Shown one piece after another: positions 1 to 64,000 of a stretch of 64,000 bases of DNA. Every line of letters begins with the position of its first letter. Position 1 is the first letter of the stretch. The stretch covers positions 1,922,001 through 1,986,000 of the forward strand of contig NC_008541.1 in NCBI RefSeq assembly GCF_000196235.1. The letters are read 5' to 3'. The position numbers and the translations under genes were made by a program. A model generated the notes under the pieces. That model made no database searches and was not told the origin of the DNA. It saw only the letters and a program-made list of their open reading frames with translations. Origin of the DNA: Arthrobacter sp. FB24. Lineage in GTDB: Bacteria > Actinomycetota > Actinomycetes > Actinomycetales > Micrococcaceae.

Positions 1-565
1 CGAAGGCGGTCTGCCAGCCGAATTGACCGATGACCCAGGCCAAAACGGGAGCGAACGCCACAATGCCCAAGGTCACGCCGGAGGATGCCAGCGCGGCAGG
101 GGTGGCGCCCTTCTTTGCGGGGAACCACTTGTAGATGCCGTGCATCAGGACGGGCGCCAGCGGGCCCTCGCCGGCCCCGAGCAGCAAGCGGCTTGCCCAA
201 AGCGCGGGGAGGGAAGCGAACAGCAGGATTGGAACCTGCGCCACTGACCACAGCAGGCACAGGACCAGCAGGATCCACTTGCTCGATACCTTGTTGGCGA
301 TGGGGGCAGCAACGATCTGGGCAACGCCGAAGGTCAGGAACATGGCACTGCCCACCAGGCCAAACTGTTCGGGCGTGATGCCCAGCTGTTTCATCAGGGG
401 GACGGCGGCAATGCCCAGGACTGCTTTGTCCGCCCAGCTGAGCATCATCAGGAAAAGCAGGCTGAACGTCATGAACCAGCCGTAGCGGTTGCGCTTGGCC
501 CGGGGCCAGGTCCGGGGATCGCGGGAGGTCGCAGAGCCCGGCGTTATATGGGGAGTTTCAGACAC
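1..565 (-). CDS. MFS transporter, N-terminal part (cut by window edge)
   Basis: The GTG start at 565 opens a reading frame that runs off the left edge, so only about 188 N-terminal residues are present. A charged cytoplasmic leader (about residues 1-25) is followed by hydrophobic helices. The segment from about residue 30, with MTFSLLFLMMLSWADKA and then GVAQIVAAP, resembles the anion:cation symporter (ACS) branch of the major facilitator superfamily, which imports organic acids and aromatic acids. It lies downstream of another MFS gene on the same strand, and an IclR-type palindrome sits 90 bases before its start. A carboxylate substrate related to the neighbouring catabolic cluster is inferred, not shown. 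Confidence 0.85.
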   Translation of the reverse strand, partial: MSETPHITPGSATSRDPRTWPRAKRNRYGWFMTFSLLFLMMLSWADKAVLGIAAVPLMKQLGITPEQFGLVGSAMFLTFGVAQIVAAPIANKVSSKWILLVLCLLWSVAQVPILLFASLPALWASRLLLGAGEGPLAPVLMHGIYKWFPAKKGATPAALASSGVTLGIVAFAPVLAWVIGQFGWQTAF

Positions 566-602
566 AGTTTGCCCAATCGTTGAAGGGGAGTCTTTGCCGG
601 TT

Positions 603-1928
603 TCACCGGCGTTTCCTCGACTCTAGGCTTGTGTGACCGGCCTTACATTTGAGCTTTCCGTTGGGCGGAAAGCCACTTTTGCGGCGTCGCACACCGCCGA
701 TGCTCGCGCCGTCGGCCCGTCCCAGGAATACCAGCAGAGCCATCCCCAGAGAGCTCAACCCACATGTTAGCCACCAAGTGGTGCCCCAGCCGCCGGTGGT
801 GGTGGCGAGCAGGGCAAACAACATGGGCCCCAGAAAGTTTCCCACGTTAAAGATCTGCTGCGTCAGCCCCAGCACGGCGGTGACAGAACCGTCGGCGGGT
901 GCGATGCGCACCGAGTAGCTGGTCACCGCGGCAGGGATGAGGCCCCCCACAGCTGAAAACAGGGCTATGAAGACGACCTGGACGAGGACACCGTTCGCGA
1001 GACTTTCCCAGCCGATGGCAAACGTGGCCACGGAAGCGGCGGACATCGACAGGAAGGTCCAAAAGATAATTCTCCGCTCCGACAGGCCACGCTGGATCAG
1101 CGGACCGGCGCTGAGGGCCCCGATGGCGTTTACTCCTCCGACCATGGCGCTGAGGATGCCCGGCCACGGACCGCCGAGCCCCGCTGACCGGTAAATTGAG
1201 GGCAGGAAGCCGAGCACCGCCATCCACTGCGCCGTATAGCAGGCGAAGACCAGACCTATGATCCATGGCCTGCGGGTGGCAACGGTGCGGCCCACCCTGC
1301 GGAGTGCGGAGCGCAGCCCGGCGTCGGCGGGGGCCACGTCCCTCGGCACCCGGCGCAGCAGCAGCGGCACGGGGACAAGCGTGAGAATGGCCATGACCAG
1401 CCACCATTCGCGCCAGCCGACGGCCTGCAGGAACAAGGCACCGGAGGACAGGCCAATCAGCGTGGCCGTTCCCTGGAACGTGGCCCAGCTTGCCAGTGCA
1501 ACGTTCAACCGCTGGGGCGGGACCACTTTGCGGATGAGGGCAGGGGCGGCGACGACGGCCAGCAGGAAGCCGACACCCTCAAGCGTGCGTGCAGCCATCA
1601 GCCATTCGGTGCTGGGGGCGGCTGCGCCCAGGATGGAGGCAGCGCTGAGCAGGACCAGGCCGGAGATAAGGAGCCGGCGCAGGCCGGCCATTTCACCGCC
1701 CACGGCTGTGGCGAGGCCGCCCACAACGCTGGCCAACTGGATGATGCCGAGCAGCAGTCCGGCCTGGATCAGTGAGGTGCCGAGATCCGCCTGGATGCCG
1801 GCCAGGGCAGCCGGAAGTTTCCAGATGTGCATCGCCGCCGCGATGCCTGCAGCGAGGACAGCTAGCCAGGCCCCGTCCGCCGTCGACTTTGTGTCATCCA
1901 TTGCTGCGGTGTGCGATGGCAGTGCCAA
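603..1928 (-). CDS. MFS transporter, CynX/NimT-like
   Basis: A 441-residue protein with about twelve hydrophobic segments from residue 20 to 410, typical of a complete major facilitator permease. The TTG start at 1928 is preferred because AAGGAC lies just upstream; the ATG at 1901 has no ribosome site. It follows the MBL-fold gene by 52 bases on the same strand and probably belongs to the operon beginning with the aldehyde dehydrogenase. The last 30 or so residues are basic and hydrophilic, and the DNA encoding them contains a palindrome (655-671) that looks like an operator for the next transporter. The substrate is unknown; an intermediate of the adjacent pathway is a reasonable guess. Confidence 0.85.
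   Translation of the reverse strand: MALPSHTAAMDDTKSTADGAWLAVLAAGIAAAMHIWKLPAALAGIQADLGTSLIQAGLLLGIIQLASVVGGLATAVGGEMAGLRRLLISGLVLLSAASILGAAAPSTEWLMAARTLEGVGFLLAVVAAPALIRKVVPPQRLNVALASWATFQGTATLIGLSSGALFLQAVGWREWWLVMAILTLVPVPLLLRRVPRDVAPADAGLRSALRRVGRTVATRRPWIIGLVFACYTAQWMAVLGFLPSIYRSAGLGGPWPGILSAMVGGVNAIGALSAGPLIQRGLSERRIIFWTFLSMSAASVATFAIGWESLANGVLVQVVFIALFSAVGGLIPAAVTSYSVRIAPADGSVTAVLGLTQQIFNVGNFLGPMLFALLATTTGGWGTTWWLTCGLSSLGMALLVFLGRADGASIGGVRRRKSGFPPNGKLKCKAGHTSLESRKRR
655..671. promoter_or_regulatory. putative IclR operator, copy 1
   Basis: TTTCCGTTGGGCGGAAA, extended to GCTTTCC...GGAAAGC at 653-673. It matches two other sites in this cluster (4387-4403 and 6291-6307) in both half-sites. 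It lies inside the 3' end of the upstream transporter gene and 84 bases before the GTG start of the next one, so it would control the partial transporter. Assignment to the IclR protein encoded at 5419 is inferred from shared sequence and proximity. Confidence 0.6.
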
Positions 1929-1980
1929 GAGTGGTCCTTGCTGCAGGGTGACAGTGCGGGCTTCCTGAGAACAGATCCTG

Positions 1981-2907
1981 TCAGGCGGGGGCGAGGACGG
2001 GGCTGCCGATGCGGAACCGCTGGCCGCTGACGGCTACATCCACAGGGCCATCAAAGGTTGAGGCGGAACGGCCGCGCCACCAATCCGGCTCCGCACGCCC
2101 GGCCAGGTGTGAAAGGACAAGGCGCCCCACGCCAGCGGCCGCGGCAACCCGGCCCGCTCCCTCCGGCGGGGTGTGAGCGATCCGCTGATGGTTCAGGAAC
2201 TCCGGCGCGAAACCCTTGTCTGCATAAAAGTCCAAATTGACCGCTTCGTGCACCAGGACGTCCGCTCCGCTGGCGAGCACCACCATGGCCTCGCATTCGG
2301 CCGTGTCGCCGGAGAACACCACGGAGCCGGCGTCGGTCTCAAAGCGGAACGCCAGGGCAGGCCGCACGGGCGGGTGCTCCACCAGGATGCCGGTGACCTT
2401 GACCCTGTCATCCTCGTAGACGTCAAAGGGTAGGGCCCCCTCCGGTGACTTATGCGCTGGGGTGGCCAGGTCCACAGTGCGGACCAAAGAGGCAAGGTCC
2501 GGGCGGGCCTCATCATGGACCCGGATATCGATGTCATAGGAGAAGGCTTTCAGAGAGTGGGACACCAGCTCACCTGTGCCAGAGAGCCCAGTGCCGCCGG
2601 CGCGGGTTGCATCCTTGCCCGGGCCAACAACGGAAACAGGGCCGGTGAAGCCCTCCACCGGGTTCCCCCAGTTCCACAGGAGGAAGCCGGGAAGTTCCAC
2701 CACGTGGTCCGAGTGCAGGTGGGTGACAAAGCCCGCCACGAAGTCCTTGCCCCGGAGTCCTGCCTCGTGGGCGGCGCGGGAGCAGCCGAGGCCGAAGTCC
2801 ACCATGTAGAAGGCGTCGCCCACCACCAGTGCGCTGGAGATGCCGTTTTCGGGTCCTCGGATGGCTGGGCCGGCGGCGGTGCCTAGAGTGATCAGTTCGA
2901 CGCTCAC
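1981..2907 (-). CDS. MBL-fold metallo-hydrolase
   Basis: A 308-residue metallo-beta-lactamase-fold protein. The metal-binding motif HLHSDH is at about residue 68, with a later FSGDTAEC aspartate and an LSHLAGR histidine near residue 272, as in the RNase Z/arylsulfatase-like branch. The GTG start at 2907 is chosen because AAGGAC lies before it and the GGAAGPAIR region follows at once; a longer open frame upstream belongs to the aldehyde dehydrogenase region in another frame. It sits 28 bases after the aldehyde dehydrogenase and is probably co-transcribed. Hydrolysis of an ester or lactone in the same pathway is possible; the sequence does not fix the substrate. Confidence 0.85.
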   Translation of the reverse strand: MSVELITLGTAAGPAIRGPENGISSALVVGDAFYMVDFGLGCSRAAHEAGLRGKDFVAGFVTHLHSDHVVELPGFLLWNWGNPVEGFTGPVSVVGPGKDATRAGGTGLSGTGELVSHSLKAFSYDIDIRVHDEARPDLASLVRTVDLATPAHKSPEGALPFDVYEDDRVKVTGILVEHPPVRPALAFRFETDAGSVVFSGDTAECEAMVVLASGADVLVHEAVNLDFYADKGFAPEFLNHQRIAHTPPEGAGRVAAAAGVGRLVLSHLAGRAEPDWWRGRSASTFDGPVDVAVSGQRFRIGSPVLAPA

Positions 2908-2935
2908 AGGAATGTCCTTCTGCAGAGTTGGGGGG

Positions 2936-4315
2936 TCAGGAGTGGGGACGGGCATTGATGACGCGGGTTTCCAGGTATTCCTCCAGGCCCCAGCGGCCGC
3001 GTTCGCGGCCGACGCCGGAAGCCTTCCAGCCGCCGAACGGGGCGTCCGGTTCCACCAGGGTGTGCTGGTTGACCCAGACGGTTCCGGCCTCAATGCGTGA
3101 GGCGGTGGCGTAGGCCCGTTCCTGGTCGGGGCTCCAGACGGATGCGCCCAGGCCGAACTCTCCGGCGTTAATTCCGGCGATGGTTTCGTCGAGGTTGTCG
3201 TAGGCCACGATGGGCAGTGCTGCCCCGAACTGTTCCTGTTCGACAAGGTCCATGCCCGGCTCGGCGTCGATCACTACAGTGGGGGAGAGGAAGTAGCCGG
3301 GCAGGTCGCAGCCGGGGGTGCCGCCGGTGAGGATGCGGGCGCCGGCGCCCACCGCGGATTCAACCAGGCCGTGGATCAGCTTGAGCTGGGACTCGTTGTG
3401 CATCGGGCCCATGGTGGTGCCGTCAGCGATGCCGTGGCCCAGCACATAGCGGGCCGCCTCGGCGGCTATGGCCTCAGCCAGTTCCGCGCCGCGGCTGCGC
3501 GGGACGTACACGCGCTTGACCGCCATGCAGACCTGGCCGGCGTTGCGGAAGGCGCTGCCCACAATACCGCGGGCGGTGACAGCGATGTCCGCGTCGTCCA
3601 GGACGATAGCAGGATCGTTACCGCCCAGTTCCATGGTGACGCGCTTGACGGTTGAAGCAGCCTGCTGGGCGACGGAGATGCCCACCTCCGTGGAACCCGT
3701 AAAGGAGATCTTGCGGATGCCAGGTGAGGTGCTCAGGGCAACGTTTACCGTCCGCCGCGAACTGGTGCGGGCCTGCAGCACACCGGCCGGGAGGACCTCG
3801 TTGAGCAGGTTAATCAGGGCAATCGTGGACAGGGGTGTGGACGGCGAGGGTTTGGCGATCACGGTGCAGCCGGCCACCAGGGCAGGGGCGAGTTTTACGC
3901 CGAGCAGGGAGATGGGGAAGTTCCACGGGGTGATGGTGCCGACGATTCCCACAGGCCGGTACTGGACCTCCAGGCTGCGGTCGGCCCGCGGGGTGAGTTG
4001 CTGGGCTTCGTCCCAGTCGAGGTCCGCATAGTATTCGAAAAGGTTGGCGGCCACCGAGAACTCACCTGCGGCGTCGGCCTTGGGCTTGCCCTGTTCCAGG
4101 GAGAGCAGGGTGGCCAGCTCGTCCAGGTCGCGGCGGATCAGTGCGGCACCTGCGCGCAGGGCGTTGCGGCGCGCTTCCCTGTCCGCGGCCCAGCCAAGTG
4201 CGGCGGCACGGGCGGACGCAACCGCGAACTCAACGTCCTCCGCTGTGTTTTCCGGAGCGTGTCCAACGAGCTCAAAGGTGGCCGGGTCATGGACCTCGTA
4301 CTGGGCTGCCGTCAT
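2936..4315 (-). CDS. NAD(P)-dependent aldehyde dehydrogenase
   Basis: A 459-residue ALDH-superfamily enzyme that oxidises an aldehyde to its acid. Visible landmarks are the Rossmann entry TPWNFP, the substrate/cofactor segment FTGSTEVG, the catalytic glutamate in ELGGNDP, the nucleophile in NAGQVCMA, and PFGGWKASGVGRE near the end. The ATG at 4315 has GAAAGGAC upstream; the much longer open frame that continues to 5476 overlaps the SDR gene and is spurious. It is divergent from the SDR gene, with an IclR-like palindrome between them, and heads a run with the MBL hydrolase and MFS transporter. Oxidation of an aromatic or alkyl aldehyde made by the divergent alcohol dehydrogenase is inferred. 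Confidence 0.92.
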   Translation of the reverse strand: MTAAQYEVHDPATFELVGHAPENTAEDVEFAVASARAAALGWAADREARRNALRAGAALIRRDLDELATLLSLEQGKPKADAAGEFSVAANLFEYYADLDWDEAQQLTPRADRSLEVQYRPVGIVGTITPWNFPISLLGVKLAPALVAGCTVIAKPSPSTPLSTIALINLLNEVLPAGVLQARTSSRRTVNVALSTSPGIRKISFTGSTEVGISVAQQAASTVKRVTMELGGNDPAIVLDDADIAVTARGIVGSAFRNAGQVCMAVKRVYVPRSRGAELAEAIAAEAARYVLGHGIADGTTMGPMHNESQLKLIHGLVESAVGAGARILTGGTPGCDLPGYFLSPTVVIDAEPGMDLVEQEQFGAALPIVAYDNLDETIAGINAGEFGLGASVWSPDQERAYATASRIEAGTVWVNQHTLVEPDAPFGGWKASGVGRERGRWGLEEYLETRVINARPHS

Positions 4316-4386
4316 GGTTTGTCCTTTCGGCCGGGAGGGAATTCTTATCCCAGTGTCATGGCACCGGTCACAATCCGTGGGCAGCC

Positions 4387-4403
4387 TTTCCATCCAACGG
4401 AAA
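4387..4403. promoter_or_regulatory. putative IclR operator, copy 2
   Basis: TTTCCATCCAACGGAAA, the reverse complement of the copy at 6291-6307. It sits in the 160-base gap between the divergent aldehyde dehydrogenase (start 4315) and SDR gene (start 4475), so one bound regulator could control both units. Confidence 0.65.
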
Positions 4404-4474
4404 GTGCGCGCCAAGGACGATCGCCCGCTTGCCAATATGGAGTGAAGCACGTCACGCACTAACGAGGAGTCTGC

Positions 4475-5275
4475 ATGTCCCAGGAGCAACTGCCCATCGT
4501 ACTCACCGGAATTTCGTCCGGCATCGGGGCCCGGACGGCCCAGATCCTCGCCAGCCGGGGTGTCCCGTTGATCGGCATTGACCGTAACGCGCCAACGGAC
4601 TTCAGCGGCACCTTCGTCCAGGCGGACCTTTCCAGCCAGGCAGGCGTGGACGCCGCCGCAGCAGCAGTCGCGGCCGCAGCGCCTAACGGCATCGGTGGTC
4701 TGGCGAACATCGCCGGAGTCCCCGGCACCGCACCCTGGCGGAGCGTGCTGTCCGTCAACGTCTTCGGTGTCCGGGGGCTGGTCCGGGTGCTCGCACACCT
4801 GCTTGGCGAGGGGGCTGCCGTGGTGAACCTCGCCTCCAGCGTTGCCGTGAACTGGCGCGACGTGAAAGCGAAATGTTCCGCCTTCGCACTCGCCGATGAT
4901 GAGGCAGCAGCGCTGGAGGCAGTAGCTAGCGACGAGGAGATCACCGGCGAGTCCTACCTCTTCTCCAAGCAGTGCGTCCGGGTCCTCACCGAGCACCTGG
5001 CCGCCGAGCTGCTGCCGCAGCGCATCCGCGTCAACAGCGTCAGCCCGGGCCCGGTCGCCACACCCATCCTCGAGGACTTCAAGAAAGACCATGGCCGCGA
5101 CAAGGTAGAGGGCGCCAGCGCTCTGCTGGGCCGCTTCGGCGACCCGGACGACATCGCCCCCGTCATCGACTTCCTCCTCCGGCCCGAATCGGGCTGGGTG
5201 AACGGTTCGGATATCCGCGTGGACGGCGGCCTGGGTGCATACCGCGGCTCCGGCCTCGCCGCAGTGGCCGGCTGA
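4475..5275 (+). CDS. short-chain dehydrogenase/reductase (SDR)
   Basis: A 266-residue SDR that interconverts an alcohol and a carbonyl with NAD(P). The cofactor motif TGISSGIG is at residues 11-18, followed by an acidic IDRN segment (residues 35-38) suggesting NAD. The catalytic serine region is near residue 121, and the Y161-x3-K165 pair is in YLFSK. Shape and length resemble 3-alpha-hydroxysteroid or coniferyl-alcohol dehydrogenases. GAGG lies just before the ATG. It is divergent from the aldehyde dehydrogenase, and the pair could oxidise an alcohol stepwise to an acid. The exact substrate cannot be read from the sequence. Confidence 0.9.
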   Translation: MSQEQLPIVLTGISSGIGARTAQILASRGVPLIGIDRNAPTDFSGTFVQADLSSQAGVDAAAAAVAAAAPNGIGGLANIAGVPGTAPWRSVLSVNVFGVRGLVRVLAHLLGEGAAVVNLASSVAVNWRDVKAKCSAFALADDEAAALEAVASDEEITGESYLFSKQCVRVLTEHLAAELLPQRIRVNSVSPGPVATPILEDFKKDHGRDKVEGASALLGRFGDPDDIAPVIDFLLRPESGWVNGSDIRVDGGLGAYRGSGLAAVAG

Positions 5276-5295
5276 ACGCCGTCGACGCACGGCGG

Positions 5296-5309
5296 GTGCA
5301 TTAATGCAC
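5296..5309. promoter_or_regulatory. perfect 14-bp palindrome before iclR-type gene
   Basis: GTGCATTAATGCAC is a perfect inverted repeat in the gap between the SDR and IclR genes, about 110 bases before the IclR start. It differs from the TTTCC-N7-GGAAA sites, so it is either an operator for another regulator or incidental. Confidence 0.35.
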
Positions 5310-5351
5310 GACGCCGGTGCCTCACCTTTCGCACCCGGGGGCACCGGCGTC
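5310..5351 (+). terminator. 12-bp inverted repeat after SDR gene
   Basis: GACGCCGGTGCC at 5310-5321 pairs perfectly with GGCACCGGCGTC at 5340-5351 around an 18-base loop. It is 34 bases after the SDR stop and probably ends that transcript. There is no U-tract, so factor-independent termination would be weak. Confidence 0.45.
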
Positions 5352-5418
5352 GGGCCTAAAATGGCAGGACGCAGCGCTGCGCCACGTGCAGCGCTCTCGA
5401 GCACACAGAAGGGTGACC

Positions 5419-6258
5419 ATGGCAAACCCTGCCCCGCCAGGCCGGACCACCCGGCGCCCGGGTACGACGGCCGCACCCAAGCTTCCGGCCGCGCCCGGCG
5501 GTGCTGCCACCCCTCAGGCGGCCAGCGTCACCTCACGCGCCCTGGCCCTGTTGGGCACCTTCGATACCGAGCACTCCGTCCAAAGCCTCAGTTCCATGGC
5601 CCGGCGTGCAGGATTACCGGTAGCCACCGCGCACCGCCTTGCCGGTGATTTGGTGGCCTGGGGCGGACTGGAAAAGCTGAACGGCGAATACCGCGTGGGC
5701 CAGCGGATCTGGCGACTTGGCCTGCTGGCCCCCGCGCAGCAGAACATCGCCGAGGTGGCGGCTCCCTTCATGCAGGACGTCCTTTTCGTCACCCACAACG
5801 TGGTGAACCTGTTCATCCTGGACGGGGAAGAGGTCCTGCTGGTAGAGCGCATGTCCGGCACCGGCGCCGGCCAGCCGTTCCGGCGAGTGGGCGCACGCCT
5901 GCCGCTGCACGTAAGTGCAGCGGGCAAAATTATGCTTGCTTACGGGGCAAAGGACCTGTTTTCCTCCGCTGTCCAGCGGCTAGAGCCCCATACGCCCCGG
6001 ACCATCACGAACCCCGGACTGCTCGCCGCCGAGATCGAACGGGTCCGGGCCAATGGCTACGCCACCACGGAAGAAGAGGCGGGGCCTGACAACTACGGCC
6101 TGGCTGTCCCGGTATTTCTTCCGAACAAGCAGGTGGTGGCAGCGCTGGGCATCGTCACCCGCGGTCGCCCCGCGCCCGTGGGCAGCGTGGTTCCCGTGCT
6201 CAACATCGCATCGCGGGGAATCGCGCGGCGGCTGGGTGTGGAGCACCTGCCGCGGTAG
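5419..6258 (+). CDS. IclR-family transcriptional regulator
   Basis: A 279-residue regulator. A flexible Pro/Ala-rich leader (residues 1-30) precedes a winged helix-turn-helix (about 35-95, with SLSSMARRAGLPVATAHRL as recognition region). The C-terminal effector domain begins near residue 105 and includes LPLHVSAAGKIMLAY, a typical IclR signature. The ATG at 5419 follows AGAAGGG; upstream in-frame ATGs are less well placed. IclR proteins sense small carboxylic or aromatic acids and bind short palindromes. The three TTTCC-N7-GGAAA sites in this cluster are the natural candidates. It lies between the SDR and the reductase/P450 pair, all on the same strand. Confidence 0.9.
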   Translation: MANPAPPGRTTRRPGTTAAPKLPAAPGGAATPQAASVTSRALALLGTFDTEHSVQSLSSMARRAGLPVATAHRLAGDLVAWGGLEKLNGEYRVGQRIWRLGLLAPAQQNIAEVAAPFMQDVLFVTHNVVNLFILDGEEVLLVERMSGTGAGQPFRRVGARLPLHVSAAGKIMLAYGAKDLFSSAVQRLEPHTPRTITNPGLLAAEIERVRANGYATTEEEAGPDNYGLAVPVFLPNKQVVAALGIVTRGRPAPVGSVVPVLNIASRGIARRLGVEHLPR

Positions 6259-6290
6259 GCCGGGTTCTCTCCGCTCGTGTCAGGCCAGTC

Positions 6291-6307
6291 TTTCCGTTGG
6301 ATGGAAA
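6291..6307. promoter_or_regulatory. putative IclR operator, copy 3
   Basis: TTTCCGTTGGATGGAAA lies 32 bases after the IclR stop and 116 bases before the reductase gene. It is identical, in inverted orientation, to the copy at 4387-4403, and would place the reductase/P450 operon under the same control. Confidence 0.65.
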
Positions 6308-6422
6308 GCCGCGCACAGCCTGTGGCCTGGAACACCTAACCTCAAGTAAGTCCTTAATGCGGCCGGATCTCCGGCCCAAGCCTGCTTGGCAGGCACCCCG
6401 TTCCAAAGGAAGTGAAGACCCC

Positions 6423-7388
6423 ATGACTGCATCTGCAGGAGCTACCATCGACGCCGTCGTCGATCAGGTGGACATTGTGGCCGACCAGGTGGTCTCCCTG
6501 GTGCTACGCCGGGCCGACGGGCAGCGATTCCAGCCGTGGCAGCCCGGGGCACACATTGATGTTCACGTAGGCGACGGCCTGGTGCGACAATACTCCCTGT
6601 GTTCCTCGCCGGACGAACTGGACCATCTGCGCATCGGTGTGCTGCACGTGCCGGATTCCCGTGGCGGGTCAAAAGCAGTGCACGCGCTGCTGGCCGGCAC
6701 GCCGCTGACCATCTCCGAACCGCGCAACAACTTCCCCATGCGTGAATCGCGGCGTTACCTCTTCATCGCCGGCGGAATCGGCATCACCCCGCTCATTCCG
6801 ATGTTGGAGGCAGCCCAGGCCTCCGGCAAGGAATGGACCCTGATTTACGGCGGGCGGAGCCGGAACACCATGGCCTTCGCCCAGCAGCTGGAGGACCGGT
6901 ATGGCACTGACCGCATCCGGATCATCGCCGAGGACGAGGTAGGCCGGCTCGACCTGGACCAGATCCTCGGCATGCCCCGGGCGCACATGCTGGTGTACGC
7001 GTGCGGCCCCGGCGGGCTGCTCGGCGCCGTTGAAGAACGCTGCATGGGCTGGCCTCCGGGCGCCCTGCACACCGAGCGTTTCGTTGCCTCCACACTGGGT
7101 GCCGCCGCCGCCAACGCACCGTTCGAGGTGGAGTTGGCCCGGACCGGGACCACCGTAACAGTGCCAAATGACAAGACCATCCTCGAGGCCGTGGAGGAGG
7201 TGGGCGTCCGCGTCCTGTCCTCCTGCCGCGGCGGATTGTGCGGCACCTGCGAAACCCAGATCATCTCGGGTGAGCCTGAGCACCGCGACGCTGTGTTGTC
7301 GGAAGGGGATCGTGAAGCAGGCGAAGTGATGCTGGTCTGCGTTTCCCGCGCCGCTGCGGGCTGCCCGCGCCTCGTCCTGGATCTCTAG
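6423..7388 (+). CDS. phthalate dioxygenase reductase-type oxidoreductase (VanB-like)
   Basis: A 321-residue electron-transfer protein in the order flavin domain, NAD domain, C-terminal plant-type [2Fe-2S] ferredoxin. The flavin site RQYSLCSSP is near residue 60, and the NAD-binding GGIGITPL segment is near residue 118. The cluster ligands are Cys268, Cys273, Cys276 and Cys306. GGAAGTGAAG lies before the ATG. It ends 43 bases before the P450 gene and is its probable redox partner, moving electrons from NADH to heme. The domain order differs from GcoB of the guaiacol system, whose ferredoxin is N-terminal, so this is a P450 fed by a VanB-like reductase. Confidence 0.9.
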   Translation: MTASAGATIDAVVDQVDIVADQVVSLVLRRADGQRFQPWQPGAHIDVHVGDGLVRQYSLCSSPDELDHLRIGVLHVPDSRGGSKAVHALLAGTPLTISEPRNNFPMRESRRYLFIAGGIGITPLIPMLEAAQASGKEWTLIYGGRSRNTMAFAQQLEDRYGTDRIRIIAEDEVGRLDLDQILGMPRAHMLVYACGPGGLLGAVEERCMGWPPGALHTERFVASTLGAAAANAPFEVELARTGTTVTVPNDKTILEAVEEVGVRVLSSCRGGLCGTCETQIISGEPEHRDAVLSEGDREAGEVMLVCVSRAAAGCPRLVLDL

Positions 7389-7431
7389 CACACCATCTAT
7401 CCACCCAAGATTTCTCACCAGGAGTGTTCCC

Positions 7432-8631
7432 ATGACCGTTACCACCCATGAAGCCAACGTACTGGGCGAAGACCCGTTCGACACGGCGAACCTCCTGGAC
7501 CCGTACCCGTTCCTGGGGCGGCTCCGCGATGCCGGCGCCGTCTCCTATCTGGAGAGCACCGGCAGCTACGCAGTGGCCGGCTACCAGGAGGTTTATGAGG
7601 TCCTGACGGACTTCGAAACCTACATTTCCTCCGGTGGCCTGGGCCCGCGGGACATCCGCAAGGACTCTGGCTGGCGCCCGCCCAGCATCCTCGAATCGGA
7701 TCCGCCCATCCACACCGTGATGCGCCGGGCGCTGACCGGCGTCATCAACCCCAGTACAGTCCGCGCCCTTCGCGAGCCATTCACGCCACCGGCTGTGGAG
7801 TTGACGGAGCAGCTGGCGCAGCGCAAGACCTTCGACGCCATCACCGACCTCGCCGAAAAGTACCCCCTGCGTGTCTTCCCGGACGCGGTGGGAATTCCCG
7901 ACGTCGGCCGTGAACATCTGCTGCCCTACGGCAACATGGTGTTCAACGCCTTCGGCCCGGAGAACTACATCTTCAAACAGGCTTTCGCCCAGGGCGATGA
8001 GCACGCTGCCGCGGTGATGCGGAACTGCCAGCGCGAAAACCTGGACGACACCGGGTTCGGCGCCCAGATCTGGAAGCGCGTGGAGGACGGTTTGATCACC
8101 GAGCAGCAGGCCACGCTACTGGTCCGCGCCCTGTTGTCCGCCGGAGTAGACACCACCATCTTCGGGATAGGCAATACGCTCTCGGTGCTGGCGCGCTACC
8201 CGGAAGCCTGGGCCCAGCTGCGGGAGAACCCGAAGATGGCGAAATTTGCCGTGGATGAGGCGCTGCGCCTGGAATCGCCGTTCCAGAAGTTCCACCGGAC
8301 CGTTGCCGTGGACACCGTCCTCGGCGGTGTGCACCTGCCGGCCGGCGCCAAGGTTTTGGTGTTCCTCGGTGCTGCGAACCGTGACCCGCGCAAGTGGGGC
8401 GAGAACGCTGATGACTTCGATCTCAACCGCAATGCGTCGGGCCACGTCGCGTTCGGCATGGGCCTGCACCAGTGTGTGGGGCAGCCGATCGCCAGACTCG
8501 AAATGGAAATCGTGTTGCAGCAGCTACTCCAACGGGTAGCCACCATCGAGCCGGATGGCGCGCCGGTGCCGATCCTGCACAACGTTCTCCGAGGATTCGA
8601 GTCCCTGCCCGTGCGGATCACGGCGGCTTAG
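7432..8631 (+). CDS. cytochrome P450, CYP199-like
   Basis: A 399-residue soluble class I P450. The I-helix oxygen-activation motif AGVDTT is near residue 239, the ExxR pair is in DEALRLES, and the heme loop FGMGLHQCVG has the ligand at Cys348. The segment around residue 65 (LGPRDIRKDSGWRPPS, then ESDPPIHT) resembles CYP199 enzymes, which O-demethylate 4-methoxybenzoate-type acids. The upstream reductase likely supplies electrons. With the SDR and ALDH it could demethylate or hydroxylate an aromatic and process the product. Substrate is inferred from family resemblance only. Confidence 0.92.
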   Translation: MTVTTHEANVLGEDPFDTANLLDPYPFLGRLRDAGAVSYLESTGSYAVAGYQEVYEVLTDFETYISSGGLGPRDIRKDSGWRPPSILESDPPIHTVMRRALTGVINPSTVRALREPFTPPAVELTEQLAQRKTFDAITDLAEKYPLRVFPDAVGIPDVGREHLLPYGNMVFNAFGPENYIFKQAFAQGDEHAAAVMRNCQRENLDDTGFGAQIWKRVEDGLITEQQATLLVRALLSAGVDTTIFGIGNTLSVLARYPEAWAQLRENPKMAKFAVDEALRLESPFQKFHRTVAVDTVLGGVHLPAGAKVLVFLGAANRDPRKWGENADDFDLNRNASGHVAFGMGLHQCVGQPIARLEMEIVLQQLLQRVATIEPDGAPVPILHNVLRGFESLPVRITAA

Positions 8632-9265
8632 GCTTCGATTCGGTGCAAACATGGGCCTGCTCAGGGATTGAAGTTCGGCACCAGTCCGGCTAACAACAGG
8701 GCCGCTTGAAGTCGACGCAGCCGCAGTGCTGGCACCTGCGTCAACCGCCAAGATTCCGGGGACAAGATACGCGAGGTCGTGTCTCCCATATCGACCTTTC
8801 TGCCACTGTCAACTCCCCGCCATGTGCAAATGGCGGAGACGGAACGGCTTGTGACTCGGACTGAAAGGACAAACATGAATTGCCTGGTTCGCTACCTGGG
8901 GCTGATGTTCCAGCTGTCCCGCATCCAGGACCTGGCGTTGTGGGAGGCGGAGATGACGGAACCCGCGAGGGCATTGACGTCGTCCGCTTAGATAGGCTGG
9001 TAAAAGGAGGACGTTGCGGGCCGACCTGCTTCAGGGATCGAGATTGTCGCTGTGCGCAAGCGTCACGGAAGATCATCTCACCGAAGATTCGTTTCAACGG
9101 TGGGGTGTGTGGGCTTTTCAGACGAAGGTGCCAACAGCACCTGGACCTGCTGATGCTGCAGAAGTGGTTTGAGAATGTCAATCTGATTTGGGTCCAGTGG
9201 GGGAGCCCCGAGTCCTTGATGCGGTGGCCGCAGTGCTCTAGCGTGTGGACCCAGGCTAACTCCTG
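8632..9265. other. 634-base stretch, no convincing gene
   Basis: No conserved protein or RNA was recognised on either strand. The best candidate is a 38-codon ORF at 8875-8991 (+) with a good ribosome site (GAAAGGAC before ATG) but no recognisable domain. The rest looks like eroded sequence between the P450 operon and the broken permease. Confidence 0.5.
8875..8991 (+). CDS. possible 38-residue small ORF
   Basis: ATG at 8875 follows GAAAGGACAAAC, a good ribosome site of the kind used by other genes here. The peptide starts MNCLVRYLGLMFQL and has no domain I recognise. It may be a real small gene or the start of a gene that has decayed. Confidence 0.25.
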   Translation: MNCLVRYLGLMFQLSRIQDLALWEAEMTEPARALTSSA

Positions 9266-10752
9266 TCAGCCTCGCTTTCGACCTTCCGAGGGGACCTGCC
9301 TCAACAGCCCCTGAGCTTCCTCGGCGGCGGCATGGATCGATTCGGCCAACGTCTGGTCGTGGCGCGAGATGAAGTAATGCGCCGCAGCCGCCAGGCTTGC
9401 CCCTATGAACCACGAGAATGCTGAGAGAGCGCCAATTACGGGAGTAAGCGCGAAGACCACCGCGGGGATGGCGGAGACGAGAAACGAGACGATGGCTTTG
9501 GGGTTCCAGCCGCGTGAATAGGTGTAGTACCCCTGTTCTCTGAAAAGGTCTTGGACTACTACACGCTGTTTGCGGAGCACGTAGTAGTCGATCATGATGA
9601 TCCCGAAGAGCGGTCCCACAGCGCTCCAAGTCCTCCCAGGAACAGGTTGATCACAACGGGACTGTTGAATAAGTTCCAAGGCGTTATAACGAGCGCGACC
9701 ATTGCGGAGATTAGGCCACCGCGTTTGAAGTCGATCTTGGAGGGATAGGCGTTCGCGAGGTCGTAGGCCGGCGATACGAAATTCGCCACGACATTGATTC
9801 CCAGCGTTGCGACAGCGAAAGTGACCGCCCCGAGCAGAAGGGCCCAGATACTGTCGATGCGCCCGACGATCTCGACGGGGTCGTAGATGTGCTCCCCGTA
9901 GACCTTGAATGTTCCGGCCGTCACCACGACAGATACCATGGAGAAGGCTATGAAGTTCACCGGCAACCCCCAGAGATTCGCCGTGCGCACCGCTTTGCGA
10001 GATGGTGCAAAACGCGAGAAGTCGCAGAAGTTGAGCATCAGGGTGGAGAAGTAGGTCACCGTCAGCGCGATGGCGGCAAAGAAAGCATGCATGACCCCCC
10101 ATTCCGCTTTCCCGCCCGGCAAATCAAACGAAATGTTCCAGCCAGCGTTGATCAGGATATACACGACCAGCAGAGCCATCACCACCCACACGGCCGGTCC
10201 TGCCCAGTCCTGGAACCTCCTGATTGTCTCCATCCCGTTTCGAAGCAGCAGAAGCTGGAGCGACCACATCAGAAGGAAGGCCAGCCACCCCAAAGTAGAT
10301 TCGCCGAGAAAGTTGTTATCCGTCAGCCCCTCTAGCTCGGGCCAGATCCTCAGCGCGATGATGACGACTGCCCGGGACGCGAGCCAGGTCTGAATGCCAT
10401 ACCAGGCGATGGCCACCAGTGCCCGAATCAGGGCGGGCAGGTTGGCGCCGAACGTTCCAAACGCGACCCTCGCGAGCACGGGGTAGGGAACGCCTGTCTT
10501 CTGGCCAGCGAAGCCCGAAAGGTTCATTAGGAAGAAAACGACGAAGATCCCCACGACGAGTGCCAGAAAAACCTGCCAGGCTCCGAGGCCTAGCGCGAAG
10601 AGGCCGGCCGCAAAGGTGTAGCCCCCCAGCGAATGGATATCAGACATCCACATCGCGAACAGCGAGTAGAAGCCCCATGTTCGGTGTTCAGCCGGCGCGA
10701 GGTCTTCGTTGTAGAGGCGTTTGCTGGCTCCTGTGGGAATTGCTTGCGGCAT
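9266..10752 (-). pseudogene. NCS1-family nucleobase:cation symporter, frameshifted
   Basis: Two overlapping frames together give one complete transporter of about 495 residues. The first 380 or so residues, from MPQAIPTGASKRLYNEDL, carry the NCS1 helices (HSLGGYTFAAGLFALG, LNFCDFSRFAPS). The C-terminal part resumes in another frame at GPLFGIIMIDYYVLRKQRV and ends at 9266. The join lies near 9615-9621, where one base is missing relative to the expected FLGGLGALxGPLFGI. NCS1 proteins import cytosine, uracil, allantoin, hydantoins or thiamine. Either the gene is inactivated or the sequence has a one-base error. Confidence 0.85.
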
Positions 10753-11284
10753 TAGAGCCTACTTTCCCCAATTTCCAAACGGATACTCAATTTTTTTGTC
10801 CCACGACTATGAGGGATGTTGAATGCGTCCTGTAGTGCCAATGTACTCAGCTTGGCGATTGCAGGGTAGACCGCTCTGTCGACTCCGTCCCCGTCATCGA
10901 GCTGCAATCTCAGAGCCACCTCACCTCGGCGAACAGCGCGTTCTGGGGGCGGGGCCAGTTGACGCCAGCCAGTCGAACATGTCTTCGCCGGGGAAAGTCT
11001 GGACGTTGCGGTCGGCTTCGATGCCGCGGTGGCGGCCCGGGTTCACTTCCTGGAGGCCGGCCTGTCGGTTGGTCAGGTAGGTCGCTCTTCGCTTCTCCAT
11101 GAGACGTTAGGAGAGGAGAGACCCGCCCCCATGATGTTCGTCGGTTTTCAGCAAAAGGGCACCGTAGATGCTTTGCCGGGGTCGGTCCCGTTCGGAGGCC
11201 TGCTCATCAAATTCCAACGAATCGCGCCGTCCGGGGTGGCCGCTCAAGCGAGCCCGGTTTGGGGTCGCCGAAGTAGGCAAAATA
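10753..11284. other. intergenic stretch, nothing recognised
   Basis: About 530 bases upstream of the NCS1 gene. It should hold that gene's promoter, but no clear element was identified. Short open frames exist on both strands without recognisable domains. The minus strand near 10960-11030 encodes a short peptide with EDMFDWLAS that may be a gene remnant, but I cannot assign it. Confidence 0.4.
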
Positions 11285-11307
11285 GGGTGTGCACAATGTG
11301 CACACCC
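11285..11307. repeat. 23-bp palindrome with TGTGCACAATGTGCACA core, copy 1
   Basis: Two perfect 11-base arms (11285-11295 and 11297-11307) surround a single central A. The core TGTGCACAATGTGCACA recurs at 11768-11786 and, degenerate, at 11454-11471. Such symmetry suggests an operator or recombination-protein site. Confidence 0.6.
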
Positions 11308-11395
11308 TGGGCTTCGGATCGGTTCGTACTGGTGGCGGATCGGCCGGATTGCGGAGGTTTTCGGGGGAGTGGCGGAAACTCAAGGGCCGGAACCC

Positions 11396-11418
11396 GGTTC
11401 GAGTCCCACCTCGGGCAC
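11396..11418 (+). other. 3' tRNA-Leu-like fragment (putative att remnant)
   Basis: GGTTCGAGTCCCACC followed by TCGGGCAC is the T-loop, 3' T-stem and 3' acceptor strand of a tRNA, closest to tRNA-Leu of this GC class. The upstream sequence cannot pair with it: CCCAC needs GTGGG, but AACCC is present. The rest of the tRNA is therefore absent. A 3' tRNA end followed by its terminator is what remains after an element integrates into a tRNA gene. Confidence 0.5.
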
Positions 11419-11422
11419 GCAT

Positions 11423-11445
11423 AACCCCTCGTCAGAGGGGTTTTT
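11423..11445 (+). terminator. factor-independent terminator after tRNA fragment
   Basis: AACCCCTC, loop GTCA, then GAGGGGTT running into TTT. It follows the tRNA 3' fragment by four bases, as expected for a tRNA transcript end. Confidence 0.75.
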
Positions 11446-11453
11446 GCTTTAGT

Positions 11454-11471
11454 GTGTGGACATTGTGCCCC
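11454..11471. repeat. degenerate copy of TGTGCACA palindrome
   Basis: GTGTGGACATTGTGCCCC matches the copy at 11768-11786 at 15 of 18 positions. It lies just past the tRNA-type terminator, between the two good copies. Confidence 0.35.
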
Positions 11472-12191
11472 GACTGATCCCTCTGATGCTGTCCGCGGTC
11501 TGTGCCTGGCGCCGCGGTCGCCTATTCGGTTATGTGGGTGGCGGGATCAGGGTCCTGGCTTGTGGGCCTTCCGCCTGCTGGGATCTAGGGCTGCTGTCGT
11601 ACCTTCTTGCTGTTTATGGTGGCCAGTTGTTGGCCGTCACTCATTCATGGCCAGTAGTTGTGGTGACGACATGACGAAGACGATTTTTCTTCGAGGATCT
11701 CCCGCGGATGGCTGCTTATGCGAGCCAGGCAGAGTGCGCTCATCGCGGGTTTGTCCGGCCAAAGGGGGTGTGCACATTGTGCACACTTTCGTGCACGGGC
11801 GGCTTTTCGACCCCCATTTTGGTCCCTCCCTCCTGGTTCTGCCTTCACTAGTTCATGGAGTTCTCTATTGCCGGCGACATAACTTTGCGGCTTGGATCGT
11901 CGGTGTCGTTGAACGTTCCGGGTTCAGCGGGAACGTCTTTGGGGATATCTGTGGCTGGCGTACAAGTCGTCGACAGAGTGCAGGTGTGTGGGATCCGGAC
12001 TCTCCTTCCGGGCAGCCTTGGTTTGGTTGATCCGCCTGACTTTGGTGCCCCGGGCTGGCAACGCTGCTCATTTTCCCGTCCGCGGAGCACACGCAGGAGT
12101 GAAATTCCGATCCGGGCGGGTGGGACGCGGCGGTGGAGGAGTGGCTTCGGAAGGTTCCGCCGTCGTCGTCCGTGTCCCTATGACTGCGGGC
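11472..12191. other. accessory stretch, no recognised gene
   Basis: About 720 bases with open frames on both strands but no domain I recognise. The only structured element seen is the palindrome at 11768-11786. Base composition is somewhat less GC-rich near 11640-11700 and 11850-11950, consistent with foreign or decayed DNA. Confidence 0.4.
11768..11786. repeat. 19-bp palindrome with TGTGCACATTGTGCACA core, copy 2
   Basis: GTGTGCACA and TGTGCACAC are perfect arms around a central T. It is the reverse complement of the core at 11285-11307, about 480 bases away, with the tRNA fragment between them. Confidence 0.6.
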
Positions 12192-13229
12192 CTAGGAGGC
12201 TTCGAGTCCCCAGGGCCGGAAGGCCCGGTCTTTGTCCATGTTCCAGCCGGCGACCATTCCGGAGCCGATCATGAGGTCGCTGAGCTTGGCTAGGCGGTAG
12301 GCGGGGTCGGCTTCGAGGGCGAGTTGCAGGAACTGGTGTGCTTTGCTGCCTCGGCCTTCCCACCAATTGACGAAGGCGATGGCGGTGAGGATGGGGGCCG
12401 AGTGTTTGGTGCAGCTGTGCGTGTACGCGTGGAGCAGCAGCTGTTGTGCCCATTCGACCCGGGACCATTGAGGCCCGCCGTGTGTTTGGGCCAGGAGAAC
12501 CCGGTCCATCGGTTCGTCGATTCCCGGGATGTCGGCCAAAGCTGGTCCCGGATGGCGGGGGCCTGGAAGTTGGCAATCAGGTCGATGGTCTGGTCGTCGT
12601 TGGGATAGGAGATCGCGTCCAGCATGGCTTCCCAGAGTGTTCTGGCTTGCTCGAGGGCTTCGCCCGGGTTCATCCTGTGGATGGTGTTCACGCGGTCGTC
12701 GACGGCGTCGGCTGTGCGGGATTCTTTTGTGGAGGCTGGCAGGGTGATGTGGTTTGTTGGTTTGTTGGTGCGATGGTGCGGCCGCGGTAGACGAATTCGG
12801 CGTTGATCTGGCTGGACTGGGTCGCCTTCAGTGGCAGGGATAGTCCGTCCCGGGGGTCGCCGTCGTACGGGGAGACGGTGTGGTCTCCGACGAGCAGTCC
12901 GTCGCGGATGGTCATGCCGCGTTCGGCCAGCGCGCACGTTAGTGCTGCGATGGTTGCTGCGTGCGGTTTGGGCTGACCGGGTTTCTGGGGTTCGGAGGTG
13001 TAAACGGCGAAGAGGACGCTGGCGGCGCCCGTGTCGTGGGCGAGGTAGTCGCCACTGTGCGCGCGTACCTGAGTTCGCCCTCGCGGTTGGGAAGGTCAAC
13101 CCTGAGCGTTGCGCCGACGCGGTTGGCGTCCAGGGTGATGCAGACGAAGCTCTCGTGCGGCCAGAACCCGAGGGTGTGCCCGACGAAACTGAGGACGTCG
13201 GCCGGGGTTTTGATGGTGAGCGGTTCCAT
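12192..13229 (-). pseudogene. DUF4192-family protein, multiply frameshifted
   Basis: The ATG at 13229 (GGAGAAGGAAC upstream) opens a DUF4192 protein: TPADVLSFVGHTLGFWPHES, then RVGATLRVDLP. The frame shifts near 13045 to YLAHDTGAASVLFAVYTSE and continues to about 12750. It shifts again to carry NPGEALEQARTLWEAMLD, and again near 12545 to IDEPMDRVLLAQTHGGP and FVNWWEGRGSKAHQFLQLAL, ending at 12192. At least three shifts are needed for the usual length of about 340 residues. DUF4192 is a mainly actinobacterial family of unknown function. Real decay or poor sequence quality are both possible. Confidence 0.8.
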
Positions 13230-13904
13230 GTTCCTTCTCCTTCAACGACTGGCGGGCACCGGATGTGTCTGTCAGATTCAGTGCGTCGTTCTGATACACG
13301 GAGTCACCGCTGGGTTCGAGGGGCCGAAGTGCAACTTGGGGAACCGGGAACGGTTCAAAGTTCCGCGAGGATATAAGCGACGCCAGGAGCGCCGAACGAA
13401 ACTTTGGATCGAGCCCGGCGCACGGCGCCCTGGTTGCGTGGAGGACCCGCCCAGCGATGATGGGGCTCAGTATGACAAACAGCGATGTTGCTTCTGGTGG
13501 TTCATGGAGGTGGGGGAGCGAGGCGGCATGACGCCAAGAGATTCTGTGGCATGCCGCAATCAAGGCTCTGCGTCCGGCGAGACGCAACCCTGCGGTTTTC
13601 CGGCCTCTTGGCCTTAGCGTCCAGGGCACTTCCGGCGAACAGGCCGAGGGTGGGGAGCTTCTCATCCATGACCGCGCCGATCGGCTGCGCGCCGTGCCAG
13701 TTCGTTGGAGAGCGGGTTATGCCGGTCCTACTGGCCGCCGGTGACGGAGACTCATTCGCGCGATGTCAGTTCTGCGGCGATGAGCTTGTCGAAGGTTTCT
13801 GAGTTGGAGACGTCGGCGCCGTGCACGACCGGCCACAGCTCATTGCCTGTTGGGATGGTTTTGGAGGTGAGCGGGAGATGCCGCGGCGGGCCAAGTGTCG
13901 GGGC
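13230..13904. other. 675-base stretch, no recognised gene
   Basis: It lies between the 5' end of the DUF4192 gene and the 3' end of the FAD monooxygenase. Open frames on both strands lack recognisable motifs or convincing ribosome sites. Confidence 0.45.
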
Positions 13905-15092
13905 CTACTTCGCGATCCTGCCCACGATCTGGCGGGCCACCAGCCGGTCGATTCCCGGCAGATGGGTGGCCCGTATGATCCACCGGCGCAGGAAGCGCTG
14001 GGTCCGGTTGGAGGGGAGGAACGAGGACGCGGCGCGCCTCCCGGCTGCCTGGGCCTCCTCGACCACGGGGCGCCAGCGTCGCTCGAACTCGGCGAGGGCT
14101 GAACTGATCCCGTCAGGCGAGGCCACGGGTCCGAGGATGTCCCCCAGCAGAGCGGCACCGGCGATTGCCAGTGAGCCGCCCTGACCCGCGAGGAGCGATA
14201 CCGCCCCGCAGGCATCCCCCACGAGAACAGTCCGCGCCCGCTGCCAGCCCGGCATGACAATCTGCGCGACGACGTCGTCGTACGGACGCTCCGGGCACAG
14301 TTCAAGCAGCCGGTCGACTGCGCGGCCGAGTCCGGCGAACTCGCGACGCAGCCGGTCGCGCGGCGTACCCGGTCGCTGCCGCCCACTTGAGACGGCGCCG
14401 TCCCGGTATACCATGAAGGCCGCCACCTCGTCCGACCGGAGGCTGTAGAGCCCGGCCATCCGGTCGATGCTGTCGGTGAGGACGAACCGATTCCGGAATC
14501 GGGCATTCAGGAGCGGTTCAGTCACGATGAAGGCGGCCGCACGCATGCCTAAGGGGCGCAGGTACTCCTCTTCGGGGCCGAACACCTGGGCTCGCACTGC
14601 GGAATGAATGCCGTCAGCGCCCACGAGTACGTCCGCGGCGAACGTGACGTCCGGCGAGCCGTCGACGGCGACCCGCACGCCGTCGTCATCACTCCATACC
14701 CGGGAAACCGGCGCCCCGTAGCGGACCCGCACCCGGCCGGGGGCCACATCGTCGAGCGCGGCAAGGGCCGCGCGCTCCATATCGGGGCGCAGCAGGCTCA
14801 GGACCTTCCCGCCGGCGAGCCGCGCGAACTGGTCGTAATCGATACTGGACGTGGGGCGTCCTGCTGCATCGACATACTCGGCTGCCTCGACATGGTAGGC
14901 GACCGCTGCAAGCCGCCGGTAGAGGCCGATCCGCTCCGACGCCTCCACTCCCGGGCCAAAGAAGTCCATCATGTAGCCATCGGGGCGCGGAGCAGCCGAC
15001 TTCTCAAGGATCTCAACGTCCCAGCCGGCCAAACCGAGCTGACGGGCCGCGACCAGGCCCGCAATGCCCGCTCCTACAACCACGGCCTTCAT
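13905..15092 (-). CDS. FAD-dependent monooxygenase (PHBH/Tet(X)-like)
   Basis: A 395-residue single-component flavin hydroxylase. The dinucleotide fold GAGIAGLVAA is at residues 8-17, the second FAD motif VLVGADGIHS is near residue 155, and the GDAC segment near residue 292 contacts FAD ribitol. The C-terminal helix region is complete. Enzymes of this fold insert one oxygen into aromatic rings or inactivate polyketide antibiotics with NAD(P)H and O2. It stands alone between two non-coding stretches, so context gives no substrate. Length and motifs indicate an intact gene. Confidence 0.88.
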   Translation of the reverse strand: MKAVVVGAGIAGLVAARQLGLAGWDVEILEKSAAPRPDGYMMDFFGPGVEASERIGLYRRLAAVAYHVEAAEYVDAAGRPTSSIDYDQFARLAGGKVLSLLRPDMERAALAALDDVAPGRVRVRYGAPVSRVWSDDDGVRVAVDGSPDVTFAADVLVGADGIHSAVRAQVFGPEEEYLRPLGMRAAAFIVTEPLLNARFRNRFVLTDSIDRMAGLYSLRSDEVAAFMVYRDGAVSSGRQRPGTPRDRLRREFAGLGRAVDRLLELCPERPYDDVVAQIVMPGWQRARTVLVGDACGAVSLLAGQGGSLAIAGAALLGDILGPVASPDGISSALAEFERRWRPVVEEAQAAGRRAASSFLPSNRTQRFLRRWIIRATHLPGIDRLVARQIVGRIAK

Positions 15093-15411
15093 GTCCTGCC
15101 TCCAACGATCGGATCAGCCGAGCTCAAGGCCTGCCGGGGAGCCCCGGAATCCTGCCGACAGGCGCTGGCTCATTCCTAACTCGTGCCTCGCGGCCTGCCG
15201 GTGCCCGAGGCTCCCTGGTGCACCGCGCCTGCAGTTCTGTCTGGGAGAGGGACGACAAAATATCGCCCCGGAATGGGTTCCGAACCAGTGCCTTGGGGAT
15301 CGTTGGTCCTTTACGCCGCTTGGCGCACGGATAGTCGATTTCGTCCTCACGATCGCCGTCGGCGTCAGAGCGGGAGCGTCGTGCAACCTCGCCGGCCGCA
15401 CGCCGGCCGGG
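15093..15411. other. 319-base gap, nothing recognised
   Basis: Lies between the 5' end of the monooxygenase gene and the 3' end of the small cysteine protein gene. It should contain the monooxygenase promoter, but no clear operator, terminator or small gene was identified. Confidence 0.4.
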
Positions 15412-15672
15412 TCAGTCCGGCTGTTGATCGAAACTAAACCCACACGCGCACTTGTAGGTCAGCAGGTCGCGGCCGTTCCTTCCTGCGTACCCCTCATTCG
15501 GCAGCGATTGGTTCACACTTAACAGTTGCATGGGCTCGCCGCAGTGAATGTGTGAGGCCAGCATCCGGTGCAATTGCGGATCACCTGAGGGTCCTCCGCG
15601 TACTTCGCCCCTTGGCTGTTCGTTGTGCCGTGCACGCCGAGCGGTCCGGGATGTCTGTGGATGTGTCATCAT
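15412..15672 (-). CDS. small cysteine-containing protein coupled to copper-storage gene
   Basis: An 86-residue protein with a hydrophilic N-terminal half. The C-terminal part has HIHCGEPMQ near residue 42 and YKCACGF near residue 75, giving a His/Cys set that could hold one metal as a small zinc-ribbon-like unit. Its ATG overlaps the stop of the upstream four-helix protein (ATGA), so translation is probably coupled. That overlap is the main reason to believe it is a gene. No named family is recognised; a role in copper or other thiophilic metal handling is inferred from context. Confidence 0.55.
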   Translation of the reverse strand: MMTHPQTSRTARRARHNEQPRGEVRGGPSGDPQLHRMLASHIHCGEPMQLLSVNQSLPNEGYAGRNGRDLLTYKCACGFSFDQQPD

Positions 15673-16088
15673 CGTTCGTTCCTGCTCAGCGACGCGAGGA
15701 GTTCGGTGCAGGCTTGCTCACACCGCCGGCAGGCTTCAGCGCACACCTCGCAGTGGCGGTGCATGGAAGCATGCTGCCCGCATTCATCGGCGCAAATCTT
15801 GCAGGCGGCCCGGCAAGCAACCAGCACTGCACGGGTGATTTCGGCGTCGTAACTGCCGTGGCGGGAGAGGATCTTTCCGGTCGACGCGCAGATGTCTACG
15901 CAGTCAAGGTTGGCGCGGATGCACTTAGTGAGCTCGGCGACCATATCTTCACTCAGACAGGCGTCGGCGCACGCGGTGCAAGTTTGGGCGCAGTCGAAGC
16001 ACGCCTGGATGCATTCGACGAGCTTAGTCTTATCGACGCTGCCCAAATCCTTGGGGTAGGCGTCCAGCATGGACTGTACATATGTCAT
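15669..16088 (-). CDS. four-helix-bundle copper-storage protein (Csp/DUF326-like)
   Basis: A 139-residue protein with 18 cysteines in repeated CxxxC and CxxC spacing (CIQAC, CAQTC, CTAC, CRAAC, CKIC, CEVCAEAC). This is the pattern of Csp-type bundles that store many Cu(I) ions inside the helical tube. No signal peptide is visible, so a cytosolic Csp3-like location is likely. The gene is second in a probable three-gene run: a membrane-anchored protein 58 bases upstream, and the coupled small Cys protein downstream. It probably buffers copper, though other soft metals cannot be excluded. Confidence 0.85.
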   Translation of the reverse strand: MTYVQSMLDAYPKDLGSVDKTKLVECIQACFDCAQTCTACADACLSEDMVAELTKCIRANLDCVDICASTGKILSRHGSYDAEITRAVLVACRAACKICADECGQHASMHRHCEVCAEACRRCEQACTELLASLSRNER

Positions 16089-16146
16089 TGGATTCTCTTT
16101 CCATGTCTAAACAGCAGGTCTTAATGAATGAAACGGCGAATCGTTT

Positions 16147-16617
16147 CTACGTCCTGCTGATGGAAAGCCTGACAACCGTAAGCGCCGACAGATCCGGTTC
16201 CGGAGGTACGACGCTGGAAAGAATTCCGTCACCGGGCTGCCGGTGGGTCAAAACCGGTGGGTCCACCGCGCTAGTTTTCAAAGGGGCCGGTTCACTGCGC
16301 GGTGCCTGGCGCCGCTGGCAGCAGTCCTTCGCTAGGGCCTCAGGCTCCATGGACGGGACGGCCTCGACAACGCTGATAGCCTGCGAAGCGGATGCTGCAG
16401 TGCCGGGAGTACTGGCTGGGGTTACCGCCTGAGGCGGCACTTCCTCCACGCCTCTTGACTGGACCGGGCCGTGACCGGGAACGATTGCGTACCGGCTGCC
16501 TTGAGTGTATGAAGCGGCTCCCGCGAAGAGGAGGGCCAGAAGGAGCCACACGAAAACGCTTCGTACCGAAACGGGACAACGAAGCATTCCTAGCGAAGAC
16601 CAACTCAGCGCGGCCAT
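16147..16617 (-). CDS. membrane-anchored hypothetical protein
   Basis: A 156-residue protein with one hydrophobic segment at about residues 20-38 (VFVWLLLALLFAGAASY), then a Pro/Ala-rich extracytoplasmic region with a CC pair near residue 100. The C-terminal end (LSALTVVRLSISRT) recalls small actinobacterial membrane proteins such as DUF6153, but the match is weak. It lies 58 bases upstream of the Csp-like gene on the same strand and may be the first gene of that operon. No function can be assigned. Confidence 0.5.
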   Translation of the reverse strand: MAALSWSSLGMLRCPVSVRSVFVWLLLALLFAGAASYTQGSRYAIVPGHGPVQSRGVEEVPPQAVTPASTPGTAASASQAISVVEAVPSMEPEALAKDCCQRRQAPRSEPAPLKTSAVDPPVLTHRQPGDGILSSVVPPEPDLSALTVVRLSISRT

Positions 16618-16797
16618 TCCCGCTTCCTGGTGGATACCATACGACCAGCCTAGCCTCGGGTAGTCGTTCGGATGATCACATATGTATTACTTTTGGCCGT
16701 CGACTTAGGGGGTAGGAGTCACCCTGTCCCTGCTGGTGCACGGCTTTATCTGGTTCGACTAACGTTTTCTGTTCGCTGCCCTGTTAGGCCGTGTGCC

Positions 16798-18153
16798 TCA
16801 TTGGTTCTCCTTGGTTCCTGGGTGCAGATCCTTTCCCGGAAAAGGGTCCATGGAGTCTGCCTGTTCCAGCAGGCTTCGTCGTTCTGCCGGCGAATAATCG
16901 GCGGCGACGATGGCGCTACGCATGCGGTCCAGGTGGTCCAGTATCTCCGACCGGTACTGGTTCTTACGGTCGCACCAGGTGAGCTCTTGGAGCAGCGCCA
17001 GGAGGCGTCCTGCGACGACAGGGTCTGACGCTCCGTATTGTCTGGGCTGGTTCATCGCCATATCGAGTAAGTCCTTGAGCTTTGGAAGCGAAACCACCAC
17101 TCTCACCCGCCCGTCTTTGTCGGTGAAGTGGTCGGGCCCGGGGTTTCTTTCCGCCAGCCGGCACAGGAGGACGGAAAGGTGCCCAATGACGTGGACCGCA
17201 GTGGTCGGGTCGTTGATGCCCGGGGACAGCGCACGCACGGCCACATCGACCAGCTGGCGGAATCCGAAGCCTACGTCCTGGACATTCGTGCGTTCAAACC
17301 CGGTGGACACAGCAGCGTTGACGTCGTCAGTCAGCTTTTCGATGACTGCCGGAGTGAGTGCTGTTCCCGGTTCGGCGGGCCAGGCGGTTGCGAACGGAAC
17401 ACCCTCCACGAGGGAGCTGCCAGGTTCCCGGTCTATCCGAATCAGGGCGCCGGAATTTTCCGCGGCCTGCATCAGGCCGTCCTTGTCAAAGGTGTTCAGG
17501 AACCCCGAGCTGGTGGAGTTGATGAGGAATGTTTCGGACACAGGATCTGGCCCCGGTCCCGGCACGGGGCGTGCCCCAGGAAATACCCTGTCGATGGTCT
17601 CCTGGGTTTCCACGTTAACCCTGCGCATCATGGTTTCCACACGGATCTCCCGGGTGAGGTGTGCCAGGAACAACACCAGTCCGATGACACTTGCTATCGC
17701 GAGCACGAATGCGACGGTGACGGATATTTCAGGTACAAACAGACGGGTTCCGTCACTTTCGCCGCGAACGCTGCGAAGGACTGTCAACGCAAAGGCGAAG
17801 GCAGCCAGAAAGAGGGCCAGCGTGCCGTGGACAAACCGGTCGGAGCTAAAGGTCCGCAGCAGCCGCGGGGAGAACTGGCTGCTGGCCAGCTGCAGCGTGA
17901 CAACGGTGAGTGAGAAAGTCAGGGACGTCACAGTGATGAGGGAGCCAGAGATCGCCTGCAGGACGGACCTGGCCGCTTCCGGTCCTCCACTGAAGAGAAA
18001 AACCGCGACGCTTTCGGGCAGCTGGCCGTCAACTGCAGCGTCCAGCGCCGGCAACACCGTCCCCAGGATCACAGCCAGGGCAACCGCCAACGTCGGAACA
18101 GGCCACAGCTGAGTCCGTAAAGCGTCCATCCAGTAAGCACCACGCCACGTCAT
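16798..18153 (-). CDS. DUF2254 membrane protein
   Basis: A 451-residue protein with four predicted N-terminal helices (about residues 15-40, 60-85, 110-130 and 145-170). A large cytoplasmic domain follows. SLTVVTLQLASSQFSPRLL after helix 2 and GFRQLVDVAVRALSPGINDPTTA near residue 290 are typical of DUF2254. The family is widespread and uncharacterised; a role in ion transport or envelope stress has only been guessed. It stands alone, with no operon partner on its strand. The start at 18153 lacks a clear ribosome site, and an ATG at 18129 is possible. Confidence 0.85.
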   Translation of the reverse strand: MTWRGAYWMDALRTQLWPVPTLAVALAVILGTVLPALDAAVDGQLPESVAVFLFSGGPEAARSVLQAISGSLITVTSLTFSLTVVTLQLASSQFSPRLLRTFSSDRFVHGTLALFLAAFAFALTVLRSVRGESDGTRLFVPEISVTVAFVLAIASVIGLVLFLAHLTREIRVETMMRRVNVETQETIDRVFPGARPVPGPGPDPVSETFLINSTSSGFLNTFDKDGLMQAAENSGALIRIDREPGSSLVEGVPFATAWPAEPGTALTPAVIEKLTDDVNAAVSTGFERTNVQDVGFGFRQLVDVAVRALSPGINDPTTAVHVIGHLSVLLCRLAERNPGPDHFTDKDGRVRVVVSLPKLKDLLDMAMNQPRQYGASDPVVAGRLLALLQELTWCDRKNQYRSEILDHLDRMRSAIVAADYSPAERRSLLEQADSMDPFPGKDLHPGTKENQ

Positions 18154-18178
18154 CGGGAACGATTCACCGGCTTCACAA

Positions 18179-18718
18179 GTGCTTCAGTCATTGTTCCTGC
18201 TCTCATGGGAAAGATTCGACGCTGACAGGCTTTTCGTGTTAACTGTCCTCCGCCCGTGTTGGGTTGAAGTTAAATGGACCGGAAATACTCAGCGTACTGT
18301 CAAGAACGGTCCCCTGTACGTGGCATCAGCGCAAAACCTTCAACGTCGAAGAACTCTGGTCGTGTTCAGGGAGCTTCGGGATGCCCTTCTGCGCCGGAAC
18401 CGCCTCAGCGGTTCCGGGGTGTGCAGCCGGTGCCTTCCACCGGATCCGTCGATCTTCCAAGCGGTGCTGGAAACCAGCGGGAGCAAGAGCGTGATCCCCA
18501 AGAAGAAGTTAGGGAACGAATCAGCCCTCAAAGGTATCCGGGCCGCCCTGGCCCAAACGGTCCATGGCAGACGCAGGACAAGGCCCGGGTCCGGCGGCAG
18601 CGCCCTGGAGGCGACCGGCTTGGCGTTTTATGCGTTGTCCCGCCGCACGGGCGCACGCATCACCGTTACCAGCATCCTTTCCTACGTGATCCAGGTGCTT
18701 CTCGACGCCTTTCCGTAG
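18179..18718 (+). CDS. doubtful hypothetical ORF
   Basis: A 179-codon open frame divergent from the DUF2254 gene. The N-terminal half looks unlike protein. The C-terminal 90 residues (from SALKGIRAALAQTV to ITVTSILSYVIQVLLDAF) have a helix pattern loosely like a ribbon-helix-helix or ParB-associated tail. No ribosome site of note precedes the start. It could be a remnant of a small DNA-binding protein or chance. Otherwise this 630-base gap holds nothing recognised. Confidence 0.25.
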   Translation: MLQSLFLLSWERFDADRLFVLTVLRPCWVEVKWTGNTQRTVKNGPLYVASAQNLQRRRTLVVFRELRDALLRRNRLSGSGVCSRCLPPDPSIFQAVLETSGSKSVIPKKKLGNESALKGIRAALAQTVHGRRRTRPGSGGSALEATGLAFYALSRRTGARITVTSILSYVIQVLLDAFP

Positions 18719-18786
18719 CCGTCTTTGCAACCGTCAGCGAAGGCAGCACGACTCGGGCAGGAACCAGGGGGAGGCTGGGTGGGAGC

Positions 18787-20109
18787 TTACTGTGCGGGTG
18801 GGCCATGGCGACGTCGGTGGCGCACCACGAACCACTGGGTGATGCTGATCACTGCGCCCACGAAAATAGTGATCAACACGGTAAGTGGATCCGACTGGGA
18901 CTTCACGAGCACGAAGGGCGCCAGCACAGCGGTATCAAGCACGATGGCAGTCCAAGGGATCCAGGCCTTGGCCTCGATTTCACGTCTTAGGTGGCGGATC
19001 ACACCGATGTGGATGACGATGTCCATGGCCAGGTACAGGATCGCGCCGAGGGAAGCGATCCGGGACAGGTCGAAAAACGCGGCCATCACCATGGCCAGAC
19101 CCGCGGTGATGTACAGCGACTGGCGGCCCACCTGCCAGGGCAGTCCGGGAGCCTGCCCCATGTCCCGGAGCATGTCATAGAGCTTAGAGACGGAGAACAG
19201 GCTGGCTACCAAGCCTGAAAGCGTGGCGACCACGGCGATCACCACGGTGAGTATCACACCCCAGGAGCCGAAGGTTGGCACGGCGGCCTCGGCCAGGGCA
19301 TAGTCCCGGGCCCCGACGATCTGGTTGACCGTGAGGCTGCCGGTGACCGCTACGGTGATTAGCAGGTAGAGCGCTGTACACAGGCCGATGGCAATCATGA
19401 TCGACCGCCCGATGTTGCGCTCTGGGTTGCGCAGATCAGCGCCCTGGTTGGTGATCGTGGTGAAGCCCTTGTACGCCAGGATGCACAGCGTGACCCCGGC
19501 CATGTAGCCCAGCCAGCCCTGGTCCGGCGGGGTGCGGTCCGCTGCCGTGAACAGCCGGCCGAGGGACGACACGCCGGCCGCGAGGATGCCGGCGATGGCC
19601 AGCACTGCAATCCCGACGATCTTGATCGCCGCCGTCACCGTGGCGGAGCCCTCTACCCACGGGTTGCCCACCAGGTTGACAAGGGCAGCGGCTGCGATCG
19701 CGGCCACTGCCAGGACCGGCACCCAAACGTTCGATCCCTGCAGACCGAAGGGGCGCAGCAGGTAGGTTGCGAAGGTGCGGCCCAGCAAGGACTCGGCCAA
19801 GACCATGGACACATACATGAACAGCGAGAAGGAACCGGCAACCACTCCGGGTCCGTAGGCTGCCTTTAGCAGCATGGCGATCCCGCCTGAGGACGGGTTC
19901 TTGGCGGAGTAACGGATGTACGAATAGGAACTGAAAGCCACGACTACGGCCCCGGCGAAGAACGCCCAAGGCATCCAGCCCCCGGCCAACTCGGCGACCT
20001 GGCCGACAAGTGCGAATATCCCTGCCCCGATCATTACCCCCGTCCCGAGTGCCACGGACCCGGTCAGTGATAGCTTCTTTCGCTTCTGTGCTGTGGAGTG
20101 CTCATTCAT
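18787..20109 (-). CDS. APC-superfamily amino acid permease
   Basis: A 440-residue transporter with about twelve hydrophobic segments. TGSVALGTGVMIGAGIFALVG near residue 15 is the helix-1 unwound substrate/ion site of APC proteins, and GFTTITNQGADLRNPERNIGRS is the conserved loop after helix 6. The ATG at 20109 (AAAGGAC upstream) is preferred over the in-frame start at 20193. It is likely a proton- or exchange-driven amino acid carrier. Neighbours do not reveal the substrate. Confidence 0.88.
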   Translation of the reverse strand: MNEHSTAQKRKKLSLTGSVALGTGVMIGAGIFALVGQVAELAGGWMPWAFFAGAVVVAFSSYSYIRYSAKNPSSGGIAMLLKAAYGPGVVAGSFSLFMYVSMVLAESLLGRTFATYLLRPFGLQGSNVWVPVLAVAAIAAAALVNLVGNPWVEGSATVTAAIKIVGIAVLAIAGILAAGVSSLGRLFTAADRTPPDQGWLGYMAGVTLCILAYKGFTTITNQGADLRNPERNIGRSIMIAIGLCTALYLLITVAVTGSLTVNQIVGARDYALAEAAVPTFGSWGVILTVVIAVVATLSGLVASLFSVSKLYDMLRDMGQAPGLPWQVGRQSLYITAGLAMVMAAFFDLSRIASLGAILYLAMDIVIHIGVIRHLRREIEAKAWIPWTAIVLDTAVLAPFVLVKSQSDPLTVLITIFVGAVISITQWFVVRHRRRHGPPAQ

Positions 20110-20401
20110 GAAATAGTCCTTTCCGTCGGTCGTGACTGCAACCAAAGTATCCGGTCTCCTCCTGAAGTGCCGTGGGCGGGAGTGACAGGCCAAGTCCGCG
20201 CCTGATCACGGCCCTCAAGCAGCAGCGATGACGAACAAACCGGGCCGCCGGCGATAATGGCTGACCAGGGGGCGAGGTTCATCACAAATCCAAGAATCGA
20301 AAGACGAGCCCAAACGACAAACGGAGCAGGTCAGAGCCAATGGATGTTTTACACCAGCGGTCCCCTCGGCCTCGGGCCACTTTCTGGGTCGTGTTGGACT
20401 T

Positions 20402-20554
20402 TCAGTTTCTCCGAAGGACGCGGTATTTCACGCCGACGATCGATGTGTAGTGCAGGAGAACGACTTCTGACCCATCATCAGGGACGATGATGCCGAGGCC
20501 CTTCTCCGCGTGGAAGCGCAGCACTGCGCCTATTGCATCTGCTTGCCTCCTCAT
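20402..20554 (-). pseudogene. cold-shock protein remnant
   Basis: The last 50 codons of an open frame read GAVLRFHAEKGLGIIVPDDG, then EVVLLHYTSIVG and KYRVL. They align with the CspA pattern of WFN-x-EKGFGFI-x-PDDG, VFVHYSAI and YRSL. The RNP1-like aromatic residues are partly lost and the start is missing, so it is probably a degenerate, non-functional copy. Confidence 0.6.
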
Positions 20555-20647
20555 CGAGTTCTCAGCGCTTTCCCGTAAGTATCCTGCCCTGACCGGGCTG
20601 CGAAGATTTGTGTCCGGGTGTCCGGGTGTCCGACGCCGGCCAGAGAC

Positions 20648-20758
20648 AAGGCTTCCGGTCAGGAGGGAGTTGTTGATCTCGGCGACCATCACTGCGAAGG
20701 TGATGCAGAAAACGATGACGAGTTTTCCCGCGCTGCCAGTTTTTGCAGCTTGTGCTGA
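20648..20758 (-). pseudogene. cation diffusion facilitator remnant (first helix)
   Basis: A stretch reading KLVIVFCITFAVMVAEINNSL, then LTGSL, corresponds to transmembrane helix 1 of CzcD-type CDF exporters, where LTGSLALLADA normally follows. The match stops at LTGSL and unrelated sequence continues, fused in frame to the cold-shock remnant. Confidence 0.6.
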
Positions 20759-20992
20759 GACGAGGTCACCGTAACTAAAATCCAATCGCCATGACCTTAG
20801 TTTCGAGCTACTGGCTGCCCGCCGCTTTAGCGAAGCACGAGGGACGACTCTGGATGCGGCCGCATGGCGTGCGCATCCCCGCCCGACGGCACCCGACAAA
20901 AATGCCTTGCACGTCCGATTATTCGGCTCGGATGCCATTCACCGGCATTGCTGCCAGACCTTGGCCGCGGGCGTTCTTCCCGAATGACAAGG

Positions 20993-21162
20993 TGCGGGCC
21001 CAAGGGCTTCGCCTCCGTCGTCTACGGCCTGATTGTCCTGGAATCCGGGATAGAACTGGCTGATCAGTACTTACATCTGACCGGGCTGGTAGAAGTCATC
21101 TCGATCCTGACGCAATCCTCCACAATGTCGTGATCGCCCGCGGGTTCGACGAACAGCCGTGA
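20993..21162 (+). pseudogene. C-terminal fragment of a CPA1 cation:proton antiporter
   Basis: GPKGFASVVYGLIVLESGIE followed by HLTGLVEVISILTQSST matches the last 60 residues of the intact antiporter at 24008-25189 (GPKGFASVVYGLLVLESSVE). After SST the frame shifts by one and continues as VVIARGFDEQP to a stop at 21160-21162. It is a broken paralogue. Confidence 0.75.
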
Positions 21163-21307
21163 TCCGCCCCCATGAGCACATAGCTCTGCCGGACAAGGTC
21201 TCAGAATGCGTGCGCAGGGGCCAGACCGGCAGCGTGGAGCTCCTCGGGCAAGGTTGCGTCCGACAAGCGGCCGGTGCCAGGAAGCCGGCACGCCTTGGCT
21301 ATATCGC

Positions 21308-21856
21308 CTAGAGGGTTCCGGCGGACGCAAGGATGCTTCGGGCCGCGTTCCACTGGCTGATTCCGCACCCGTCACGAAGGTTGAACGACACGTCGACCGG
21401 CACGTTATCGACAATTCCGGTGACGACGGCCGTCGCCGGACCGCCGTATTGCAGGGTGCAGACCTCATCTTTGCGGCGGGGCGGGGGAGTGAGTACTGCG
21501 GGATTGTTTTTCAAAATCTCGCAGGCCTGAACTGCAAGAGGGTGCTGGCTTTCCTTTGTTGGAGCCCCTTCCTGACAGGTCAGGGTGTAACTTACCGCTG
21601 GTTCCGAGTCGGACGGTTTTACCATGATGGCGAGTTCGGCCTTCCCCGCACCCGGCCCCGGAGGCAGGAATGACGGATGAGGAGCAGGTGCCGGGGCAGT
21701 TGTTTCCACGTCTGTCCACGGGGTCTCCGTCGCCGGGCGGGAGCTGGACGATGTCGTCTCCGAGGTCGTAGGTGTTGTGCTTTCCCCGCCCGCCGTGCAT
21801 GCGCAGAGAGTAAGAACGACTACCAACCCGAACGTGCGAACTCCTGCCTGTGTCAT
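21308..21856 (-). CDS. lipoprotein with subtilisin-inhibitor-like (SSI) domain
   Basis: A 182-residue secreted protein. The ATG at 21856 has a near-perfect AGGAGGT site and is preferred to the longer open frame. A signal sequence ends in LTLCAC, a plausible lipobox, followed by a Ser/Thr-rich linker to about residue 65. The remaining 115 residues carry the SSI pattern: LTC, then HPLAVQACEIL, VCTLQYGGPATAVVTG and the final CG-x-SQWNAARSIL, with two cysteine pairs. SSI proteins inhibit secreted serine proteases, so this may be a cell-anchored inhibitor. No protease gene is adjacent. Confidence 0.75.
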   Translation of the reverse strand: MTQAGVRTFGLVVVLTLCACTAGGESTTPTTSETTSSSSRPATETPWTDVETTAPAPAPHPSFLPPGPGAGKAELAIMVKPSDSEPAVSYTLTCQEGAPTKESQHPLAVQACEILKNNPAVLTPPPRRKDEVCTLQYGGPATAVVTGIVDNVPVDVSFNLRDGCGISQWNAARSILASAGTL

Positions 21857-22235
21857 CGCTGACCTCCTGAGAGGCTCCAACTCTATCGGAGCAGCTCTTT
21901 TCTGCGCGGGGAATTTGAAGCGAAGTGCGCGTGGACTAACCCAGCGATTGGTCGGAAAATGGATCACGACGACGGACCTTGGCTATTGGGTTAGCCCGAG
22001 GCACCCGATGAAAACCCACTGATTTTCGTTGCCGCACGGACCCTGTGCGGGCAATTCCGGGCGTCCACTATGGCCGGAACTCCGGGAAGCGCGGCCTGCG
22101 AATAGCTTCCCGGCCTGCATGGATCACAGCCGCGGTAGTAGGCTTTCGGCCGTGGCCCTCCGGGCAGATAATAAAGGAAATGCTCAGCCTACGCACCTTG
22201 CCGGACGCGGCTCGGGCGCAGCCGGGAGTGAGGAG

Positions 22236-22520
22236 ATGGCGGTGCCGCTGTCGGATGATGAGCGTCGCCGGCTCGAAAAGCTTGAAAGGGATCTGGCTGC
22301 GACGGATCCGGAGCTGGATCTCCAATTGCAGTCCGGATCACCCACAAATGCCGCTGCCCGCACCGTCTATGGCGTCTTGATCATTTTGGCCGGATTCGCG
22401 GTGGTCATCGCGGGAATCATCACGCAGCTGCCGATCCTAGGCGGCACTGGATTTCTAATCATGGTTGGGGGCGCCCACTGGTTCCTGATGGGCTTGCAGT
22501 GGCACCCCGGAGCCAAGTAG
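22236..22520 (+). CDS. DUF3040 membrane protein
   Basis: A 94-residue protein opening with MAVPLSDDERRRLEKLERDL, the hallmark of the actinobacterial DUF3040 family, followed by two hydrophobic helices (about residues 45-65 and 68-88). The ATG at 22236 follows GGGAGTGAGGAG; the longer frame upstream is not supported. Function is unknown, although family members are linked to the envelope. It stands between the SSI-like lipoprotein gene and a LapA-like gene. Confidence 0.85.
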   Translation: MAVPLSDDERRRLEKLERDLAATDPELDLQLQSGSPTNAAARTVYGVLIILAGFAVVIAGIITQLPILGGTGFLIMVGGAHWFLMGLQWHPGAK

Positions 22521-22664
22521 AGCGTCCCTCATGAAGCGAGCATTCGTGATCAGCGCACAGGCTACGGGCACATTTTCGGGCGGCCCTTTTGCCCGCGGGG
22601 ATTCTCTTGGCGGAGTGGCGTTCCGCGTCGGGGACATGGACCCTGTAAGGGGTGTGCTGCGAGT

Positions 22665-22693
22665 CTTGGTACTTGGTACTTGGTACTTGGTAC
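22665..22693. repeat. tandem CTTGGTA repeat, four copies
   Basis: Four exact copies of the 7-mer CTTGGTA occupy 22665-22692, with a partial GGGACGGGAC repeat about 20 bases later. It lies upstream of the LapA-like gene (start 22829), in what should be its promoter region. Confidence 0.8.
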
Positions 22694-22828
22694 TGGCATT
22701 GGTATAGGGACGGGACGGGACAGGGATGGTATCCCAGCCGCGGATGGTTTATGACAGACTCTGCGAGGCACGGTGGACCCCGTGACCTTCGCAAGGCCGA
22801 GGACGTGGGCCAGCTTAAGGAGTACCCT

Positions 22829-23302
22829 ATGAGATATCCGTCCGGCACGAACGGAAGACTCCGGATTCAGGAGGATGAAACCGTGACTGTAGACCCGTCG
22901 CCGAGTCCATCAACCGGCCCGCACCCCGTCTCGCATCCGGTAATAATATCCGTGCCTTCCAAGCCGAAGCGCCCTCCCCGGAAACCCTCTCCGGCCCGGG
23001 CCCGGGACGCGGCAGTGACGCGGGCCGGGATGATTTGGGTCGCCGTCAGTGCCGGACTGGTTCTTCTGGTATTGCTCATTATTTTCATTTTGCAGAACCA
23101 GGATCGTGTGACGGTGCACTACCTTGGCGTCGCAGGAGAGCTTTCTTTGGGCATGGCGCTGTTGATAGCGGCAGTGGCGGGCGGCATCCTGGTCGCCATC
23201 GCCGGAGCGGCCCGCATCCTTCAGCTTAGAAGCCAGCGCCGCCAGCCGCCGGCCCCCAGACCGGGGACCAGCGGACAAACCGGACCTGCCCCTCGGCCGT
23301 GA
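22829..23302 (+). CDS. LapA-like (DUF1049) membrane protein
   Basis: A 157-residue protein. A proline-rich cytoplasmic N-terminal region (residues 1-65) precedes two hydrophobic helices (about 70-92 and 103-125). Between them is FILQNQDRVTVHYLG, the LapA/DUF1049 signature. The C-terminal tail is basic and Pro-rich. ATG at 22829 follows AAGGAGTACCCT. Related proteins in other bacteria act in lipopolysaccharide assembly; in actinobacteria the role is unknown. Confidence 0.8.
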   Translation: MRYPSGTNGRLRIQEDETVTVDPSPSPSTGPHPVSHPVIISVPSKPKRPPRKPSPARARDAAVTRAGMIWVAVSAGLVLLVLLIIFILQNQDRVTVHYLGVAGELSLGMALLIAAVAGGILVAIAGAARILQLRSQRRQPPAPRPGTSGQTGPAPRP

Positions 23303-23508
23303 GAGCCCGCCGCGAACTGCCCTTCATTTGGGTGGTTCTGCCGCGTGCTTTCCGTTCGGGATTCTGCCGATAACGGGCGAGGGGCCAGCGTCGAAGAACC
23401 GGTATTCCGCTGCCGGGACACAAGTGCATAAGCACCAGATTGTGTCCCCACCATGTGCCCATCAGATCGTCAAAGACCGGTGTGAAATACAGACCGTACA
23501 GGCTCACG

Positions 23509-23988
23509 ATGAACAGGCCAAAAGTCCCCGATGACCAGTCACAGCGCATTCACGATTGTGTGGGGTTTGACGGTTCCGAACATGCTCAAACAGCACTGGA
23601 CTGGGCCGTGGGGGAGGCCGGACAGCGCGACGGTCAACTCCGCCTGATCACAGCCTGGAACAAAGCGCCGATGGCCTGGTATCCGGCTGTCCTCGAAACG
23701 GCGGCCGGTGAAATCGCCGCCGAAGAGTCCCCGGAGCAGATCGCAGGCACGATTCAGGCTGAGGCGCTGAAGTCCGCTGCAGGCGAGGGCGTGACCGCCA
23801 CGGGAAAGGTCGTTGAGAATGAGTCACCGGCATCAGCAATACTCGACGCTGCCGAGGACGCGGATCCTGTGGTCGTTGGCTCCCGAGGGCATGGGGGATT
23901 TCCCGGTTTGCACCTGGGCTCGGTCACCACCCAGGTCATCAACCACGCACCATGTCCCGTCCTGGTGGTCCGACCCAAGGCCACTTGA
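23509..23988 (+). CDS. universal stress protein (UspA family)
   Basis: A single UspA domain of about 159 residues. It has VGFDGSEHAQTALDWAVGEA near the N-terminus and the nucleotide motif GSRGHGGFPGLHLGSVT near residue 125 (G-2x-G-9x-GS), so it probably binds ATP. The first core strand reads HDCVGFDGS instead of the usual IVVGVDGS, a mild divergence. The start at 23509 is uncertain because no strong ribosome site is seen. It is convergent with the antiporter gene. Confidence 0.8.
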   Translation: MNRPKVPDDQSQRIHDCVGFDGSEHAQTALDWAVGEAGQRDGQLRLITAWNKAPMAWYPAVLETAAGEIAAEESPEQIAGTIQAEALKSAAGEGVTATGKVVENESPASAILDAAEDADPVVVGSRGHGGFPGLHLGSVTTQVINHAPCPVLVVRPKAT

Positions 23989-24007
23989 GTTGTGAACCCC
24001 CGGCCGT

Positions 24008-25189
24008 CTACTGCGGTGTCGGGGGAGGGCGGCTGTCGAATTGCCGGGCGACAAGGACGTCTGTCGAGGAGTGGGCAAGGATCGACAGCACAATCACCAG
24101 TGCCACGAGGTGAAAGAGCTCATCGGAGCGTTCCACGCTTGATTCGAGAACGAGGAGCCCGTAGACAACAGAGGCGAATCCTTTCGGGCCGAACCACATG
24201 GCTGCCAGCTGTTCCTTGGCGGGCAGCCGTGTGCCGAGGAAGGAAACCAGCAGAGCCAGCGGGCGGGCCACGACAATAGCCAGGACTGCAAAGATCCACC
24301 CTGTCCAGGCAATCTCACCGAAGAGGAACGTTGGCGTGATCAGCGCGCCAAACACCAGGATGGCCGCCAGCTTCAGCAGTTCGGAGACCAGTTCACCGAA
24401 CTGCTCGAATTCCTCCCGGAAGCCTGGTCCCGCGGTAGCGACCGTGATGCCGGCCGAGAACGCCGCGAGGAAGAGGTTGGCCCCTGTCACCAGGCAGATG
24501 GCAAGCACCAGCAACCCAATGGAAACCGCCACCAGCGGTTGCAGCCCCTTCGTCGCCATCAAGAACGGAAGCCGCTCCAACCAGATGACTGCCAGTGGGA
24601 CCAGGACACCAACAAGCAGGCCCAGAGCGATTTCTTCGGCCAGAACCCAGGTGCTGACGTCCGTTCCGCCACCAAGGGCCAGCAGCACGAGAACCACGGG
24701 AAGGGCGAGCCCGTCATTGAGCCCTGACTCGACGTTGAGGAGATGGCGTAAGCGTCCCGGCACTTCCTTGCGCCCCACAATGGCGGCCGCAAACACCGGA
24801 TCGGTCGGCGCGAGCACCGCACCGAGCAAGAAACACTGAAGCCAGGGGAGCCCGGTCAGGTAACGGGCCAGCAGGGCGGTGGCAAGAAGTGTCAGCGGCA
24901 GCCCGAGCAGAAGCGCCCGGCCTGGCAGGCGCCACGCCCTCCGAAGGTCGGATAGCCCCACTTTCATGCCGTCCGTGTACAGGACCGAGAACAGAGCCAG
25001 CTGGGCCAGAACCCCGACGACAGGACTGCCGGGTGTTATGGGGACAACGCCGAGTACACCCTGGCCCAGGACAAAGCCGCCGAGCAGAAACAACACCGCG
25101 GTGGACAGAACCGTCCGGCTGGCACGTTCGGAGATAAGGACACCCAAGAGGAGCAGCACCGCAAAAGCGAGCGTAAGCATCGGTACCAT
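24008..25189 (-). CDS. CPA1-family cation:proton antiporter (NhaP-like)
   Basis: A 393-residue membrane protein with about eleven to twelve helices. Key motifs are LAPTDPVFAAAIVG near residue 127 and NVESGLNDGLALP near residue 150, the paired acidic ion site of Na+(K+)/H+ antiporters. It lacks the long cytoplasmic tail of many CPA1 members. A C-terminal fragment of a paralogue lies at 20993-21162. Two UspA genes flank it, suggesting a pH or salt stress island. Confidence 0.88.
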   Translation of the reverse strand: MVPMLTLAFAVLLLLGVLISERASRTVLSTAVLFLLGGFVLGQGVLGVVPITPGSPVVGVLAQLALFSVLYTDGMKVGLSDLRRAWRLPGRALLLGLPLTLLATALLARYLTGLPWLQCFLLGAVLAPTDPVFAAAIVGRKEVPGRLRHLLNVESGLNDGLALPVVLVLLALGGGTDVSTWVLAEEIALGLLVGVLVPLAVIWLERLPFLMATKGLQPLVAVSIGLLVLAICLVTGANLFLAAFSAGITVATAGPGFREEFEQFGELVSELLKLAAILVFGALITPTFLFGEIAWTGWIFAVLAIVVARPLALLVSFLGTRLPAKEQLAAMWFGPKGFASVVYGLLVLESSVERSDELFHLVALVIVLSILAHSSTDVLVARQFDSRPPPTPQ

Positions 25190-25252
25190 CCGCTTCCCCC
25201 ATGTACTCGCGTGCGTCAGAATTCAGGAGCTGAACTGCCCTGGCGCCAGGAA

Positions 25253-25687
25253 TCAGGCGCGGTTTCCGGGCCGGACGATCAGGACGGGGCAGGAGGCATG
25301 GTGGGCGACGTGGCTGGAGACTGAACCGAGTAGAAGCCCGGCGAATCCTCCGTGTCCCCGGGATCCCACGATGAGCAGGTCCGCGTCTTTGGCGGCGTCC
25401 ATCAGTGCGGTGGCGGGGGCATCCCGAACGAGCATTCCCGTGATGTCCGTGCCTTCAGCAGCGACGGCTGCCAGCGCGTCGGACTGGAGGCGTTCAGCGG
25501 CATGAAAGGAGTCGTTACTGCCGCTGTCTTCTACGGTTGATGGCACAGGAGGATAGTGCCAGGCCGTGATGACGCGGACCTTTCCGCCGCGCAGCTTTGC
25601 TTCGTCCACGGCCCACTGCAAGGCGGCCAGCGACGGCTCGGAACCGTCGACGCCCACCACGATCAGGAACCTGCTGGTAGCGTCCAT
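25253..25687 (-). CDS. universal stress protein (UspA family)
   Basis: A 144-residue UspA domain that begins FLIVVGVDGSEPSLAALQWAV and has the ATP-binding motif GSRGHGGFAGLLLGSVS near residue 115. It is more canonical than the paralogue at 23509. It lies 63 bases upstream of the antiporter gene on the same strand and may be co-expressed with it. Confidence 0.9.
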   Translation of the reverse strand: MDATSRFLIVVGVDGSEPSLAALQWAVDEAKLRGGKVRVITAWHYPPVPSTVEDSGSNDSFHAAERLQSDALAAVAAEGTDITGMLVRDAPATALMDAAKDADLLIVGSRGHGGFAGLLLGSVSSHVAHHASCPVLIVRPGNRA

Positions 25688-25910
25688 TGTTCTGTCCTTT
25701 CACGCGCCGCCTCGGCCCTGAGCATAGCCAGTCTGTGCCCGTCATGGGCGTCCGGTCAAGGACGCGCGCTGACTCAAAGACGCCCGCGTAGCAGGATTCA
25801 AGAAATCATTTAGGAATGCCCGCGTGGGGGTGTGTCCGCCGGCCCGGCACTCTGAGCCATGGAGCTTTCGAGGAGTCAGAGTCAAGACTGTGCGTCATCC
25901 TCCCGGGGAG

Positions 25911-28694
25911 TTAGGCAGGCCGTGCGTTGTTCCGGCGGGACCAGCGCCGGACAGCCTTTTCGGCCTCCACAATGACTAAGACAGTAGACCCCACAGCAAC
26001 GCACAGCAGCCACTCCCATGCGTTCAGCGGGGTGAGTTCCAGCAGACCGGCGGTCACCGGCCAGTTCATCACCGCCCAGTGCAGGGCCAAGGCTCCGAGG
26101 GAGGTGTAAAGGAGTGGCTTGTTGGCCAGCAGCCTGAGCTCGAAGAGGGACTTGTTCTCGGCCCGTGAACTGAACACCTGGAAGAAACTCAGCATCACGA
26201 ACATGGTCAGCGCCATAGTCCGTGCGTGGATTTCCGGGTAGCCGGCATGCAGTTCCACGATGAACGCTAGGATGACCGCCAGCGCCATCCAGGCACCTGT
26301 GATGCCGGCACGGAACCACAGCGTGCGAGACAGCAGGCCTTCCGACGCCGGCCGGGGCGGGCGGCTGAGTTCATCACCTTCCGCCGGTTCGAAGGCCAAG
26401 GCGATGTCCTGCACGCCGTTGGTCACCACGTTCATCCACAGCATCTGAACGGGAAGGAACAGCAGGGGCGTATCCGCGAACACGCTTAGGGTCACCGCCA
26501 CGAGGGCCGCGGCGCCAGTGGACAGCAGGAAGTAGGTGGTCTTCCTGATCGCCGCGAAGGTGACCCTGCCCTCTTCCACGGCGTGCACAATGGTGACGAA
26601 GTTGTCATCCGTTAGCACTATGTCCGCCGCCTCACGCGCTACGTCCGTTCCGGCCCTTCCCATAGCGACGCCGATTGACGCAGCCTTAAGCGCCGGAGCA
26701 TCATTGACGCCGTCGCCCGTTACTGCCACCACCCTGCCCGCCCCTTTCAGGACGTCCACAATCCTCAACTTGTCTACCGGCGACACCCGGGCGGCAACAC
26801 TGGTCTGTTCCAGGCGGGCGGCTAGCATGTGGTCGTCCAGGTCCGCCATCTCTGCGCCGGTCAGGGCGGGCTTTTCCGTTGGCAGGCCCAGCCGCTCCGC
26901 GATGGCTACGGCGGTGACCGGGTGGTCGCCGGTGATCATCATGACCTTGATGCCCGCGCGCCGGCACTTCTCTACGGCCGCCGCCACCCCGGCCCGTGGC
27001 GGATCGGTCATTCCTTCCATGCCCAGGAATGTCAGGCCGGACGGCGGCGGCAGCGGCACGGTGACGTCCTCGTCGTCGGGCAGTACCCGGGAACCGGTGG
27101 CGATGACGCGGAGTCCGTCCCTGCCCATTTCCTCGTTGGCCGCGTGAATCCGGGCAGCATCCAGCGGAATGCTGCCATCCGGGTCCGCCAGGTCCGCAGA
27201 TGCGTGCAGCAGGGCCTCGGGAGAACCTTTGACATAGAGAGTCCGGCGGCCGGCGGCCTCCCGGTGGACTGTCTGCGAATACCTCAGGTGCGGTTCGTAC
27301 GGCTGGTGTGCCACCGGTTCCGCCGTCCGCTCCTGTTCTGTGATAGCGCCGCGGGCGACGGCGGTCTTCGCCATGGCGGCGTCCACAGCGTCGCCGGAAT
27401 ACTCGAGGTCTTCCTCGTCCTCGGCCGACAGCGTGGCCTCATTCGTGAGCGCACCCGCGCGCAGCACCGCCCGAACCAGCGGCGGGTCCGCCGAGCCGCC
27501 GTCGTCCTCCCCATCCGAAATATCCAGCACCGCCGCGGTGGTCCAGATCCTTTCCACGGTGAGCCGGTTCTCGGTGAGCGTCCCGGTCTTGTCCGAGCCG
27601 ATCACATCGGTTGAGCCGAGTGTTTCGACGGCGGGCAGCGTGCGGACGATCGCGTTCCGCCTGGCCATCCGGGACACACCGAGGCTCAGCACCACGGTCA
27701 GGACGATGGGCAGCGACTCGGGGATGGTGGCCACGGCCAGCCCGACGGCTGTACGGAACATCGTGGAGACATCATTTCCCAGCACCAGGCCCGCAATGAA
27801 AATGAAGACCAGGGCGCCGAGCACAATCATCCCGATGCGGCGTTCCAGACTGTGGGTGAGCAACTGCAGCGGCGACTTGACCGGTGGTCCCTGGATGAGC
27901 GCGTTGATCTCACCCAGTGCGGTCCCGGCCCCGGTGGCCGTGACAACACCCCGGCCGCGGCCACTGCCCACGAACGTTCCGCTGAACGCCACGTTCGCCT
28001 TGTCGGCATCGCCGACATCCTCCGGCAGTGGACCGGTGTGCTTGGTGGCGGCGAAGGACTCACCCGTGAGCATCGACTCGTCCACTTGGAGGCCGTTCGC
28101 GTCGAACAGCCGCAGATCGGCGGGCACCCGTTCGCCACTCTCCAGCAGGACCACATCCCCGGGGACGACATCGCGCCCGGCGATCACCTGCTCGGTGCCG
28201 TCGCGCAGCACCCGGCACGACGTCGTCGAGAGCGACTGCAGCGCACGCACGTCCGCCTCCGCTTTGCGCTCCTGGACAAACCCCAAGGCGGCGTTGAGGG
28301 ACAGCACCAGGAAGATGGCGCCGGAGTCCACCCAGTGCTGCTGCATTAAGGTGACGACGGCGGCGACCAGCAGGATTCCGATCAGCGGACTGATGAACTG
28401 CCGCAACAGGACCCTCCACCACGGCGTGGCGCCCGCAAAGCTCAGCTCATTGGGCCCGGCCTCAGCCAACCGCCGCGCAGCCTCCGCCGAGCTGATTCCC
28501 TCCGGGCCGGAGGACAATGCCTCGAAGGCAGCGTCAGTGGGGAGGGCGTGCCAGGCGACGGGTCGTGGGGCTGCGGCGGGCTTTGTAGCTGTACCTGGCT
28601 GGGCCGTCGGGGAGGCGGACGCTGGCTTGTGGGCCATAAGGAGTCCCAACGGTTGGCTCGACGAAAACGATGCCGACCAGACTTCCCGGCTCAC
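25911..28694 (-). CDS. P-type cation-transporting ATPase (P2 type)
   Basis: A 927-residue ATP-driven cation pump. In order there are an N-terminal cation-ATPase domain (GISSAEAARRLAEAGPNEL), the actuator motif TGES, helix M4 with IPESLP, the phosphorylation motif SDKTGTLT near residue 365, KGSPEALL in the nucleotide domain, and TGDGVNDAPALK in the hinge. The M6 region is WMNVVTNGVQD. The IPESLP site is unlike heavy-metal CPx pumps and points to Ca2+, Mg2+ or Na+. The GTG start at 28694 or the ATG at 28637 are both possible; neither has a strong ribosome site. Confidence 0.9.
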   Translation of the reverse strand: MSREVWSASFSSSQPLGLLMAHKPASASPTAQPGTATKPAAAPRPVAWHALPTDAAFEALSSGPEGISSAEAARRLAEAGPNELSFAGATPWWRVLLRQFISPLIGILLVAAVVTLMQQHWVDSGAIFLVLSLNAALGFVQERKAEADVRALQSLSTTSCRVLRDGTEQVIAGRDVVPGDVVLLESGERVPADLRLFDANGLQVDESMLTGESFAATKHTGPLPEDVGDADKANVAFSGTFVGSGRGRGVVTATGAGTALGEINALIQGPPVKSPLQLLTHSLERRIGMIVLGALVFIFIAGLVLGNDVSTMFRTAVGLAVATIPESLPIVLTVVLSLGVSRMARRNAIVRTLPAVETLGSTDVIGSDKTGTLTENRLTVERIWTTAAVLDISDGEDDGGSADPPLVRAVLRAGALTNEATLSAEDEEDLEYSGDAVDAAMAKTAVARGAITEQERTAEPVAHQPYEPHLRYSQTVHREAAGRRTLYVKGSPEALLHASADLADPDGSIPLDAARIHAANEEMGRDGLRVIATGSRVLPDDEDVTVPLPPPSGLTFLGMEGMTDPPRAGVAAAVEKCRRAGIKVMMITGDHPVTAVAIAERLGLPTEKPALTGAEMADLDDHMLAARLEQTSVAARVSPVDKLRIVDVLKGAGRVVAVTGDGVNDAPALKAASIGVAMGRAGTDVAREAADIVLTDDNFVTIVHAVEEGRVTFAAIRKTTYFLLSTGAAALVAVTLSVFADTPLLFLPVQMLWMNVVTNGVQDIALAFEPAEGDELSRPPRPASEGLLSRTLWFRAGITGAWMALAVILAFIVELHAGYPEIHARTMALTMFVMLSFFQVFSSRAENKSLFELRLLANKPLLYTSLGALALHWAVMNWPVTAGLLELTPLNAWEWLLCVAVGSTVLVIVEAEKAVRRWSRRNNARPA

Positions 28695-28777
28695 CTCTCT
28701 TGAGTGTAGACCCGGTCCCGGCCAGTTCAGCCCGTCGCGTCAGGAGGAGAATTCTGGCAGTGTCGTAGGATGTGGCC

Positions 28778-28963
28778 ATGACCGACTTCAGTGTGGAGCA
28801 AGCGTGGTGGGGAAGACTGTCCGGAAATACGCGCCGTCGGCTGGCGGAGGACCCCCGAGGCAAAGTGCCCGGGGACCTTGTCGCCGAGGTTGTGGCCGCC
28901 GGCGGTTCGGTTGCGGGCGCGTATTGGGTGGAAACTGAGATCGGGCCTGACGGTCAGCCATGA
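28778..28963 (+). CDS. small hypothetical protein (61 residues)
   Basis: A 61-residue soluble protein starting MTDFSVEQAWWGRLSGNTRR, with LAEDPRGKVPGDLVAEV in the middle. The composition looks like a real protein, and I recall similar WWxxLSxxTRRxL small proteins in Arthrobacter relatives. An AGGA sits ten bases before the ATG. It is divergent from the P-type ATPase. Function unknown. Confidence 0.6.
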   Translation: MTDFSVEQAWWGRLSGNTRRRLAEDPRGKVPGDLVAEVVAAGGSVAGAYWVETEIGPDGQP

Positions 28964-29030
28964 GCCGGTGAGGGTTTATCTACTTCAGGGAGCACACCTC
29001 AGCCGGACACCGGTTCCGCTGGTAATAAAG

Positions 29031-29297
29031 TCAGATGGCATCCAGGGCGATTTCCCGGGATGGCCAATCATAATGCGGCCCTAGGGACTGGTGGTGATTG
29101 CTGACAATAAGTCTCCAGTTGCTGGGTTCGCCCTTGGCTGAGGGCATGATGCTCCCCTCCGCAATGAAGCGGTGGTTCCCAGTATCACCGAGGGGGGCCC
29201 ACCATCCGTCTGCAGGGCAGTGGTCGCCGGTCCGCGCACTGCGGGACATGCGGACGTTACGCTCCACGGGGGACTTTAGTTGGATTCGCTTTTTCAT
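29031..29297 (-). CDS. small YjzC-like protein
   Basis: An 88-residue protein opening with MKKRIQLKSP. A central RTGDHCPADGWWAPLGDTG and HRFIAEGSIMPSAKGEPSNWRLI resemble YjzC-like proteins, which share GxxCPxxG-W and EG--MP--KG. The ribosome site AAGGAAAAAC lies right before the ATG. It follows the alanine dehydrogenase gene across an 18-base homopolymer. Function unknown. Confidence 0.65.
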   Translation of the reverse strand: MKKRIQLKSPVERNVRMSRSARTGDHCPADGWWAPLGDTGNHRFIAEGSIMPSAKGEPSNWRLIVSNHHQSLGPHYDWPSREIALDAI

Positions 29298-29339
29298 GTT
29301 TTTCCTTATGAGTATCTTTCTATGACTGAGTTGGGTAGC

Positions 29340-29357
29340 GGGGGGGGGGGGGGGGGG
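29340..29357. repeat. homopolymer of 18 G
   Basis: Eighteen consecutive G directly abut the stop codon of alanine dehydrogenase (complement of 29358-29360). It is the longest homopolymer in the window. It could be a slippage tract or an assembly artefact. Confidence 0.9.
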
Positions 29358-30476
29358 CTAGGCGGAGACGAGTTCCCGCCAGTCGGTGACGAGGGGCAGG
29401 TTGCGCGCCTCCGAGACCGAGTGGTGGGCGACCTGCCCGGCGGCGATGTTGAGGCCGGCTGCGAGGGCGGGGTCCTTCTCGAACGCGGCCTTGACGCCGA
29501 GGTTGGCCAGGGCCACGCCGTAGCGCAGGGTCACGTTGGTCAGGGCGTAGGTGGACGTGTTCGGAACCGCGCCGGGCATGTTGGCTACGCAGTAGAAGAT
29601 CGTGTTGTGGACCTTGTACGTGGGTTCCTGGTGCGTGGTGGGGTGGGTGTCCTCGAAGCAGCCGCCCTGGTCCACTGCGATGTCTACGAGCACGGAGCCG
29701 GGCTTCATCCGGGAGACGAGCTCGTTGGTGACCAGCTTGGGGGCCTTTGCGCCCGGGATCAGCACGGAGCCGATGACCAGGTCCGCGTCCACGACGGACT
29801 TTTCGATTTCGTACTTGTTGGACGCGACCGTCTTCAGCCGGCCCTGGTACTGGGCGTCGAGTTCGCGCAGGCGGTTGATGTTGATGTCCAGGATGGTCAC
29901 GTCCGCGCCGAGGCCCAGGGCCATGGCTGCGGCGTTGGTGCCGGCGACGCCGGCGCCGAGGACAACAACCTTGGCCGGGCGGACGCCCGGGACGCCGCCG
30001 AGGAGGACGCCCTTGCCGCCGGCGGGGGCCATCAGGGAGGTGGCGCCGACCTGGACGGACAGGCGTCCTGCAACCTCTGACATCGGGGCCAGAAGGGGCA
30101 GGGTGCGGCCTTCCTGGACCGTCTCGTAGGCGATCGCGGTAACGCCGGAGTTGATGAGCTCCCGGGTCAGTTCGGGCTCGGCGGCCAGGTGCAGGTAGGT
30201 GAAGAGGATCAGGCCCTTGCGGAAGCGGTGGTATTCCGCGGCGATGGGCTCCTTGACCTTCATGACCATGTCGGCGCGGGCCCAGACGTCATCGGCTTCG
30301 GTGACGATCTCGGCGCCGGCGATGGCGTATTCCTCGTCCGTGATGCCTGAGCCCAGGCCTGCGCCGCGTTCCACCAGGACGGTGTGGCCGTGGGTGCGGA
30401 ATTCGTGGACACCGGCGGCGGTGATGGCCACGCGGAATTCGTTGTTCTTGATCTCTCTGGGGACACCGATGATCAT
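29358..30476 (-). CDS. ald: alanine dehydrogenase
   Basis: A 372-residue NAD-dependent enzyme that interconverts L-alanine and pyruvate plus ammonia. Landmarks are the N-terminal MIIGVPREIKNNEFRVA, Lys in MVMKVKEP near residue 75, His in YLHLAAEPELT near residue 96, and the NAD fold VVLGAGVAGTNAA near residue 172. Length is exactly that of the family. It is divergent from the ectoine-type transporter, with a GntR-type operator in the 218-base gap. If the cluster's transaminases use pyruvate as acceptor, Ald would recycle the alanine formed. Confidence 0.95.
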   Translation of the reverse strand: MIIGVPREIKNNEFRVAITAAGVHEFRTHGHTVLVERGAGLGSGITDEEYAIAGAEIVTEADDVWARADMVMKVKEPIAAEYHRFRKGLILFTYLHLAAEPELTRELINSGVTAIAYETVQEGRTLPLLAPMSEVAGRLSVQVGATSLMAPAGGKGVLLGGVPGVRPAKVVVLGAGVAGTNAAAMALGLGADVTILDININRLRELDAQYQGRLKTVASNKYEIEKSVVDADLVIGSVLIPGAKAPKLVTNELVSRMKPGSVLVDIAVDQGGCFEDTHPTTHQEPTYKVHNTIFYCVANMPGAVPNTSTYALTNVTLRYGVALANLGVKAAFEKDPALAAGLNIAAGQVAHHSVSEARNLPLVTDWRELVSA

Positions 30477-30589
30477 CTTAAGGCTTCCAATCTTGGGGTT
30501 TTTCTGTGGACCCCCACGGGGCCGGACCGGTCCGGAATGCCGGGGTGGCTCAGCATGGATTCACATTGGCCATATAATCGCACATTCGG

Positions 30590-30601
30590 ATTGTTGACAA
30601 T
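30590..30601. promoter_or_regulatory. GntR-type operator O1 and ehuB promoter
   Basis: ATTGTTGACAAT. The inner TTGACA (30594-30599) is an excellent -35 box, followed after 17 bases by TAGTTT as -10, directed to the ehuB-type gene. Bound repressor would cover the -35. The site is also 114 bases upstream of ald on the other strand. Confidence 0.75.
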
Positions 30602-30694
30602 ACTACATGCTTATCTTAGTTTTGTGTTACATGGATCACAGGGACGCGATTCCTGCTTAGTGCCGGCGACGATGCCGGTCGAATGGAGTTCAAA

Positions 30695-31588
30695 ATGTCA
30701 AGTCACATTTCACGGCGGAACCTCCTGCGCGGCGCCGGTGCGGCAGCCTTGGGAATCTCGGTGGCAGGCTGGGTAACCAGCTGTTCCACCGTTCCCGTCG
30801 GCGGCCCTGCAACAGGGGCCACCACCAACCTGCTGGACACTGCGAAGGAGCAGGGCTTCATCCGGGTTGGCATCGCCAATGAGCCGCCGTACACCCAGGT
30901 CAGCCCGGACGGGAAAGTCACCGGTTGTGAGCCTGATGTCCTTCGCGCGGTCTGCAAGCGCCTGGGCATCGACGAGGTCCAGGGCATCATCACGCCGTAC
31001 GAGTCCATGATTCCGGGGCTCAATGCCAACCGCTGGGATGTCATTGCGGCGGGCCTCTTTATGAAGCAGTCGCGGTGTTCCCAGGTTCTCTACTCGGAGC
31101 CGGTTATCGTTTCCACCGAGTCCTTCGCCATGCCGAAGGGCAACCCGAAGGGCATCCTGACGGTCGCTGACATCATTGCCAACCCCGCGCTGCGCATTGC
31201 CGTCCTGCCGGGCGGGTTCGAGGAAGGGGTCCTGAAGGCGGCCAAAGTTCCCGCCAGCCAGCAGGTCAAGGTCAATGACGGCCGCAGCGGCCTTGAGGCG
31301 CTCACGGCAAACCGGGCGGACGCCTTCATGCTCCCCACCCTGTCCCTTAAGTCACTTGCAGAGAATGACGGCAGCTTCGATATCACAGCACCGATCAAAG
31401 ACGCTCCCCGCACGGGCTCGGGTGCTGCTTTCCGCAAGGCTGACACGTCCTTCCACGAGGCTTACAACAGGGAGCTTGCCGCGTTCAAGGCCACTCCTGA
31501 GTTTGGCGCGATCCTCACCAAGTGGGGCTTCGATCCGACCGTAGTCGAAGGGGCCACTGCGGAGGAACTATGCAAGACCGAGGGCTGA
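30695..31588 (+). CDS. ehuB: ectoine/hydroxyectoine ABC transporter substrate-binding protein (EhuB-like)
   Basis: A 297-residue solute-binding lipoprotein. Twin-arginine SRRNLLRG near residue 6 and a lipobox ending VTSC near residue 29 suggest Tat export and anchoring. The mature part has IANEPPYTQV, DGKVTGCEPDV, MIPGLNANRWDVIAAGLFMK with RC following, KGNPKG, and a final EELCKTEG. This motif series is that of EhuB rather than generic glutamine-binding proteins. GGAG precedes the ATG. It heads the ehuBCDA operon behind operator O1. Confidence 0.85.
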   Translation: MSSHISRRNLLRGAGAAALGISVAGWVTSCSTVPVGGPATGATTNLLDTAKEQGFIRVGIANEPPYTQVSPDGKVTGCEPDVLRAVCKRLGIDEVQGIITPYESMIPGLNANRWDVIAAGLFMKQSRCSQVLYSEPVIVSTESFAMPKGNPKGILTVADIIANPALRIAVLPGGFEEGVLKAAKVPASQQVKVNDGRSGLEALTANRADAFMLPTLSLKSLAENDGSFDITAPIKDAPRTGSGAAFRKADTSFHEAYNRELAAFKATPEFGAILTKWGFDPTVVEGATAEELCKTEG

Positions 31589-31616
31589 TCCGCGGGAAAC
31601 GGAAGGGGAGTACCGC

Positions 31617-32315
31617 GTGGACGCGATAATCGAATATGCACCCCTGCTGTGGCAGGGGCTGCTGACCACCCTGCTGGTGACTGTACTAGGCGGCGCGCTG
31701 TGCCTGGTAGTCGCATTTGCTGCGGGCTTGGCGCGACTCTCCAAGCATTGGATTCTGCGGTGGCCGGCCGGCGTCTTCATTGAGGTGTTCCGCGGAACGT
31801 CCCTGCTGGTGCAGATGTTCTGGCTGTTTTTCGCGCTGCCGTTCTTTGGGATCCAGCTCCATCCGCTGACGGCCGCAGTCCTGGCTCTCGGCCTCAACGA
31901 GGGTGCCTATGCCGCTGAAGTGGTCCGCGGCGCCATCGCCAGCCGGGCCAAGGGGCAGACGGAGGCCTGTATTGCCTTGGGCATGGAACCGGCCCTGAGG
32001 CTCCGCAGAATCATCATTCCGCAGTCCATCCCTGCCATGCTGCCGCCATTCGGCAATGTCATGGTGGACCTGTTGAAGAACACGTCGCTGGTCTCTCTGG
32101 TCACGGTGGCGGACCTGACCTTCAGTGCACAGATGATCCGCAGCACTACGGGGCAGACCACTGCCATCTTCATCACCATTCTGGTGATGTATTTCGCCCT
32201 GTCGTACTTGTTGACCCTGCTGACCAGCTGGTTGGAGAAGCGTTTCGCTCTTGACCGTAAGGCCCTGACCCTGCAGAAGAAGGAAAACACTCTGATGACG
32301 ATGGGTGCAGCATGA
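31617..32315 (+). CDS. ehuC: ectoine-type ABC transporter permease (EhuC-like)
   Basis: A 232-residue HisMQ-type permease with five hydrophobic segments. It carries the EAA loop (GQTEACIALGMEPALRLRRI, about residues 117-136) that docks on the ATPase. The GTG start has GGAAGGGGAG upstream. Its stop overlaps the next permease start (ATGA), so the two are translationally coupled. Paired with EhuD it would form the membrane channel. Confidence 0.87.
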   Translation: MDAIIEYAPLLWQGLLTTLLVTVLGGALCLVVAFAAGLARLSKHWILRWPAGVFIEVFRGTSLLVQMFWLFFALPFFGIQLHPLTAAVLALGLNEGAYAAEVVRGAIASRAKGQTEACIALGMEPALRLRRIIIPQSIPAMLPPFGNVMVDLLKNTSLVSLVTVADLTFSAQMIRSTTGQTTAIFITILVMYFALSYLLTLLTSWLEKRFALDRKALTLQKKENTLMTMGAA

Positions 32316-32968
32316 TTTGGGATAACAATTTTGCGATTTCCGTTCTCCCGGTCCTGTTGCAGGGCCTCTGGACCACGGTTCACATCACCGTGATGGGAAC
32401 GCTTTTGGCGGCCGGCTTGGGGCTTGTCTTCGCTGTTCTCCGAAGGCTTGCCATACCCGTGGTGTCACCGGTGGTTTCCTTCCTGGTGGTGTTTGTCCGC
32501 GGCACGCCGCTGCTGGTGCAGGCCTACGTTGCATTCTTTGTGCTGCCTGCCTACGGCGTCAGTTTCGATGCACTCACCACCGGCATTGTGGTGATCGGCA
32601 TCAATTACAGCGCTTACATGGCGGAGGTCTACCGCAGCGGCATCCAGGGTGTTCCTACCGGCCAATGGGAAGCGGCGACGGCGCTCAGCCTCCCCGGTTC
32701 CCGGACCTGGGGCCGCATCATCCTGCCACAGGCCATCCGGACCGTGGTCCCGATGCTCGGCAACTACCTCATCCAGATGTTCAAGGACTCGGCAGTCCTG
32801 TCCGCCATCACGGTGGTTGAACTCATGGCAACAGCCCAGGCCATCGGAAGCTCAAGCTTCCGTTACCTGGAACCCCTCACCCTCGCAGCGCTGCTGTTCC
32901 TGGCAGTCAGCTACCCGGCCTCCCGGCTGGTCAACAGATTGGAGCGGCGCTATGCGCCCCAGCACTGA
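32312..32968 (+). CDS. ehuD: ectoine-type ABC transporter permease (EhuD-like)
   Basis: A 218-residue second permease of the polar amino-acid/ectoine type, with five hydrophobic helices. The EAA loop is GQWEAATALSLPGSRTWGRI at about residues 117-136. Start and stop overlap both neighbours: four bases with ehuC and 17 bases with the ATPase gene. This indicates one tightly coupled transporter operon. Confidence 0.87.
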   Translation: MIWDNNFAISVLPVLLQGLWTTVHITVMGTLLAAGLGLVFAVLRRLAIPVVSPVVSFLVVFVRGTPLLVQAYVAFFVLPAYGVSFDALTTGIVVIGINYSAYMAEVYRSGIQGVPTGQWEAATALSLPGSRTWGRIILPQAIRTVVPMLGNYLIQMFKDSAVLSAITVVELMATAQAIGSSSFRYLEPLTLAALLFLAVSYPASRLVNRLERRYAPQH

Positions 32969-33767
32969 ACCCCAACCCCGGACCGCAGGCGTTGTCCTGC
33001 CTCCGGAACCGCTCATCCGGTTCGAGAACGTCAGCAAGAACTGGGGAACGAACCATGTTCTGAAGTCCCTGAATTTTGACGTTGCGCCGGGGGAGAAGGT
33101 GTCCATCATTGGGCCCTCCGGCTCCGGCAAGACCACCATCCTCCGCATCCTGATGACGCTGGAAACCCCTAGCGAAGGAAGGGTTACTGTGGACGGAGAT
33201 ACCCTGTGGGACGTCACCCGTGGCCAGAAAGTGCGCGAAACCAGGCAGCTGCGCGAGACCCGCAAGAAGATCGGCATGGTCTTCCAGCAGTTTAACCTGT
33301 TCCCGCACATGACCGCCTTGGAGAACATCATCGAGGCGCCCGTCCATGTGCTCGGCATGGGTAAGGCCGAGGCGCGCGAACGCGCGGCCGAACTGCTGAA
33401 CCTGGTGGGCCTGGGCAAACACATGAACCACACGCCGCCGCAGATGTCCGGCGGACAGCAGCAGCGCGTGGCCATTGCCCGGGCACTGGCCATGCGGCCT
33501 AAGGTGCTGCTGTTCGACGAACCCACCTCAGCGCTGGACCCCGAGCTCATCGGCGAAGTCCTGAACGTGATCCGCAACCTGGCCCACACCACGGACATGA
33601 CCATGCTGATGGTCACGCACGAGATGCGCTTCGCGGAAGAGATCTCGGACCGGGTGGTGATGTTCGACAACGGCGCTGCCGTGGAGAGCGGACCGCCGGC
33701 CCAGATCTTCAAGAACCCGCAGCAGGAGCGGACCCGGAGCTTCCTCCGGGCCGTCTTGCAGCACTGA
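32952..33767 (+). CDS. ehuA: ectoine-type ABC transporter ATP-binding protein (EhuA-like)
   Basis: A 271-residue ABC ATPase: Walker A GPSGSGKTT near residue 54, Q-loop MVFQQFNLFPHM, signature MSGGQQQR near residue 163, Walker B VLLFDEPTSALD, and switch histidine in MVTHEM. It belongs to the polar amino-acid family (GlnQ/EhuA). The ATG at 32952 overlaps the end of ehuD; a longer open frame upstream reads through ehuD in another frame and is not real. It ends one base before the convergent RidA gene, with no terminator between. Confidence 0.87.
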   Translation: MRPSTEPQPRTAGVVLPPEPLIRFENVSKNWGTNHVLKSLNFDVAPGEKVSIIGPSGSGKTTILRILMTLETPSEGRVTVDGDTLWDVTRGQKVRETRQLRETRKKIGMVFQQFNLFPHMTALENIIEAPVHVLGMGKAEARERAAELLNLVGLGKHMNHTPPQMSGGQQQRVAIARALAMRPKVLLFDEPTSALDPELIGEVLNVIRNLAHTTDMTMLMVTHEMRFAEEISDRVVMFDNGAAVESGPPAQIFKNPQQERTRSFLRAVLQH

Positions 33768-33768
33768 G

Positions 33769-34224
33769 CTAGTCGCTGCGGCGGCTCGCGATCAGCGAGA
33801 TCTCCACGGGTGCGCCGTCGGGCAGGCTGGAAACGCCGACGGCGGCGCGCACCGGCCGTCCCAGCTCGCCGAAGTAGGACACCAGTACCTCGGACGCGCC
33901 GTTCATCACCAGCGGATGGTCCGTGAAGTCGCTGCCGGCAGCGACGTAACCGGTCATGGAGACGATCTCGCCAATGCGGTCCAGCCCGCCGGCATGGGCC
34001 GCAAGGGACGCCAGACAGTTCAGAACTGCGGTGGCTGCAGCAGACTGTCCTTCCGCAACCGTCAGTTGCTCCCCGACCCGCCCGCGGCATTCGAGGTGTC
34101 CCTGTACGGCTGAGGTGTGGCCTGCTGTGTAGAGAACACCGGCTATTTCGCGCACCGGCACGTAGTTCCCGGCCGGAACCGGGGTGGGGGGAAGCGGTGT
34201 GATCGGTTTCTGATTGTCGTCCAT
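33769..34224 (-). CDS. RidA/YjgF-family protein
   Basis: About 151 residues with the Rid fold: LYTAGHTSAVQGHLECRGRVGEQL, then LDRIGEIVSMTGYVAAGSDF and RAAVGVSSLPDGAPVEISLIA. The arginine that binds the 2-iminoacid carboxylate is in RAAVGV. Rid proteins hydrolyse reactive enamine/imine intermediates from PLP enzymes, which fits a cluster with two transaminases. The ATG at 34224 follows operator O2 by 9 bases; a start at 34251 would place the operator inside the gene. Confidence 0.82.
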   Translation of the reverse strand: MDDNQKPITPLPPTPVPAGNYVPVREIAGVLYTAGHTSAVQGHLECRGRVGEQLTVAEGQSAAATAVLNCLASLAAHAGGLDRIGEIVSMTGYVAAGSDFTDHPLVMNGASEVLVSYFGELGRPVRAAVGVSSLPDGAPVEISLIASRRSD

Positions 34225-34232
34225 AATTAGCC

Positions 34233-34244
34233 ATTGTAGACAAT
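34233..34244. promoter_or_regulatory. GntR-type operator O2
   Basis: ATTGTAGACAAT, in the 44-base gap between the divergent RidA and EutA-like genes. It has one asymmetric centre base relative to the consensus and could control both. Confidence 0.7.
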
Positions 34245-34268
34245 TGAACAAATGTGAGAAAGTGATTC

Positions 34269-35036
34269 ATGACACTTGAACAAAACCCCGCCCTGGCGCC
34301 CGTTTCCGATCTGCCGGGTCCGCAGGCGTGGCGCGACATCGGCGTCGTCTGTCCCTTCGACATGGCCCTTGACCACGAGCTGTGGCGGTGGATGCCTGAC
34401 GGGGTGAACCTCATTTTCACCCGCACTCCCTACTACGACCAGCCGGTGGGCCTGGACATGGCAGAGGAGATCAGCGATCACGGCGAGATCCAGGACGCCG
34501 TCCGCAGCGTGATGGCCATCAGCCCGGCTGTGGTGGCGTACGCCTGCACGTCCGGCAGCTTTGTCCATGGCGTCCAGGGCGCGAGGAACCTTTCCAAAGC
34601 CATGGTGTCGGCAGGTGCTCCCGCGGCGGTGACCACCTCGGAAGGACTGCTCATGGCCCTGGATGCCCTGGGGGTGACCCGGGTTGCTGTGGCCACGCCG
34701 TATCTCGCCGAGCTGACCGACCGGTTGACGTCCTTCCTTGAGCAGGGCGGGAAGTCGGTGGTCTCGCACGAGGGGCTGGGCCTGGACCGGGATATCTGGA
34801 AGGTCCCTTATGCCACCACCTGTGAGCTCATCCGCCAGGCGGACCGTCCTGACGCGGAGGTAATCTTCGTCAGCTGCACCAACCTGCCCACATATGACCT
34901 GATTGCCCGAATGGAGCAGGAATTGGGGAAACCGGTAATCACGGCCAACCAGGTAACCGCGTGGGGCGCGCTGCGGCTGATGGGCCGCGAAGCCGTGGGG
35001 CCGCACCAGGCCCTGCTTCAGGCCACGAAAGGCTAG
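34269..35036 (+). CDS. Asp/Glu racemase-superfamily protein (EutA/maleate isomerase-like), two Cys
   Basis: A 255-residue protein of the Asp/Glu/hydantoin racemase superfamily, in the maleate isomerase/arylmalonate decarboxylase/EutA branch. The catalytic cysteines are Cys93 in ACTSGSF and Cys203 in VSCTNLPT, and TANQVTAW lies near residue 228. With both cysteines it could be an isomerase or racemase. EutA of ectoine operons belongs to this group, though its reaction is unsettled. GAGAAAG lies before the ATG, right after operator O2. Confidence 0.75.
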   Translation: MTLEQNPALAPVSDLPGPQAWRDIGVVCPFDMALDHELWRWMPDGVNLIFTRTPYYDQPVGLDMAEEISDHGEIQDAVRSVMAISPAVVAYACTSGSFVHGVQGARNLSKAMVSAGAPAAVTTSEGLLMALDALGVTRVAVATPYLAELTDRLTSFLEQGGKSVVSHEGLGLDRDIWKVPYATTCELIRQADRPDAEVIFVSCTNLPTYDLIARMEQELGKPVITANQVTAWGALRLMGREAVGPHQALLQATKG

Positions 35037-35060
35037 CTCAACCCGCGTTACCCCGCACAA

Positions 35061-35107
35061 AAAAGACCTCCGGGCCATCGGATGAACCGACGGCCGGGAG
35101 GTCTTTT
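35061..35107. terminator. bidirectional terminator between the two EutA-like genes
   Basis: AAAAGACCTCC (35061-35071) pairs with GGAGGTCTTTT (35097-35107), with further inner pairing GGGCC and GGCC. The A- and T-rich flanks let it work for both convergent genes. Confidence 0.85.
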
Positions 35108-35123
35108 CTGTTTCACGACAGGG

Positions 35124-35852
35124 TTAGCGGCGGAACAGGCTGCCCAGCTGGTCGGAGTGCACCGTACGGCCGGCGAGCTGCAGGCCGTACCAGGCGGTCA
35201 CCTGATTGGCCGTCAGGACGGTCTTTCCGAGGACCGACTCCAGCTCATTAAGCCAGCGGACAGTATGCAGGGCGGTATCCGGGATCAGGACAGCTTCGGC
35301 GTCCGGCGCGTTGGCGCTTCGGGCCAGTTCAACCACGCCGTCGTGGTCCAACTCGCCGGCGTCTTCGCCTGAAGCAATGTCGTGGGAGGCAAGATCGAGG
35401 ACCTGGATATCCTGGTGGCCAAGCAGCTCCACGAAATGGCGGGAGACGTCGTCGGGGTAGGTCGCCGATACAGACACCTTGGAGATACCCAGATGCCGCA
35501 GTGCAGCGGCGAAAGCCAGCGAGGTGGAGGACGTGGGGACATTAATGACGTCCTGGATCTCTCGCACCTGCTGGTGCGCGCCGTCCCAGCCGAAAACGAA
35601 ACTGCCGGACGTACACGCCCACATAACGGCGTCGGGGCTGTACTTCCGCACGATCTCACCGGCGCCCTCGAGCAGCCGCTCAGACTTGCCGAGGTCCAGC
35701 AATGCCTGAACCTCATGTGTGGTGATTTCGTCAGGTCCGCCTACCGAGGTGTGGACCACGGGCAGATGAATGTCCTCTCCCAGGATCGACTCCAGGTACG
35801 GGTATTCATCCTCGGCACTGTGGCCGGGGTAAAGCATTCCAACAGTTGTCAT
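35124..35852 (-). CDS. Asp/Glu racemase-superfamily protein (EutA-like), second Cys replaced
   Basis: A 242-residue paralogue of the protein at 34269, convergent with it. The first catalytic cysteine is kept (Cys80 in ACTSGSF), and TANQVTAW is conserved near residue 215. The second site reads LIPDTALHT, with Asp192 where the paralogue has Cys203. Two-cysteine racemisation is therefore unlikely; a one-cysteine decarboxylase-like or non-catalytic role is possible. The ATG at 35852 follows AGGAG. Operator O3 lies 75 bases upstream. Confidence 0.75.
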   Translation of the reverse strand: MTTVGMLYPGHSAEDEYPYLESILGEDIHLPVVHTSVGGPDEITTHEVQALLDLGKSERLLEGAGEIVRKYSPDAVMWACTSGSFVFGWDGAHQQVREIQDVINVPTSSTSLAFAAALRHLGISKVSVSATYPDDVSRHFVELLGHQDIQVLDLASHDIASGEDAGELDHDGVVELARSANAPDAEAVLIPDTALHTVRWLNELESVLGKTVLTANQVTAWYGLQLAGRTVHSDQLGSLFRR

Positions 35853-35926
35853 GATTTCTCCTGTGAGACGGGCCGCATGTCCGGCAGAAGCATATTTCAA
35901 CCGCCGCAGAAATAGCATACAGTTTG

Positions 35927-35938
35927 ATTGTCGACAAT
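35927..35938. promoter_or_regulatory. GntR-type operator O3
   Basis: ATTGTCGACAAT, perfectly palindromic and extended to GATTGTCGACAATC. On the minus strand TTGTCG can serve as -35, with TATTTC 17 bases later as -10 for the gene starting at 35852. Confidence 0.75.
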
Positions 35939-36026
35939 CGAAGCCCCGCCCGACCCTCATTGTCAAACCAGGACGATCGGGCGACAGGGAGCAGCGGACG
36001 CAAGCGTCTGCCTAGTAAACTGTTAA

Positions 36027-36038
36027 ATTGTCAACTAT
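36027..36038. promoter_or_regulatory. degenerate GntR-type operator O4 (autoregulation)
   Basis: ATTGTCAACTAT keeps 10 of 12 consensus bases and lies 87 bases before the GntR gene start, so the regulator may control itself with lower affinity. Confidence 0.5.
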
Positions 36039-36124
36039 GAGACATGATGGTTTTGACCGCTAATAGTTCCAGAACTCAACCAGGTCCGCTTGGTGGAGCT
36101 CGCTGCAGCAAGGACGGAAACAGG

Positions 36125-36778
36125 ATGAAAAGGGGAGCCCTAGACCCGGTCGTACAGGAGTCCACTCCGGCCATTATCGCCCGCAAAATCCGCGACGCTA
36201 TTGCCCGCGGTGACTTCGCTCCGGGCGTCCAGCTCGGAGAAGCCGAACTGGCCAAAGAACTGGGCGTCAGCCGCGGCCCTCTGCGCGAGGCCATGCAGCG
36301 CCTCACCCAGGAAGGGTTGCTGGTCAGTCATCGGAACCGGGGCCTCTTTGTGGTCTCGATGGACGAGGACGACTTCCGGGACATCTATCTGGCCCGCTCC
36401 GCTGTTGAGGCTGCCGCCATCGGCCGCGTGATCAGCACCGACCCCCTGGGTAGCGCCGCCAAGCTGATGGAAACTGTGCGAGCCATGGAGAATGCGGCCG
36501 AGTCCCCGAACAGTGAGGCGATGACCGAAGCGGATATGAGCTTCCACGCCCTTCTGGTAGAGCTCGCCGGGAGTCCACGCCTGAAGAAAATGCACAACAC
36601 ACTTTTGACGGAGACGCAGATGTGCCTTAATGCCCTCAAGAGCACTTACGACACGGCCGATCGGCGTATTGCCGAGCATAAGGGCATCGCGGAGGCCATC
36701 TCCCGCGGTGACTCGGACCTCGCCGAGAAGCTCATGGCGGAGCACATGGATGACGCGCTGATGCGGCTGATCCCCTAA
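36125..36778 (+). CDS. GntR-family regulator, FadR subfamily (FCD domain)
   Basis: A 217-residue repressor. The winged helix is at about residues 15-80 (IRDAIARGDFAPGVQLGEAELAKELGVSRGPLREAMQRL, recognition helix SRGPLREAMQ). An all-helical FCD effector domain follows from about 90, with metal-type residues in DMSFHALLVELAGS and a histidine in RRIAEHKGIAEAI. AAGGA lies before the ATG. FadR-type proteins bind GT-N(0-1)-AC palindromes, which the ATTGTNNACAAT sites here satisfy. It is the only GntR gene in the 25-kb cluster, so it is the likely master repressor. The classical ectoine regulator EnuR is MocR-type, so this control is different. Confidence 0.9.
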   Translation: MKRGALDPVVQESTPAIIARKIRDAIARGDFAPGVQLGEAELAKELGVSRGPLREAMQRLTQEGLLVSHRNRGLFVVSMDEDDFRDIYLARSAVEAAAIGRVISTDPLGSAAKLMETVRAMENAAESPNSEAMTEADMSFHALLVELAGSPRLKKMHNTLLTETQMCLNALKSTYDTADRRIAEHKGIAEAISRGDSDLAEKLMAEHMDDALMRLIP

Positions 36779-36867
36779 GCGCCTTTGATGCACCCTGAGC
36801 TTTCCCGGAAGGGCCGCCGGTGCAATATGTTGACGGACCTTGGCTAGGCCCACTCCGCAACTCACCT

Positions 36868-36879
36868 ATTGTCAACAAT
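36868..36879. promoter_or_regulatory. GntR-type operator O5 and promoter
   Basis: ATTGTCAACAAT, extended to CTATTGTCAACAATAG (36866-36881). TTGTCA is a good -35 with TAGTGT 17 bases later as -10, directed to the transporter gene at 36934. Confidence 0.75.
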
Positions 36880-36933
36880 AGGACATGAGGGTAGTGTGAT
36901 GAGCGATACATTTGCTCCCAATCGAGGATTGTC

Positions 36934-38325
36934 ATGTCTAACGCACCACATGGCGCCGGCTCCGGCGCGGAGTTCACGACTCCAGACGAAACGTCCCCCG
37001 CAGGCAAAAAAGTGCTCCACCGGGCCATCGCTGCCTCTGCTATGGGTAATGCCACTGAATGGTTCGATTACGGCGTTTATGCCGTAGCCGCCACGTACAT
37101 CACCGCCAACTTCTTCCCCGGCGAAGGCGCCATGGGAACAGTCTGGACGCTCGCCACCTTTGCCCTTTCCTTCCTCGTGCGGCCGCTGGGCGGGCTGTTC
37201 TGGGGTCCCCTGGGTGACAGGATCGGACGCAAGAGGGTCCTGGCGCTGACCATCATCCTGATGGCTGGCTCAACCTTCGCCATTGGCCTTCTCCCGACGC
37301 ATTCGCTGGCCGGCTGGCTGGCCCCGGCCCTGCTGGTCCTGCTGCGCATGATCCAGGGATTCTCAACCGGCGGGGAGTACGGCGGTGCGGCTACATTCAT
37401 GGCCGAATACGCACCGGACAAGAAGCGCGGCTTCTATGGCAGCTTCCTTGAGTTCGGCACGCTGGGCGGCTTCGCCCTCGGGTCCCTCGTGGTTCTGCTC
37501 TGCACCCTGCTCCTGGGTGAAGGCTCCATGACTGAATGGGGCTGGCGGCTTCCCTTCCTGATTGCCGGTCCGATGGGCATCATCGGCATGTACCTGCGTA
37601 ACAGGCTTGAAGACACCCCGGTCTTCCGCGAACTGGAGGCCAGCGGGGAGCTGGAACCAGCCACGAGCACCGCTCTGAGAGACCTGCTGAGGGATTACTG
37701 GCGCCCCATGCTGATCATGGCCGGCCTCGTCATTCCGCTAAATGTTGTCAACTACACCCTGCTTAGCTACATGCCTACGTACCTTGAGGGTTCGGTGGGT
37801 ATGGATGCCAACACGGTGCTGACTCTGATGTTCGTGGGGCAGATCGCCATGATGCTGATGATTCCGCTGGCTGGCGCCCGCTCCGACAAGATCGGACGCA
37901 AGCCAATGTGGTTCTTCTCCCTGATCGGCCTGTTTGTGATGGCCATCCCGATGTACATGATCATGGCTAACGGCTTCTGGTTTGCGATGCTCGGGTTCGC
38001 CGTTCTGGGTCTGCTGTATCTTCCGCAGCTGGCAACTATTTCCGCCACCTTCCCGGCCATGTTCCCCACCCAGGTCCGTTATGCCGGCTTTGCGATTACC
38101 TACAACGTCAGCACGGCGATCTTTGGCGGGACTGCACCGATGATGAACGAGCTTTTGGTGAATGCCACGGGCAATGTCCTGATGCCGGCATACTACATGA
38201 TGGGTGCCTGCCTGATCGGTTTGGTGGCCGTGTGGAAGATGCAGGAGACTGCCGGGGCTTCGCTTCGCAACATGAAGATCCCCGGAATCAAGAAGATGCC
38301 CGTTCCGCGCCGTCTGGAGAGGTAG
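36934..38325 (+). CDS. MFS transporter, metabolite:H+ symporter (ProP-like)
   Basis: A 463-residue permease with twelve helices. The MHS pattern is clear: GNATEWFDYGVYAVAA near residue 38, RPLGGLFWGPLGDRIGRKRV near residue 87, and GFSTGGEYGGAATFMAEYAP near residue 145. ProP and its relatives import compatible solutes such as proline betaine and ectoine, which fits this regulon. GAGG lies before the ATG, and operator O5 is 54 bases upstream. It offers a second uptake route beside the ABC transporter. Confidence 0.88.
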   Translation: MSNAPHGAGSGAEFTTPDETSPAGKKVLHRAIAASAMGNATEWFDYGVYAVAATYITANFFPGEGAMGTVWTLATFALSFLVRPLGGLFWGPLGDRIGRKRVLALTIILMAGSTFAIGLLPTHSLAGWLAPALLVLLRMIQGFSTGGEYGGAATFMAEYAPDKKRGFYGSFLEFGTLGGFALGSLVVLLCTLLLGEGSMTEWGWRLPFLIAGPMGIIGMYLRNRLEDTPVFRELEASGELEPATSTALRDLLRDYWRPMLIMAGLVIPLNVVNYTLLSYMPTYLEGSVGMDANTVLTLMFVGQIAMMLMIPLAGARSDKIGRKPMWFFSLIGLFVMAIPMYMIMANGFWFAMLGFAVLGLLYLPQLATISATFPAMFPTQVRYAGFAITYNVSTAIFGGTAPMMNELLVNATGNVLMPAYYMMGACLIGLVAVWKMQETAGASLRNMKIPGIKKMPVPRRLER

Positions 38326-38356
38326 CTGCACGCCGGACACGTCCCGGGCCGCAGAA

Positions 38357-38396
38357 AGCCCCCGGCTGCTCCTGAATTCAGGAGCAGCCGGGGGCT
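38357..38396. terminator. 40-base perfect palindromic terminator
   Basis: Self-complementary from 38357 to 38396 (AGCCCCCGGCTGCTCCTGAA and its complement), followed by TTTC. It lies between the convergent transporter and amidase genes and probably ends both transcripts. Confidence 0.9.
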
Positions 38397-38413
38397 CTTT
38401 CGTGCGGGTACTG

Positions 38414-39829
38414 CTAGCTGCGGCTGGTCGTGATGCGTGCCGGCCGTTCCGTGCCCCAGGCAGCGGCCCTCTCATAGGCCTGCGCTGCGCGGAGCACCTT
38501 GCGGTCGGCGTGGCGTGGGCCGATGATCTGCAGGCCGGCCGGAAGGCCTGCCCGGGTGAAGCCGCAGGGGACGCTGACGGCGGGCTGCTGGGTCATGTTG
38601 AACGGGTACGTATACGGCGTCCAGCTGGTCCAGTTCGGGGAATGCCAGCCTTCTGGCGCATCAGTGCCGCGGGGGAAGGCCGGAATGGGAAGCGTAGGAG
38701 TCAGGAGCAGATCGTAGGTCTCGTGGAAGAGGCCCATCTTCACCCCCAGGTCCATCCGCACAGCGGTGGCGTCCAGGAAGTCCGAGGCGCTGAGATCGCC
38801 CTGTTCCTCGATGGAACGGCGCAGCCCGGGATCCACCTTGGTGATGGCGTCCGGGCCGTAAGCCTCAAGTACTTTGGCTGCACCGGCAAACCAGAGGACG
38901 TGGAAGGCCTCAACCGGGTCCTGGATGCCGGGATCCACTTCCTCGATGATGGCGCCGGCGTCGGCCAGGACCACAACCGCAGCCCCGACCAGCCGCTCGA
39001 TTTCCGGATCGTTGGTACCGAAGCCCAGGGTGGGCGAGAACGCGATCCGCATGCCCTTTACGCCGTCGTTTAGGCCGTCCAGGAAGGACCGGGTGGGCGT
39101 GGGAAGGGCTGACCAGTCGCGTGAATCGAAGCCGGTAATGACGTCCAGCAGCAACGCCGTGTCTTCCACGGTGCGGGTCATGGGGCCCGCGTGCGCCAGG
39201 GTACCAAACGGGCTTGCAGGGAACATGGGGACCAATCCGTACGTGGGCTTGATGGCCACTGTCCCGGTGAAGGCTGCGGGGATGCGGACAGAGCCCCCGC
39301 CATCGGTCCCCACGGACCAGGGGCCCATGCCCAGGCCAACAGCAGTGGCGCTGCCGCCGCTCGAGCCGCCGGACGTGAGACCTGCCGCCCGCGGGTTCCC
39401 GGTGGAGCCGTGCCGCAGTGAATCGGTGACGCCCTTCCAGGCGAACTCCGGGGTGGTGGTCTTGCCGATCAGCACGGCGCCTGTTTCCCGCAGCCTGGCG
39501 ACGCAGGGCGCGTCCTGATCCCACGCCGCGTCGGCGTTAATGAGGTTGGTGCCGCGCAGCGTGGCCCAGCCGCGGGTGTAGAAGATGTCCTTGATGGAGG
39601 TGGGGACGCCGTCACCGGGGCCCAGGGGCTGGCCCTTGCGCCACCTGCCCTCCGACTCGCGGGCTTCCTGTAGTGCGCTCTCAGCTTCAACCGAGACAAA
39701 AGCGTTGACGTCCTTGTCCGCCGCTTCAATGGCATCCAGGGCAGCTTGGGTGGCGTCCACAGGGGAGATTGTGCCCTCGCGGTAGCCCGCCAACAGCTCT
39801 ACCGCTGTCAGGTCGGTCAGATCACTCAT
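38414..39829 (-). CDS. amidase signature-family hydrolase
   Basis: A 471-residue amidase with the Ser-Ser-Lys triad. Lys is in VPTSIKDIF near residue 80, and the Gly/Ser-rich block TSGGSSGGSATAVGLG near residue 155 holds the cis-Ser and nucleophile. The ATG at 39829 follows GGAGG. It hydrolyses an amide to acid and ammonia. It lies within the GntR cluster but has no ATTGTNNACAAT site before it and may be regulated separately. Cleavage of an N-acyl or carboxamide intermediate is inferred. Confidence 0.88.
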   Translation of the reverse strand: MSDLTDLTAVELLAGYREGTISPVDATQAALDAIEAADKDVNAFVSVEAESALQEARESEGRWRKGQPLGPGDGVPTSIKDIFYTRGWATLRGTNLINADAAWDQDAPCVARLRETGAVLIGKTTTPEFAWKGVTDSLRHGSTGNPRAAGLTSGGSSGGSATAVGLGMGPWSVGTDGGGSVRIPAAFTGTVAIKPTYGLVPMFPASPFGTLAHAGPMTRTVEDTALLLDVITGFDSRDWSALPTPTRSFLDGLNDGVKGMRIAFSPTLGFGTNDPEIERLVGAAVVVLADAGAIIEEVDPGIQDPVEAFHVLWFAGAAKVLEAYGPDAITKVDPGLRRSIEEQGDLSASDFLDATAVRMDLGVKMGLFHETYDLLLTPTLPIPAFPRGTDAPEGWHSPNWTSWTPYTYPFNMTQQPAVSVPCGFTRAGLPAGLQIIGPRHADRKVLRAAQAYERAAAWGTERPARITTSRS

Positions 39830-39927
39830 TCTTTTCCTCCTACTGGTCACTACGTGTTTGCGTGTTAAGTGCGTGGAACCAGAATCGACGTTTTAACCCT
39901 CCCCCACTTTTCGCGCGTTTTACCCCC

Positions 39928-40042
39928 AACGCTCTCTCACCTTCCGGAGAATCCCTTGGTAAAGGTGAGAGAGCGTTTGGTGTTTCGTTGCGAAAGGTGA
40001 GAGAGGGTTGGGGTTTTTCCTGCGAAAGGTGAGAGAGGGTGG
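39928..40042. repeat. intergenic AAAGGTGAGAGAG repeat cluster and hairpin
   Basis: AACGCTCTCTCACCTT (39928-39943) pairs over 16 bases with AAGGTGAGAGAGCGTT (39962-39977). Two further direct copies of GCGAAAGGTGAGAGAGGGT start at 39990 and 40022. The hairpin can terminate the gabD-type operon. The repeats look like a mobile or REP-type intergenic element. Confidence 0.75.
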
Positions 40043-40048
40043 CAGTCT

Positions 40049-41542
40049 TTAGACGCGCGGGATTGCCATGTACTTGATCTCCAGGAACTCGTCCAGGCCC
40101 ACGCGTCCGCCTTCACGGCCCAGGCCGGAGGCCTTGATGCCGCCGAACGGCGCTGCCGGGTTGGAGACGATGCCCGTGTTCAGGCCAACCATGCCTACCT
40201 CGAGTTCGTCGCCGACGCGGAAGGCGCGGTCCAGGTCCTGGGTGAACACGTAGCTGGCCAGGCCCCACGGGGTGTCGTTGGCCAGCCGGACCACTTCCTC
40301 TTCGGTGTCGAAGGGGATGATTGGGGCCACCGGGCCGAAGATTTCCTCGCTCATCAGTGCGGCGTCGGAGCTGACATCGGACAGCACGGTGGGGGAGTAG
40401 AAGTAGCCTTTGCCCTCGGGGCGGGACCCGCCGCAGATCACGGTGGCGCCCTTGGAAACGGCGTCATCCACGAGTTCCTGGACCTTGTTCAGCGCTTTCT
40501 CCTCCACGAGGGGGCCGACGTCGGTGCCGTCCACTGCGCCGTCGCCCACTTTCAGGGCACCGAGCCGCTTGGCGAGCCGGGCGGAGAAGTCGGCGGAAAC
40601 GGAGCGCTGGACGAAGATGCGGTTGGCGGCTGTGCAGGCCTCGCCCATGTTCCGCATCTTGGCGGCGAACGCACCTTCCACGGCGCGGTCCAGGTCTGCG
40701 TCCTCGAACACGATGAGGGGTGCGTTTCCGCCCAGTTCCATCGAGGAGCGCATGACGTTCTTGGCCGCCTGCTCCAGCAGGCGCACGCCCACGCCGGTGG
40801 AACCGGTGAAGCTGACCTTGCGGGCAATGCCGCTTTCCATCCACGGGGTCACCACCTCTGAGGCTTTGGTGGTGGTGACAACGTTCAGTACGCCTTTGGG
40901 GAGGCCGGCCTCGATCAGGATGTCCGCCAGCGCCAGCGAGGACAGCGGGGTGAGGTTGGCCGGCTTGAAGACTATGGTGCAGCCCGCTGCGATGGCGGGG
41001 CCGATCTTCCGGGTGCCCATGGCCAGCGGGAAGTTCCAGGGCGTCACCAGGACGCACGGGCCAACCGGCTCCTTCGTGACCAGAATGCGGTTCTTGCCGT
41101 CGCCGGTGGTGGTCATGTCACCGCCGATGCGGACGGCTTCCTCCGAGAACCAGCGGAAGAACTCGGCGGCGTAGGCCACCTCGCCCTTGGCCTCGGCGAA
41201 GGGCTTGCCCATTTCCGTGGTCATGATCAGGGCCAGCTCGTCCTGGCGGGCCATGATCAGATCGAAGGCGCGGCGCAGGATCTCGCTGCGCTCCCGGGGT
41301 GCGGTCTTGGCCCACTGCTTCTGCACGCGGCCGGCGGTTTCGATGGCGCGGCGGGCGTCCTCGGGGCCGCCGTCGGCGACGGAAGCGATGACTTCCTCGG
41401 TGGCGGGGTTGATGACGTCGAACCGGGCGCCGGAGGCCGCTTCGGCCCATTCTCCGTCAATGTAGAGGTTGGTGCTGACCTTGGCGACGGCGTCGAGCGC
41501 CTTCTGCGAGGTCTGCGGGTTGGTGGTTGCCTGGATGCTCAT
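40049..41542 (-). CDS. NAD(P)-dependent succinate-semialdehyde-type dehydrogenase (GabD/DoeC-like)
   Basis: A 497-residue ALDH: TPWNFPLAMGTRKIGPA near residue 170, FTGSTGVG near residue 248, ELGGNAPLIVFED with the general base, nucleophile in MGEACTAANR near residue 305, and PFGGIKASGLGREGG at the end. This is the GabD class, to which DoeC (aspartate-semialdehyde oxidation in ectoine breakdown) also belongs. Its start overlaps the stop of the upstream FAD/Fe-S gene by four bases. It is the last gene of the transaminase operon behind operator O6. Confidence 0.9.
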   Translation of the reverse strand: MSIQATTNPQTSQKALDAVAKVSTNLYIDGEWAEAASGARFDVINPATEEVIASVADGGPEDARRAIETAGRVQKQWAKTAPRERSEILRRAFDLIMARQDELALIMTTEMGKPFAEAKGEVAYAAEFFRWFSEEAVRIGGDMTTTGDGKNRILVTKEPVGPCVLVTPWNFPLAMGTRKIGPAIAAGCTIVFKPANLTPLSSLALADILIEAGLPKGVLNVVTTTKASEVVTPWMESGIARKVSFTGSTGVGVRLLEQAAKNVMRSSMELGGNAPLIVFEDADLDRAVEGAFAAKMRNMGEACTAANRIFVQRSVSADFSARLAKRLGALKVGDGAVDGTDVGPLVEEKALNKVQELVDDAVSKGATVICGGSRPEGKGYFYSPTVLSDVSSDAALMSEEIFGPVAPIIPFDTEEEVVRLANDTPWGLASYVFTQDLDRAFRVGDELEVGMVGLNTGIVSNPAAPFGGIKASGLGREGGRVGLDEFLEIKYMAIPRV

Positions 41543-44500
41543 GAGGGATCCTTTTCTTGGGTGGAAGGGAGTGGCTGGCGGCTGGTTTGGGACATCACTG
41601 CCGCCTGTTCGCCGGGGTCGAGAAGTTGGGCCAGGTGCCGGCCAGGTCGGGAGTCATCGAGCTGTTTGACCTGCATGGCGCAGGAGAAGCCGTCTGTGAG
41701 GACCACAGAGTCGGCCTCCGTCTGGTGCAGGGCCGGGGCCAGGGACTGTTCGGCCACCAGCATGCTGACGTCGAAGTGCTCCTTTTCGAATCCGAAGTTG
41801 CCGGCAACGCCGCAGCAGCCGGTGGTGTCCACGACGCTGGCCACGCCCACCGCGCCGAGCGCAGAGCGTTGGGTGCCGGCTCCGAAGACGGAGTACTCGT
41901 GGCAGTGCGTCTGCAGCACCACCTTCTTCGGCAGGGGCTGCGCCGGCGTCGGTTTCCAGCCCGTTTTGGTGAGCTCTTCGATGTGCGATGCGAAGCTGCG
42001 CACACGTGCCGCGACTCGGCGGGCCTGGTCCGTGTGGACCAGTTCGGGAAGGTCCTTGCGCAGCGCAGCGGCGCAGCTGGGTTCCACCACCACGATCGGA
42101 CGGTCCGTGCCGTCGTCGAGTGCCACTGCGGCCTGGCCCATCAGCTTCTTGGCGGTGTCCAGCTGGCCGGTGGATATCCAGGTCAGGCCGCAGCAGGCGT
42201 CCGCCGAGCATTCCGTGGTGGAGCCTGAATTAGCGAGGACGCGGGCCGCGGCGCCAGCCACCTCCGGCCGGAAGCCTCGGGTAAAGGTATCCACGAACAG
42301 CACCACGCCGTCGGCATCCGGCCTGGCGCCGCCGTCGTACCTGGTAACGGGCCGGACGCCGGCCGCCGCCACTTCGCGGCGCCACTCACTGGCACCCGCG
42401 AAGCGGGGCAGCGCCCGCCGGGTGGTGAGACCGCCCAAGGCGGAAGCTGCCTTGGCGAGCGGTGTGGACATCAGGGCGTTGACCAGTGGCGCGATCCGGC
42501 CCGTGATCTTGAGCCAGCGGGGCAGCCAGCCCAGGGAGAAGTGGGACATCGGGCGGAGCTTGCCCTCGTAGTAGTGGGAGAAGAATTCGGATTTGTAGGT
42601 GGCCATGTCGACGCCAGTGGGGCAGTCGCTGGAGCAGGCTTTGCAGGACAGGCAGAGGTCCAGGGCTTCGCGGACCTCCTCCGACTTCCACCCTTCTTCC
42701 ACCGTACGGGCGCCGCGGACCATGTCCTGGAGCACGCGGGAGCGGCCGCGGGTGGAATCCTTTTCATCCTTTGTGGCGCGGTAGCTGGGGCACATCACGC
42801 CGCCGGAATCCGTGCGGCAACGGCCCACGCCGATGCAGCTCTGGAGCGCGTGGACCCATGGGTCCGTGCCGCTGCCTGCAGACGTTTCCGGTGAGTCGGT
42901 GTGTGTGGTGGATCCGCCGCCGGCGCCGAGCGGGCGCAGGTCGAAGCTGGTGCGCCACTGCCGTTGCGGAATGCCCTCCAGTGCCAGGTTGCCGTCCATG
43001 GGATCGGGTTCGGTCAGGGATCCGGGGTTGAGTATTCCCGCAGGGTCCCAGGTGCGCCGGTAGGTGGCGAAGGCCGCCAGCATGCGCGGGGAGTACATCA
43101 GGGGCAGCAGTTCCGAGCGTGCCCGGCCGTCGCCGTGTTCGCCGGAGAGCGAGCCGCCGTGGCGGACCACCAGTTCGGCGGCTTCCTTGGTGAAGGCACG
43201 GAATACGGCCCGGCCGGTCTCGGTGCGCAGGTCGTAGGTGATACGGATGTGCATGCAGCCGGCACCGAAGTGGCCGTACATAACGCCCGTGAGGTGATGG
43301 CGGTCCAGGAGCTCGCGGAAATCCGAGAGGTAGTCGGCCAGGTTTTCCGGTGCGACGGCGGAGTCCTCCCAGCCGGGCCAGGACTCGCCGCCGGTGGAGA
43401 GCCGGGCGGAAAGCCCGGCGCCGTCCTCGCGGACACGCCAGAGGGCCGCCCGTTCCTGGAGGTCCGGGATGGTCCGTCCGTCCACCAGCCGGCCGTTTTC
43501 CTTGAGCCGGGCCAGTAGCCGGTCCGCTTCGGCGCGGACTTGGTCCGGGTTGTCGCCGTCGAGGTCAACGTAGAGCCAGGCTTTACCCTCGGGCAGGCCC
43601 GTCACGGAGCCGTCGCCGCGGCGGAAGCGCATGGTGTCCACGATGGCCGCGTCGATGCCTTCGACGGCGGCCGGTGAAAACTCCAGTATGGTCATGATGT
43701 CGCGCGCCGCGTCCACCACATCCGCATAGCCCAGACACACCAGCAAGGCGCTGGCAGGCTTGGGGACGAGCTTCATCCGTGCGCCCACAATGATGGCGCA
43801 GGTACCTTCGGACCCGGTGAGGGCGCGGGCCATGTTGAACCCGTTTTCCGGCAGTAGGTTGGCCAGGTGGTACCCGGAAACCTGGCGCTGGATGCGTTCC
43901 AGCTCCAGACGGAACTCGGACAGGTGGTTGTGGGCCAGGTCCTTGAAAGACGAGGACAGGGCTACAGCGCGGGCTTCCGCGGTCTTATCTTCCGGGTTTG
44001 TGGCACGCAGCCCCGTGGCAGTAGCGGTGAGCTGGGCGCCGTCGGACGTGACGACGTCGATCTCTGCCACGTGGTCAGACGTCCGGCCATAACGGACCGA
44101 ATGATTGCCGCAGGCATCATTCCCAATCGAACCGCCCACGGTGGCGCGGTTCTTGGAGGACGGGTCCGGGGCGAACGTGAAGCGGTTGCCCGTTGCCTTC
44201 TCCACGTCACGAGAGAGGACGGCGAGTACGACACCGGGGTCCACTGCCACGGTGCCGGAGGTCTCGTCGATCGCGTGGATCGTGTTCATGTAGCGGGAAA
44301 AGTCCAGCACGACTCCGGGACCCATGGCGTTGCCCGCCATGGACGTCCCGCCGCCGCGGCCGATCAGCGGCGTTGCTGTTTCACGGCACGCAGCAACAAC
44401 GGCAACGACGTCCTCCACTGTCCGCGGAAACACCACAGCCAGCGGGGGCACCCGGTAGTTGGACGCGTCATAGGAGTATTCCGCAAGCCGGCGCGGTGAA

Positions 44501-44625
44501 CTATCCGCCGCCACACCCGCCGAGGCCAGGTGTTCCAGGACGGCCGGTTGGCCGGCGTCCGGCGCCCCGGACCGGCGGCTGCCGCCCGTTGCCGGGCGCG
44601 CGGGGGGGTGAACGGCATCAATCAT
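41539..44625 (-). CDS. FAD-linked oxidase fused to Fe-S module (YdiJ/D-2-hydroxyglutarate dehydrogenase-like)
   Basis: A 1028-residue membrane-associated dehydrogenase in one chain. A PCMH-type FAD domain (about 60-240, with PLIGRGGGTSMAGNAMGPG) and FAD-oxidase C-terminal domain (about 270-540, with GEHGDGRARSELL) come first. A [4Fe-4S] module (CLSCKACSSDCPTG near 660) and a CCG-type domain (TTGCCGVAGNFG near 960) follow. This is the YdiJ layout, oxidising D-2-hydroxy acids and passing electrons to the respiratory chain. It lies 7 bases from the gabT-type gene and overlaps gabD. The divergent D-2-hydroxyacid reductase suggests a matching substrate. Confidence 0.88.
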   Translation of the reverse strand: MIDAVHPPARPATGGSRRSGAPDAGQPAVLEHLASAGVAADSSPRRLAEYSYDASNYRVPPLAVVFPRTVEDVVAVVAACRETATPLIGRGGGTSMAGNAMGPGVVLDFSRYMNTIHAIDETSGTVAVDPGVVLAVLSRDVEKATGNRFTFAPDPSSKNRATVGGSIGNDACGNHSVRYGRTSDHVAEIDVVTSDGAQLTATATGLRATNPEDKTAEARAVALSSSFKDLAHNHLSEFRLELERIQRQVSGYHLANLLPENGFNMARALTGSEGTCAIIVGARMKLVPKPASALLVCLGYADVVDAARDIMTILEFSPAAVEGIDAAIVDTMRFRRGDGSVTGLPEGKAWLYVDLDGDNPDQVRAEADRLLARLKENGRLVDGRTIPDLQERAALWRVREDGAGLSARLSTGGESWPGWEDSAVAPENLADYLSDFRELLDRHHLTGVMYGHFGAGCMHIRITYDLRTETGRAVFRAFTKEAAELVVRHGGSLSGEHGDGRARSELLPLMYSPRMLAAFATYRRTWDPAGILNPGSLTEPDPMDGNLALEGIPQRQWRTSFDLRPLGAGGGSTTHTDSPETSAGSGTDPWVHALQSCIGVGRCRTDSGGVMCPSYRATKDEKDSTRGRSRVLQDMVRGARTVEEGWKSEEVREALDLCLSCKACSSDCPTGVDMATYKSEFFSHYYEGKLRPMSHFSLGWLPRWLKITGRIAPLVNALMSTPLAKAASALGGLTTRRALPRFAGASEWRREVAAAGVRPVTRYDGGARPDADGVVLFVDTFTRGFRPEVAGAAARVLANSGSTTECSADACCGLTWISTGQLDTAKKLMGQAAVALDDGTDRPIVVVEPSCAAALRKDLPELVHTDQARRVAARVRSFASHIEELTKTGWKPTPAQPLPKKVVLQTHCHEYSVFGAGTQRSALGAVGVASVVDTTGCCGVAGNFGFEKEHFDVSMLVAEQSLAPALHQTEADSVVLTDGFSCAMQVKQLDDSRPGRHLAQLLDPGEQAAVMSQTSRQPLPSTQEKDPS

Positions 44626-44632
44626 GAGTGGC

Positions 44633-45910
44633 TCAGGATCCAGCGGACACGGCTACGGACCCGACGACGGCGGCGACGGCGGCTTCGAAGAGTTGGAGGC
44701 CTGTGGTGATTTCTTCGGCGGTGACCACGAGGGCGGGGATGAGGCGGACGACGTTCCCTGCGGGACCGCACGTGAGGGTGAGCAGGCCCTCGGCAGTCGT
44801 GGCCTGCTGGACCGCGGCTGCCGTGGCGGAATCGGGGGTACCTTCTTCCGTGGTGAACTCGATGCCCTGCATCAGGCCCTTGCCCCGGACGTCCCCGATG
44901 ACGGGGAACCGGGCCTGGATATCGTTTAGCCCGGCCTGGAGTTGCTCGCCGCGGATCCGGGAGTTCTCCACGAGCCCTTCGTCCCGGACGACGTCCAGGG
45001 TCGCGACGCCAGCGGCGGCGGAGACGGCGTTGCCGCCGTAGGTCCCCCCCTGGGAGCCGGGCCAGCCCTTGGACATCGTTTCGGTCGAGGCGGCGATCGC
45101 GGAGATCGGGAAGCCCGAAGCGATGCCTTTGGCGGTGATCAGGATGTCCGGGGTCGCGGTGGAGTACTGGTGTCCCCAGAACTTGCCCATCCGGCCCACC
45201 CCGGCCTGGACCTCGTCAAAGATCAGCTGGATGCCGTGCCGGTCCGCGCGTTCACGCAGGCCTTCGAGGAACGCCGGCGGTGTCGGCAGGTATCCGCCGT
45301 CACCGAGTGCCGGTTCGATCAGGAACGCTGCGGTATCGTTCGGCGCGGTGCGGGTCTGCAAAAGATAATCGAGTTCCTGCAACGCGAACGCCACCGTGGC
45401 GGCCTCGTCCCACCCGTACCGGTACGCGTAAGGGAACGCGGACATGTGCACCCCGGACATCAGCGGAGAGAACCCGGCGGAGAACTTCGTCCCGGCCGTT
45501 GTCAGCGACGCCGCAGCCACGGTCCGGCCGTGGAAGCCACCTTGGAACACCACAATGTTCGGCCGGCCCGTGGCCATCCTGGCCAGACGGATCGCAGCCT
45601 CCACCGCTTCCGAACCGGAATTGGCATAAAACACCGAGTCCAGGCCCTCCGGCAACACCTCGCCCAGCTTCTCGGTCAACGCCAGCAACGGCTTATGCAT
45701 CACCGTTGTGTACTGCGCATGAATAATTTTCCCCGCCTGCTCACGGGCAGCCTCCACCACCCGAGGATGACAGTGACCGGTACTAGTCACTCCGATCCCG
45801 GTGGTGAAATCCAGATACGACTTGCCGTCGGTGGCGTGAATCCAGCTGCCAAGGGCATGATCAACGACCAGCGGGGTTGCTTGCTTTAGAAGAGGGCTAA
45901 GAGAAGTCAT
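44633..45910 (-). CDS. class III aminotransferase (GabT/DoeD-like)
   Basis: A 425-residue PLP enzyme of the omega-amino acid type. The cofactor site is in NSGSEAVEAAIRLAR near residue 100, the aspartate in LIFDEVQAGVGRMG, and the Schiff-base lysine in ITAKGIASGFP near residue 265. GABA, ornithine and 2,4-diaminobutyrate (DoeD) transaminases share this fold. The ATG at 45910 is preferred because the longer start at 45955 would place operator O6 inside the gene. It heads the gabT-oxidase-gabD operon. Confidence 0.9.
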   Translation of the reverse strand: MTSLSPLLKQATPLVVDHALGSWIHATDGKSYLDFTTGIGVTSTGHCHPRVVEAAREQAGKIIHAQYTTVMHKPLLALTEKLGEVLPEGLDSVFYANSGSEAVEAAIRLARMATGRPNIVVFQGGFHGRTVAAASLTTAGTKFSAGFSPLMSGVHMSAFPYAYRYGWDEAATVAFALQELDYLLQTRTAPNDTAAFLIEPALGDGGYLPTPPAFLEGLRERADRHGIQLIFDEVQAGVGRMGKFWGHQYSTATPDILITAKGIASGFPISAIAASTETMSKGWPGSQGGTYGGNAVSAAAGVATLDVVRDEGLVENSRIRGEQLQAGLNDIQARFPVIGDVRGKGLMQGIEFTTEEGTPDSATAAAVQQATTAEGLLTLTCGPAGNVVRLIPALVVTAEEITTGLQLFEAAVAAVVGSVAVSAGS

Positions 45911-45937
45911 GGATCCAATTGTCCCCGAAATTGAATG

Positions 45938-45949
45938 ATTGTCAACAAT
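45938..45949. promoter_or_regulatory. GntR-type operator O6 (divergent)
   Basis: ATTGTCAACAAT, extended to GATTGTCAACAATC. It sits 28 bases before the transaminase start and 26 bases before the reductase start on the other strand. On the plus strand TTGTCA (45940-45945) and TAGAGT (45964-45969) form a promoter. Confidence 0.78.
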
Positions 45950-45974
45950 CGGCAAGTGCGTTTAGAGTGGAGGC

Positions 45975-46973
45975 GTGGACACACTAAATGAAACGCCGGA
46001 CACGACGCGCCGGCCAAAGGTTGTCATTCTGACGACGGAGGGCGTTGCTCCTCCCCATAACCTCGATAACATCCGGCAGCAGGCCGATGTGGTGATGACA
46101 GATGCGGCCGGCCTGTCCGGGGCGCTTCCGGGCGCCGAGGTCATTTTCCTCTGGGACTTCTTCTCCACTGCACTGCGGGATGCTTGGCACCACGCCGATT
46201 CGCTTCGCTGGGTGCATGTTGCGGCTGCGGGCGTGGACTCCCTGCTCTTCGATGAACTGCGCGAGTCCGACGTTCTGGTCACCAACGCCCACGGTGCCTT
46301 CGACGCGTCCATCGCAGAGTTTGTGCTTGCCTCGATCCTCGCGCACGACAAGCAGCTGCACATCAGCAAGGACCTTCAGCAGCAGACGGTGTGGAAGCAC
46401 CGCGAGGTCCAGCGGACGGCCGGACAGAACGCCCTGGTGGTCGGCACCGGGGGCATCGGGCGGGCTACAGCCAGGCTCCTGAAAGCCGTGGGCCTGAATG
46501 TCCTCGGCGCCGGGCGAACCGTGCGCAGCCAGGATGCCGACTTCAACGAGGTGGTTTCCAGCGCAGACTTGGCCGCCCACGCCGGCTGGGCGGACCACAT
46601 GGTGATGATCGCCCCTTTGACCGAGGACACGCGCAGCATTCTCAGCGCCGAGGTGTTGCAGGCGATGAAGCCATCCGCGCACGTCGTGAATGTCGGCCGG
46701 GGCGCCCTCGTTGACGAAGACGCTCTGGTGGAGGCTCTCCGGAACGGTGACATCGCGGCAGCCTCGCTGGATGTCTTCCATGTTGAACCGCTGCCGGCCG
46801 ACCATCCGTTCTGGGGCATGGACAACGTCCACATTTCCGCCCACATGTCCGGCGATGTCGTTGGCTGGCGCGAGACGCTTGCCAACCAATTCGAAAAGAA
46901 CCTGGGCCTCTGGCTGCACAGCAGGCCCCTGGTCAACCGGGTGGACAAGAAACTGGGCTACGTCACGAAGTAG
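45975..46973 (+). CDS. D-2-hydroxyacid dehydrogenase
   Basis: A 332-residue NAD(P)-dependent enzyme reducing 2-oxo acids to D-2-hydroxy acids, or the reverse. The cofactor fold VVGTGGIGRATARLLKAVG is near residue 160. The catalytic set is Arg in VNVGRGALVDEDAL, Glu in DVFHVEPLP and His in VHISAHMSGD. The GTG at 45975 lies only about six bases after the -10 box TAGAGT, so the message may be leaderless. It is divergent from the transaminase operon under operator O6. Confidence 0.9.
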   Translation: MDTLNETPDTTRRPKVVILTTEGVAPPHNLDNIRQQADVVMTDAAGLSGALPGAEVIFLWDFFSTALRDAWHHADSLRWVHVAAAGVDSLLFDELRESDVLVTNAHGAFDASIAEFVLASILAHDKQLHISKDLQQQTVWKHREVQRTAGQNALVVGTGGIGRATARLLKAVGLNVLGAGRTVRSQDADFNEVVSSADLAAHAGWADHMVMIAPLTEDTRSILSAEVLQAMKPSAHVVNVGRGALVDEDALVEALRNGDIAAASLDVFHVEPLPADHPFWGMDNVHISAHMSGDVVGWRETLANQFEKNLGLWLHSRPLVNRVDKKLGYVTK

Positions 46974-47023
46974 CTTCCTACCTAACCAGGTAGCCCACTC
47001 CCGCACCAAGACATAAAGTCCGA

Positions 47024-47065
47024 CGGCGACGGCGCCGCCCATCGTGGTGGGAATCGCCGTCGCCG
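47024..47065. terminator. bidirectional hairpin terminator
   Basis: CGGCGACGGCG (47024-47034) pairs with CGCCGTCGCCG (47055-47065), followed by TACTTT. It lies between the convergent hydroxyacid dehydrogenase and acetyl-CoA synthetase genes. Confidence 0.7.
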
Positions 47066-47087
47066 TACTTTACTTGAGTGATCAGAT

Positions 47088-49109
<2,022 letters not shown>

Positions 49110-49134
49110 GGTTGTCCTTTCCAACATGAAGTGG

Positions 49135-50046
49135 TTACCAGCCGCGCTCGGCGAGGCGGTGCGGCTGGGGGATTTCGTCGACGTTGATGCCGACCATGGC
49201 TTCGCCCAGGCCGCGGGAGGCCTTGGCGATGACGTCGGGGTCATCGAGGAAGGTGGTGGCCTTTACGACGGCGGCGGCACGCTGGGCGGGGTTGCCGGAC
49301 TTGAAGATACCGGAACCGACGAACACGCCGTCGGCGCCGAGCTGCATCATCATCGCGGCGTCGGCCGGGGTGGCGATGCCGCCGGCGGTGAACAGGACCA
49401 CCGGGAGCTTGCCGGCGGCAGCAACTTCCTTGACCAGTTCGTACGGGGCCTGCAGTTCCTTGGCCGCGACGTAGAGCTCGTCCTCGGGCAGGGCGGCGAG
49501 CTTGGCGATCTCGGAACGGATCTGGCGCATGTGGCCGGTGGCGTTGGAGACGTCGCCGGTGCCGGCTTCGCCCTTGGAGCGGATCATGGCCGCGCCCTCG
49601 TTGATGCGGCGCAGCGCCTCGCCGAGGTTGGTGGCGCCACAGACGAAGGGAACCTTGAAGTTCCACTTGTCGATGTGGTTGACGTAGTCGGCCGGGGTCA
49701 GGACCTCGGACTCGTCGATGTAGTCCACGCCGAGGGACTGCAGGACCTGGGCTTCGACGAAGTGGCCGATCCGGGCCTTGGCCATGACCGGCACGGACAC
49801 GGCATCAATGATCTGGTCGATCATGTCCGGATCGGACATGCGGGACACGCCGCCCTGGGCACGGATATCGGCCGGAACACGTTCCAGCGCCATCACGGCC
49901 ACGGCCCCGGCGTCTTCGGCGATGCGGGCCTGCTCGACGTTGACGACGTCCATAATGACGCCGCCCTTGAGCATCTCGGCCATGCCACGCTTGACGCGGC
50001 TGCTGCCCGTGACGCTGTTGGATGCTACTTTTTCGTTTTGGCTCAT
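49135..50046 (-). CDS. pdxS: pyridoxal 5'-phosphate synthase subunit PdxS
   Basis: A 303-residue (beta/alpha)8 PLP synthase. Characteristic segments are [19 protein letters not shown] near residue 18, the lysine in [26 protein letters not shown] and [14 protein letters not shown]. It makes PLP from ribose 5-phosphate, glyceraldehyde 3-phosphate and ammonia, the last normally delivered by PdxT. No PdxT is visible here. Operator O7 is about 31 bases upstream, which ties PLP supply to this regulon and its two transaminases. Confidence 0.95.
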
Positions 50047-50077
50047 ACCGGGCCTCTTTACCGCTGGATCGATTACT

Positions 50078-50089
50078 ATTGTCGACAAT
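50078..50089. promoter_or_regulatory. GntR-type operator O7
   Basis: ATTGTCGACAAT, extended to TATTGTCGACAATA. It lies 31 bases upstream of pdxS and 58 bases from the next copy O8, which serves the divergent DUF3830 gene. Confidence 0.78.
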
Positions 50090-50147
50090 ACTACGTGGCT
50101 GGACCGCGCTCCCGCTATGGCCTTGAATCATGAATATTGTCGGTAGG

Positions 50148-50159
50148 ATTGTTGACAAT
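50148..50159. promoter_or_regulatory. GntR-type operator O8 and promoter
   Basis: ATTGTTGACAAT, with a half-site ATTGTCGG at 50135. TTGACA (50152-50157) followed by TAGCCT after 17 bases forms a promoter toward the DUF3830 gene. Confidence 0.75.
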
Positions 50160-50245
50160 CTTGCTCTGTCCACATAGCCTGAGGTCAATCCGAAAGCAGC
50201 GTGCACTTCAAGGTGCACCTCAACTCCAGGAAGTTAGGCAGAAAC

Positions 50246-50755
50246 ATGGCCCGGTACATCAACATCACCCTTGAGAAGCGGGGAGTCACCTGCAAGGCGC
50301 TTCTCCTCGACGACGTCGCGCCACGCACGAGCAAAGCGGTCTGGGACGCCCTGCCGCAGAGTAGCCAGGTGTTCCACGGCAAGTACGCCCGGAACGAGAT
50401 CTACAACCTGGTTCCGGCCTTCGCTCCGAAGGAGCCCGGCGCCGAGAACACCACGGTCACCCCGATCCCCGGCGACGTTTGCTACTTCACATTCACGTCC
50501 AACGATCTGAAGACGCCCTCGCATGGCTACGAGGCGGATTCGGGCACTGATGAGGTCCAGACCATCGTTGACCTGGCTGTCTTCTACGGCCGCAACAACC
50601 TGCTGCTCAACGGCGACACAGGCTGGGTTCCCGGAAACGTGTTTGCCACCATCGTTGAAGGCCTGGACGAGATGGCGGCGGCCTGCCAGGACATCTGGAT
50701 GGGCGGCGCGCGCGATGAGACGCTGACCTTCTCCCGCGCTGAGGACACTGCGTAA
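50246..50755 (+). CDS. DUF3830-family protein
   Basis: A 169-residue cyclophilin-like-fold protein of DUF3830. Typical segments are TSKAVWDALPQSSQVFHGKY near residue 30 and AVFYGRNNLLLNGDTGWVPGN, then VFATIVEGLDEMA. No enzymatic function is established for the family. It has its own operator and promoter (O8) and no co-transcribed partner. I infer a dedicated role in the pathway, perhaps ring or small-amide binding or hydrolysis. Confidence 0.8.
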   Translation: MARYINITLEKRGVTCKALLLDDVAPRTSKAVWDALPQSSQVFHGKYARNEIYNLVPAFAPKEPGAENTTVTPIPGDVCYFTFTSNDLKTPSHGYEADSGTDEVQTIVDLAVFYGRNNLLLNGDTGWVPGNVFATIVEGLDEMAAACQDIWMGGARDETLTFSRAEDTA

Positions 50756-50792
50756 TAGCCGCATATCACATGTCTCAGTATCTAAGCGATGA

Positions 50793-50830
50793 AAAACGGC
50801 TGGCTGCACATAACGTGCGGTCAGCCGTTC
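50793..50830. terminator. hairpin terminator between DUF3830 and M20 genes
   Basis: AACGGCTG pairs with CAGCCGTT around an inner TGCAC/GTGCG stem, flanked by AAA before and TTC after. It ends two convergent transcripts. Confidence 0.75.
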
Positions 50831-50857
50831 TTCATTCTGCGGTCAAGTTAGCGCCGG

Positions 50858-52093
50858 TCAGTTAGCGCTGTGCCGCAGGCACATGAGGGCGTAGGCGCGG
50901 GCCGCCGCCACTAGCTCTGCGATACTCACCGATTCGTTGACCTGATGGGCCTGGTCGTTGAGTCCGCCTGGGCCCATTACGATGGCGGGGACGCCGAGGT
51001 CGCGGGCAATAAAGCCACCGTCGCAGGCAGCCGTCCAGCCGGTGACATCGCTGCTCACGCCGGCGTCGGCCAGTGCGGCGACCGAGTTGGTCACCAGCGG
51101 GTGGTCCTCAGGGGTGCGGAAGCCCGGCATCTCCATGGTGACCGCTGCCTCCACCGAGATGCCGTCCGTATCAATGCAGGCTTCGCGGATCTGCGTGCGG
51201 AGCCGGTCCAGGATCAGCTGGGCGTCGTCATCGGGCATGAGCCGGCGGTCCAGGGAAATGGTGCACTCGGCAGCGACCATGGATGTTCCGGTTCCGCCCC
51301 GGATGAGGCCGATGTTCCAGCTTCCGGCGCCCAGCAGGGCGTCCTGGTCTGCCTGCAGCTTTGCGTGGTCCGCACGGACCAGTTCCAGGATTTTCGCGGC
51401 GGCGTCGATGGCGTTCCGGCCGTCGGCGGGACGGCCCGAGTGGGCCGATTTGCCGGTGACTTTCAGCTCGATGTAGCTGTCGCCGCGGCACCCGATCACC
51501 GTTTCGAGGTCGGTGGGCTCGGCCACCACGCACCCGGAGTAGGAAAAGGCCGGATCCGCCAACGCGGCGGGGGTGTAGGCCCGAATGCCAATGCCGAGGT
51601 CCTCCTCGTCCACCGTGCAGGCCAGCGCCGCGTTGCCGGGCAGTTCCGCCCCGGCATCCTTGAGGGCTTTCAGGGCAATAAGGACTGCTGCCAGTCCGCC
51701 CTTCATGTCCGTGGAACCGCGGCCGAAGAGCCTGCCGTCCTGTATGTATGGCTCAAACGGCGGAAGCTCCCAGCCGGTCCCTGCGGGCACCACATCGGAG
51801 TGACCCAGGAACAGCAGCCCCGGATGCGCTCCGCCGGGCAGGACGGCCGTGAAGTTCGGCCGTCCCGGCGTTACCGTTTGGGTTGACACTTCAAGGCCTG
51901 CATCCAGGCTGAAGCTTTTCAAGACCTCCACCGTTGCCTCCTCGGTGCCGCCGGGGTTTTCGCCGGCGGCGGCCACCAGGGCGGTGGTCAGCGCGACAAG
52001 GTCGTCTTCGCTGATCAGGTCAAGGACCTGCTGTTCCAAGGCCTTCTTGGCAGGACCCCGCTGGGCCTTCTGCTCAGGAGCGGCGGTTTTCAA
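50858..52093 (-). CDS. M20-family deacylase/peptidase (ArgE/DapE-like)
   Basis: A 411-residue zinc hydrolase. First metal motif LFLGHSDVVPAGT near residue 98, bridging aspartate in GSTDMKGGLAA near residue 131, catalytic glutamate pair in CTVDEEDLG near residue 167, and a lid domain with GKSAHSGRP. ArgE/DapE-type enzymes remove acetyl or succinyl groups from amino acids. The TTG start overlaps the transaminase stop (TTGA). It could replace DoeB/EutE by deacylating N-acetyl-diaminobutyrate, which would release acetate for Acs. Confidence 0.9.
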   Translation of the reverse strand: MKTAAPEQKAQRGPAKKALEQQVLDLISEDDLVALTTALVAAAGENPGGTEEATVEVLKSFSLDAGLEVSTQTVTPGRPNFTAVLPGGAHPGLLFLGHSDVVPAGTGWELPPFEPYIQDGRLFGRGSTDMKGGLAAVLIALKALKDAGAELPGNAALACTVDEEDLGIGIRAYTPAALADPAFSYSGCVVAEPTDLETVIGCRGDSYIELKVTGKSAHSGRPADGRNAIDAAAKILELVRADHAKLQADQDALLGAGSWNIGLIRGGTGTSMVAAECTISLDRRLMPDDDAQLILDRLRTQIREACIDTDGISVEAAVTMEMPGFRTPEDHPLVTNSVAALADAGVSSDVTGWTAACDGGFIARDLGVPAIVMGPGGLNDQAHQVNESVSIAELVAAARAYALMCLRHSAN

Positions 52094-53343
52094 GCGCTGG
52101 CTCCGTCTTTCAGGGCCTGCAATTCACGGTCCATGGCTCGGCGGAGCCGGATGATGCCTTCCTCCGCCCGTTCGGGTGTGGTGGAGGCGAAGCAGAGCCT
52201 CAGGGCGTCGCCGAACTTTCCGCTGGCGGACAGGGCCGGCCCCGGAATAAAGGCTACGCCTTCGGCCAGCGCCGTCTCGAATAGCTTATTGGTCGAGATC
52301 TGTGCGTCCTCGCCCTGGAGGGTGAGCCAGAGGAAGAAACCGCCTTCGGGGTCGGTGGTGGCCACCCTGCTGCCGAGGTTGCGGCGCAGGCTTTCCTGCA
52401 TGGCGTCTTTCCGCCGCTTGTACTCTGTGCGCAAGCCTGCAAGGTGAGTGTCCAGGCCGCCGCGGCGGATGAACTCGGCCACGATGTGCTGGGCTGGAAC
52501 GTTGGCGCAGGTATCCATGGCCTGCTTGGCGTTGATGACCAGCTGCCGCAGGGACGGATCGGTATCCACCCAGCCGACGCGCAGGCCAGGAGCCAGGATC
52601 TTGGAGAACGTCCGGACGGAGAACAGCAGGGGATCCCCGGGGCTCAGTGCCTGCAGTGACGGCAGGTCCTCGCCCTCGAAACGCAGCAGCCCGTACGGGT
52701 CGTCGTCGATGATAACGCAGTTCCACTCGTGCGCGAGTTCCAGCAGCTGGTGGCGGCGGGGGAGCGAGAGGGTGGTGCCGGATGGGTTTTGGAAGTTCGG
52801 GATGGTGTAGATGGCCTTGGGCTTCCGGCCCGCGGCAGCCACCAGGTCTGGGAGGGCCTCGACGATGAGGCCGTTCTCATCGGTGGGTGCCTCGAGCAGT
52901 TCGGCGCCGTAGCTCAGGGCGGTGGCGCTGCCGTTGGTGTAAGTGGGGCTTTCCACGATCACCAGATCGCCGGGATTGATGAAGATCTTGCAGGCCAGAT
53001 CCAGTCCCTGCATGCCGCCCGCAGTGATGGTGACGCGTTCCTCGGCGGTGGGGTCCGATGTTCCGGCAAGGTACTCGACGAGTGCCTTCAGCAGCACCGG
53101 CTCGCCCTCGGTAGCGCCGTAGGTCATGGAGCTGTGGTCGATGACCTGATCCGCGATATCCCGGAATTCGGCCAACGGCACGGCCTCGTCCGCGGGTGAA
53201 CCCATGGCGAAACGGACAATGTCATGCGTCTGCGCTGCCAGCAGCGACGTGCTGGAGTCAATGACCGAACCGACGAGGTCGGCTGCGCGGTTGGCCAAAG
53301 GCAGGGCGGTGCGGGATCGGGTGGCAATGTGGTCAACAGTCAT
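52090..53343 (-). CDS. class I PLP aminotransferase (2-aminoadipate/MocR-type domain)
   Basis: A 417-residue fold-type I transaminase without a DNA-binding domain. Motifs are YGATEGEPVLLKALVEYL, the YTNG-SAT region with IPNFQNPSGTTLSL near residue 185, DDPYGLLRFEG, and the PLP lysine in VRTFSKILAPGLRVGW near residue 250. It is the catalytic half of the MocR class and resembles LysN-type enzymes. It is the second gene of an operon with the M24 and M20 proteins; gaps are three bases and a four-base overlap. Confidence 0.88.
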   Translation of the reverse strand: MTVDHIATRSRTALPLANRAADLVGSVIDSSTSLLAAQTHDIVRFAMGSPADEAVPLAEFRDIADQVIDHSSMTYGATEGEPVLLKALVEYLAGTSDPTAEERVTITAGGMQGLDLACKIFINPGDLVIVESPTYTNGSATALSYGAELLEAPTDENGLIVEALPDLVAAAGRKPKAIYTIPNFQNPSGTTLSLPRRHQLLELAHEWNCVIIDDDPYGLLRFEGEDLPSLQALSPGDPLLFSVRTFSKILAPGLRVGWVDTDPSLRQLVINAKQAMDTCANVPAQHIVAEFIRRGGLDTHLAGLRTEYKRRKDAMQESLRRNLGSRVATTDPEGGFFLWLTLQGEDAQISTNKLFETALAEGVAFIPGPALSASGKFGDALRLCFASTTPERAEEGIIRLRRAMDRELQALKDGASA

Positions 53344-53346
53344 GGC

Positions 53347-54528
53347 CTAGCCGCCTTTCTGGATGAGTTCGCGGGGGAAGCTGGTGAAGGTCTCGACGCC
53401 GTCGGCGGTGACGCGGATCGATTCGGAGAGTTCGTAACCGTAGTTGTCCATCCACATCCCGCCGATCACGTGGAAGGTCATGTTCTCCGCCAGGATGGAT
53501 TCGTCCTCGGAGCGGATGGAGATGGTTCGCTCGCCCCAGTCGGGCGGGTAGCCTACTCCGATCGAGTAACCGATGCGGGACGGCTTTTCCAGGCCGTATT
53601 TGGCCAGCGTCCAGTTCCAGGCCCTGGCCAGTTCCCGGACAGGAACGCCGGGCTGCACCTCGGTCAGCACGGCGTTCAGGCCGTCGGCGACGGCGTCGGC
53701 CAGTTTTGCCAGATGGTCCGGCTTCTTGCCCAGGACCAGGGTGCGGGCCAGAGGCGTGTGATAGCGCTGGTGGGCGCCGGCCAGTTCAATGACGACGGCC
53801 TGGCCAGCCTCGAAACGGTCCTCGCTCCAGGTTAGATGGGGGGTATCGGCGGCCTCGCCGGTGGGCAGCATCGGCACGATGGCGGGATAGTCACCGCCGA
53901 TCCCGTTCGCCCCCTTGATCTGGGCCTGGCTGATGGCCGCGGCGGCGTCGCACTGGCGGACCCCGACGTCGATGGTCTCGACGGCGGCCTGCATGGCCCC
54001 CATGCAGACTTGGGCTGCGCCGCGCATCAGCTGCACCTCAGCGGGAGACTTGATCGAGCGCACCCAGTTCACCAGCTCGAAGCTGTCCACCAGGGCCCAT
54101 TCGGGAATGGCATTGACCAGGGAGCGGTAGGCCTTCGGGGAGAAGAAGTGCGAGTCCATTTCCAGGCCCACGCACCCCTTGGCCGCCGGAGCAATCAGGT
54201 AGCGTTCGCGGAGGGCGAAGGCCACCCAGTCGAAGGGGTGCACGTGCGGCCGGTGGACATACTGCTCCGGGTACCCGATGATGCATTCCTGCGGAAGCCA
54301 GGTGGTGCGGAAGGCACCCCCCGCGTCCATGGCCCGGGTGAAGAGGAGCATGGGTCCGCTGGCCGGTACGAAGACCAGCTGCGGGGTGTAAAAGGACCAC
54401 GCGTTGTAGCCCGTCAGGTAGTAAATATTGGCTGGATCGGTAACCAGCAGGGCGGACAGGCCCTGCTTTTCCATCCGAACCCGTGCGCCGGCAAGGCGTG
54501 CCGCGTACTCCTCTTCGCTGAACAGCAA
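53347..54528 (-). CDS. M24 creatinase-fold hydrolase (ectoine hydrolase EutD/DoeA-like)
   Basis: A 393-residue pita-bread-fold protein. The N-terminal half has VTDPANIYYLTGYNAWSFY near residue 31. The catalytic half has GIGGDYPAIVPMLPTGE near residue 200, VIELAGAHQRYHTPLAR near residue 238, GYPPDWGERT and NMTFHVIGGMW. Metal ligands of true aminopeptidases are replaced, as in creatinase, so a metal-free hydrolase is expected. The motif series matches EutD/DoeA, which opens the ectoine ring to N-acetyl-diaminobutyrate. The TTG start follows GGAGGTGTCC. It heads an operon with operator O9 27 bases upstream. Confidence 0.82.
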   Translation of the reverse strand: MLFSEEEYAARLAGARVRMEKQGLSALLVTDPANIYYLTGYNAWSFYTPQLVFVPASGPMLLFTRAMDAGGAFRTTWLPQECIIGYPEQYVHRPHVHPFDWVAFALRERYLIAPAAKGCVGLEMDSHFFSPKAYRSLVNAIPEWALVDSFELVNWVRSIKSPAEVQLMRGAAQVCMGAMQAAVETIDVGVRQCDAAAAISQAQIKGANGIGGDYPAIVPMLPTGEAADTPHLTWSEDRFEAGQAVVIELAGAHQRYHTPLARTLVLGKKPDHLAKLADAVADGLNAVLTEVQPGVPVRELARAWNWTLAKYGLEKPSRIGYSIGVGYPPDWGERTISIRSEDESILAENMTFHVIGGMWMDNYGYELSESIRVTADGVETFTSFPRELIQKGG

Positions 54529-54554
54529 AGGACACCTCCAGAAAGTTTTGGTAG

Positions 54555-54566
54555 ATTGTTTACAAT
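54555..54566. promoter_or_regulatory. GntR-type operator O9
   Basis: ATTGTTTACAAT within the 20-base palindrome GTAGATTGTTTACAATCTAC (54551-54570). It sits right before the M24-transaminase-M20 operon. IS256 remnant sequence begins about 25 bases beyond it. Confidence 0.75.
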
Positions 54567-54594
54567 CTACGCCCTGTGCCCCGGATCACACAAA

Positions 54595-55323
54595 TCACGG
54601 ACTGTCATCGACGCGATCCACGTCAAGGTCCGGGACGGGCAGGTCACCGACCGGCCGGTCTACGTCGCGATCGGAGCCAGCGTCAATGGCGAACGCGACA
54701 TCCTCGGTCTGTGGGCCGGGGACGGTGGCGAAGGGGCGAAGTTCTGGCTCTCGGTGCTGACTGAAATCAAGAACCGCGGTGTCGAGGACGTCTGCATCAC
54801 GGTCTGCGACGGGCTCAAGGGCCTGCCCGAGGCCAACAACGCCGTGTGGGAGTTCGCTGTGGTCCAGACCTGCATCGTGCACCTGATCCGGAACACGTTC
54901 CGCTATGCCGCGGCAGTACTGGGACGAAATGTCCGGTGACCTGCGCCCGGTCTACACGGCCCCGTCCGAGGCCGCCGCGAAGGAACGCTTCGCGGAGTTC
55001 TCCGGCAAATGGGGCCGGCAGTATCCGGCCATCACCCGGCTGTGGGAGAACGCCTGGAGCGAGTTCGTGCCGTTCCTGGACTACGCGACGTGGAAATCCG
55101 GCGGGTCATCTGCAGCACGAACGCCATCGAGTCCGTTAATGCCAGGTACCGGCGCGCGGTCAGGGCCAGAGGTCATTTTCCCACCGAGCAGGCGGCCCTG
55201 AAATGTCTCTATCTGGCCACCCGGGCACTGGACCCGACCGGCAAGGGCAGGGCACGATGGGCCACAAGGTGGAAGCCGGCCCTGAACGCCTTCGCCATCA
55301 CCTTCGAAGGAAGAATCAACTAA
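54595..55323 (+). pseudogene. IS256-family transposase remnant
   Basis: Three successive frames spell the C-terminal two thirds of a Mutator-type transposase. The pieces are DAIHVKVRDGQVTDRPVYVA and ILGLWAGDGGEGAKFW, then RPVYTAPSEAAAKERF, then CSTNAIESVNARYRRAVRA to FEGRIN at the stop. The frame shifts near 54910 and 55087. About 170 N-terminal residues and the left end are missing, so it is inactive. It is adjacent to operator O9 and the IS110 element. Confidence 0.9.
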
Positions 55324-55346
55324 ATGCCAGCCGCGGATCCACCGAC

Positions 55347-55354
55347 GGTCCTAT
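55347..55354. repeat. GGTCCTAT at left flank of IS110 (pairs with 56505-56512)
   Basis: The octamer GGTCCTAT occurs here and again at 56505-56512, on either side of the IS110 gene. Short direct core repeats at element-target junctions are usual for IS110, so these may mark its ends. The resulting element would have only about 80 bases before the gene, short for a bridge RNA, so the right end is uncertain. Confidence 0.35.
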
Positions 55355-55359
55355 AGACG

Positions 55360-56424
55360 TCAAGTGAGTCCAAGGTCGGTTTTCAGGTCGTGGTAGACCT
55401 CCCGGGCAATGAATCGTTTGAGGCATCGGAGCACGTCCTTCTTCGACAGTCCTTCAGAGAGGCGTCGCTTGACGTAGTCGATGGTGGGCTGGTGGTAGCG
55501 CATCCGGCAGACCGCGATCATGTGGAGCGCGGCGTTGGCTTGACGATCACCGCCTCGGTGCAGGCGCATGCGATGCGTCTTGCCGGAGGAGACCGGGATC
55601 GGTGCGACGCCGCAGAGTCTGGCGAATGCGGCCTCGGAGTGGAGCCGCTCAATGTTCTGCCCGGCGGTGATCAACAGCTGCGCGGCGTGCCCTGGCCCGA
55701 TCGCGAGCTTGGACGTCAGAGTCGGCGCGGTGCGCTCGACGAGCTGTTTGAGTGAGGCGTCGGTCTCGTTGATCTCCTCATCGAGCATCTGGATCCTCCG
55801 GGCCATGGCGCGCAGTGCACGCTTGGTGGCTTGAAGGGGGTCATCAAGACGATCCAGATCAGGCCGCAAGCCCGCGCATCGTGCCACGAGCACGGCTGCG
55901 GACCGTTCCGTGAGCTGCTCCCGCAGCCGCGCAGGTGCTGTGACTAGAAGACTGCGCAGTTGCACGATCGTTCTCGTGCGGGAACGAACGGCGGATTCCC
56001 GGGCCAAGCGCAGCACACGGAAAGACTCGACAACACCCGTGGTGACCTTCGGGATCGCGGTGGCCTGCCCCGAGAGCGCTTTGCGCGCTGCTGCTTCAGC
56101 GTCGATCGAATCGTCTTTGCCGCGGCGCGCCCTCAGGTGCGGGTGTGGCTGGTTGACTTCCACGACATCGACACCTGATTCGAGGAGGAACCGTGTGATG
56201 CCGGCCGCATACGAACCGGTGGATTCGACTCCGATCTTGTCAATCAACCCGAACTTTGCCAACCAGTCCAGCGCGTCACGATATCCGCGTGATGAAGCGG
56301 GAAAAGGGTGGTCGCCGAGTATCTTCCCGGTCGTATCGAGCGCGACGACATGATGAGTGTCGGCGTGCGCATCGATGCCTCCGATGACGATCACTGCTTG
56401 CGTCGTCTGCGCGTTGTTGCTCAT
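55360..56424 (-). mobile_element. IS110-family transposase
   Basis: A 354-residue DEDD-type recombinase. N-terminal RuvC-like part: VIGGIDAHADTHHVVALD near residue 15, VESTGSYAAGITRFL and KDDSIDAEAAARKAL. C-terminal Transposase_20 part with the conserved serine region: GPGHAAQLLITAG, ARLCGVAPIPVSSGKTHRMRLHRGGDRQANAALH. The frame is intact. The ATG at 56424 has AAGGGAG upstream; a start at 56493 is also open. IS110 elements carry a non-coding bridge RNA, usually beside the 5' end of the gene, so 56425-56640 is the place to look. Confidence 0.92.
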
Positions 56425-56604
56425 GCTGGTGGTGTCTCCCTTCGATGAGGGATGACCTCGCCAGGCCGGGCGGACACAACAATGACGAGTCATTGATCGA
56501 GCAAGGTCCTATGAAGTCACGTCCCGCCCGGTCCGGCCACCCGAAACGAGCGCGACCCCGGCACGAGCCGACCCGTCGGTGTCAGGACAATGCCCGAGAG
56601 CACG

Positions 56605-56763
56605 TCAGTTAATCAGCAAGTCAGACCCGCCCGGAGCCGCAACTCCATCTTCATTGTTAAAACGGACACTGGCGGCGACGACGTTGAATCCGATCGCTTC
56701 CAGCCATGCAATTGCGGTGGTGGCGTCGGCATAGCTCAAGTAGGGCGCCAGCTTCGATGCCAT
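56605..56763 (-). pseudogene. VOC/glyoxalase-family fragment
   Basis: A 52-codon frame starts MASKLAPYLSYADATTAIAW and LEAIGFNVVA, the first strand-helix of PhnB-like VOC proteins, then diverges and stops. Complete VOC proteins have about 120 residues. The 3' part is missing at the insertion region, so this looks like a truncated gene. Confidence 0.6.
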
Positions 56764-56864
56764 AGCAGCATCTTAAGTCGGTCAAGGAATCGCTCCCTCG
56801 GCCCGCAGCCATAGCGGCGCAGATCCCTGCTGCCGCTCGGCGCGTGAGCTGATCGCCTTCGTCA

Positions 56865-57332
56865 TTAGTCGAGGGGAAGGGTGATGGTTACTCGTGTGCC
56901 GTTGCCGGGTGGGGAGTCAACGACGATGGTGCCACCGGCTTCGTGCACGGCGATGGTCATGAGGCGTAGGCCGTACCCGCCTTGTTTTCCGGTCGGGCGC
57001 TGGCTATCGAATCCGAGCCCGTTGTCCGTGATGTGCAGCCGGATGCCGTGGTTAACGGCGGCAAGGCGGAGGGTCAGCTGGGTGGCGTGGGCATGCTTGA
57101 ACGCGTTGCTGAGGGTTTCCTTCGCGGAGTGATAGAGCAGCGCGGCGCAGGCTGCTGGTATTTCGATGCCATGGTGCGGTGTTTGCCACCGGACAGATGT
57201 TCCTGTCCTGCGCAGGGGAGTGGTCAGCTTGTCGATACACCCGGCCAGTCCCAGGGCATGAAAATCCCTGAAAGGATCGTGGGTCATGGTGGCATGACTC
57301 CTGGGGTTTTCCAGCCTGGGCATTTCATTCAT
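56865..57332 (-). pseudogene. histidine kinase ATPase-domain remnant (NarL type)
   Basis: A 155-residue frame with a complete HATPase_c domain. N-box HSAKETLSNAFKHAHAT near residue 68, G1 DNGLGFDS, G2 GGYGLRLM and G3 GNGTRVTITLPL are present. The sensor region and the HisKA_3 dimerisation domain with the phospho-histidine are absent. It starts in the loop just before the ATPase domain (HALGLAGCIDKLTTPLRR). No partner response regulator of the NarL type is nearby. A 5'-truncated kinase gene is the simplest reading. Confidence 0.75.
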
Positions 57333-57663
57333 GACTCGTTACCGCTTTCCTGCATTCTGTGGGGGTTTCCCTGCCGCCGGCAGGCCCGGCTCTGCTTGCT
57401 GGGGGCTTTAAGACTGCGTTGTCCGCATCAAGGACTCCGCATAGTACCCACATCTCCAGTGCAGGATTGGAGCGGGGATTCCGACAGGGACCGAGCCTGT
57501 CCGGCGATTTTTGACGGTGCTAGACACGGACGTACCCTGCTCCACGGACGAGTAGAAGGTGGCCTCGCCCTTTTCGGGCCAGCGTTTATTGCGGGGGGAG
57601 CCAGTTGTCGTTGCCCCGTGACGACGTCTCTTTGCGCGCCGGTGACCGGGGTTGCGGCCCTGT
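57333..57663. other. 331-base gap, nothing recognised
   Basis: Lies between the kinase remnant and the WxL-like gene (transcribed away). A short inverted repeat CGCCC-TTTT-GGGC is present near 57565-57580, possibly a weak terminator. No gene or riboswitch was identified. Confidence 0.4.
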
Positions 57664-58221
57664 TCAGGAAACGGAGTACGTCAGCGTAGCTGTATAGACG
57701 TCGGCAACCGCCGCGGCGGGCACCTGGACCCTCAACCCCGCTTGCCAGGTTGCCGTGTTGTTGCCGATGACGCTTGTCGCGGTCTGAATGACCTTCGGGA
57801 TTGTCGGATCGGTTGTCGTGAACGCCCTCACGGTCACGACGCCCGTGGAGATGGCTGCGGCTGGCATGTAGGTGGCTACTGTGGCGGAGAGCGTGGCCCG
57901 GGTTCTCGCGCCGGTGAAGTCGGTAAGCACTACCGTGGCACTCCACCCGGCAGTGCCGGCGCGGTTATCGGTCACCGTGGTGCCGCCGAGGGGCAGGAAG
58001 GCCCCGGCGCCCGGCTGGACGACATCCAGAGTGGCCGATTCCGAGGCGGAGCTGATGGCGAGGGAACCTGCTGAGACTTCGACGGTGGCCAGGGTGTCCG
58101 CCGCGGGAGCGGGCAGCGCCGTGGCCACCGCGATGGCCGCGGAGGTGGCAAAGGCCAGTGCAGGGCGGAGGATCCGAGTGGCCTGCCCTAGCTGCCGCAT
58201 CGGCCGGGTGTTGGTTTCCAT
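57664..58221 (-). CDS. secreted WxL-like domain protein A
   Basis: A 185-residue exported protein. A signal peptide (about 1-41, ending LPAPAAD) precedes a beta-rich domain. It has TVTDNRAGTAGWSATVVLTDF near residue 80, then a SVIGNNTATWQAGLRV segment, and closes with DVYTATLTYSVS. This is the layout of WxL cell-wall domains, with the terminal Trp of YxATLTWTL replaced by Tyr. It is clearly paralogous to the divergent gene at 58766. Non-covalent peptidoglycan association is expected from the family. Confidence 0.72.
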   Translation of the reverse strand: METNTRPMRQLGQATRILRPALAFATSAAIAVATALPAPAADTLATVEVSAGSLAISSASESATLDVVQPGAGAFLPLGGTTVTDNRAGTAGWSATVVLTDFTGARTRATLSATVATYMPAAAISTGVVTVRAFTTTDPTIPKVIQTATSVIGNNTATWQAGLRVQVPAAAVADVYTATLTYSVS

Positions 58222-58765
58222 CTTTGCCCCGTCGTTCGTTTACCCGGCTGGCGTGCCAGTCCGAGTGCTTCGCAAATTCCTTGTCTGCAACCGTGAGAGT
58301 GATCCCTGGAGACCTTGTTGATTCAGGCTGTCATCCGGGATTCAGCCGCTACAACACTTGCCGGTACTCGACTTCGATATGAAAGCGGGACGTTAGGTAC
58401 CCGGGCCCGAGCCCTGATACCTGCCCACTCCGGCAATCTTTGATGCCGGGGACGGGGCCCGATCGGAAAACCGCAGACGTGGCCGTGCGGCTGCGGGCTA
58501 GTACTTTTCCGCTTTACTGGCCTGCTTGGGGGACTTCGCCGTCCTGTAGGCGCAGGTTTTCCGCAAGTTTCTCCCCTTCGTCTGAAGGCTCTCCCAGTTT
58601 CTCCACAGAATGGAGGAACCGGGCGGGGGAGCGGTTAGCTTGGAATGACCGGGGGGGGATACCTGTTGCGGATGCCGTTGCATATCGACAGAAGCAGGTG
58701 CAGTGCAGTGGGTTCTCCGCCGGCCATGTCCAGCGTTTTTCCAATCACAGCAAAGGTCTCAAACC
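58222..58765. other. 544-base divergent intergenic region
   Basis: Separates the two WxL-like genes and should carry both promoters. A run of eight G lies at about 58650. A 13-mer CTGCAACCGTGAG at 58285-58297 recurs with one change at 63748-63760. No gene is recognised; short open frames lack motifs. Confidence 0.4.
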
Positions 58766-59281
58766 ATGCGCAGCATCACCCGTGTATCACTCGTCATCGC
58801 CGCCTCCGCCGCACTGGTCGGCTCCCTCGCCCTTCCCGCGTCCGCCGCCGATACGGTCGCAACCGTCACGGTTCCGGCCGGCCAGCTGACGATCTCCGCG
58901 CCGGCCAGCGCCGACCTCGGCACCGTGGCTCCGGGCAGCCCGATCAGCGCAGCTCTTGGCACCGTGACGGTCTCGGATTTGCGCGCCGGTGTGCAGGGCT
59001 GGGACGCCCAGGTCAACATGAGCGACTTCGTGGGTACCAACACGGCGACCGTCATCGCGGCGGCCTCCGCGACGTATACCCCCGGTACAGCAGCTGAGTC
59101 CGGGACGTCCACCGTGACGCCGAGCGCCCAGACGGGCCTCGCCACTGCCAAGACGGTCCAGGCGGCAACCGGAGTCTCCGGAAACAACACCGCAGCCTGG
59201 GACGCCGACCTGAGCTTCACTGCGCCGGCGGACGCGCTTGCCGACACCTACACGGCAACCCTGACCCACTCGGTCCTCTAG
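58766..59281 (+). CDS. secreted WxL-like domain protein B
   Basis: A 171-residue exported protein. The ATG at 58766 gives a clean signal peptide ending LPASAAD near residue 28; earlier in-frame starts add unsignal-like residues. The mature part has TVSDLRAGVQGWDAQVNMSDF, TGVSGNNTAAWDADLSFTAP and the ending DTYTATLTHSVL, aligned along its whole length with protein A. The WxL-type terminal Trp is His here. The DUF916-like gene follows 116 bases downstream, past a strong hairpin. Confidence 0.75.
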   Translation: MRSITRVSLVIAASAALVGSLALPASAADTVATVTVPAGQLTISAPASADLGTVAPGSPISAALGTVTVSDLRAGVQGWDAQVNMSDFVGTNTATVIAAASATYTPGTAAESGTSTVTPSAQTGLATAKTVQAATGVSGNNTAAWDADLSFTAPADALADTYTATLTHSVL

Positions 59282-59306
59282 TTCCGACAGCAGCGAAACG
59301 CACCCC

Positions 59307-59345
59307 GTGCGGGGGTGCCCGCCACCGGGGCGGGCACCCCCGCAC
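59307..59345 (+). terminator. 17-bp perfect hairpin after WxL-like gene B
   Basis: GTGCGGGGGTGCCCGCC (59307-59323) pairs perfectly with 59329-59345 around a five-base loop. No T-tract follows, so it may be a partial terminator or RNA-stabilising hairpin that sets the ratio of WxL protein to the downstream membrane protein. Confidence 0.75.
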
Positions 59346-59397
59346 ATGCCACCGCCTGCATTCCACCTAACGTTTCCGACATAACCGAGGTCCTGCT

Positions 59398-60477
59398 TTG
59401 CGTCTCCTGATGACAGTGTCCGTAATGATCCTCCTCGCCTTCTCCCAGGCCGGGGCTGCTACGGCGGCCACCGTGACAGAACCGGCGACGGCCACACCTG
59501 CCCCGTCGCCTGCCGGTATCGGCATCCGGCTGTTGGATATCCCGGCGAGCACCAAAGACGATCCCCGGGCACGGAGCTACGTCATCGACCGGCTCGCACC
59601 CGGCAGCGAGATCAGCCGCCGGGTACAGGTCCAGAACAACACCGGGTCCCCGCAGTCCGTACGCCTCTACTCCGGAGCGGCCCACATCGACGGCGGATCC
59701 TTCATCGGCGACGACGCCGGCGCCGGGAACGACCTGAGCACGTGGACCACCGTCGCCAAGCCGCAGATCGACCTCGCCTCAGGTGCATCCGCTGAGATCC
59801 TCGTGACCATCAAGGTCCCGGCCGACGCAGCGGAGGGCGAGCAATACGGCGCTATCTGGGCCGAGGTCCGCAGCTCCGCTAACCAAGGCGGCGTGGTCCA
59901 GGCCAACAGGGTCGGCATCCGCATCTACCTCTCGGTCGGGCCGGGCAACGGCAAACCGGCCGACTTCACCATCACCTCCCTGACCCCCGGCCGGGACGCC
60001 GCCGGCAACCCGCAGCTCAGCGCACTGGTCACGAACACCGGCGGCCGCGCCCTCGACGTCGCAGGCGAACTCAGCCTCACGGCAGGACCGGGCGGCCTTT
60101 CCGCCGGGCCGTTTGCTGTGCAGCAAGCGGTCACCGTCGCGCCCGGCAAAATTCAGGACGTCACCCTCACCCTCCCGCGGGAACTCCCCAACGGCCCGTG
60201 GACCGCCCAGATACGATTGAAGAGCGGCCTGCTGGAACGCCAGGCCTCCGCTCCGATCACCTTCCCTGATGCGGGACCCGGAGAACCGGTCGCCCCCGTC
60301 CAGGCAGGAGGAAGCGACTGGCTGCCCATCCTGGCGATAGCCCTCGCGATCCTGGTCGTCCTGGGCACCGCTACCTTTATGCTGCTGGCCCGGCGCAGAC
60401 GCAGGCGACGCGAGGCCGCCGCGCCGGCCGAAGGCACCCGCCGTGCCCTCCGTCAGGATTCCGGTGTCGTCCGCTAG
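59398..60477 (+). CDS. DUF916-like (WxL-associated) membrane-anchored protein
   Basis: A 359-residue surface protein. A signal peptide (1-23) precedes an Ig-like region (about 38-170) with GIGIRLLDIPASTKDDPRAR, RRVQVQNNTGSPQSVRLYSG and VPADAAEGEQYGAIWAE. A second beta domain spans about 180-290. One transmembrane helix (about 308-332) and an Arg-rich cytoplasmic tail end the protein. This matches DUF916/WxL-protein partners of Firmicutes, which anchor WxL proteins. The TTG start has GAGG upstream; ATG at 59410 is an alternative. Confidence 0.78.
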   Translation: MRLLMTVSVMILLAFSQAGAATAATVTEPATATPAPSPAGIGIRLLDIPASTKDDPRARSYVIDRLAPGSEISRRVQVQNNTGSPQSVRLYSGAAHIDGGSFIGDDAGAGNDLSTWTTVAKPQIDLASGASAEILVTIKVPADAAEGEQYGAIWAEVRSSANQGGVVQANRVGIRIYLSVGPGNGKPADFTITSLTPGRDAAGNPQLSALVTNTGGRALDVAGELSLTAGPGGLSAGPFAVQQAVTVAPGKIQDVTLTLPRELPNGPWTAQIRLKSGLLERQASAPITFPDAGPGEPVAPVQAGGSDWLPILAIALAILVVLGTATFMLLARRRRRRREAAAPAEGTRRALRQDSGVVR

Positions 60478-61945
60478 CGGTGTCCGGGGCCGATTCTCCC
60501 GTCCGACGACCCCGGTCGTGGCCTTCGCTTCCCTCTCACGCTCTCAGGGGCGGATCCCTGACGGTCGCCGAAGACTGCCGGGGAACCACCTCCTGGCCTG
60601 TCTTTTCGGGCTGAATTTCGCTTTCTCACTAACCGTCGCTACCGCCCTGATACTTACCCCTTCGCGGTTGTTTCATCACCCGGCTCTTCAGGCTCCGGCG
60701 ACGTGCGTGGCACTGATCGTGGCCGCTGCCGCGGTCGTCGGAGCCATCCGCTACGTCCGGGCTGACCACGGGGATAAGGAAGGCCACCAGCACGCCGCGG
60801 AGCTGATCGATACGGTCCTGTGCACCAGCCGGGAATGGCTCTGGACTGTGGACGACCGCGACATCTTCACATTCTCAAGCCGGGCCAGCGCGTCGTTGCT
60901 GGGCTATGAGCCGGCCGAACTCATCGGGCAACCGACCACGACGGTGGTGGCACAGGAGGACTCGGACCGGGCACGTTCGTCAATTCTGGCATCGCAGGAA
61001 CCTGACAGCCCATCCTCCGTTATCACCGTCCGTTGCCGGCACCGGGATGGCAGCCCGGTCTGGGTGGAAACATCCTGCAGGCCCCGCTTCACTGCCGGCG
61101 GTGAACCCGCCGGGTTCGAGGGGACCAGCCGTCTCCTGACATCCGCTTCCGCGCAGGAGGCCGCTGCCACGCGCAGCAGGGAACTCATCACGGAAATCAT
61201 TACCGGGCAGGGCCTGCTGGCGGCGTTCCAGCCGATCCACGATTTGGAAACCGGGCGAATTATCGGTGTCGAAGCGCTTTCCCGATTCGTTAGCGAGGAA
61301 AGCTTCAGCGCCGAGCACTGGTTCGCGGAGGCCTCGGCAATCGGGTTGGGGGCGGAGCTTGAATTCGCGGCGTTGCAGACAGCGCTCAAGGCAGCTGAAG
61401 ACCTTCCCCTGCCCCTCTATATAGCTCTGAACATCTCCCCGGCTGCCTGCCTGGACCCGCGCCTGCCGGGCCTCCTGGAGAACTCCGGGGTAGCGCTGGG
61501 CCGGCTGGTGCTTGAACTCACCGAACGGCTTCCCGTTGAGGAGTACGGGCTCCTGGCCGCGGCGTTGGATCCCCTTCGGCAGTGTGGGCTGCGCCTTGCT
61601 GTAGATGATGCGGGGTCCGGCTTCGCCTCCATGCGCCATATCCTTCATCTCCGGCCGGACATCATCAAGCTCGACCGCAGCCTCATCGCCGGCATTGACG
61701 CGGACACCGGCCAATATGCCCTCGGCGCCGCGATGGTCGAATTCGCCCGACGGATCCAAGCCAGCCTGGTGGCGGAAGGCATCGAGACACACGCCGAGCT
61801 GACCGCTGTCATGGGCCTTGGGATGTCCTCCGGCCAAGGGTACTTCCTCGGCCGGCCCTCCATTCAGCGCAGGGAGTGGGATTCGTGGTTTGATCAAGAC
61901 GCGCTCACCGGGCCCCACGAGATAACGTCACCGGCACGAACATGA
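60443..61945 (+). CDS. PAS-EAL cyclic-di-GMP phosphodiesterase
   Basis: About 500 residues: two hydrophobic helices (50-72 and 84-104), a PAS/PAC sensor (about 120-232) and a full EAL domain (about 250-485). Active-site residues are intact: E277-A-L, Asn in NISP, ELTER, DDAGSG, IKLD, AEGIE and QGYFLGRP. It should degrade c-di-GMP. No GGDEF domain is seen. The GTG start overlaps the previous gene by 35 bases; a later start is possible. It is in line with the surface-protein genes and may be co-transcribed. Confidence 0.87.
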   Translation: MPSVRIPVSSASGVRGRFSRPTTPVVAFASLSRSQGRIPDGRRRLPGNHLLACLFGLNFAFSLTVATALILTPSRLFHHPALQAPATCVALIVAAAAVVGAIRYVRADHGDKEGHQHAAELIDTVLCTSREWLWTVDDRDIFTFSSRASASLLGYEPAELIGQPTTTVVAQEDSDRARSSILASQEPDSPSSVITVRCRHRDGSPVWVETSCRPRFTAGGEPAGFEGTSRLLTSASAQEAAATRSRELITEIITGQGLLAAFQPIHDLETGRIIGVEALSRFVSEESFSAEHWFAEASAIGLGAELEFAALQTALKAAEDLPLPLYIALNISPAACLDPRLPGLLENSGVALGRLVLELTERLPVEEYGLLAAALDPLRQCGLRLAVDDAGSGFASMRHILHLRPDIIKLDRSLIAGIDADTGQYALGAAMVEFARRIQASLVAEGIETHAELTAVMGLGMSSGQGYFLGRPSIQRREWDSWFDQDALTGPHEITSPART

Positions 61946-62161
61946 TCACCGGCTGGGAACGACTGCCGGATCACGGTCCGGCCGACCACCGCCCGGCCGG
62001 CCGGCCGGGGGAGTTGATCACTTTCCTGTACCCGGGTAGCCACTATCGGCTCCGGGAACCCCGGGCGAGCAGGCCGCTCCGTTCATCAAGGAAGCCCAAG
62101 GCTTTCCACAAGATCAGCCGACAACAGGCCTTTTCACAAGTTAGGGAACTAGCGTTAGAGC

Positions 62162-62617
62162 ATGTCCATTGCATCCTCAGGAGTCGAAGGCTCGGACCGT
62201 GTTCCATCCGGGAACACGTCCTTCGGCGACCCTCCGGAGCAGGGTACGGACGCGCAGGCCGATCCGCCGTGGCTGGATCCCGAGGTCCTCCTGGACATGG
62301 AGGACCAGTTAGGCGGCCCGGCAATCCCTTTGGCTTTTGCGCGTGACTATGCCCGGCTGTGGGACCAGCGGCAACGTGCCTTGGTGGTCGCAATAGAGGA
62401 CGAGGACCGCGACGCCGCCCTTGATGCGGTGATCAGCGTGAAAGTCTCCTCGGCCATGGTGGGAGGGGCGCGGATGTCCCGGCTCGCGGAGTCCCTGGAG
62501 ACTTGCATCCGAAACGGGGACTTCCCCGCGGGACGGGCGCTGCTGGACACGTTTGCCGGCTACGGCGCGGCCACAGTGAACGAATTACGGACGCGCTACA
62601 TCACGAAGGCAATCTAG
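62162..62617 (+). CDS. HPt-like protein lacking the phospho-histidine
   Basis: A 151-residue protein. A disordered N-terminal region (1-40) precedes a four-helix HPt-like domain. The normally phosphorylated motif HSLKxSSAMLG reads ISVKVSSAMVGG, with Ile91 where the histidine should be; Lys94, Ser97 and Gly101 are kept. LAESLETCIRNGD follows as in HPt proteins. It cannot act as a His phosphotransfer domain by the usual chemistry. It may bind a receiver domain as an inhibitor or adaptor. It is convergent with the response-regulator gene. Confidence 0.7.
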   Translation: MSIASSGVEGSDRVPSGNTSFGDPPEQGTDAQADPPWLDPEVLLDMEDQLGGPAIPLAFARDYARLWDQRQRALVVAIEDEDRDAALDAVISVKVSSAMVGGARMSRLAESLETCIRNGDFPAGRALLDTFAGYGAATVNELRTRYITKAI

Positions 62618-62643
62618 CTGGAAGCTGCCCGCCAGGGAGAGGA

Positions 62644-63426
62644 CTATGACGGTCCGGCGGTCCGTTCCGCTCTTTCCGGCGCCAGCCGGTACCCCACACC
62701 GCGGACAGTCTGCAGCCAGCGTGGCTCTTCCGCGTTGTCCCGGAGTTTGCGGCGAAGATTGCCGATATGGACCTCAACCGCCCGCTCATCGGCTTCGCTG
62801 ATATAGGCATCCTCGCTGTAGTAGTCACCACGCACAACCCGAACCAGTTCAGACCTGGACCGGACTGCTCCGGCTCCGCGCATTAACTCAAGAAGGAGGT
62901 CAAATTCGCTGCGGGTCAACTCAACAGGGGCCCCGTCAAGGGCCGCTGTCCGGCTCGCGGCGTTCAGCGCGAGGCTATTATGCCGTAGCGTGCCCGGCGC
63001 TTCGAAAGCCGCGGGCCGGTCCGCCGATGCGGCCGGCTCGCCGCCGAAGGTGTCCTGCCGTGGACGGCGCATCAGGGCCGAGATCCTGGCACGAAGCTCC
63101 AGCGGGCGGAACGGTTTGGTGATGTAGTCATCGGCTCCGCCATGAAGGGCGGTCAACAGGTCAGGCTCGTCAGTCCTGCCGGTGAGCATCACGACATACG
63201 CGGTGCTGAACTGCCGGATCCGCCGCAAAACCTCGAACCCGTCAATATCCGGCAGGCCGATATCCAGCGTCACGACATTGGGCTGGTTATCCCTCACAAC
63301 GCCCACCCCCTCCCGGCCGGAGGAGGCACTGTGGACAACAAATCCCGCTTGAAGGAAAACAGCATGCAATAAATTGCGTACGTCGGCGTCGTCCTCAATG
63401 ACGACAGCCACGCCTAAATCGCTCAC
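62644..63426 (-). CDS. OmpR-family response regulator
   Basis: About 260 residues. The receiver domain (1-120) has acidic pocket EDD, phospho-acceptor Asp55 in TLDIGLPDIDG, Thr82 in VMLTGR and Lys104 in DDYITKPFRP. The winged-helix domain (about 165-250) ends TVRGVGYRL. The GTG at 63426 places the receiver at the usual distance and has AGGGGTGG upstream; in-frame starts at 63453, 63486 and 63537 give longer forms. No histidine kinase lies beside it, so it is an orphan in this window. It may work with the HPt-like protein. Confidence 0.88.
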   Translation of the reverse strand: MSDLGVAVVIEDDADVRNLLHAVFLQAGFVVHSASSGREGVGVVRDNQPNVVTLDIGLPDIDGFEVLRRIRQFSTAYVVMLTGRTDEPDLLTALHGGADDYITKPFRPLELRARISALMRRPRQDTFGGEPAASADRPAAFEAPGTLRHNSLALNAASRTAALDGAPVELTRSEFDLLLELMRGAGAVRSRSELVRVVRGDYYSEDAYISEADERAVEVHIGNLRRKLRDNAEEPRWLQTVRGVGYRLAPERAERTAGPS

Positions 63427-63860
63427 GGCGACCACCCCTATTCGCCCGGGCATGCTGCGGCGGCCCAGCACCGCCGCGGTATTCATGCCGCATTTCCAAG
63501 CTACAAGGAACGAATCCTTTTGCCTATTTTTATTCATTTATGAAAAAAGCCTTATAGGCCAACTCAGACAGCCCCGCCGTAACTCCACAGCGAAGGCTCA
63601 CAGGTGAAGACCACGCGGCTGGAAGCCTCAATCTTCCCGCCAGCCCGCGGCGATACACGCCGCGGTCCTGTTGCTGCGCCGGTCCGCCGCCGGAGAACGT
63701 CACCTGCCTCGTGAGTTCAGGACCCGGAACCGCCCCGGATTTCTTACCTGCAATCGTGAGCAAATATTGAGCCTTTTGCGCGGTCATCCTGAGCTTGACT
63801 GTGTAGTGGCGCCGTTTCCCGCTACGATCAGCGCGTTCTTCCAATTTGAAAGGTTCCCTT
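63427..63860. other. intergenic region between response regulator and small membrane gene
   Basis: About 430 bases of mostly non-coding DNA, allowing for an upstream start of the response regulator. It contains CTGCAATCGTGAG at 63748-63760, related to 58285-58297. No gene is recognised. Confidence 0.4.
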
Positions 63861-63995
63861 GTGGATTTTCTCCGCTACGTCACCGCTCTTGCCATATTCA
63901 TGGCCGTATCGCTCATCGTGGCGGTATGCGCCCATGCGATGATTCTGCGACATTCAAAGCGGAAAGCCGCGGCCTCCTCCGGCATCGGGAAATAG
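63861..63995 (+). CDS. 44-residue single-pass membrane protein
   Basis: The GTG at 63861 follows GAAAGG by seven bases. The peptide begins with FLRYVTALAIFMAVSLIVAV, a hydrophobic helix, and ends in a basic tail with RHSKRKAAA, so the N-terminus is probably outside or very short and the tail cytoplasmic. It has one Cys and one His near the end of the helix. Such small membrane proteins often modulate larger partners. Nothing more can be said. Confidence 0.55.
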   Translation: MDFLRYVTALAIFMAVSLIVAVCAHAMILRHSKRKAAASSGIGK

Positions 63996-64000
63996 GACCC

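Follow-up and report, generated by a model that had tools for sequence, protein, structure and literature searches.

Genes and palindromic sites at the locus

Within the window analyzed here, a stretch of 64,000 nucleotides from Arthrobacter sp. FB24, the genes under study begin with that for alanine dehydrogenase (Ald; 29358..30476, minus strand; TIGR00518 over cut-off). This is followed by four plus-strand genes for the ectoine/hydroxyectoine ABC transporter EhuB, EhuC, EhuD and EhuA (30683..33767), and by genes for a RidA/YjgF-family protein (33769..34224, minus strand; Pfam over cut-off) and two EutA-like proteins. The first of these (34269..35036, plus strand; Amdase/Asp-Glu racemase family) and the second (35124..35852, minus strand) reach 112.5 and 88.4 bits against the EutA model TIGR02990, below its cut-off of 318. 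As the initial annotation proposed, a FadR-type GntR regulator is encoded in mid-cluster (36125..36778, plus strand; alternative start 36044), and its GntR (PF00392) and FCD (PF07729) domains both score over the Pfam cut-offs, which places it by domain content in the FadR (FCD) subfamily.

Beyond the regulator lie the genes for a ProP-like MFS carrier (36934..38325, plus strand; below the ProP cut-off), an amidase (38414..39850, minus strand; PRK06169 model over cut-off), a succinate-semialdehyde dehydrogenase (SSADH)-type enzyme (40049..41542, minus strand; 596 bits, below the cut-off of 646), an FAD/4Fe-4S D-2-hydroxyacid dehydrogenase-like protein (41539..44625, minus strand; below cut-off), a class III aminotransferase whose nearest structures are 4-aminobutyrate aminotransferases (44633..45910, minus strand), and a D-2-hydroxyacid dehydrogenase-family protein (45975..46973, plus strand; below cut-off). 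Acetyl-CoA synthetase (Acs; 47088..49127, minus strand; TIGR02188 over cut-off) and the pyridoxal phosphate (PLP) synthase subunit PdxS (49135..50052, minus strand; TIGR00343 over cut-off) come next, and then a DUF3830 protein (50201..50755, plus strand; Pfam), whose nearest structure, 3kop, is uncharacterized and for which a literature search found no papers. The last three genes, all on the minus strand, encode an M20 ArgE/DapE-family deacylase (50858..52093; TIGR01910 over cut-off), a class I/II aminotransferase that resembles the aminotransferase half of MocR without the DNA-binding half (52090..53343), and a putative DoeA/EutD-like ectoine hydrolase of the M24 family (53347..54528).

The palindrome ATTGTNNACAAT has eight exact matches, all found where the initial annotation had located them. 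O1 (ATTGTTGACAAT, 30590..30601; this and all other sites are given on the plus strand) lies between ald and ehuB, O2 (ATTGTAGACAAT, 34233..34244) between the genes for the RidA-family protein and the first EutA-like protein, and O3 (ATTGTCGACAAT, 35927..35938) between those for the second EutA-like protein and the regulator. O5 (ATTGTCAACAAT, 36868..36879) precedes the carrier gene, and O6 (also ATTGTCAACAAT, 45938..45949) separates the genes for the class III aminotransferase and the D-2-hydroxyacid dehydrogenase. O7 (ATTGTCGACAAT, 50078..50089) precedes pdxS, O8 (ATTGTTGACAAT, 50148..50159) precedes the DUF3830 gene, and O9 (ATTGTTTACAAT, 54555..54566) precedes the M24-aminotransferase-M20 operon. 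The reported degenerate copy is also present upstream of gntR (O4, 36027..36038); it differs by one mismatch (ATTGTCAACTAT) and is weak alone. Comparison with relatives supports O2, O3, O5, O6, O8 and O9, and an O1-type site before ehuB is conserved among them.

Non-coding DNA makes up 6.4% of the 25.2-kb span and holds all eight exact copies, in keeping with the earlier description of sites in gaps between genes. An order-1 model of the span's intergenic DNA predicts 0.0025 exact matches, and 100 dinucleotide shuffles of the window yielded none, compared with eight in the real sequence; a chance origin of the sites is thereby ruled out. A scan of the entire 5.07-Mb genome, which the initial annotation had suggested, reveals that the exact motif is rare. 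It occurs at nine places, eight of them in the cluster, compared with one for the reversed-motif control, and the ninth copy occupies codons 3–6 of a reading frame elsewhere in the genome. When up to one mismatch is allowed there are 35 places versus 16 for the control, and thus single-mismatch matches outside the cluster are mostly background. That the motif might be common genome-wide was rejected on the basis of this concentration of exact copies and of the low counts in genomes that lack a GntR homolog.

The amidase had been singled out as the only unit without a site, a distinction that does not hold. Its gene lies downstream of, and on the same strand as, those for the aminotransferase, the FeS dehydrogenase and the SSADH-type enzyme, at a gap of 198 bp, and in many relatives a site is found immediately upstream of the amidase gene. 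By gene order and comparison, the amidase is a member of the predicted regulon.

Predicted uptake and degradation of ectoine

The function considered here, ectoine uptake and catabolism, was not named in the initial annotation. All four Ehu subunits pass their NCBIfam equivalog cut-offs (268.8 bits against 190.9, 265 against 196.95, 257 against 205.2, and 379.3 against 345.4). The nearest structure to EhuB is 2q88, and we take Glu21, Phe24, Phe80 and Arg85 to be the ectoine-contact residues of EhuB; three of these are kept in the alignment and Phe24 is replaced by Tyr, which provides weak support. The M24 protein aligns with DoeA at 351 bits, whereas the next best structure gives 83. Its Glu248 and Pro259 match the DoeA chain, and all 61 hits that could be aligned, a set in which certain loci are counted twice, have the same two residues; in DoeA this Glu and Pro presumably sit where prolidase has metal-ligand aspartates. 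Because the protein scores 414.4 bits against TIGR02993, below the cut-off of 613, we call it DoeA-like.

EutE/DoeB (TIGR02994) is missing from all 11 genomes searched, and the canonical EutD-EutE pathway was rejected for this reason. EutB (TIGR02991) has homologs in all 11, but none scores over the cut-off and, among the matches listed, none lies in the cluster. Ectoine synthase was found in one of the 11 (G110) and has no match in the genome studied here (G000), and so ectoine synthesis by the organism itself was also rejected.

We consider it probable that these genes form a substrate-inducible regulon for the uptake and degradation of ectoine, and perhaps also of 5-hydroxyectoine, under one FCD-GntR repressor. 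The predicted regulon comprises about 20 genes, and its role is apparently to take up and consume ectoine, a compound that protects cells against salt. Import would proceed through EhuBCDA and perhaps the ProP-like carrier, and the DoeA-like M24 enzyme would convert the ectoine ring to N-acetyl-diaminobutyrate. The M20 deacylase, a candidate replacement for EutE/DoeB, would release acetate for activation by Acs, and the class III aminotransferase and SSADH-type enzyme, candidates for the DoeD and DoeC roles, respectively, would lead to aspartate. Ald and PdxS might contribute to the supply of pyruvate and PLP.

It is conceivable, but unlikely, that a genuine regulon under GntR control has another cyclic or N-acylated amino acid as its main substrate, with the Ehu- and DoeA-like proteins being paralogs of shifted specificity. 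Such a substrate would be consistent with the scores of the M24 and EutA-like proteins under curated cut-offs, with the missing EutE and EutB, and with the presence of an amidase, a DUF3830 protein, two EutA-like proteins and 2-hydroxyacid enzymes, all of which lie outside the known core pathway. Ehu genes are also missing from the fetched flanks of many relatives, with EhuB detected in 17 of 80 GntR loci within those flanks. Conversely, four of four Ehu proteins exceed equivalog cut-offs, the M24 enzyme is far closer to DoeA than to other solved structures and has its unusual residues in common, and Acs, Ald, the aminotransferase and the SSADH-type enzyme suit the products expected from ectoine.

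The GntR regulator and its predicted operators

Residues D137, H141, H185 and H207 of the FCD domain are identical in ten of ten aligned proteins, and we take them to be the metal/ligand site. If ectoine is the substrate, the inducer is likely to be an early intermediate that would be held by these Asp and His residues. FadR-subfamily operators, as described in the available portion of PMC4494728, are palindromes with TKGT/ACMA boxes in which GT and AC are 2 nt apart, and the site found here, ATTGT-NN-ACAAT, conforms to this rule (2–3 nt between GT and AC).

Several operators include promoter-like elements. TTGACA lies within O1 and O8, followed 17 bp on by TAGTTT and TAGCCT, respectively; O5 has TTGTCA with TAGTGT 17 bp on, and in O6 TTGTCA is followed by TAGAGT 18 bp on, in the direction of the D-2-hydroxyacid dehydrogenase gene. 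In aligned contexts, a −35 hexamer in the operator with a −10-like box 17–18 bp on is present in 41 of 103 that are TG-centered and 24 of 92 that are CA-centered, and the overlap is missing in many units. A consensus promoter scan of positions 30400–37000 gave one match, compared with 1.4 expected. The median distance from operator to start codon is 24–29 bp in five of 14 gene classes (EutA1, AT3, HADH, PdxS and M24). Because many operators overlap −35 elements and, in those five classes, lie close to start codons, their positions fit repression by occlusion. In the absence of substrate, one FCD-type GntR protein would occupy the GATTGTYRACAATC operators, which extend into core promoters and in many cases include the −35 element itself, and would stop transcription from the intergenic regions with the eight exact sites, including one upstream of gntR. 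A regulator acting mainly as an activator, or sites of mixed role, appears improbable: E. coli FadR is described as both repressor and activator, and several units lack the −35 overlap, but the hexamers inside operators and the short distances to start codons favor occlusion.

The association between motif and regulator was examined in 121 congeneric genomes, of which 11 carry an ortholog (at least 48% identity), 26 carry only homologs of 33–40% identity, and 84 have no GntR homolog at E≤1e-30. Mean numbers of sites per genome are 6.91, 4.69 and 0.61, respectively, compared with 0.91, 0.92 and 0.67 for the reversed-motif control. Sites are present in 76 of 80 GntR-anchored actinobacterial loci (69 of 73 after removal of overlap with the congeneric set), with 167 sites versus none for the reversed motif. 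In relatives, the same genes keep upstream sites despite rearrangement, and paralog clusters without M24, M20 or DUF3830 genes still have GntR and the motif in common. The regulator of G057 (48% identity) has no exact site in the 10-kb stretch around its gene. Three of eight exact sites in G101 and three of nine in G007 are on other contigs, and the four stretches around five of these six contain no cluster genes except one weak EhuA match.

Genome-wide specificity, phyletic co-occurrence and the retention of sites before the same genes through rearrangement make control of the motif by this FCD-GntR well supported on comparative grounds. The GntR-palindrome regulon proposed in the initial annotation is thus supported, and the predicted arrangement is found again in related bacteria. 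Its description as dispersed does not apply here, where the cluster is contiguous, but does fit some relatives (in G002, two blocks lie ∼84 kb apart). It is very improbable that another protein binds the palindrome and that GntR is a cluster bystander: co-occurrence alone cannot separate sites, GntR and catabolic genes that travel together, and three of the 84 genomes without a homolog carry at least three sites, but partly different paralog clusters have in common only a same-clade GntR, some metabolic genes and the motif, which also matches the FadR-subfamily consensus (PMC4494728, available portion).

Comparison with known systems

Known ectoine regulators, in the portions of the literature available (including PMC8739950 and PMC5320631), are EnuR (MocR type), AsnC and NtrYX. 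In searches of one open-access library, no published description of an ectoine regulon under an FCD-GntR was found. The FadR-subfamily regulons of PMC4494728 resemble the present one in their GntR DNA-binding and FCD domains and TKGT/ACMA palindrome, and the available portion of that text does not mention ectoine or Arthrobacter. PhnR of Burkholderia (TIGR03338) is the best NCBIfam match of the regulator, but this identity was rejected because the score of 125.9 bits is far below the cut-off of 271.5; moreover, no phosphonate-specific gene is present among the cluster genes scanned.

According to the accessible text of a 2018 review, ectoine consumers are restricted to Proteobacteria (PMC5924519). 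Gram-positive clusters, actinobacterial ones included, were predicted in a 2026 paper, which calls them provisional (PMC13188858). In the excerpts available, that paper describes eutD homologs without eutE, as observed here, and mentions Actinomycetota; its Bacillota abgB amidohydrolase parallels our M20 enzyme by function class. Those Bacillota clusters carry PucR, however, and the excerpts mention neither GntR, Arthrobacter, nor five further actinobacterial genera looked for. The regulon offers a concrete, testable soil-actinobacterial case with a regulator, operators and a gene list. It would give a defined metabolic context to uncharacterized families (DUF3830, the EutA-like pair and the co-regulated amidase), and suggests a single operator code common to an FCD-GntR paralog clade with differing ligand domains.

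The closest parallels are the EnuR (EutR/EhuR) clusters of Proteobacteria such as Sinorhizobium meliloti and Ruegeria pomeroyi, which, as described in part of PMC5924519, likewise combine an Ehu-type transporter, an EutD/DoeA-type hydrolase, EutA-like proteins, an aminotransferase, an SSADH-type enzyme and a GntR-superfamily regulator. The regulator itself is not EnuR, given that an FCD domain replaces the PLP-binding aminotransferase domain and that the EhuR model matches the DNA-binding part only, at 25 bits against a cut-off of 480. The clusters also differ in that EutE and any EutB over cut-off are missing here, several units each have an operator instead of forming one 13.5-kb transcript (PMC5924519, same portion), and an amidase, DUF3830, Acs, Ald, PdxS and 2-hydroxyacid enzymes are added. 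A broader scenario, which we put forward tentatively, is that an actinobacteria-wide ectoine/hydroxyectoine regulon evolved apart from EnuR systems. Its FCD-GntR operator would often also serve as the −35 element, and the route under its control would be a separate one, with an M20 enzyme in place of EutE. For the hydroxylated branch, EutBC would be replaced by a conserved module that combines the amidase and DUF3830 with the EutA-like pair and two 2-hydroxyacid oxidoreductases, and paralogs of the regulator would control further clusters for amino-acid catabolism through an identical operator.

Gene content of the cluster

Family scans assigned 21 genes to the cluster. In order, these encode Ald; EhuB, EhuC, EhuD and EhuA; a RidA-family protein; two EutA-like proteins (EutA1 and EutA2); a GntR regulator with an FCD domain; a ProP-like carrier; an amidase; an SSADH-type enzyme; an FAD/FeS D-2-hydroxyacid dehydrogenase-like protein; a class III aminotransferase (AT3); a D-2-hydroxyacid dehydrogenase (HADH); Acs; PdxS; DUF3830; an M20 ArgE/DapE deacylase; a class I/II aminotransferase; and a DoeA-like M24 protein. 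All four Ehu proteins exceed equivalog cut-offs, and the structure nearest to EhuB (224 bits; next 60) is 2q88, the S. meliloti EhuB covered in a review (PMC5924519).

The M24 protein scores 414 bits against the DoeA model, which is below the cut-off of 613. Its nearest solved structure is the ectoine hydrolase DoeA (351 bits; next 83 bits). Alignments reveal a Glu and a Pro common to DoeA and the M24 protein at positions where prolidase 1pv9 carries two Asp, which we take to be metal ligands. Both DoeA-type residues are kept in 61 of 61 aligned M24 hits, a count that includes some loci twice. EutE is absent from all 11 genomes searched (0/11), and EutB homologues are present in 11/11, with 0/11 over the cut-off.

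Against the MocR-type models PdxR and EhuR, the aminotransferase at 52090-53343 aligns only from positions 91 and 117 of the profiles onward, covering the aminotransferase half and not the DNA-binding half. The protein sits in an ectoine-type operon, and the regulator of the proteobacterial counterpart is a MocR protein. DUF3830 (50201-50755) has one structure, 3kop, which is uncharacterized, and no papers on this family were found in an open-access literature search.

Operator sites and promoter geometry

The initial annotation placed exact copies of the palindrome ATTGTNNACAAT at 30590, 34233, 35927, 36868, 45938, 50078, 50148 and 54555, and all eight are found there, versus none in 100 dinucleotide shuffles of the window. 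The degenerate copy at 36027 has one mismatch. Across the whole 5.07-Mb genome, the exact motif occurs in nine places, eight of them inside the cluster, and the reversed motif in one. As had been proposed, the cluster sites lie in gaps: 8/8 are in non-coding DNA, which is 6.4% of the span. The single exact copy outside the cluster (L009, 1501-1512) falls within codons 3-6 of a reading frame. By eye, this frame has a CorA-like appearance. A one-mismatch copy at 29097-29108, ATTGCTGACAAT, lies 3′ of ald and not ahead of a start codon, and is probably background.

Over 289 unique oriented contexts, of which those from close relatives are not independent, the extended site reads G-ATTGTYRACAAT-C. 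The TG-centred site includes TTGACA, with TAnnnT 17 or 18 bp downstream in 41 of 103 contexts (27 + 14), against 8 at the next-best offset and a mean of 0.05 at offsets 30-50. The signal is weaker for the CA-centred site, which includes TTGTCA and has TAnnnT at the same distances in 24 of 92 contexts (15 + 9; 8 at each of the two next-best offsets; mean 0.95). In the window, the 17-18 bp geometry is found for EhuB, DUF3830, ProP and HADH (45975-46973) and is absent for Ald, EutA1, RidA, GntR, AT3, PdxS and M24; EutA2 has TATGCT at offset 19. The arrangement of site and promoter favors a model in which repression would occur by occlusion.

Upstream of the M24 operator, sequence similarity shared with relatives stops at 54596. 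The adjoining 54597-55323 has the by-eye appearance of an IS256/Mutator-type transposase remnant and is followed by an IS110-like frame (55360-56493). In the congener G064, a second copy of the class III aminotransferase occupies the corresponding place, along with a second operator. An 18-G run directly 3′ of the ald stop codon (29340-29357), the only G run of at least nine in the window, is possibly a slippage tract or an assembly artefact.

Co-occurrence of regulator and operator

Among 121 congeneric genomes, 11 carry a GntR at least 48% identical to that of the window (36125-36778), 26 have only 33-40% homologues, and 84 have none at E≤1e-30. Mean exact sites per genome in these groups are 6.91, 4.69 and 0.61 (reversed-motif control, 0.91, 0.92 and 0.67), and at least three sites are present in 11/11, 21/26 and 3/84 genomes, respectively. 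Mann-Whitney values on the site counts are 3e-9 and 3e-12, which overstate independence because the genomes are related.

Some observations speak against a pairing of regulator and operator. The 48% identical regulator of G057 has no exact site within the 10 kb fetched around it, and 3/8 exact sites in G101 and 3/9 in G007 are on other contigs. The stretches holding five of these six sites (L060, L063, L064 and L073) contain no cluster genes other than one 36% EhuA match; such sites are possibly further regulon members or chance occurrences.

GntR homologues of 36-40% lie in clusters of five other congeners (G066, G112, G025, G042 and G098), with 12 exact sites in G112. These clusters contain amino-acid ABC genes alongside counterparts of the window's class III aminotransferase (74-77%) and SSADH (69-71%). 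Six partially annotated stretches (L066, L067, L068, L069, L070 and L072) carry the same palindrome, and no M24, M20 or DUF3830 matches are present in the stretches fetched from the five congeners. An SRGPxREAxQRL region and residues D137, H141, H185 and H207 are common to five aligned orthologues and five paralogues. Most simply, this would mean that the paralogous regulators share a single operator code and differ in their ligands; cross-talk between them is possible.

Sites in relatives keep their place ahead of the same genes although blocks relocate, with two blocks ∼84 kb apart in G002 and blocks on separate contigs in G111 and G100. Scanning species-level genomes gave 508 GntR-encoding loci, of which the best 80 were used, representing Arthrobacter, Pseudarthrobacter, Kocuria, Tersicoccus, Cryobacterium, Gordonia, Williamsia, Nonomuraea, Amycolatopsis, Kitasatospora, Mobilicoccus, Georgenia and metagenome bins that include Dactylosporangium and Dietzia. 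These best 80 loci contain 167 exact sites in 1.50 Mb and no reversed motif, and 76/80 have at least one site; removal of seven loci overlapping the first set leaves 133 sites in 73 loci (69/73 with at least one). Exact sites are absent from L087, L094, L148 and L153, with one single-mismatch site each in L094 and L148, and none of the exact sites in the loci lies inside hits of the 21 genes. Presence among the 80 loci, as limited by flank length, is 63 for SSADH, 53 for the class I/II aminotransferase, 51 each for M24, M20 and the FAD/FeS enzyme, 46 for EutA2, 43 for the amidase, 42 for ProP, 39 for the recurring DUF3830, 35 for EutA1, 31 for the class III aminotransferase, 27 for HADH, 17 for EhuB, 13 for RidA, 8 for Acs, 7 for Ald and 2 for PdxS.

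Predicted pathway and known ectoine systems

Ectoine would be imported via EhuBCDA and converted by the DoeA-like enzyme to N-acetyl-diaminobutyrate, from which the M20 deacylase would yield diaminobutyrate and acetate. Acs could activate the acetate, the aminotransferase and SSADH-type enzyme may lead to aspartate, and Ald and PdxS might support pyruvate and PLP supply. A hydroxyectoine branch involving the amidase, DUF3830, the EutA-like pair and the 2-hydroxyacid enzymes is a guess.

An open-access literature search found no FCD-GntR ectoine regulon in print. A 2018 review describes EnuR, AsnC and NtrYX as ectoine regulators and confines ectoine consumers to Proteobacteria (PMC5924519). According to a 2026 paper, Bacillota, Actinomycetota and Archaea have predicted clusters, those of Bacillota having PucR and lacking eutE; its text names neither GntR nor Arthrobacter (PMC13188858). 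EnuR of R. pomeroyi is responsive to N-alpha-acetyl-diaminobutyrate and diaminobutyrate (PMC5924519, PMC8739950), and by analogy our best guess is that the inducer here would be a similar intermediate.
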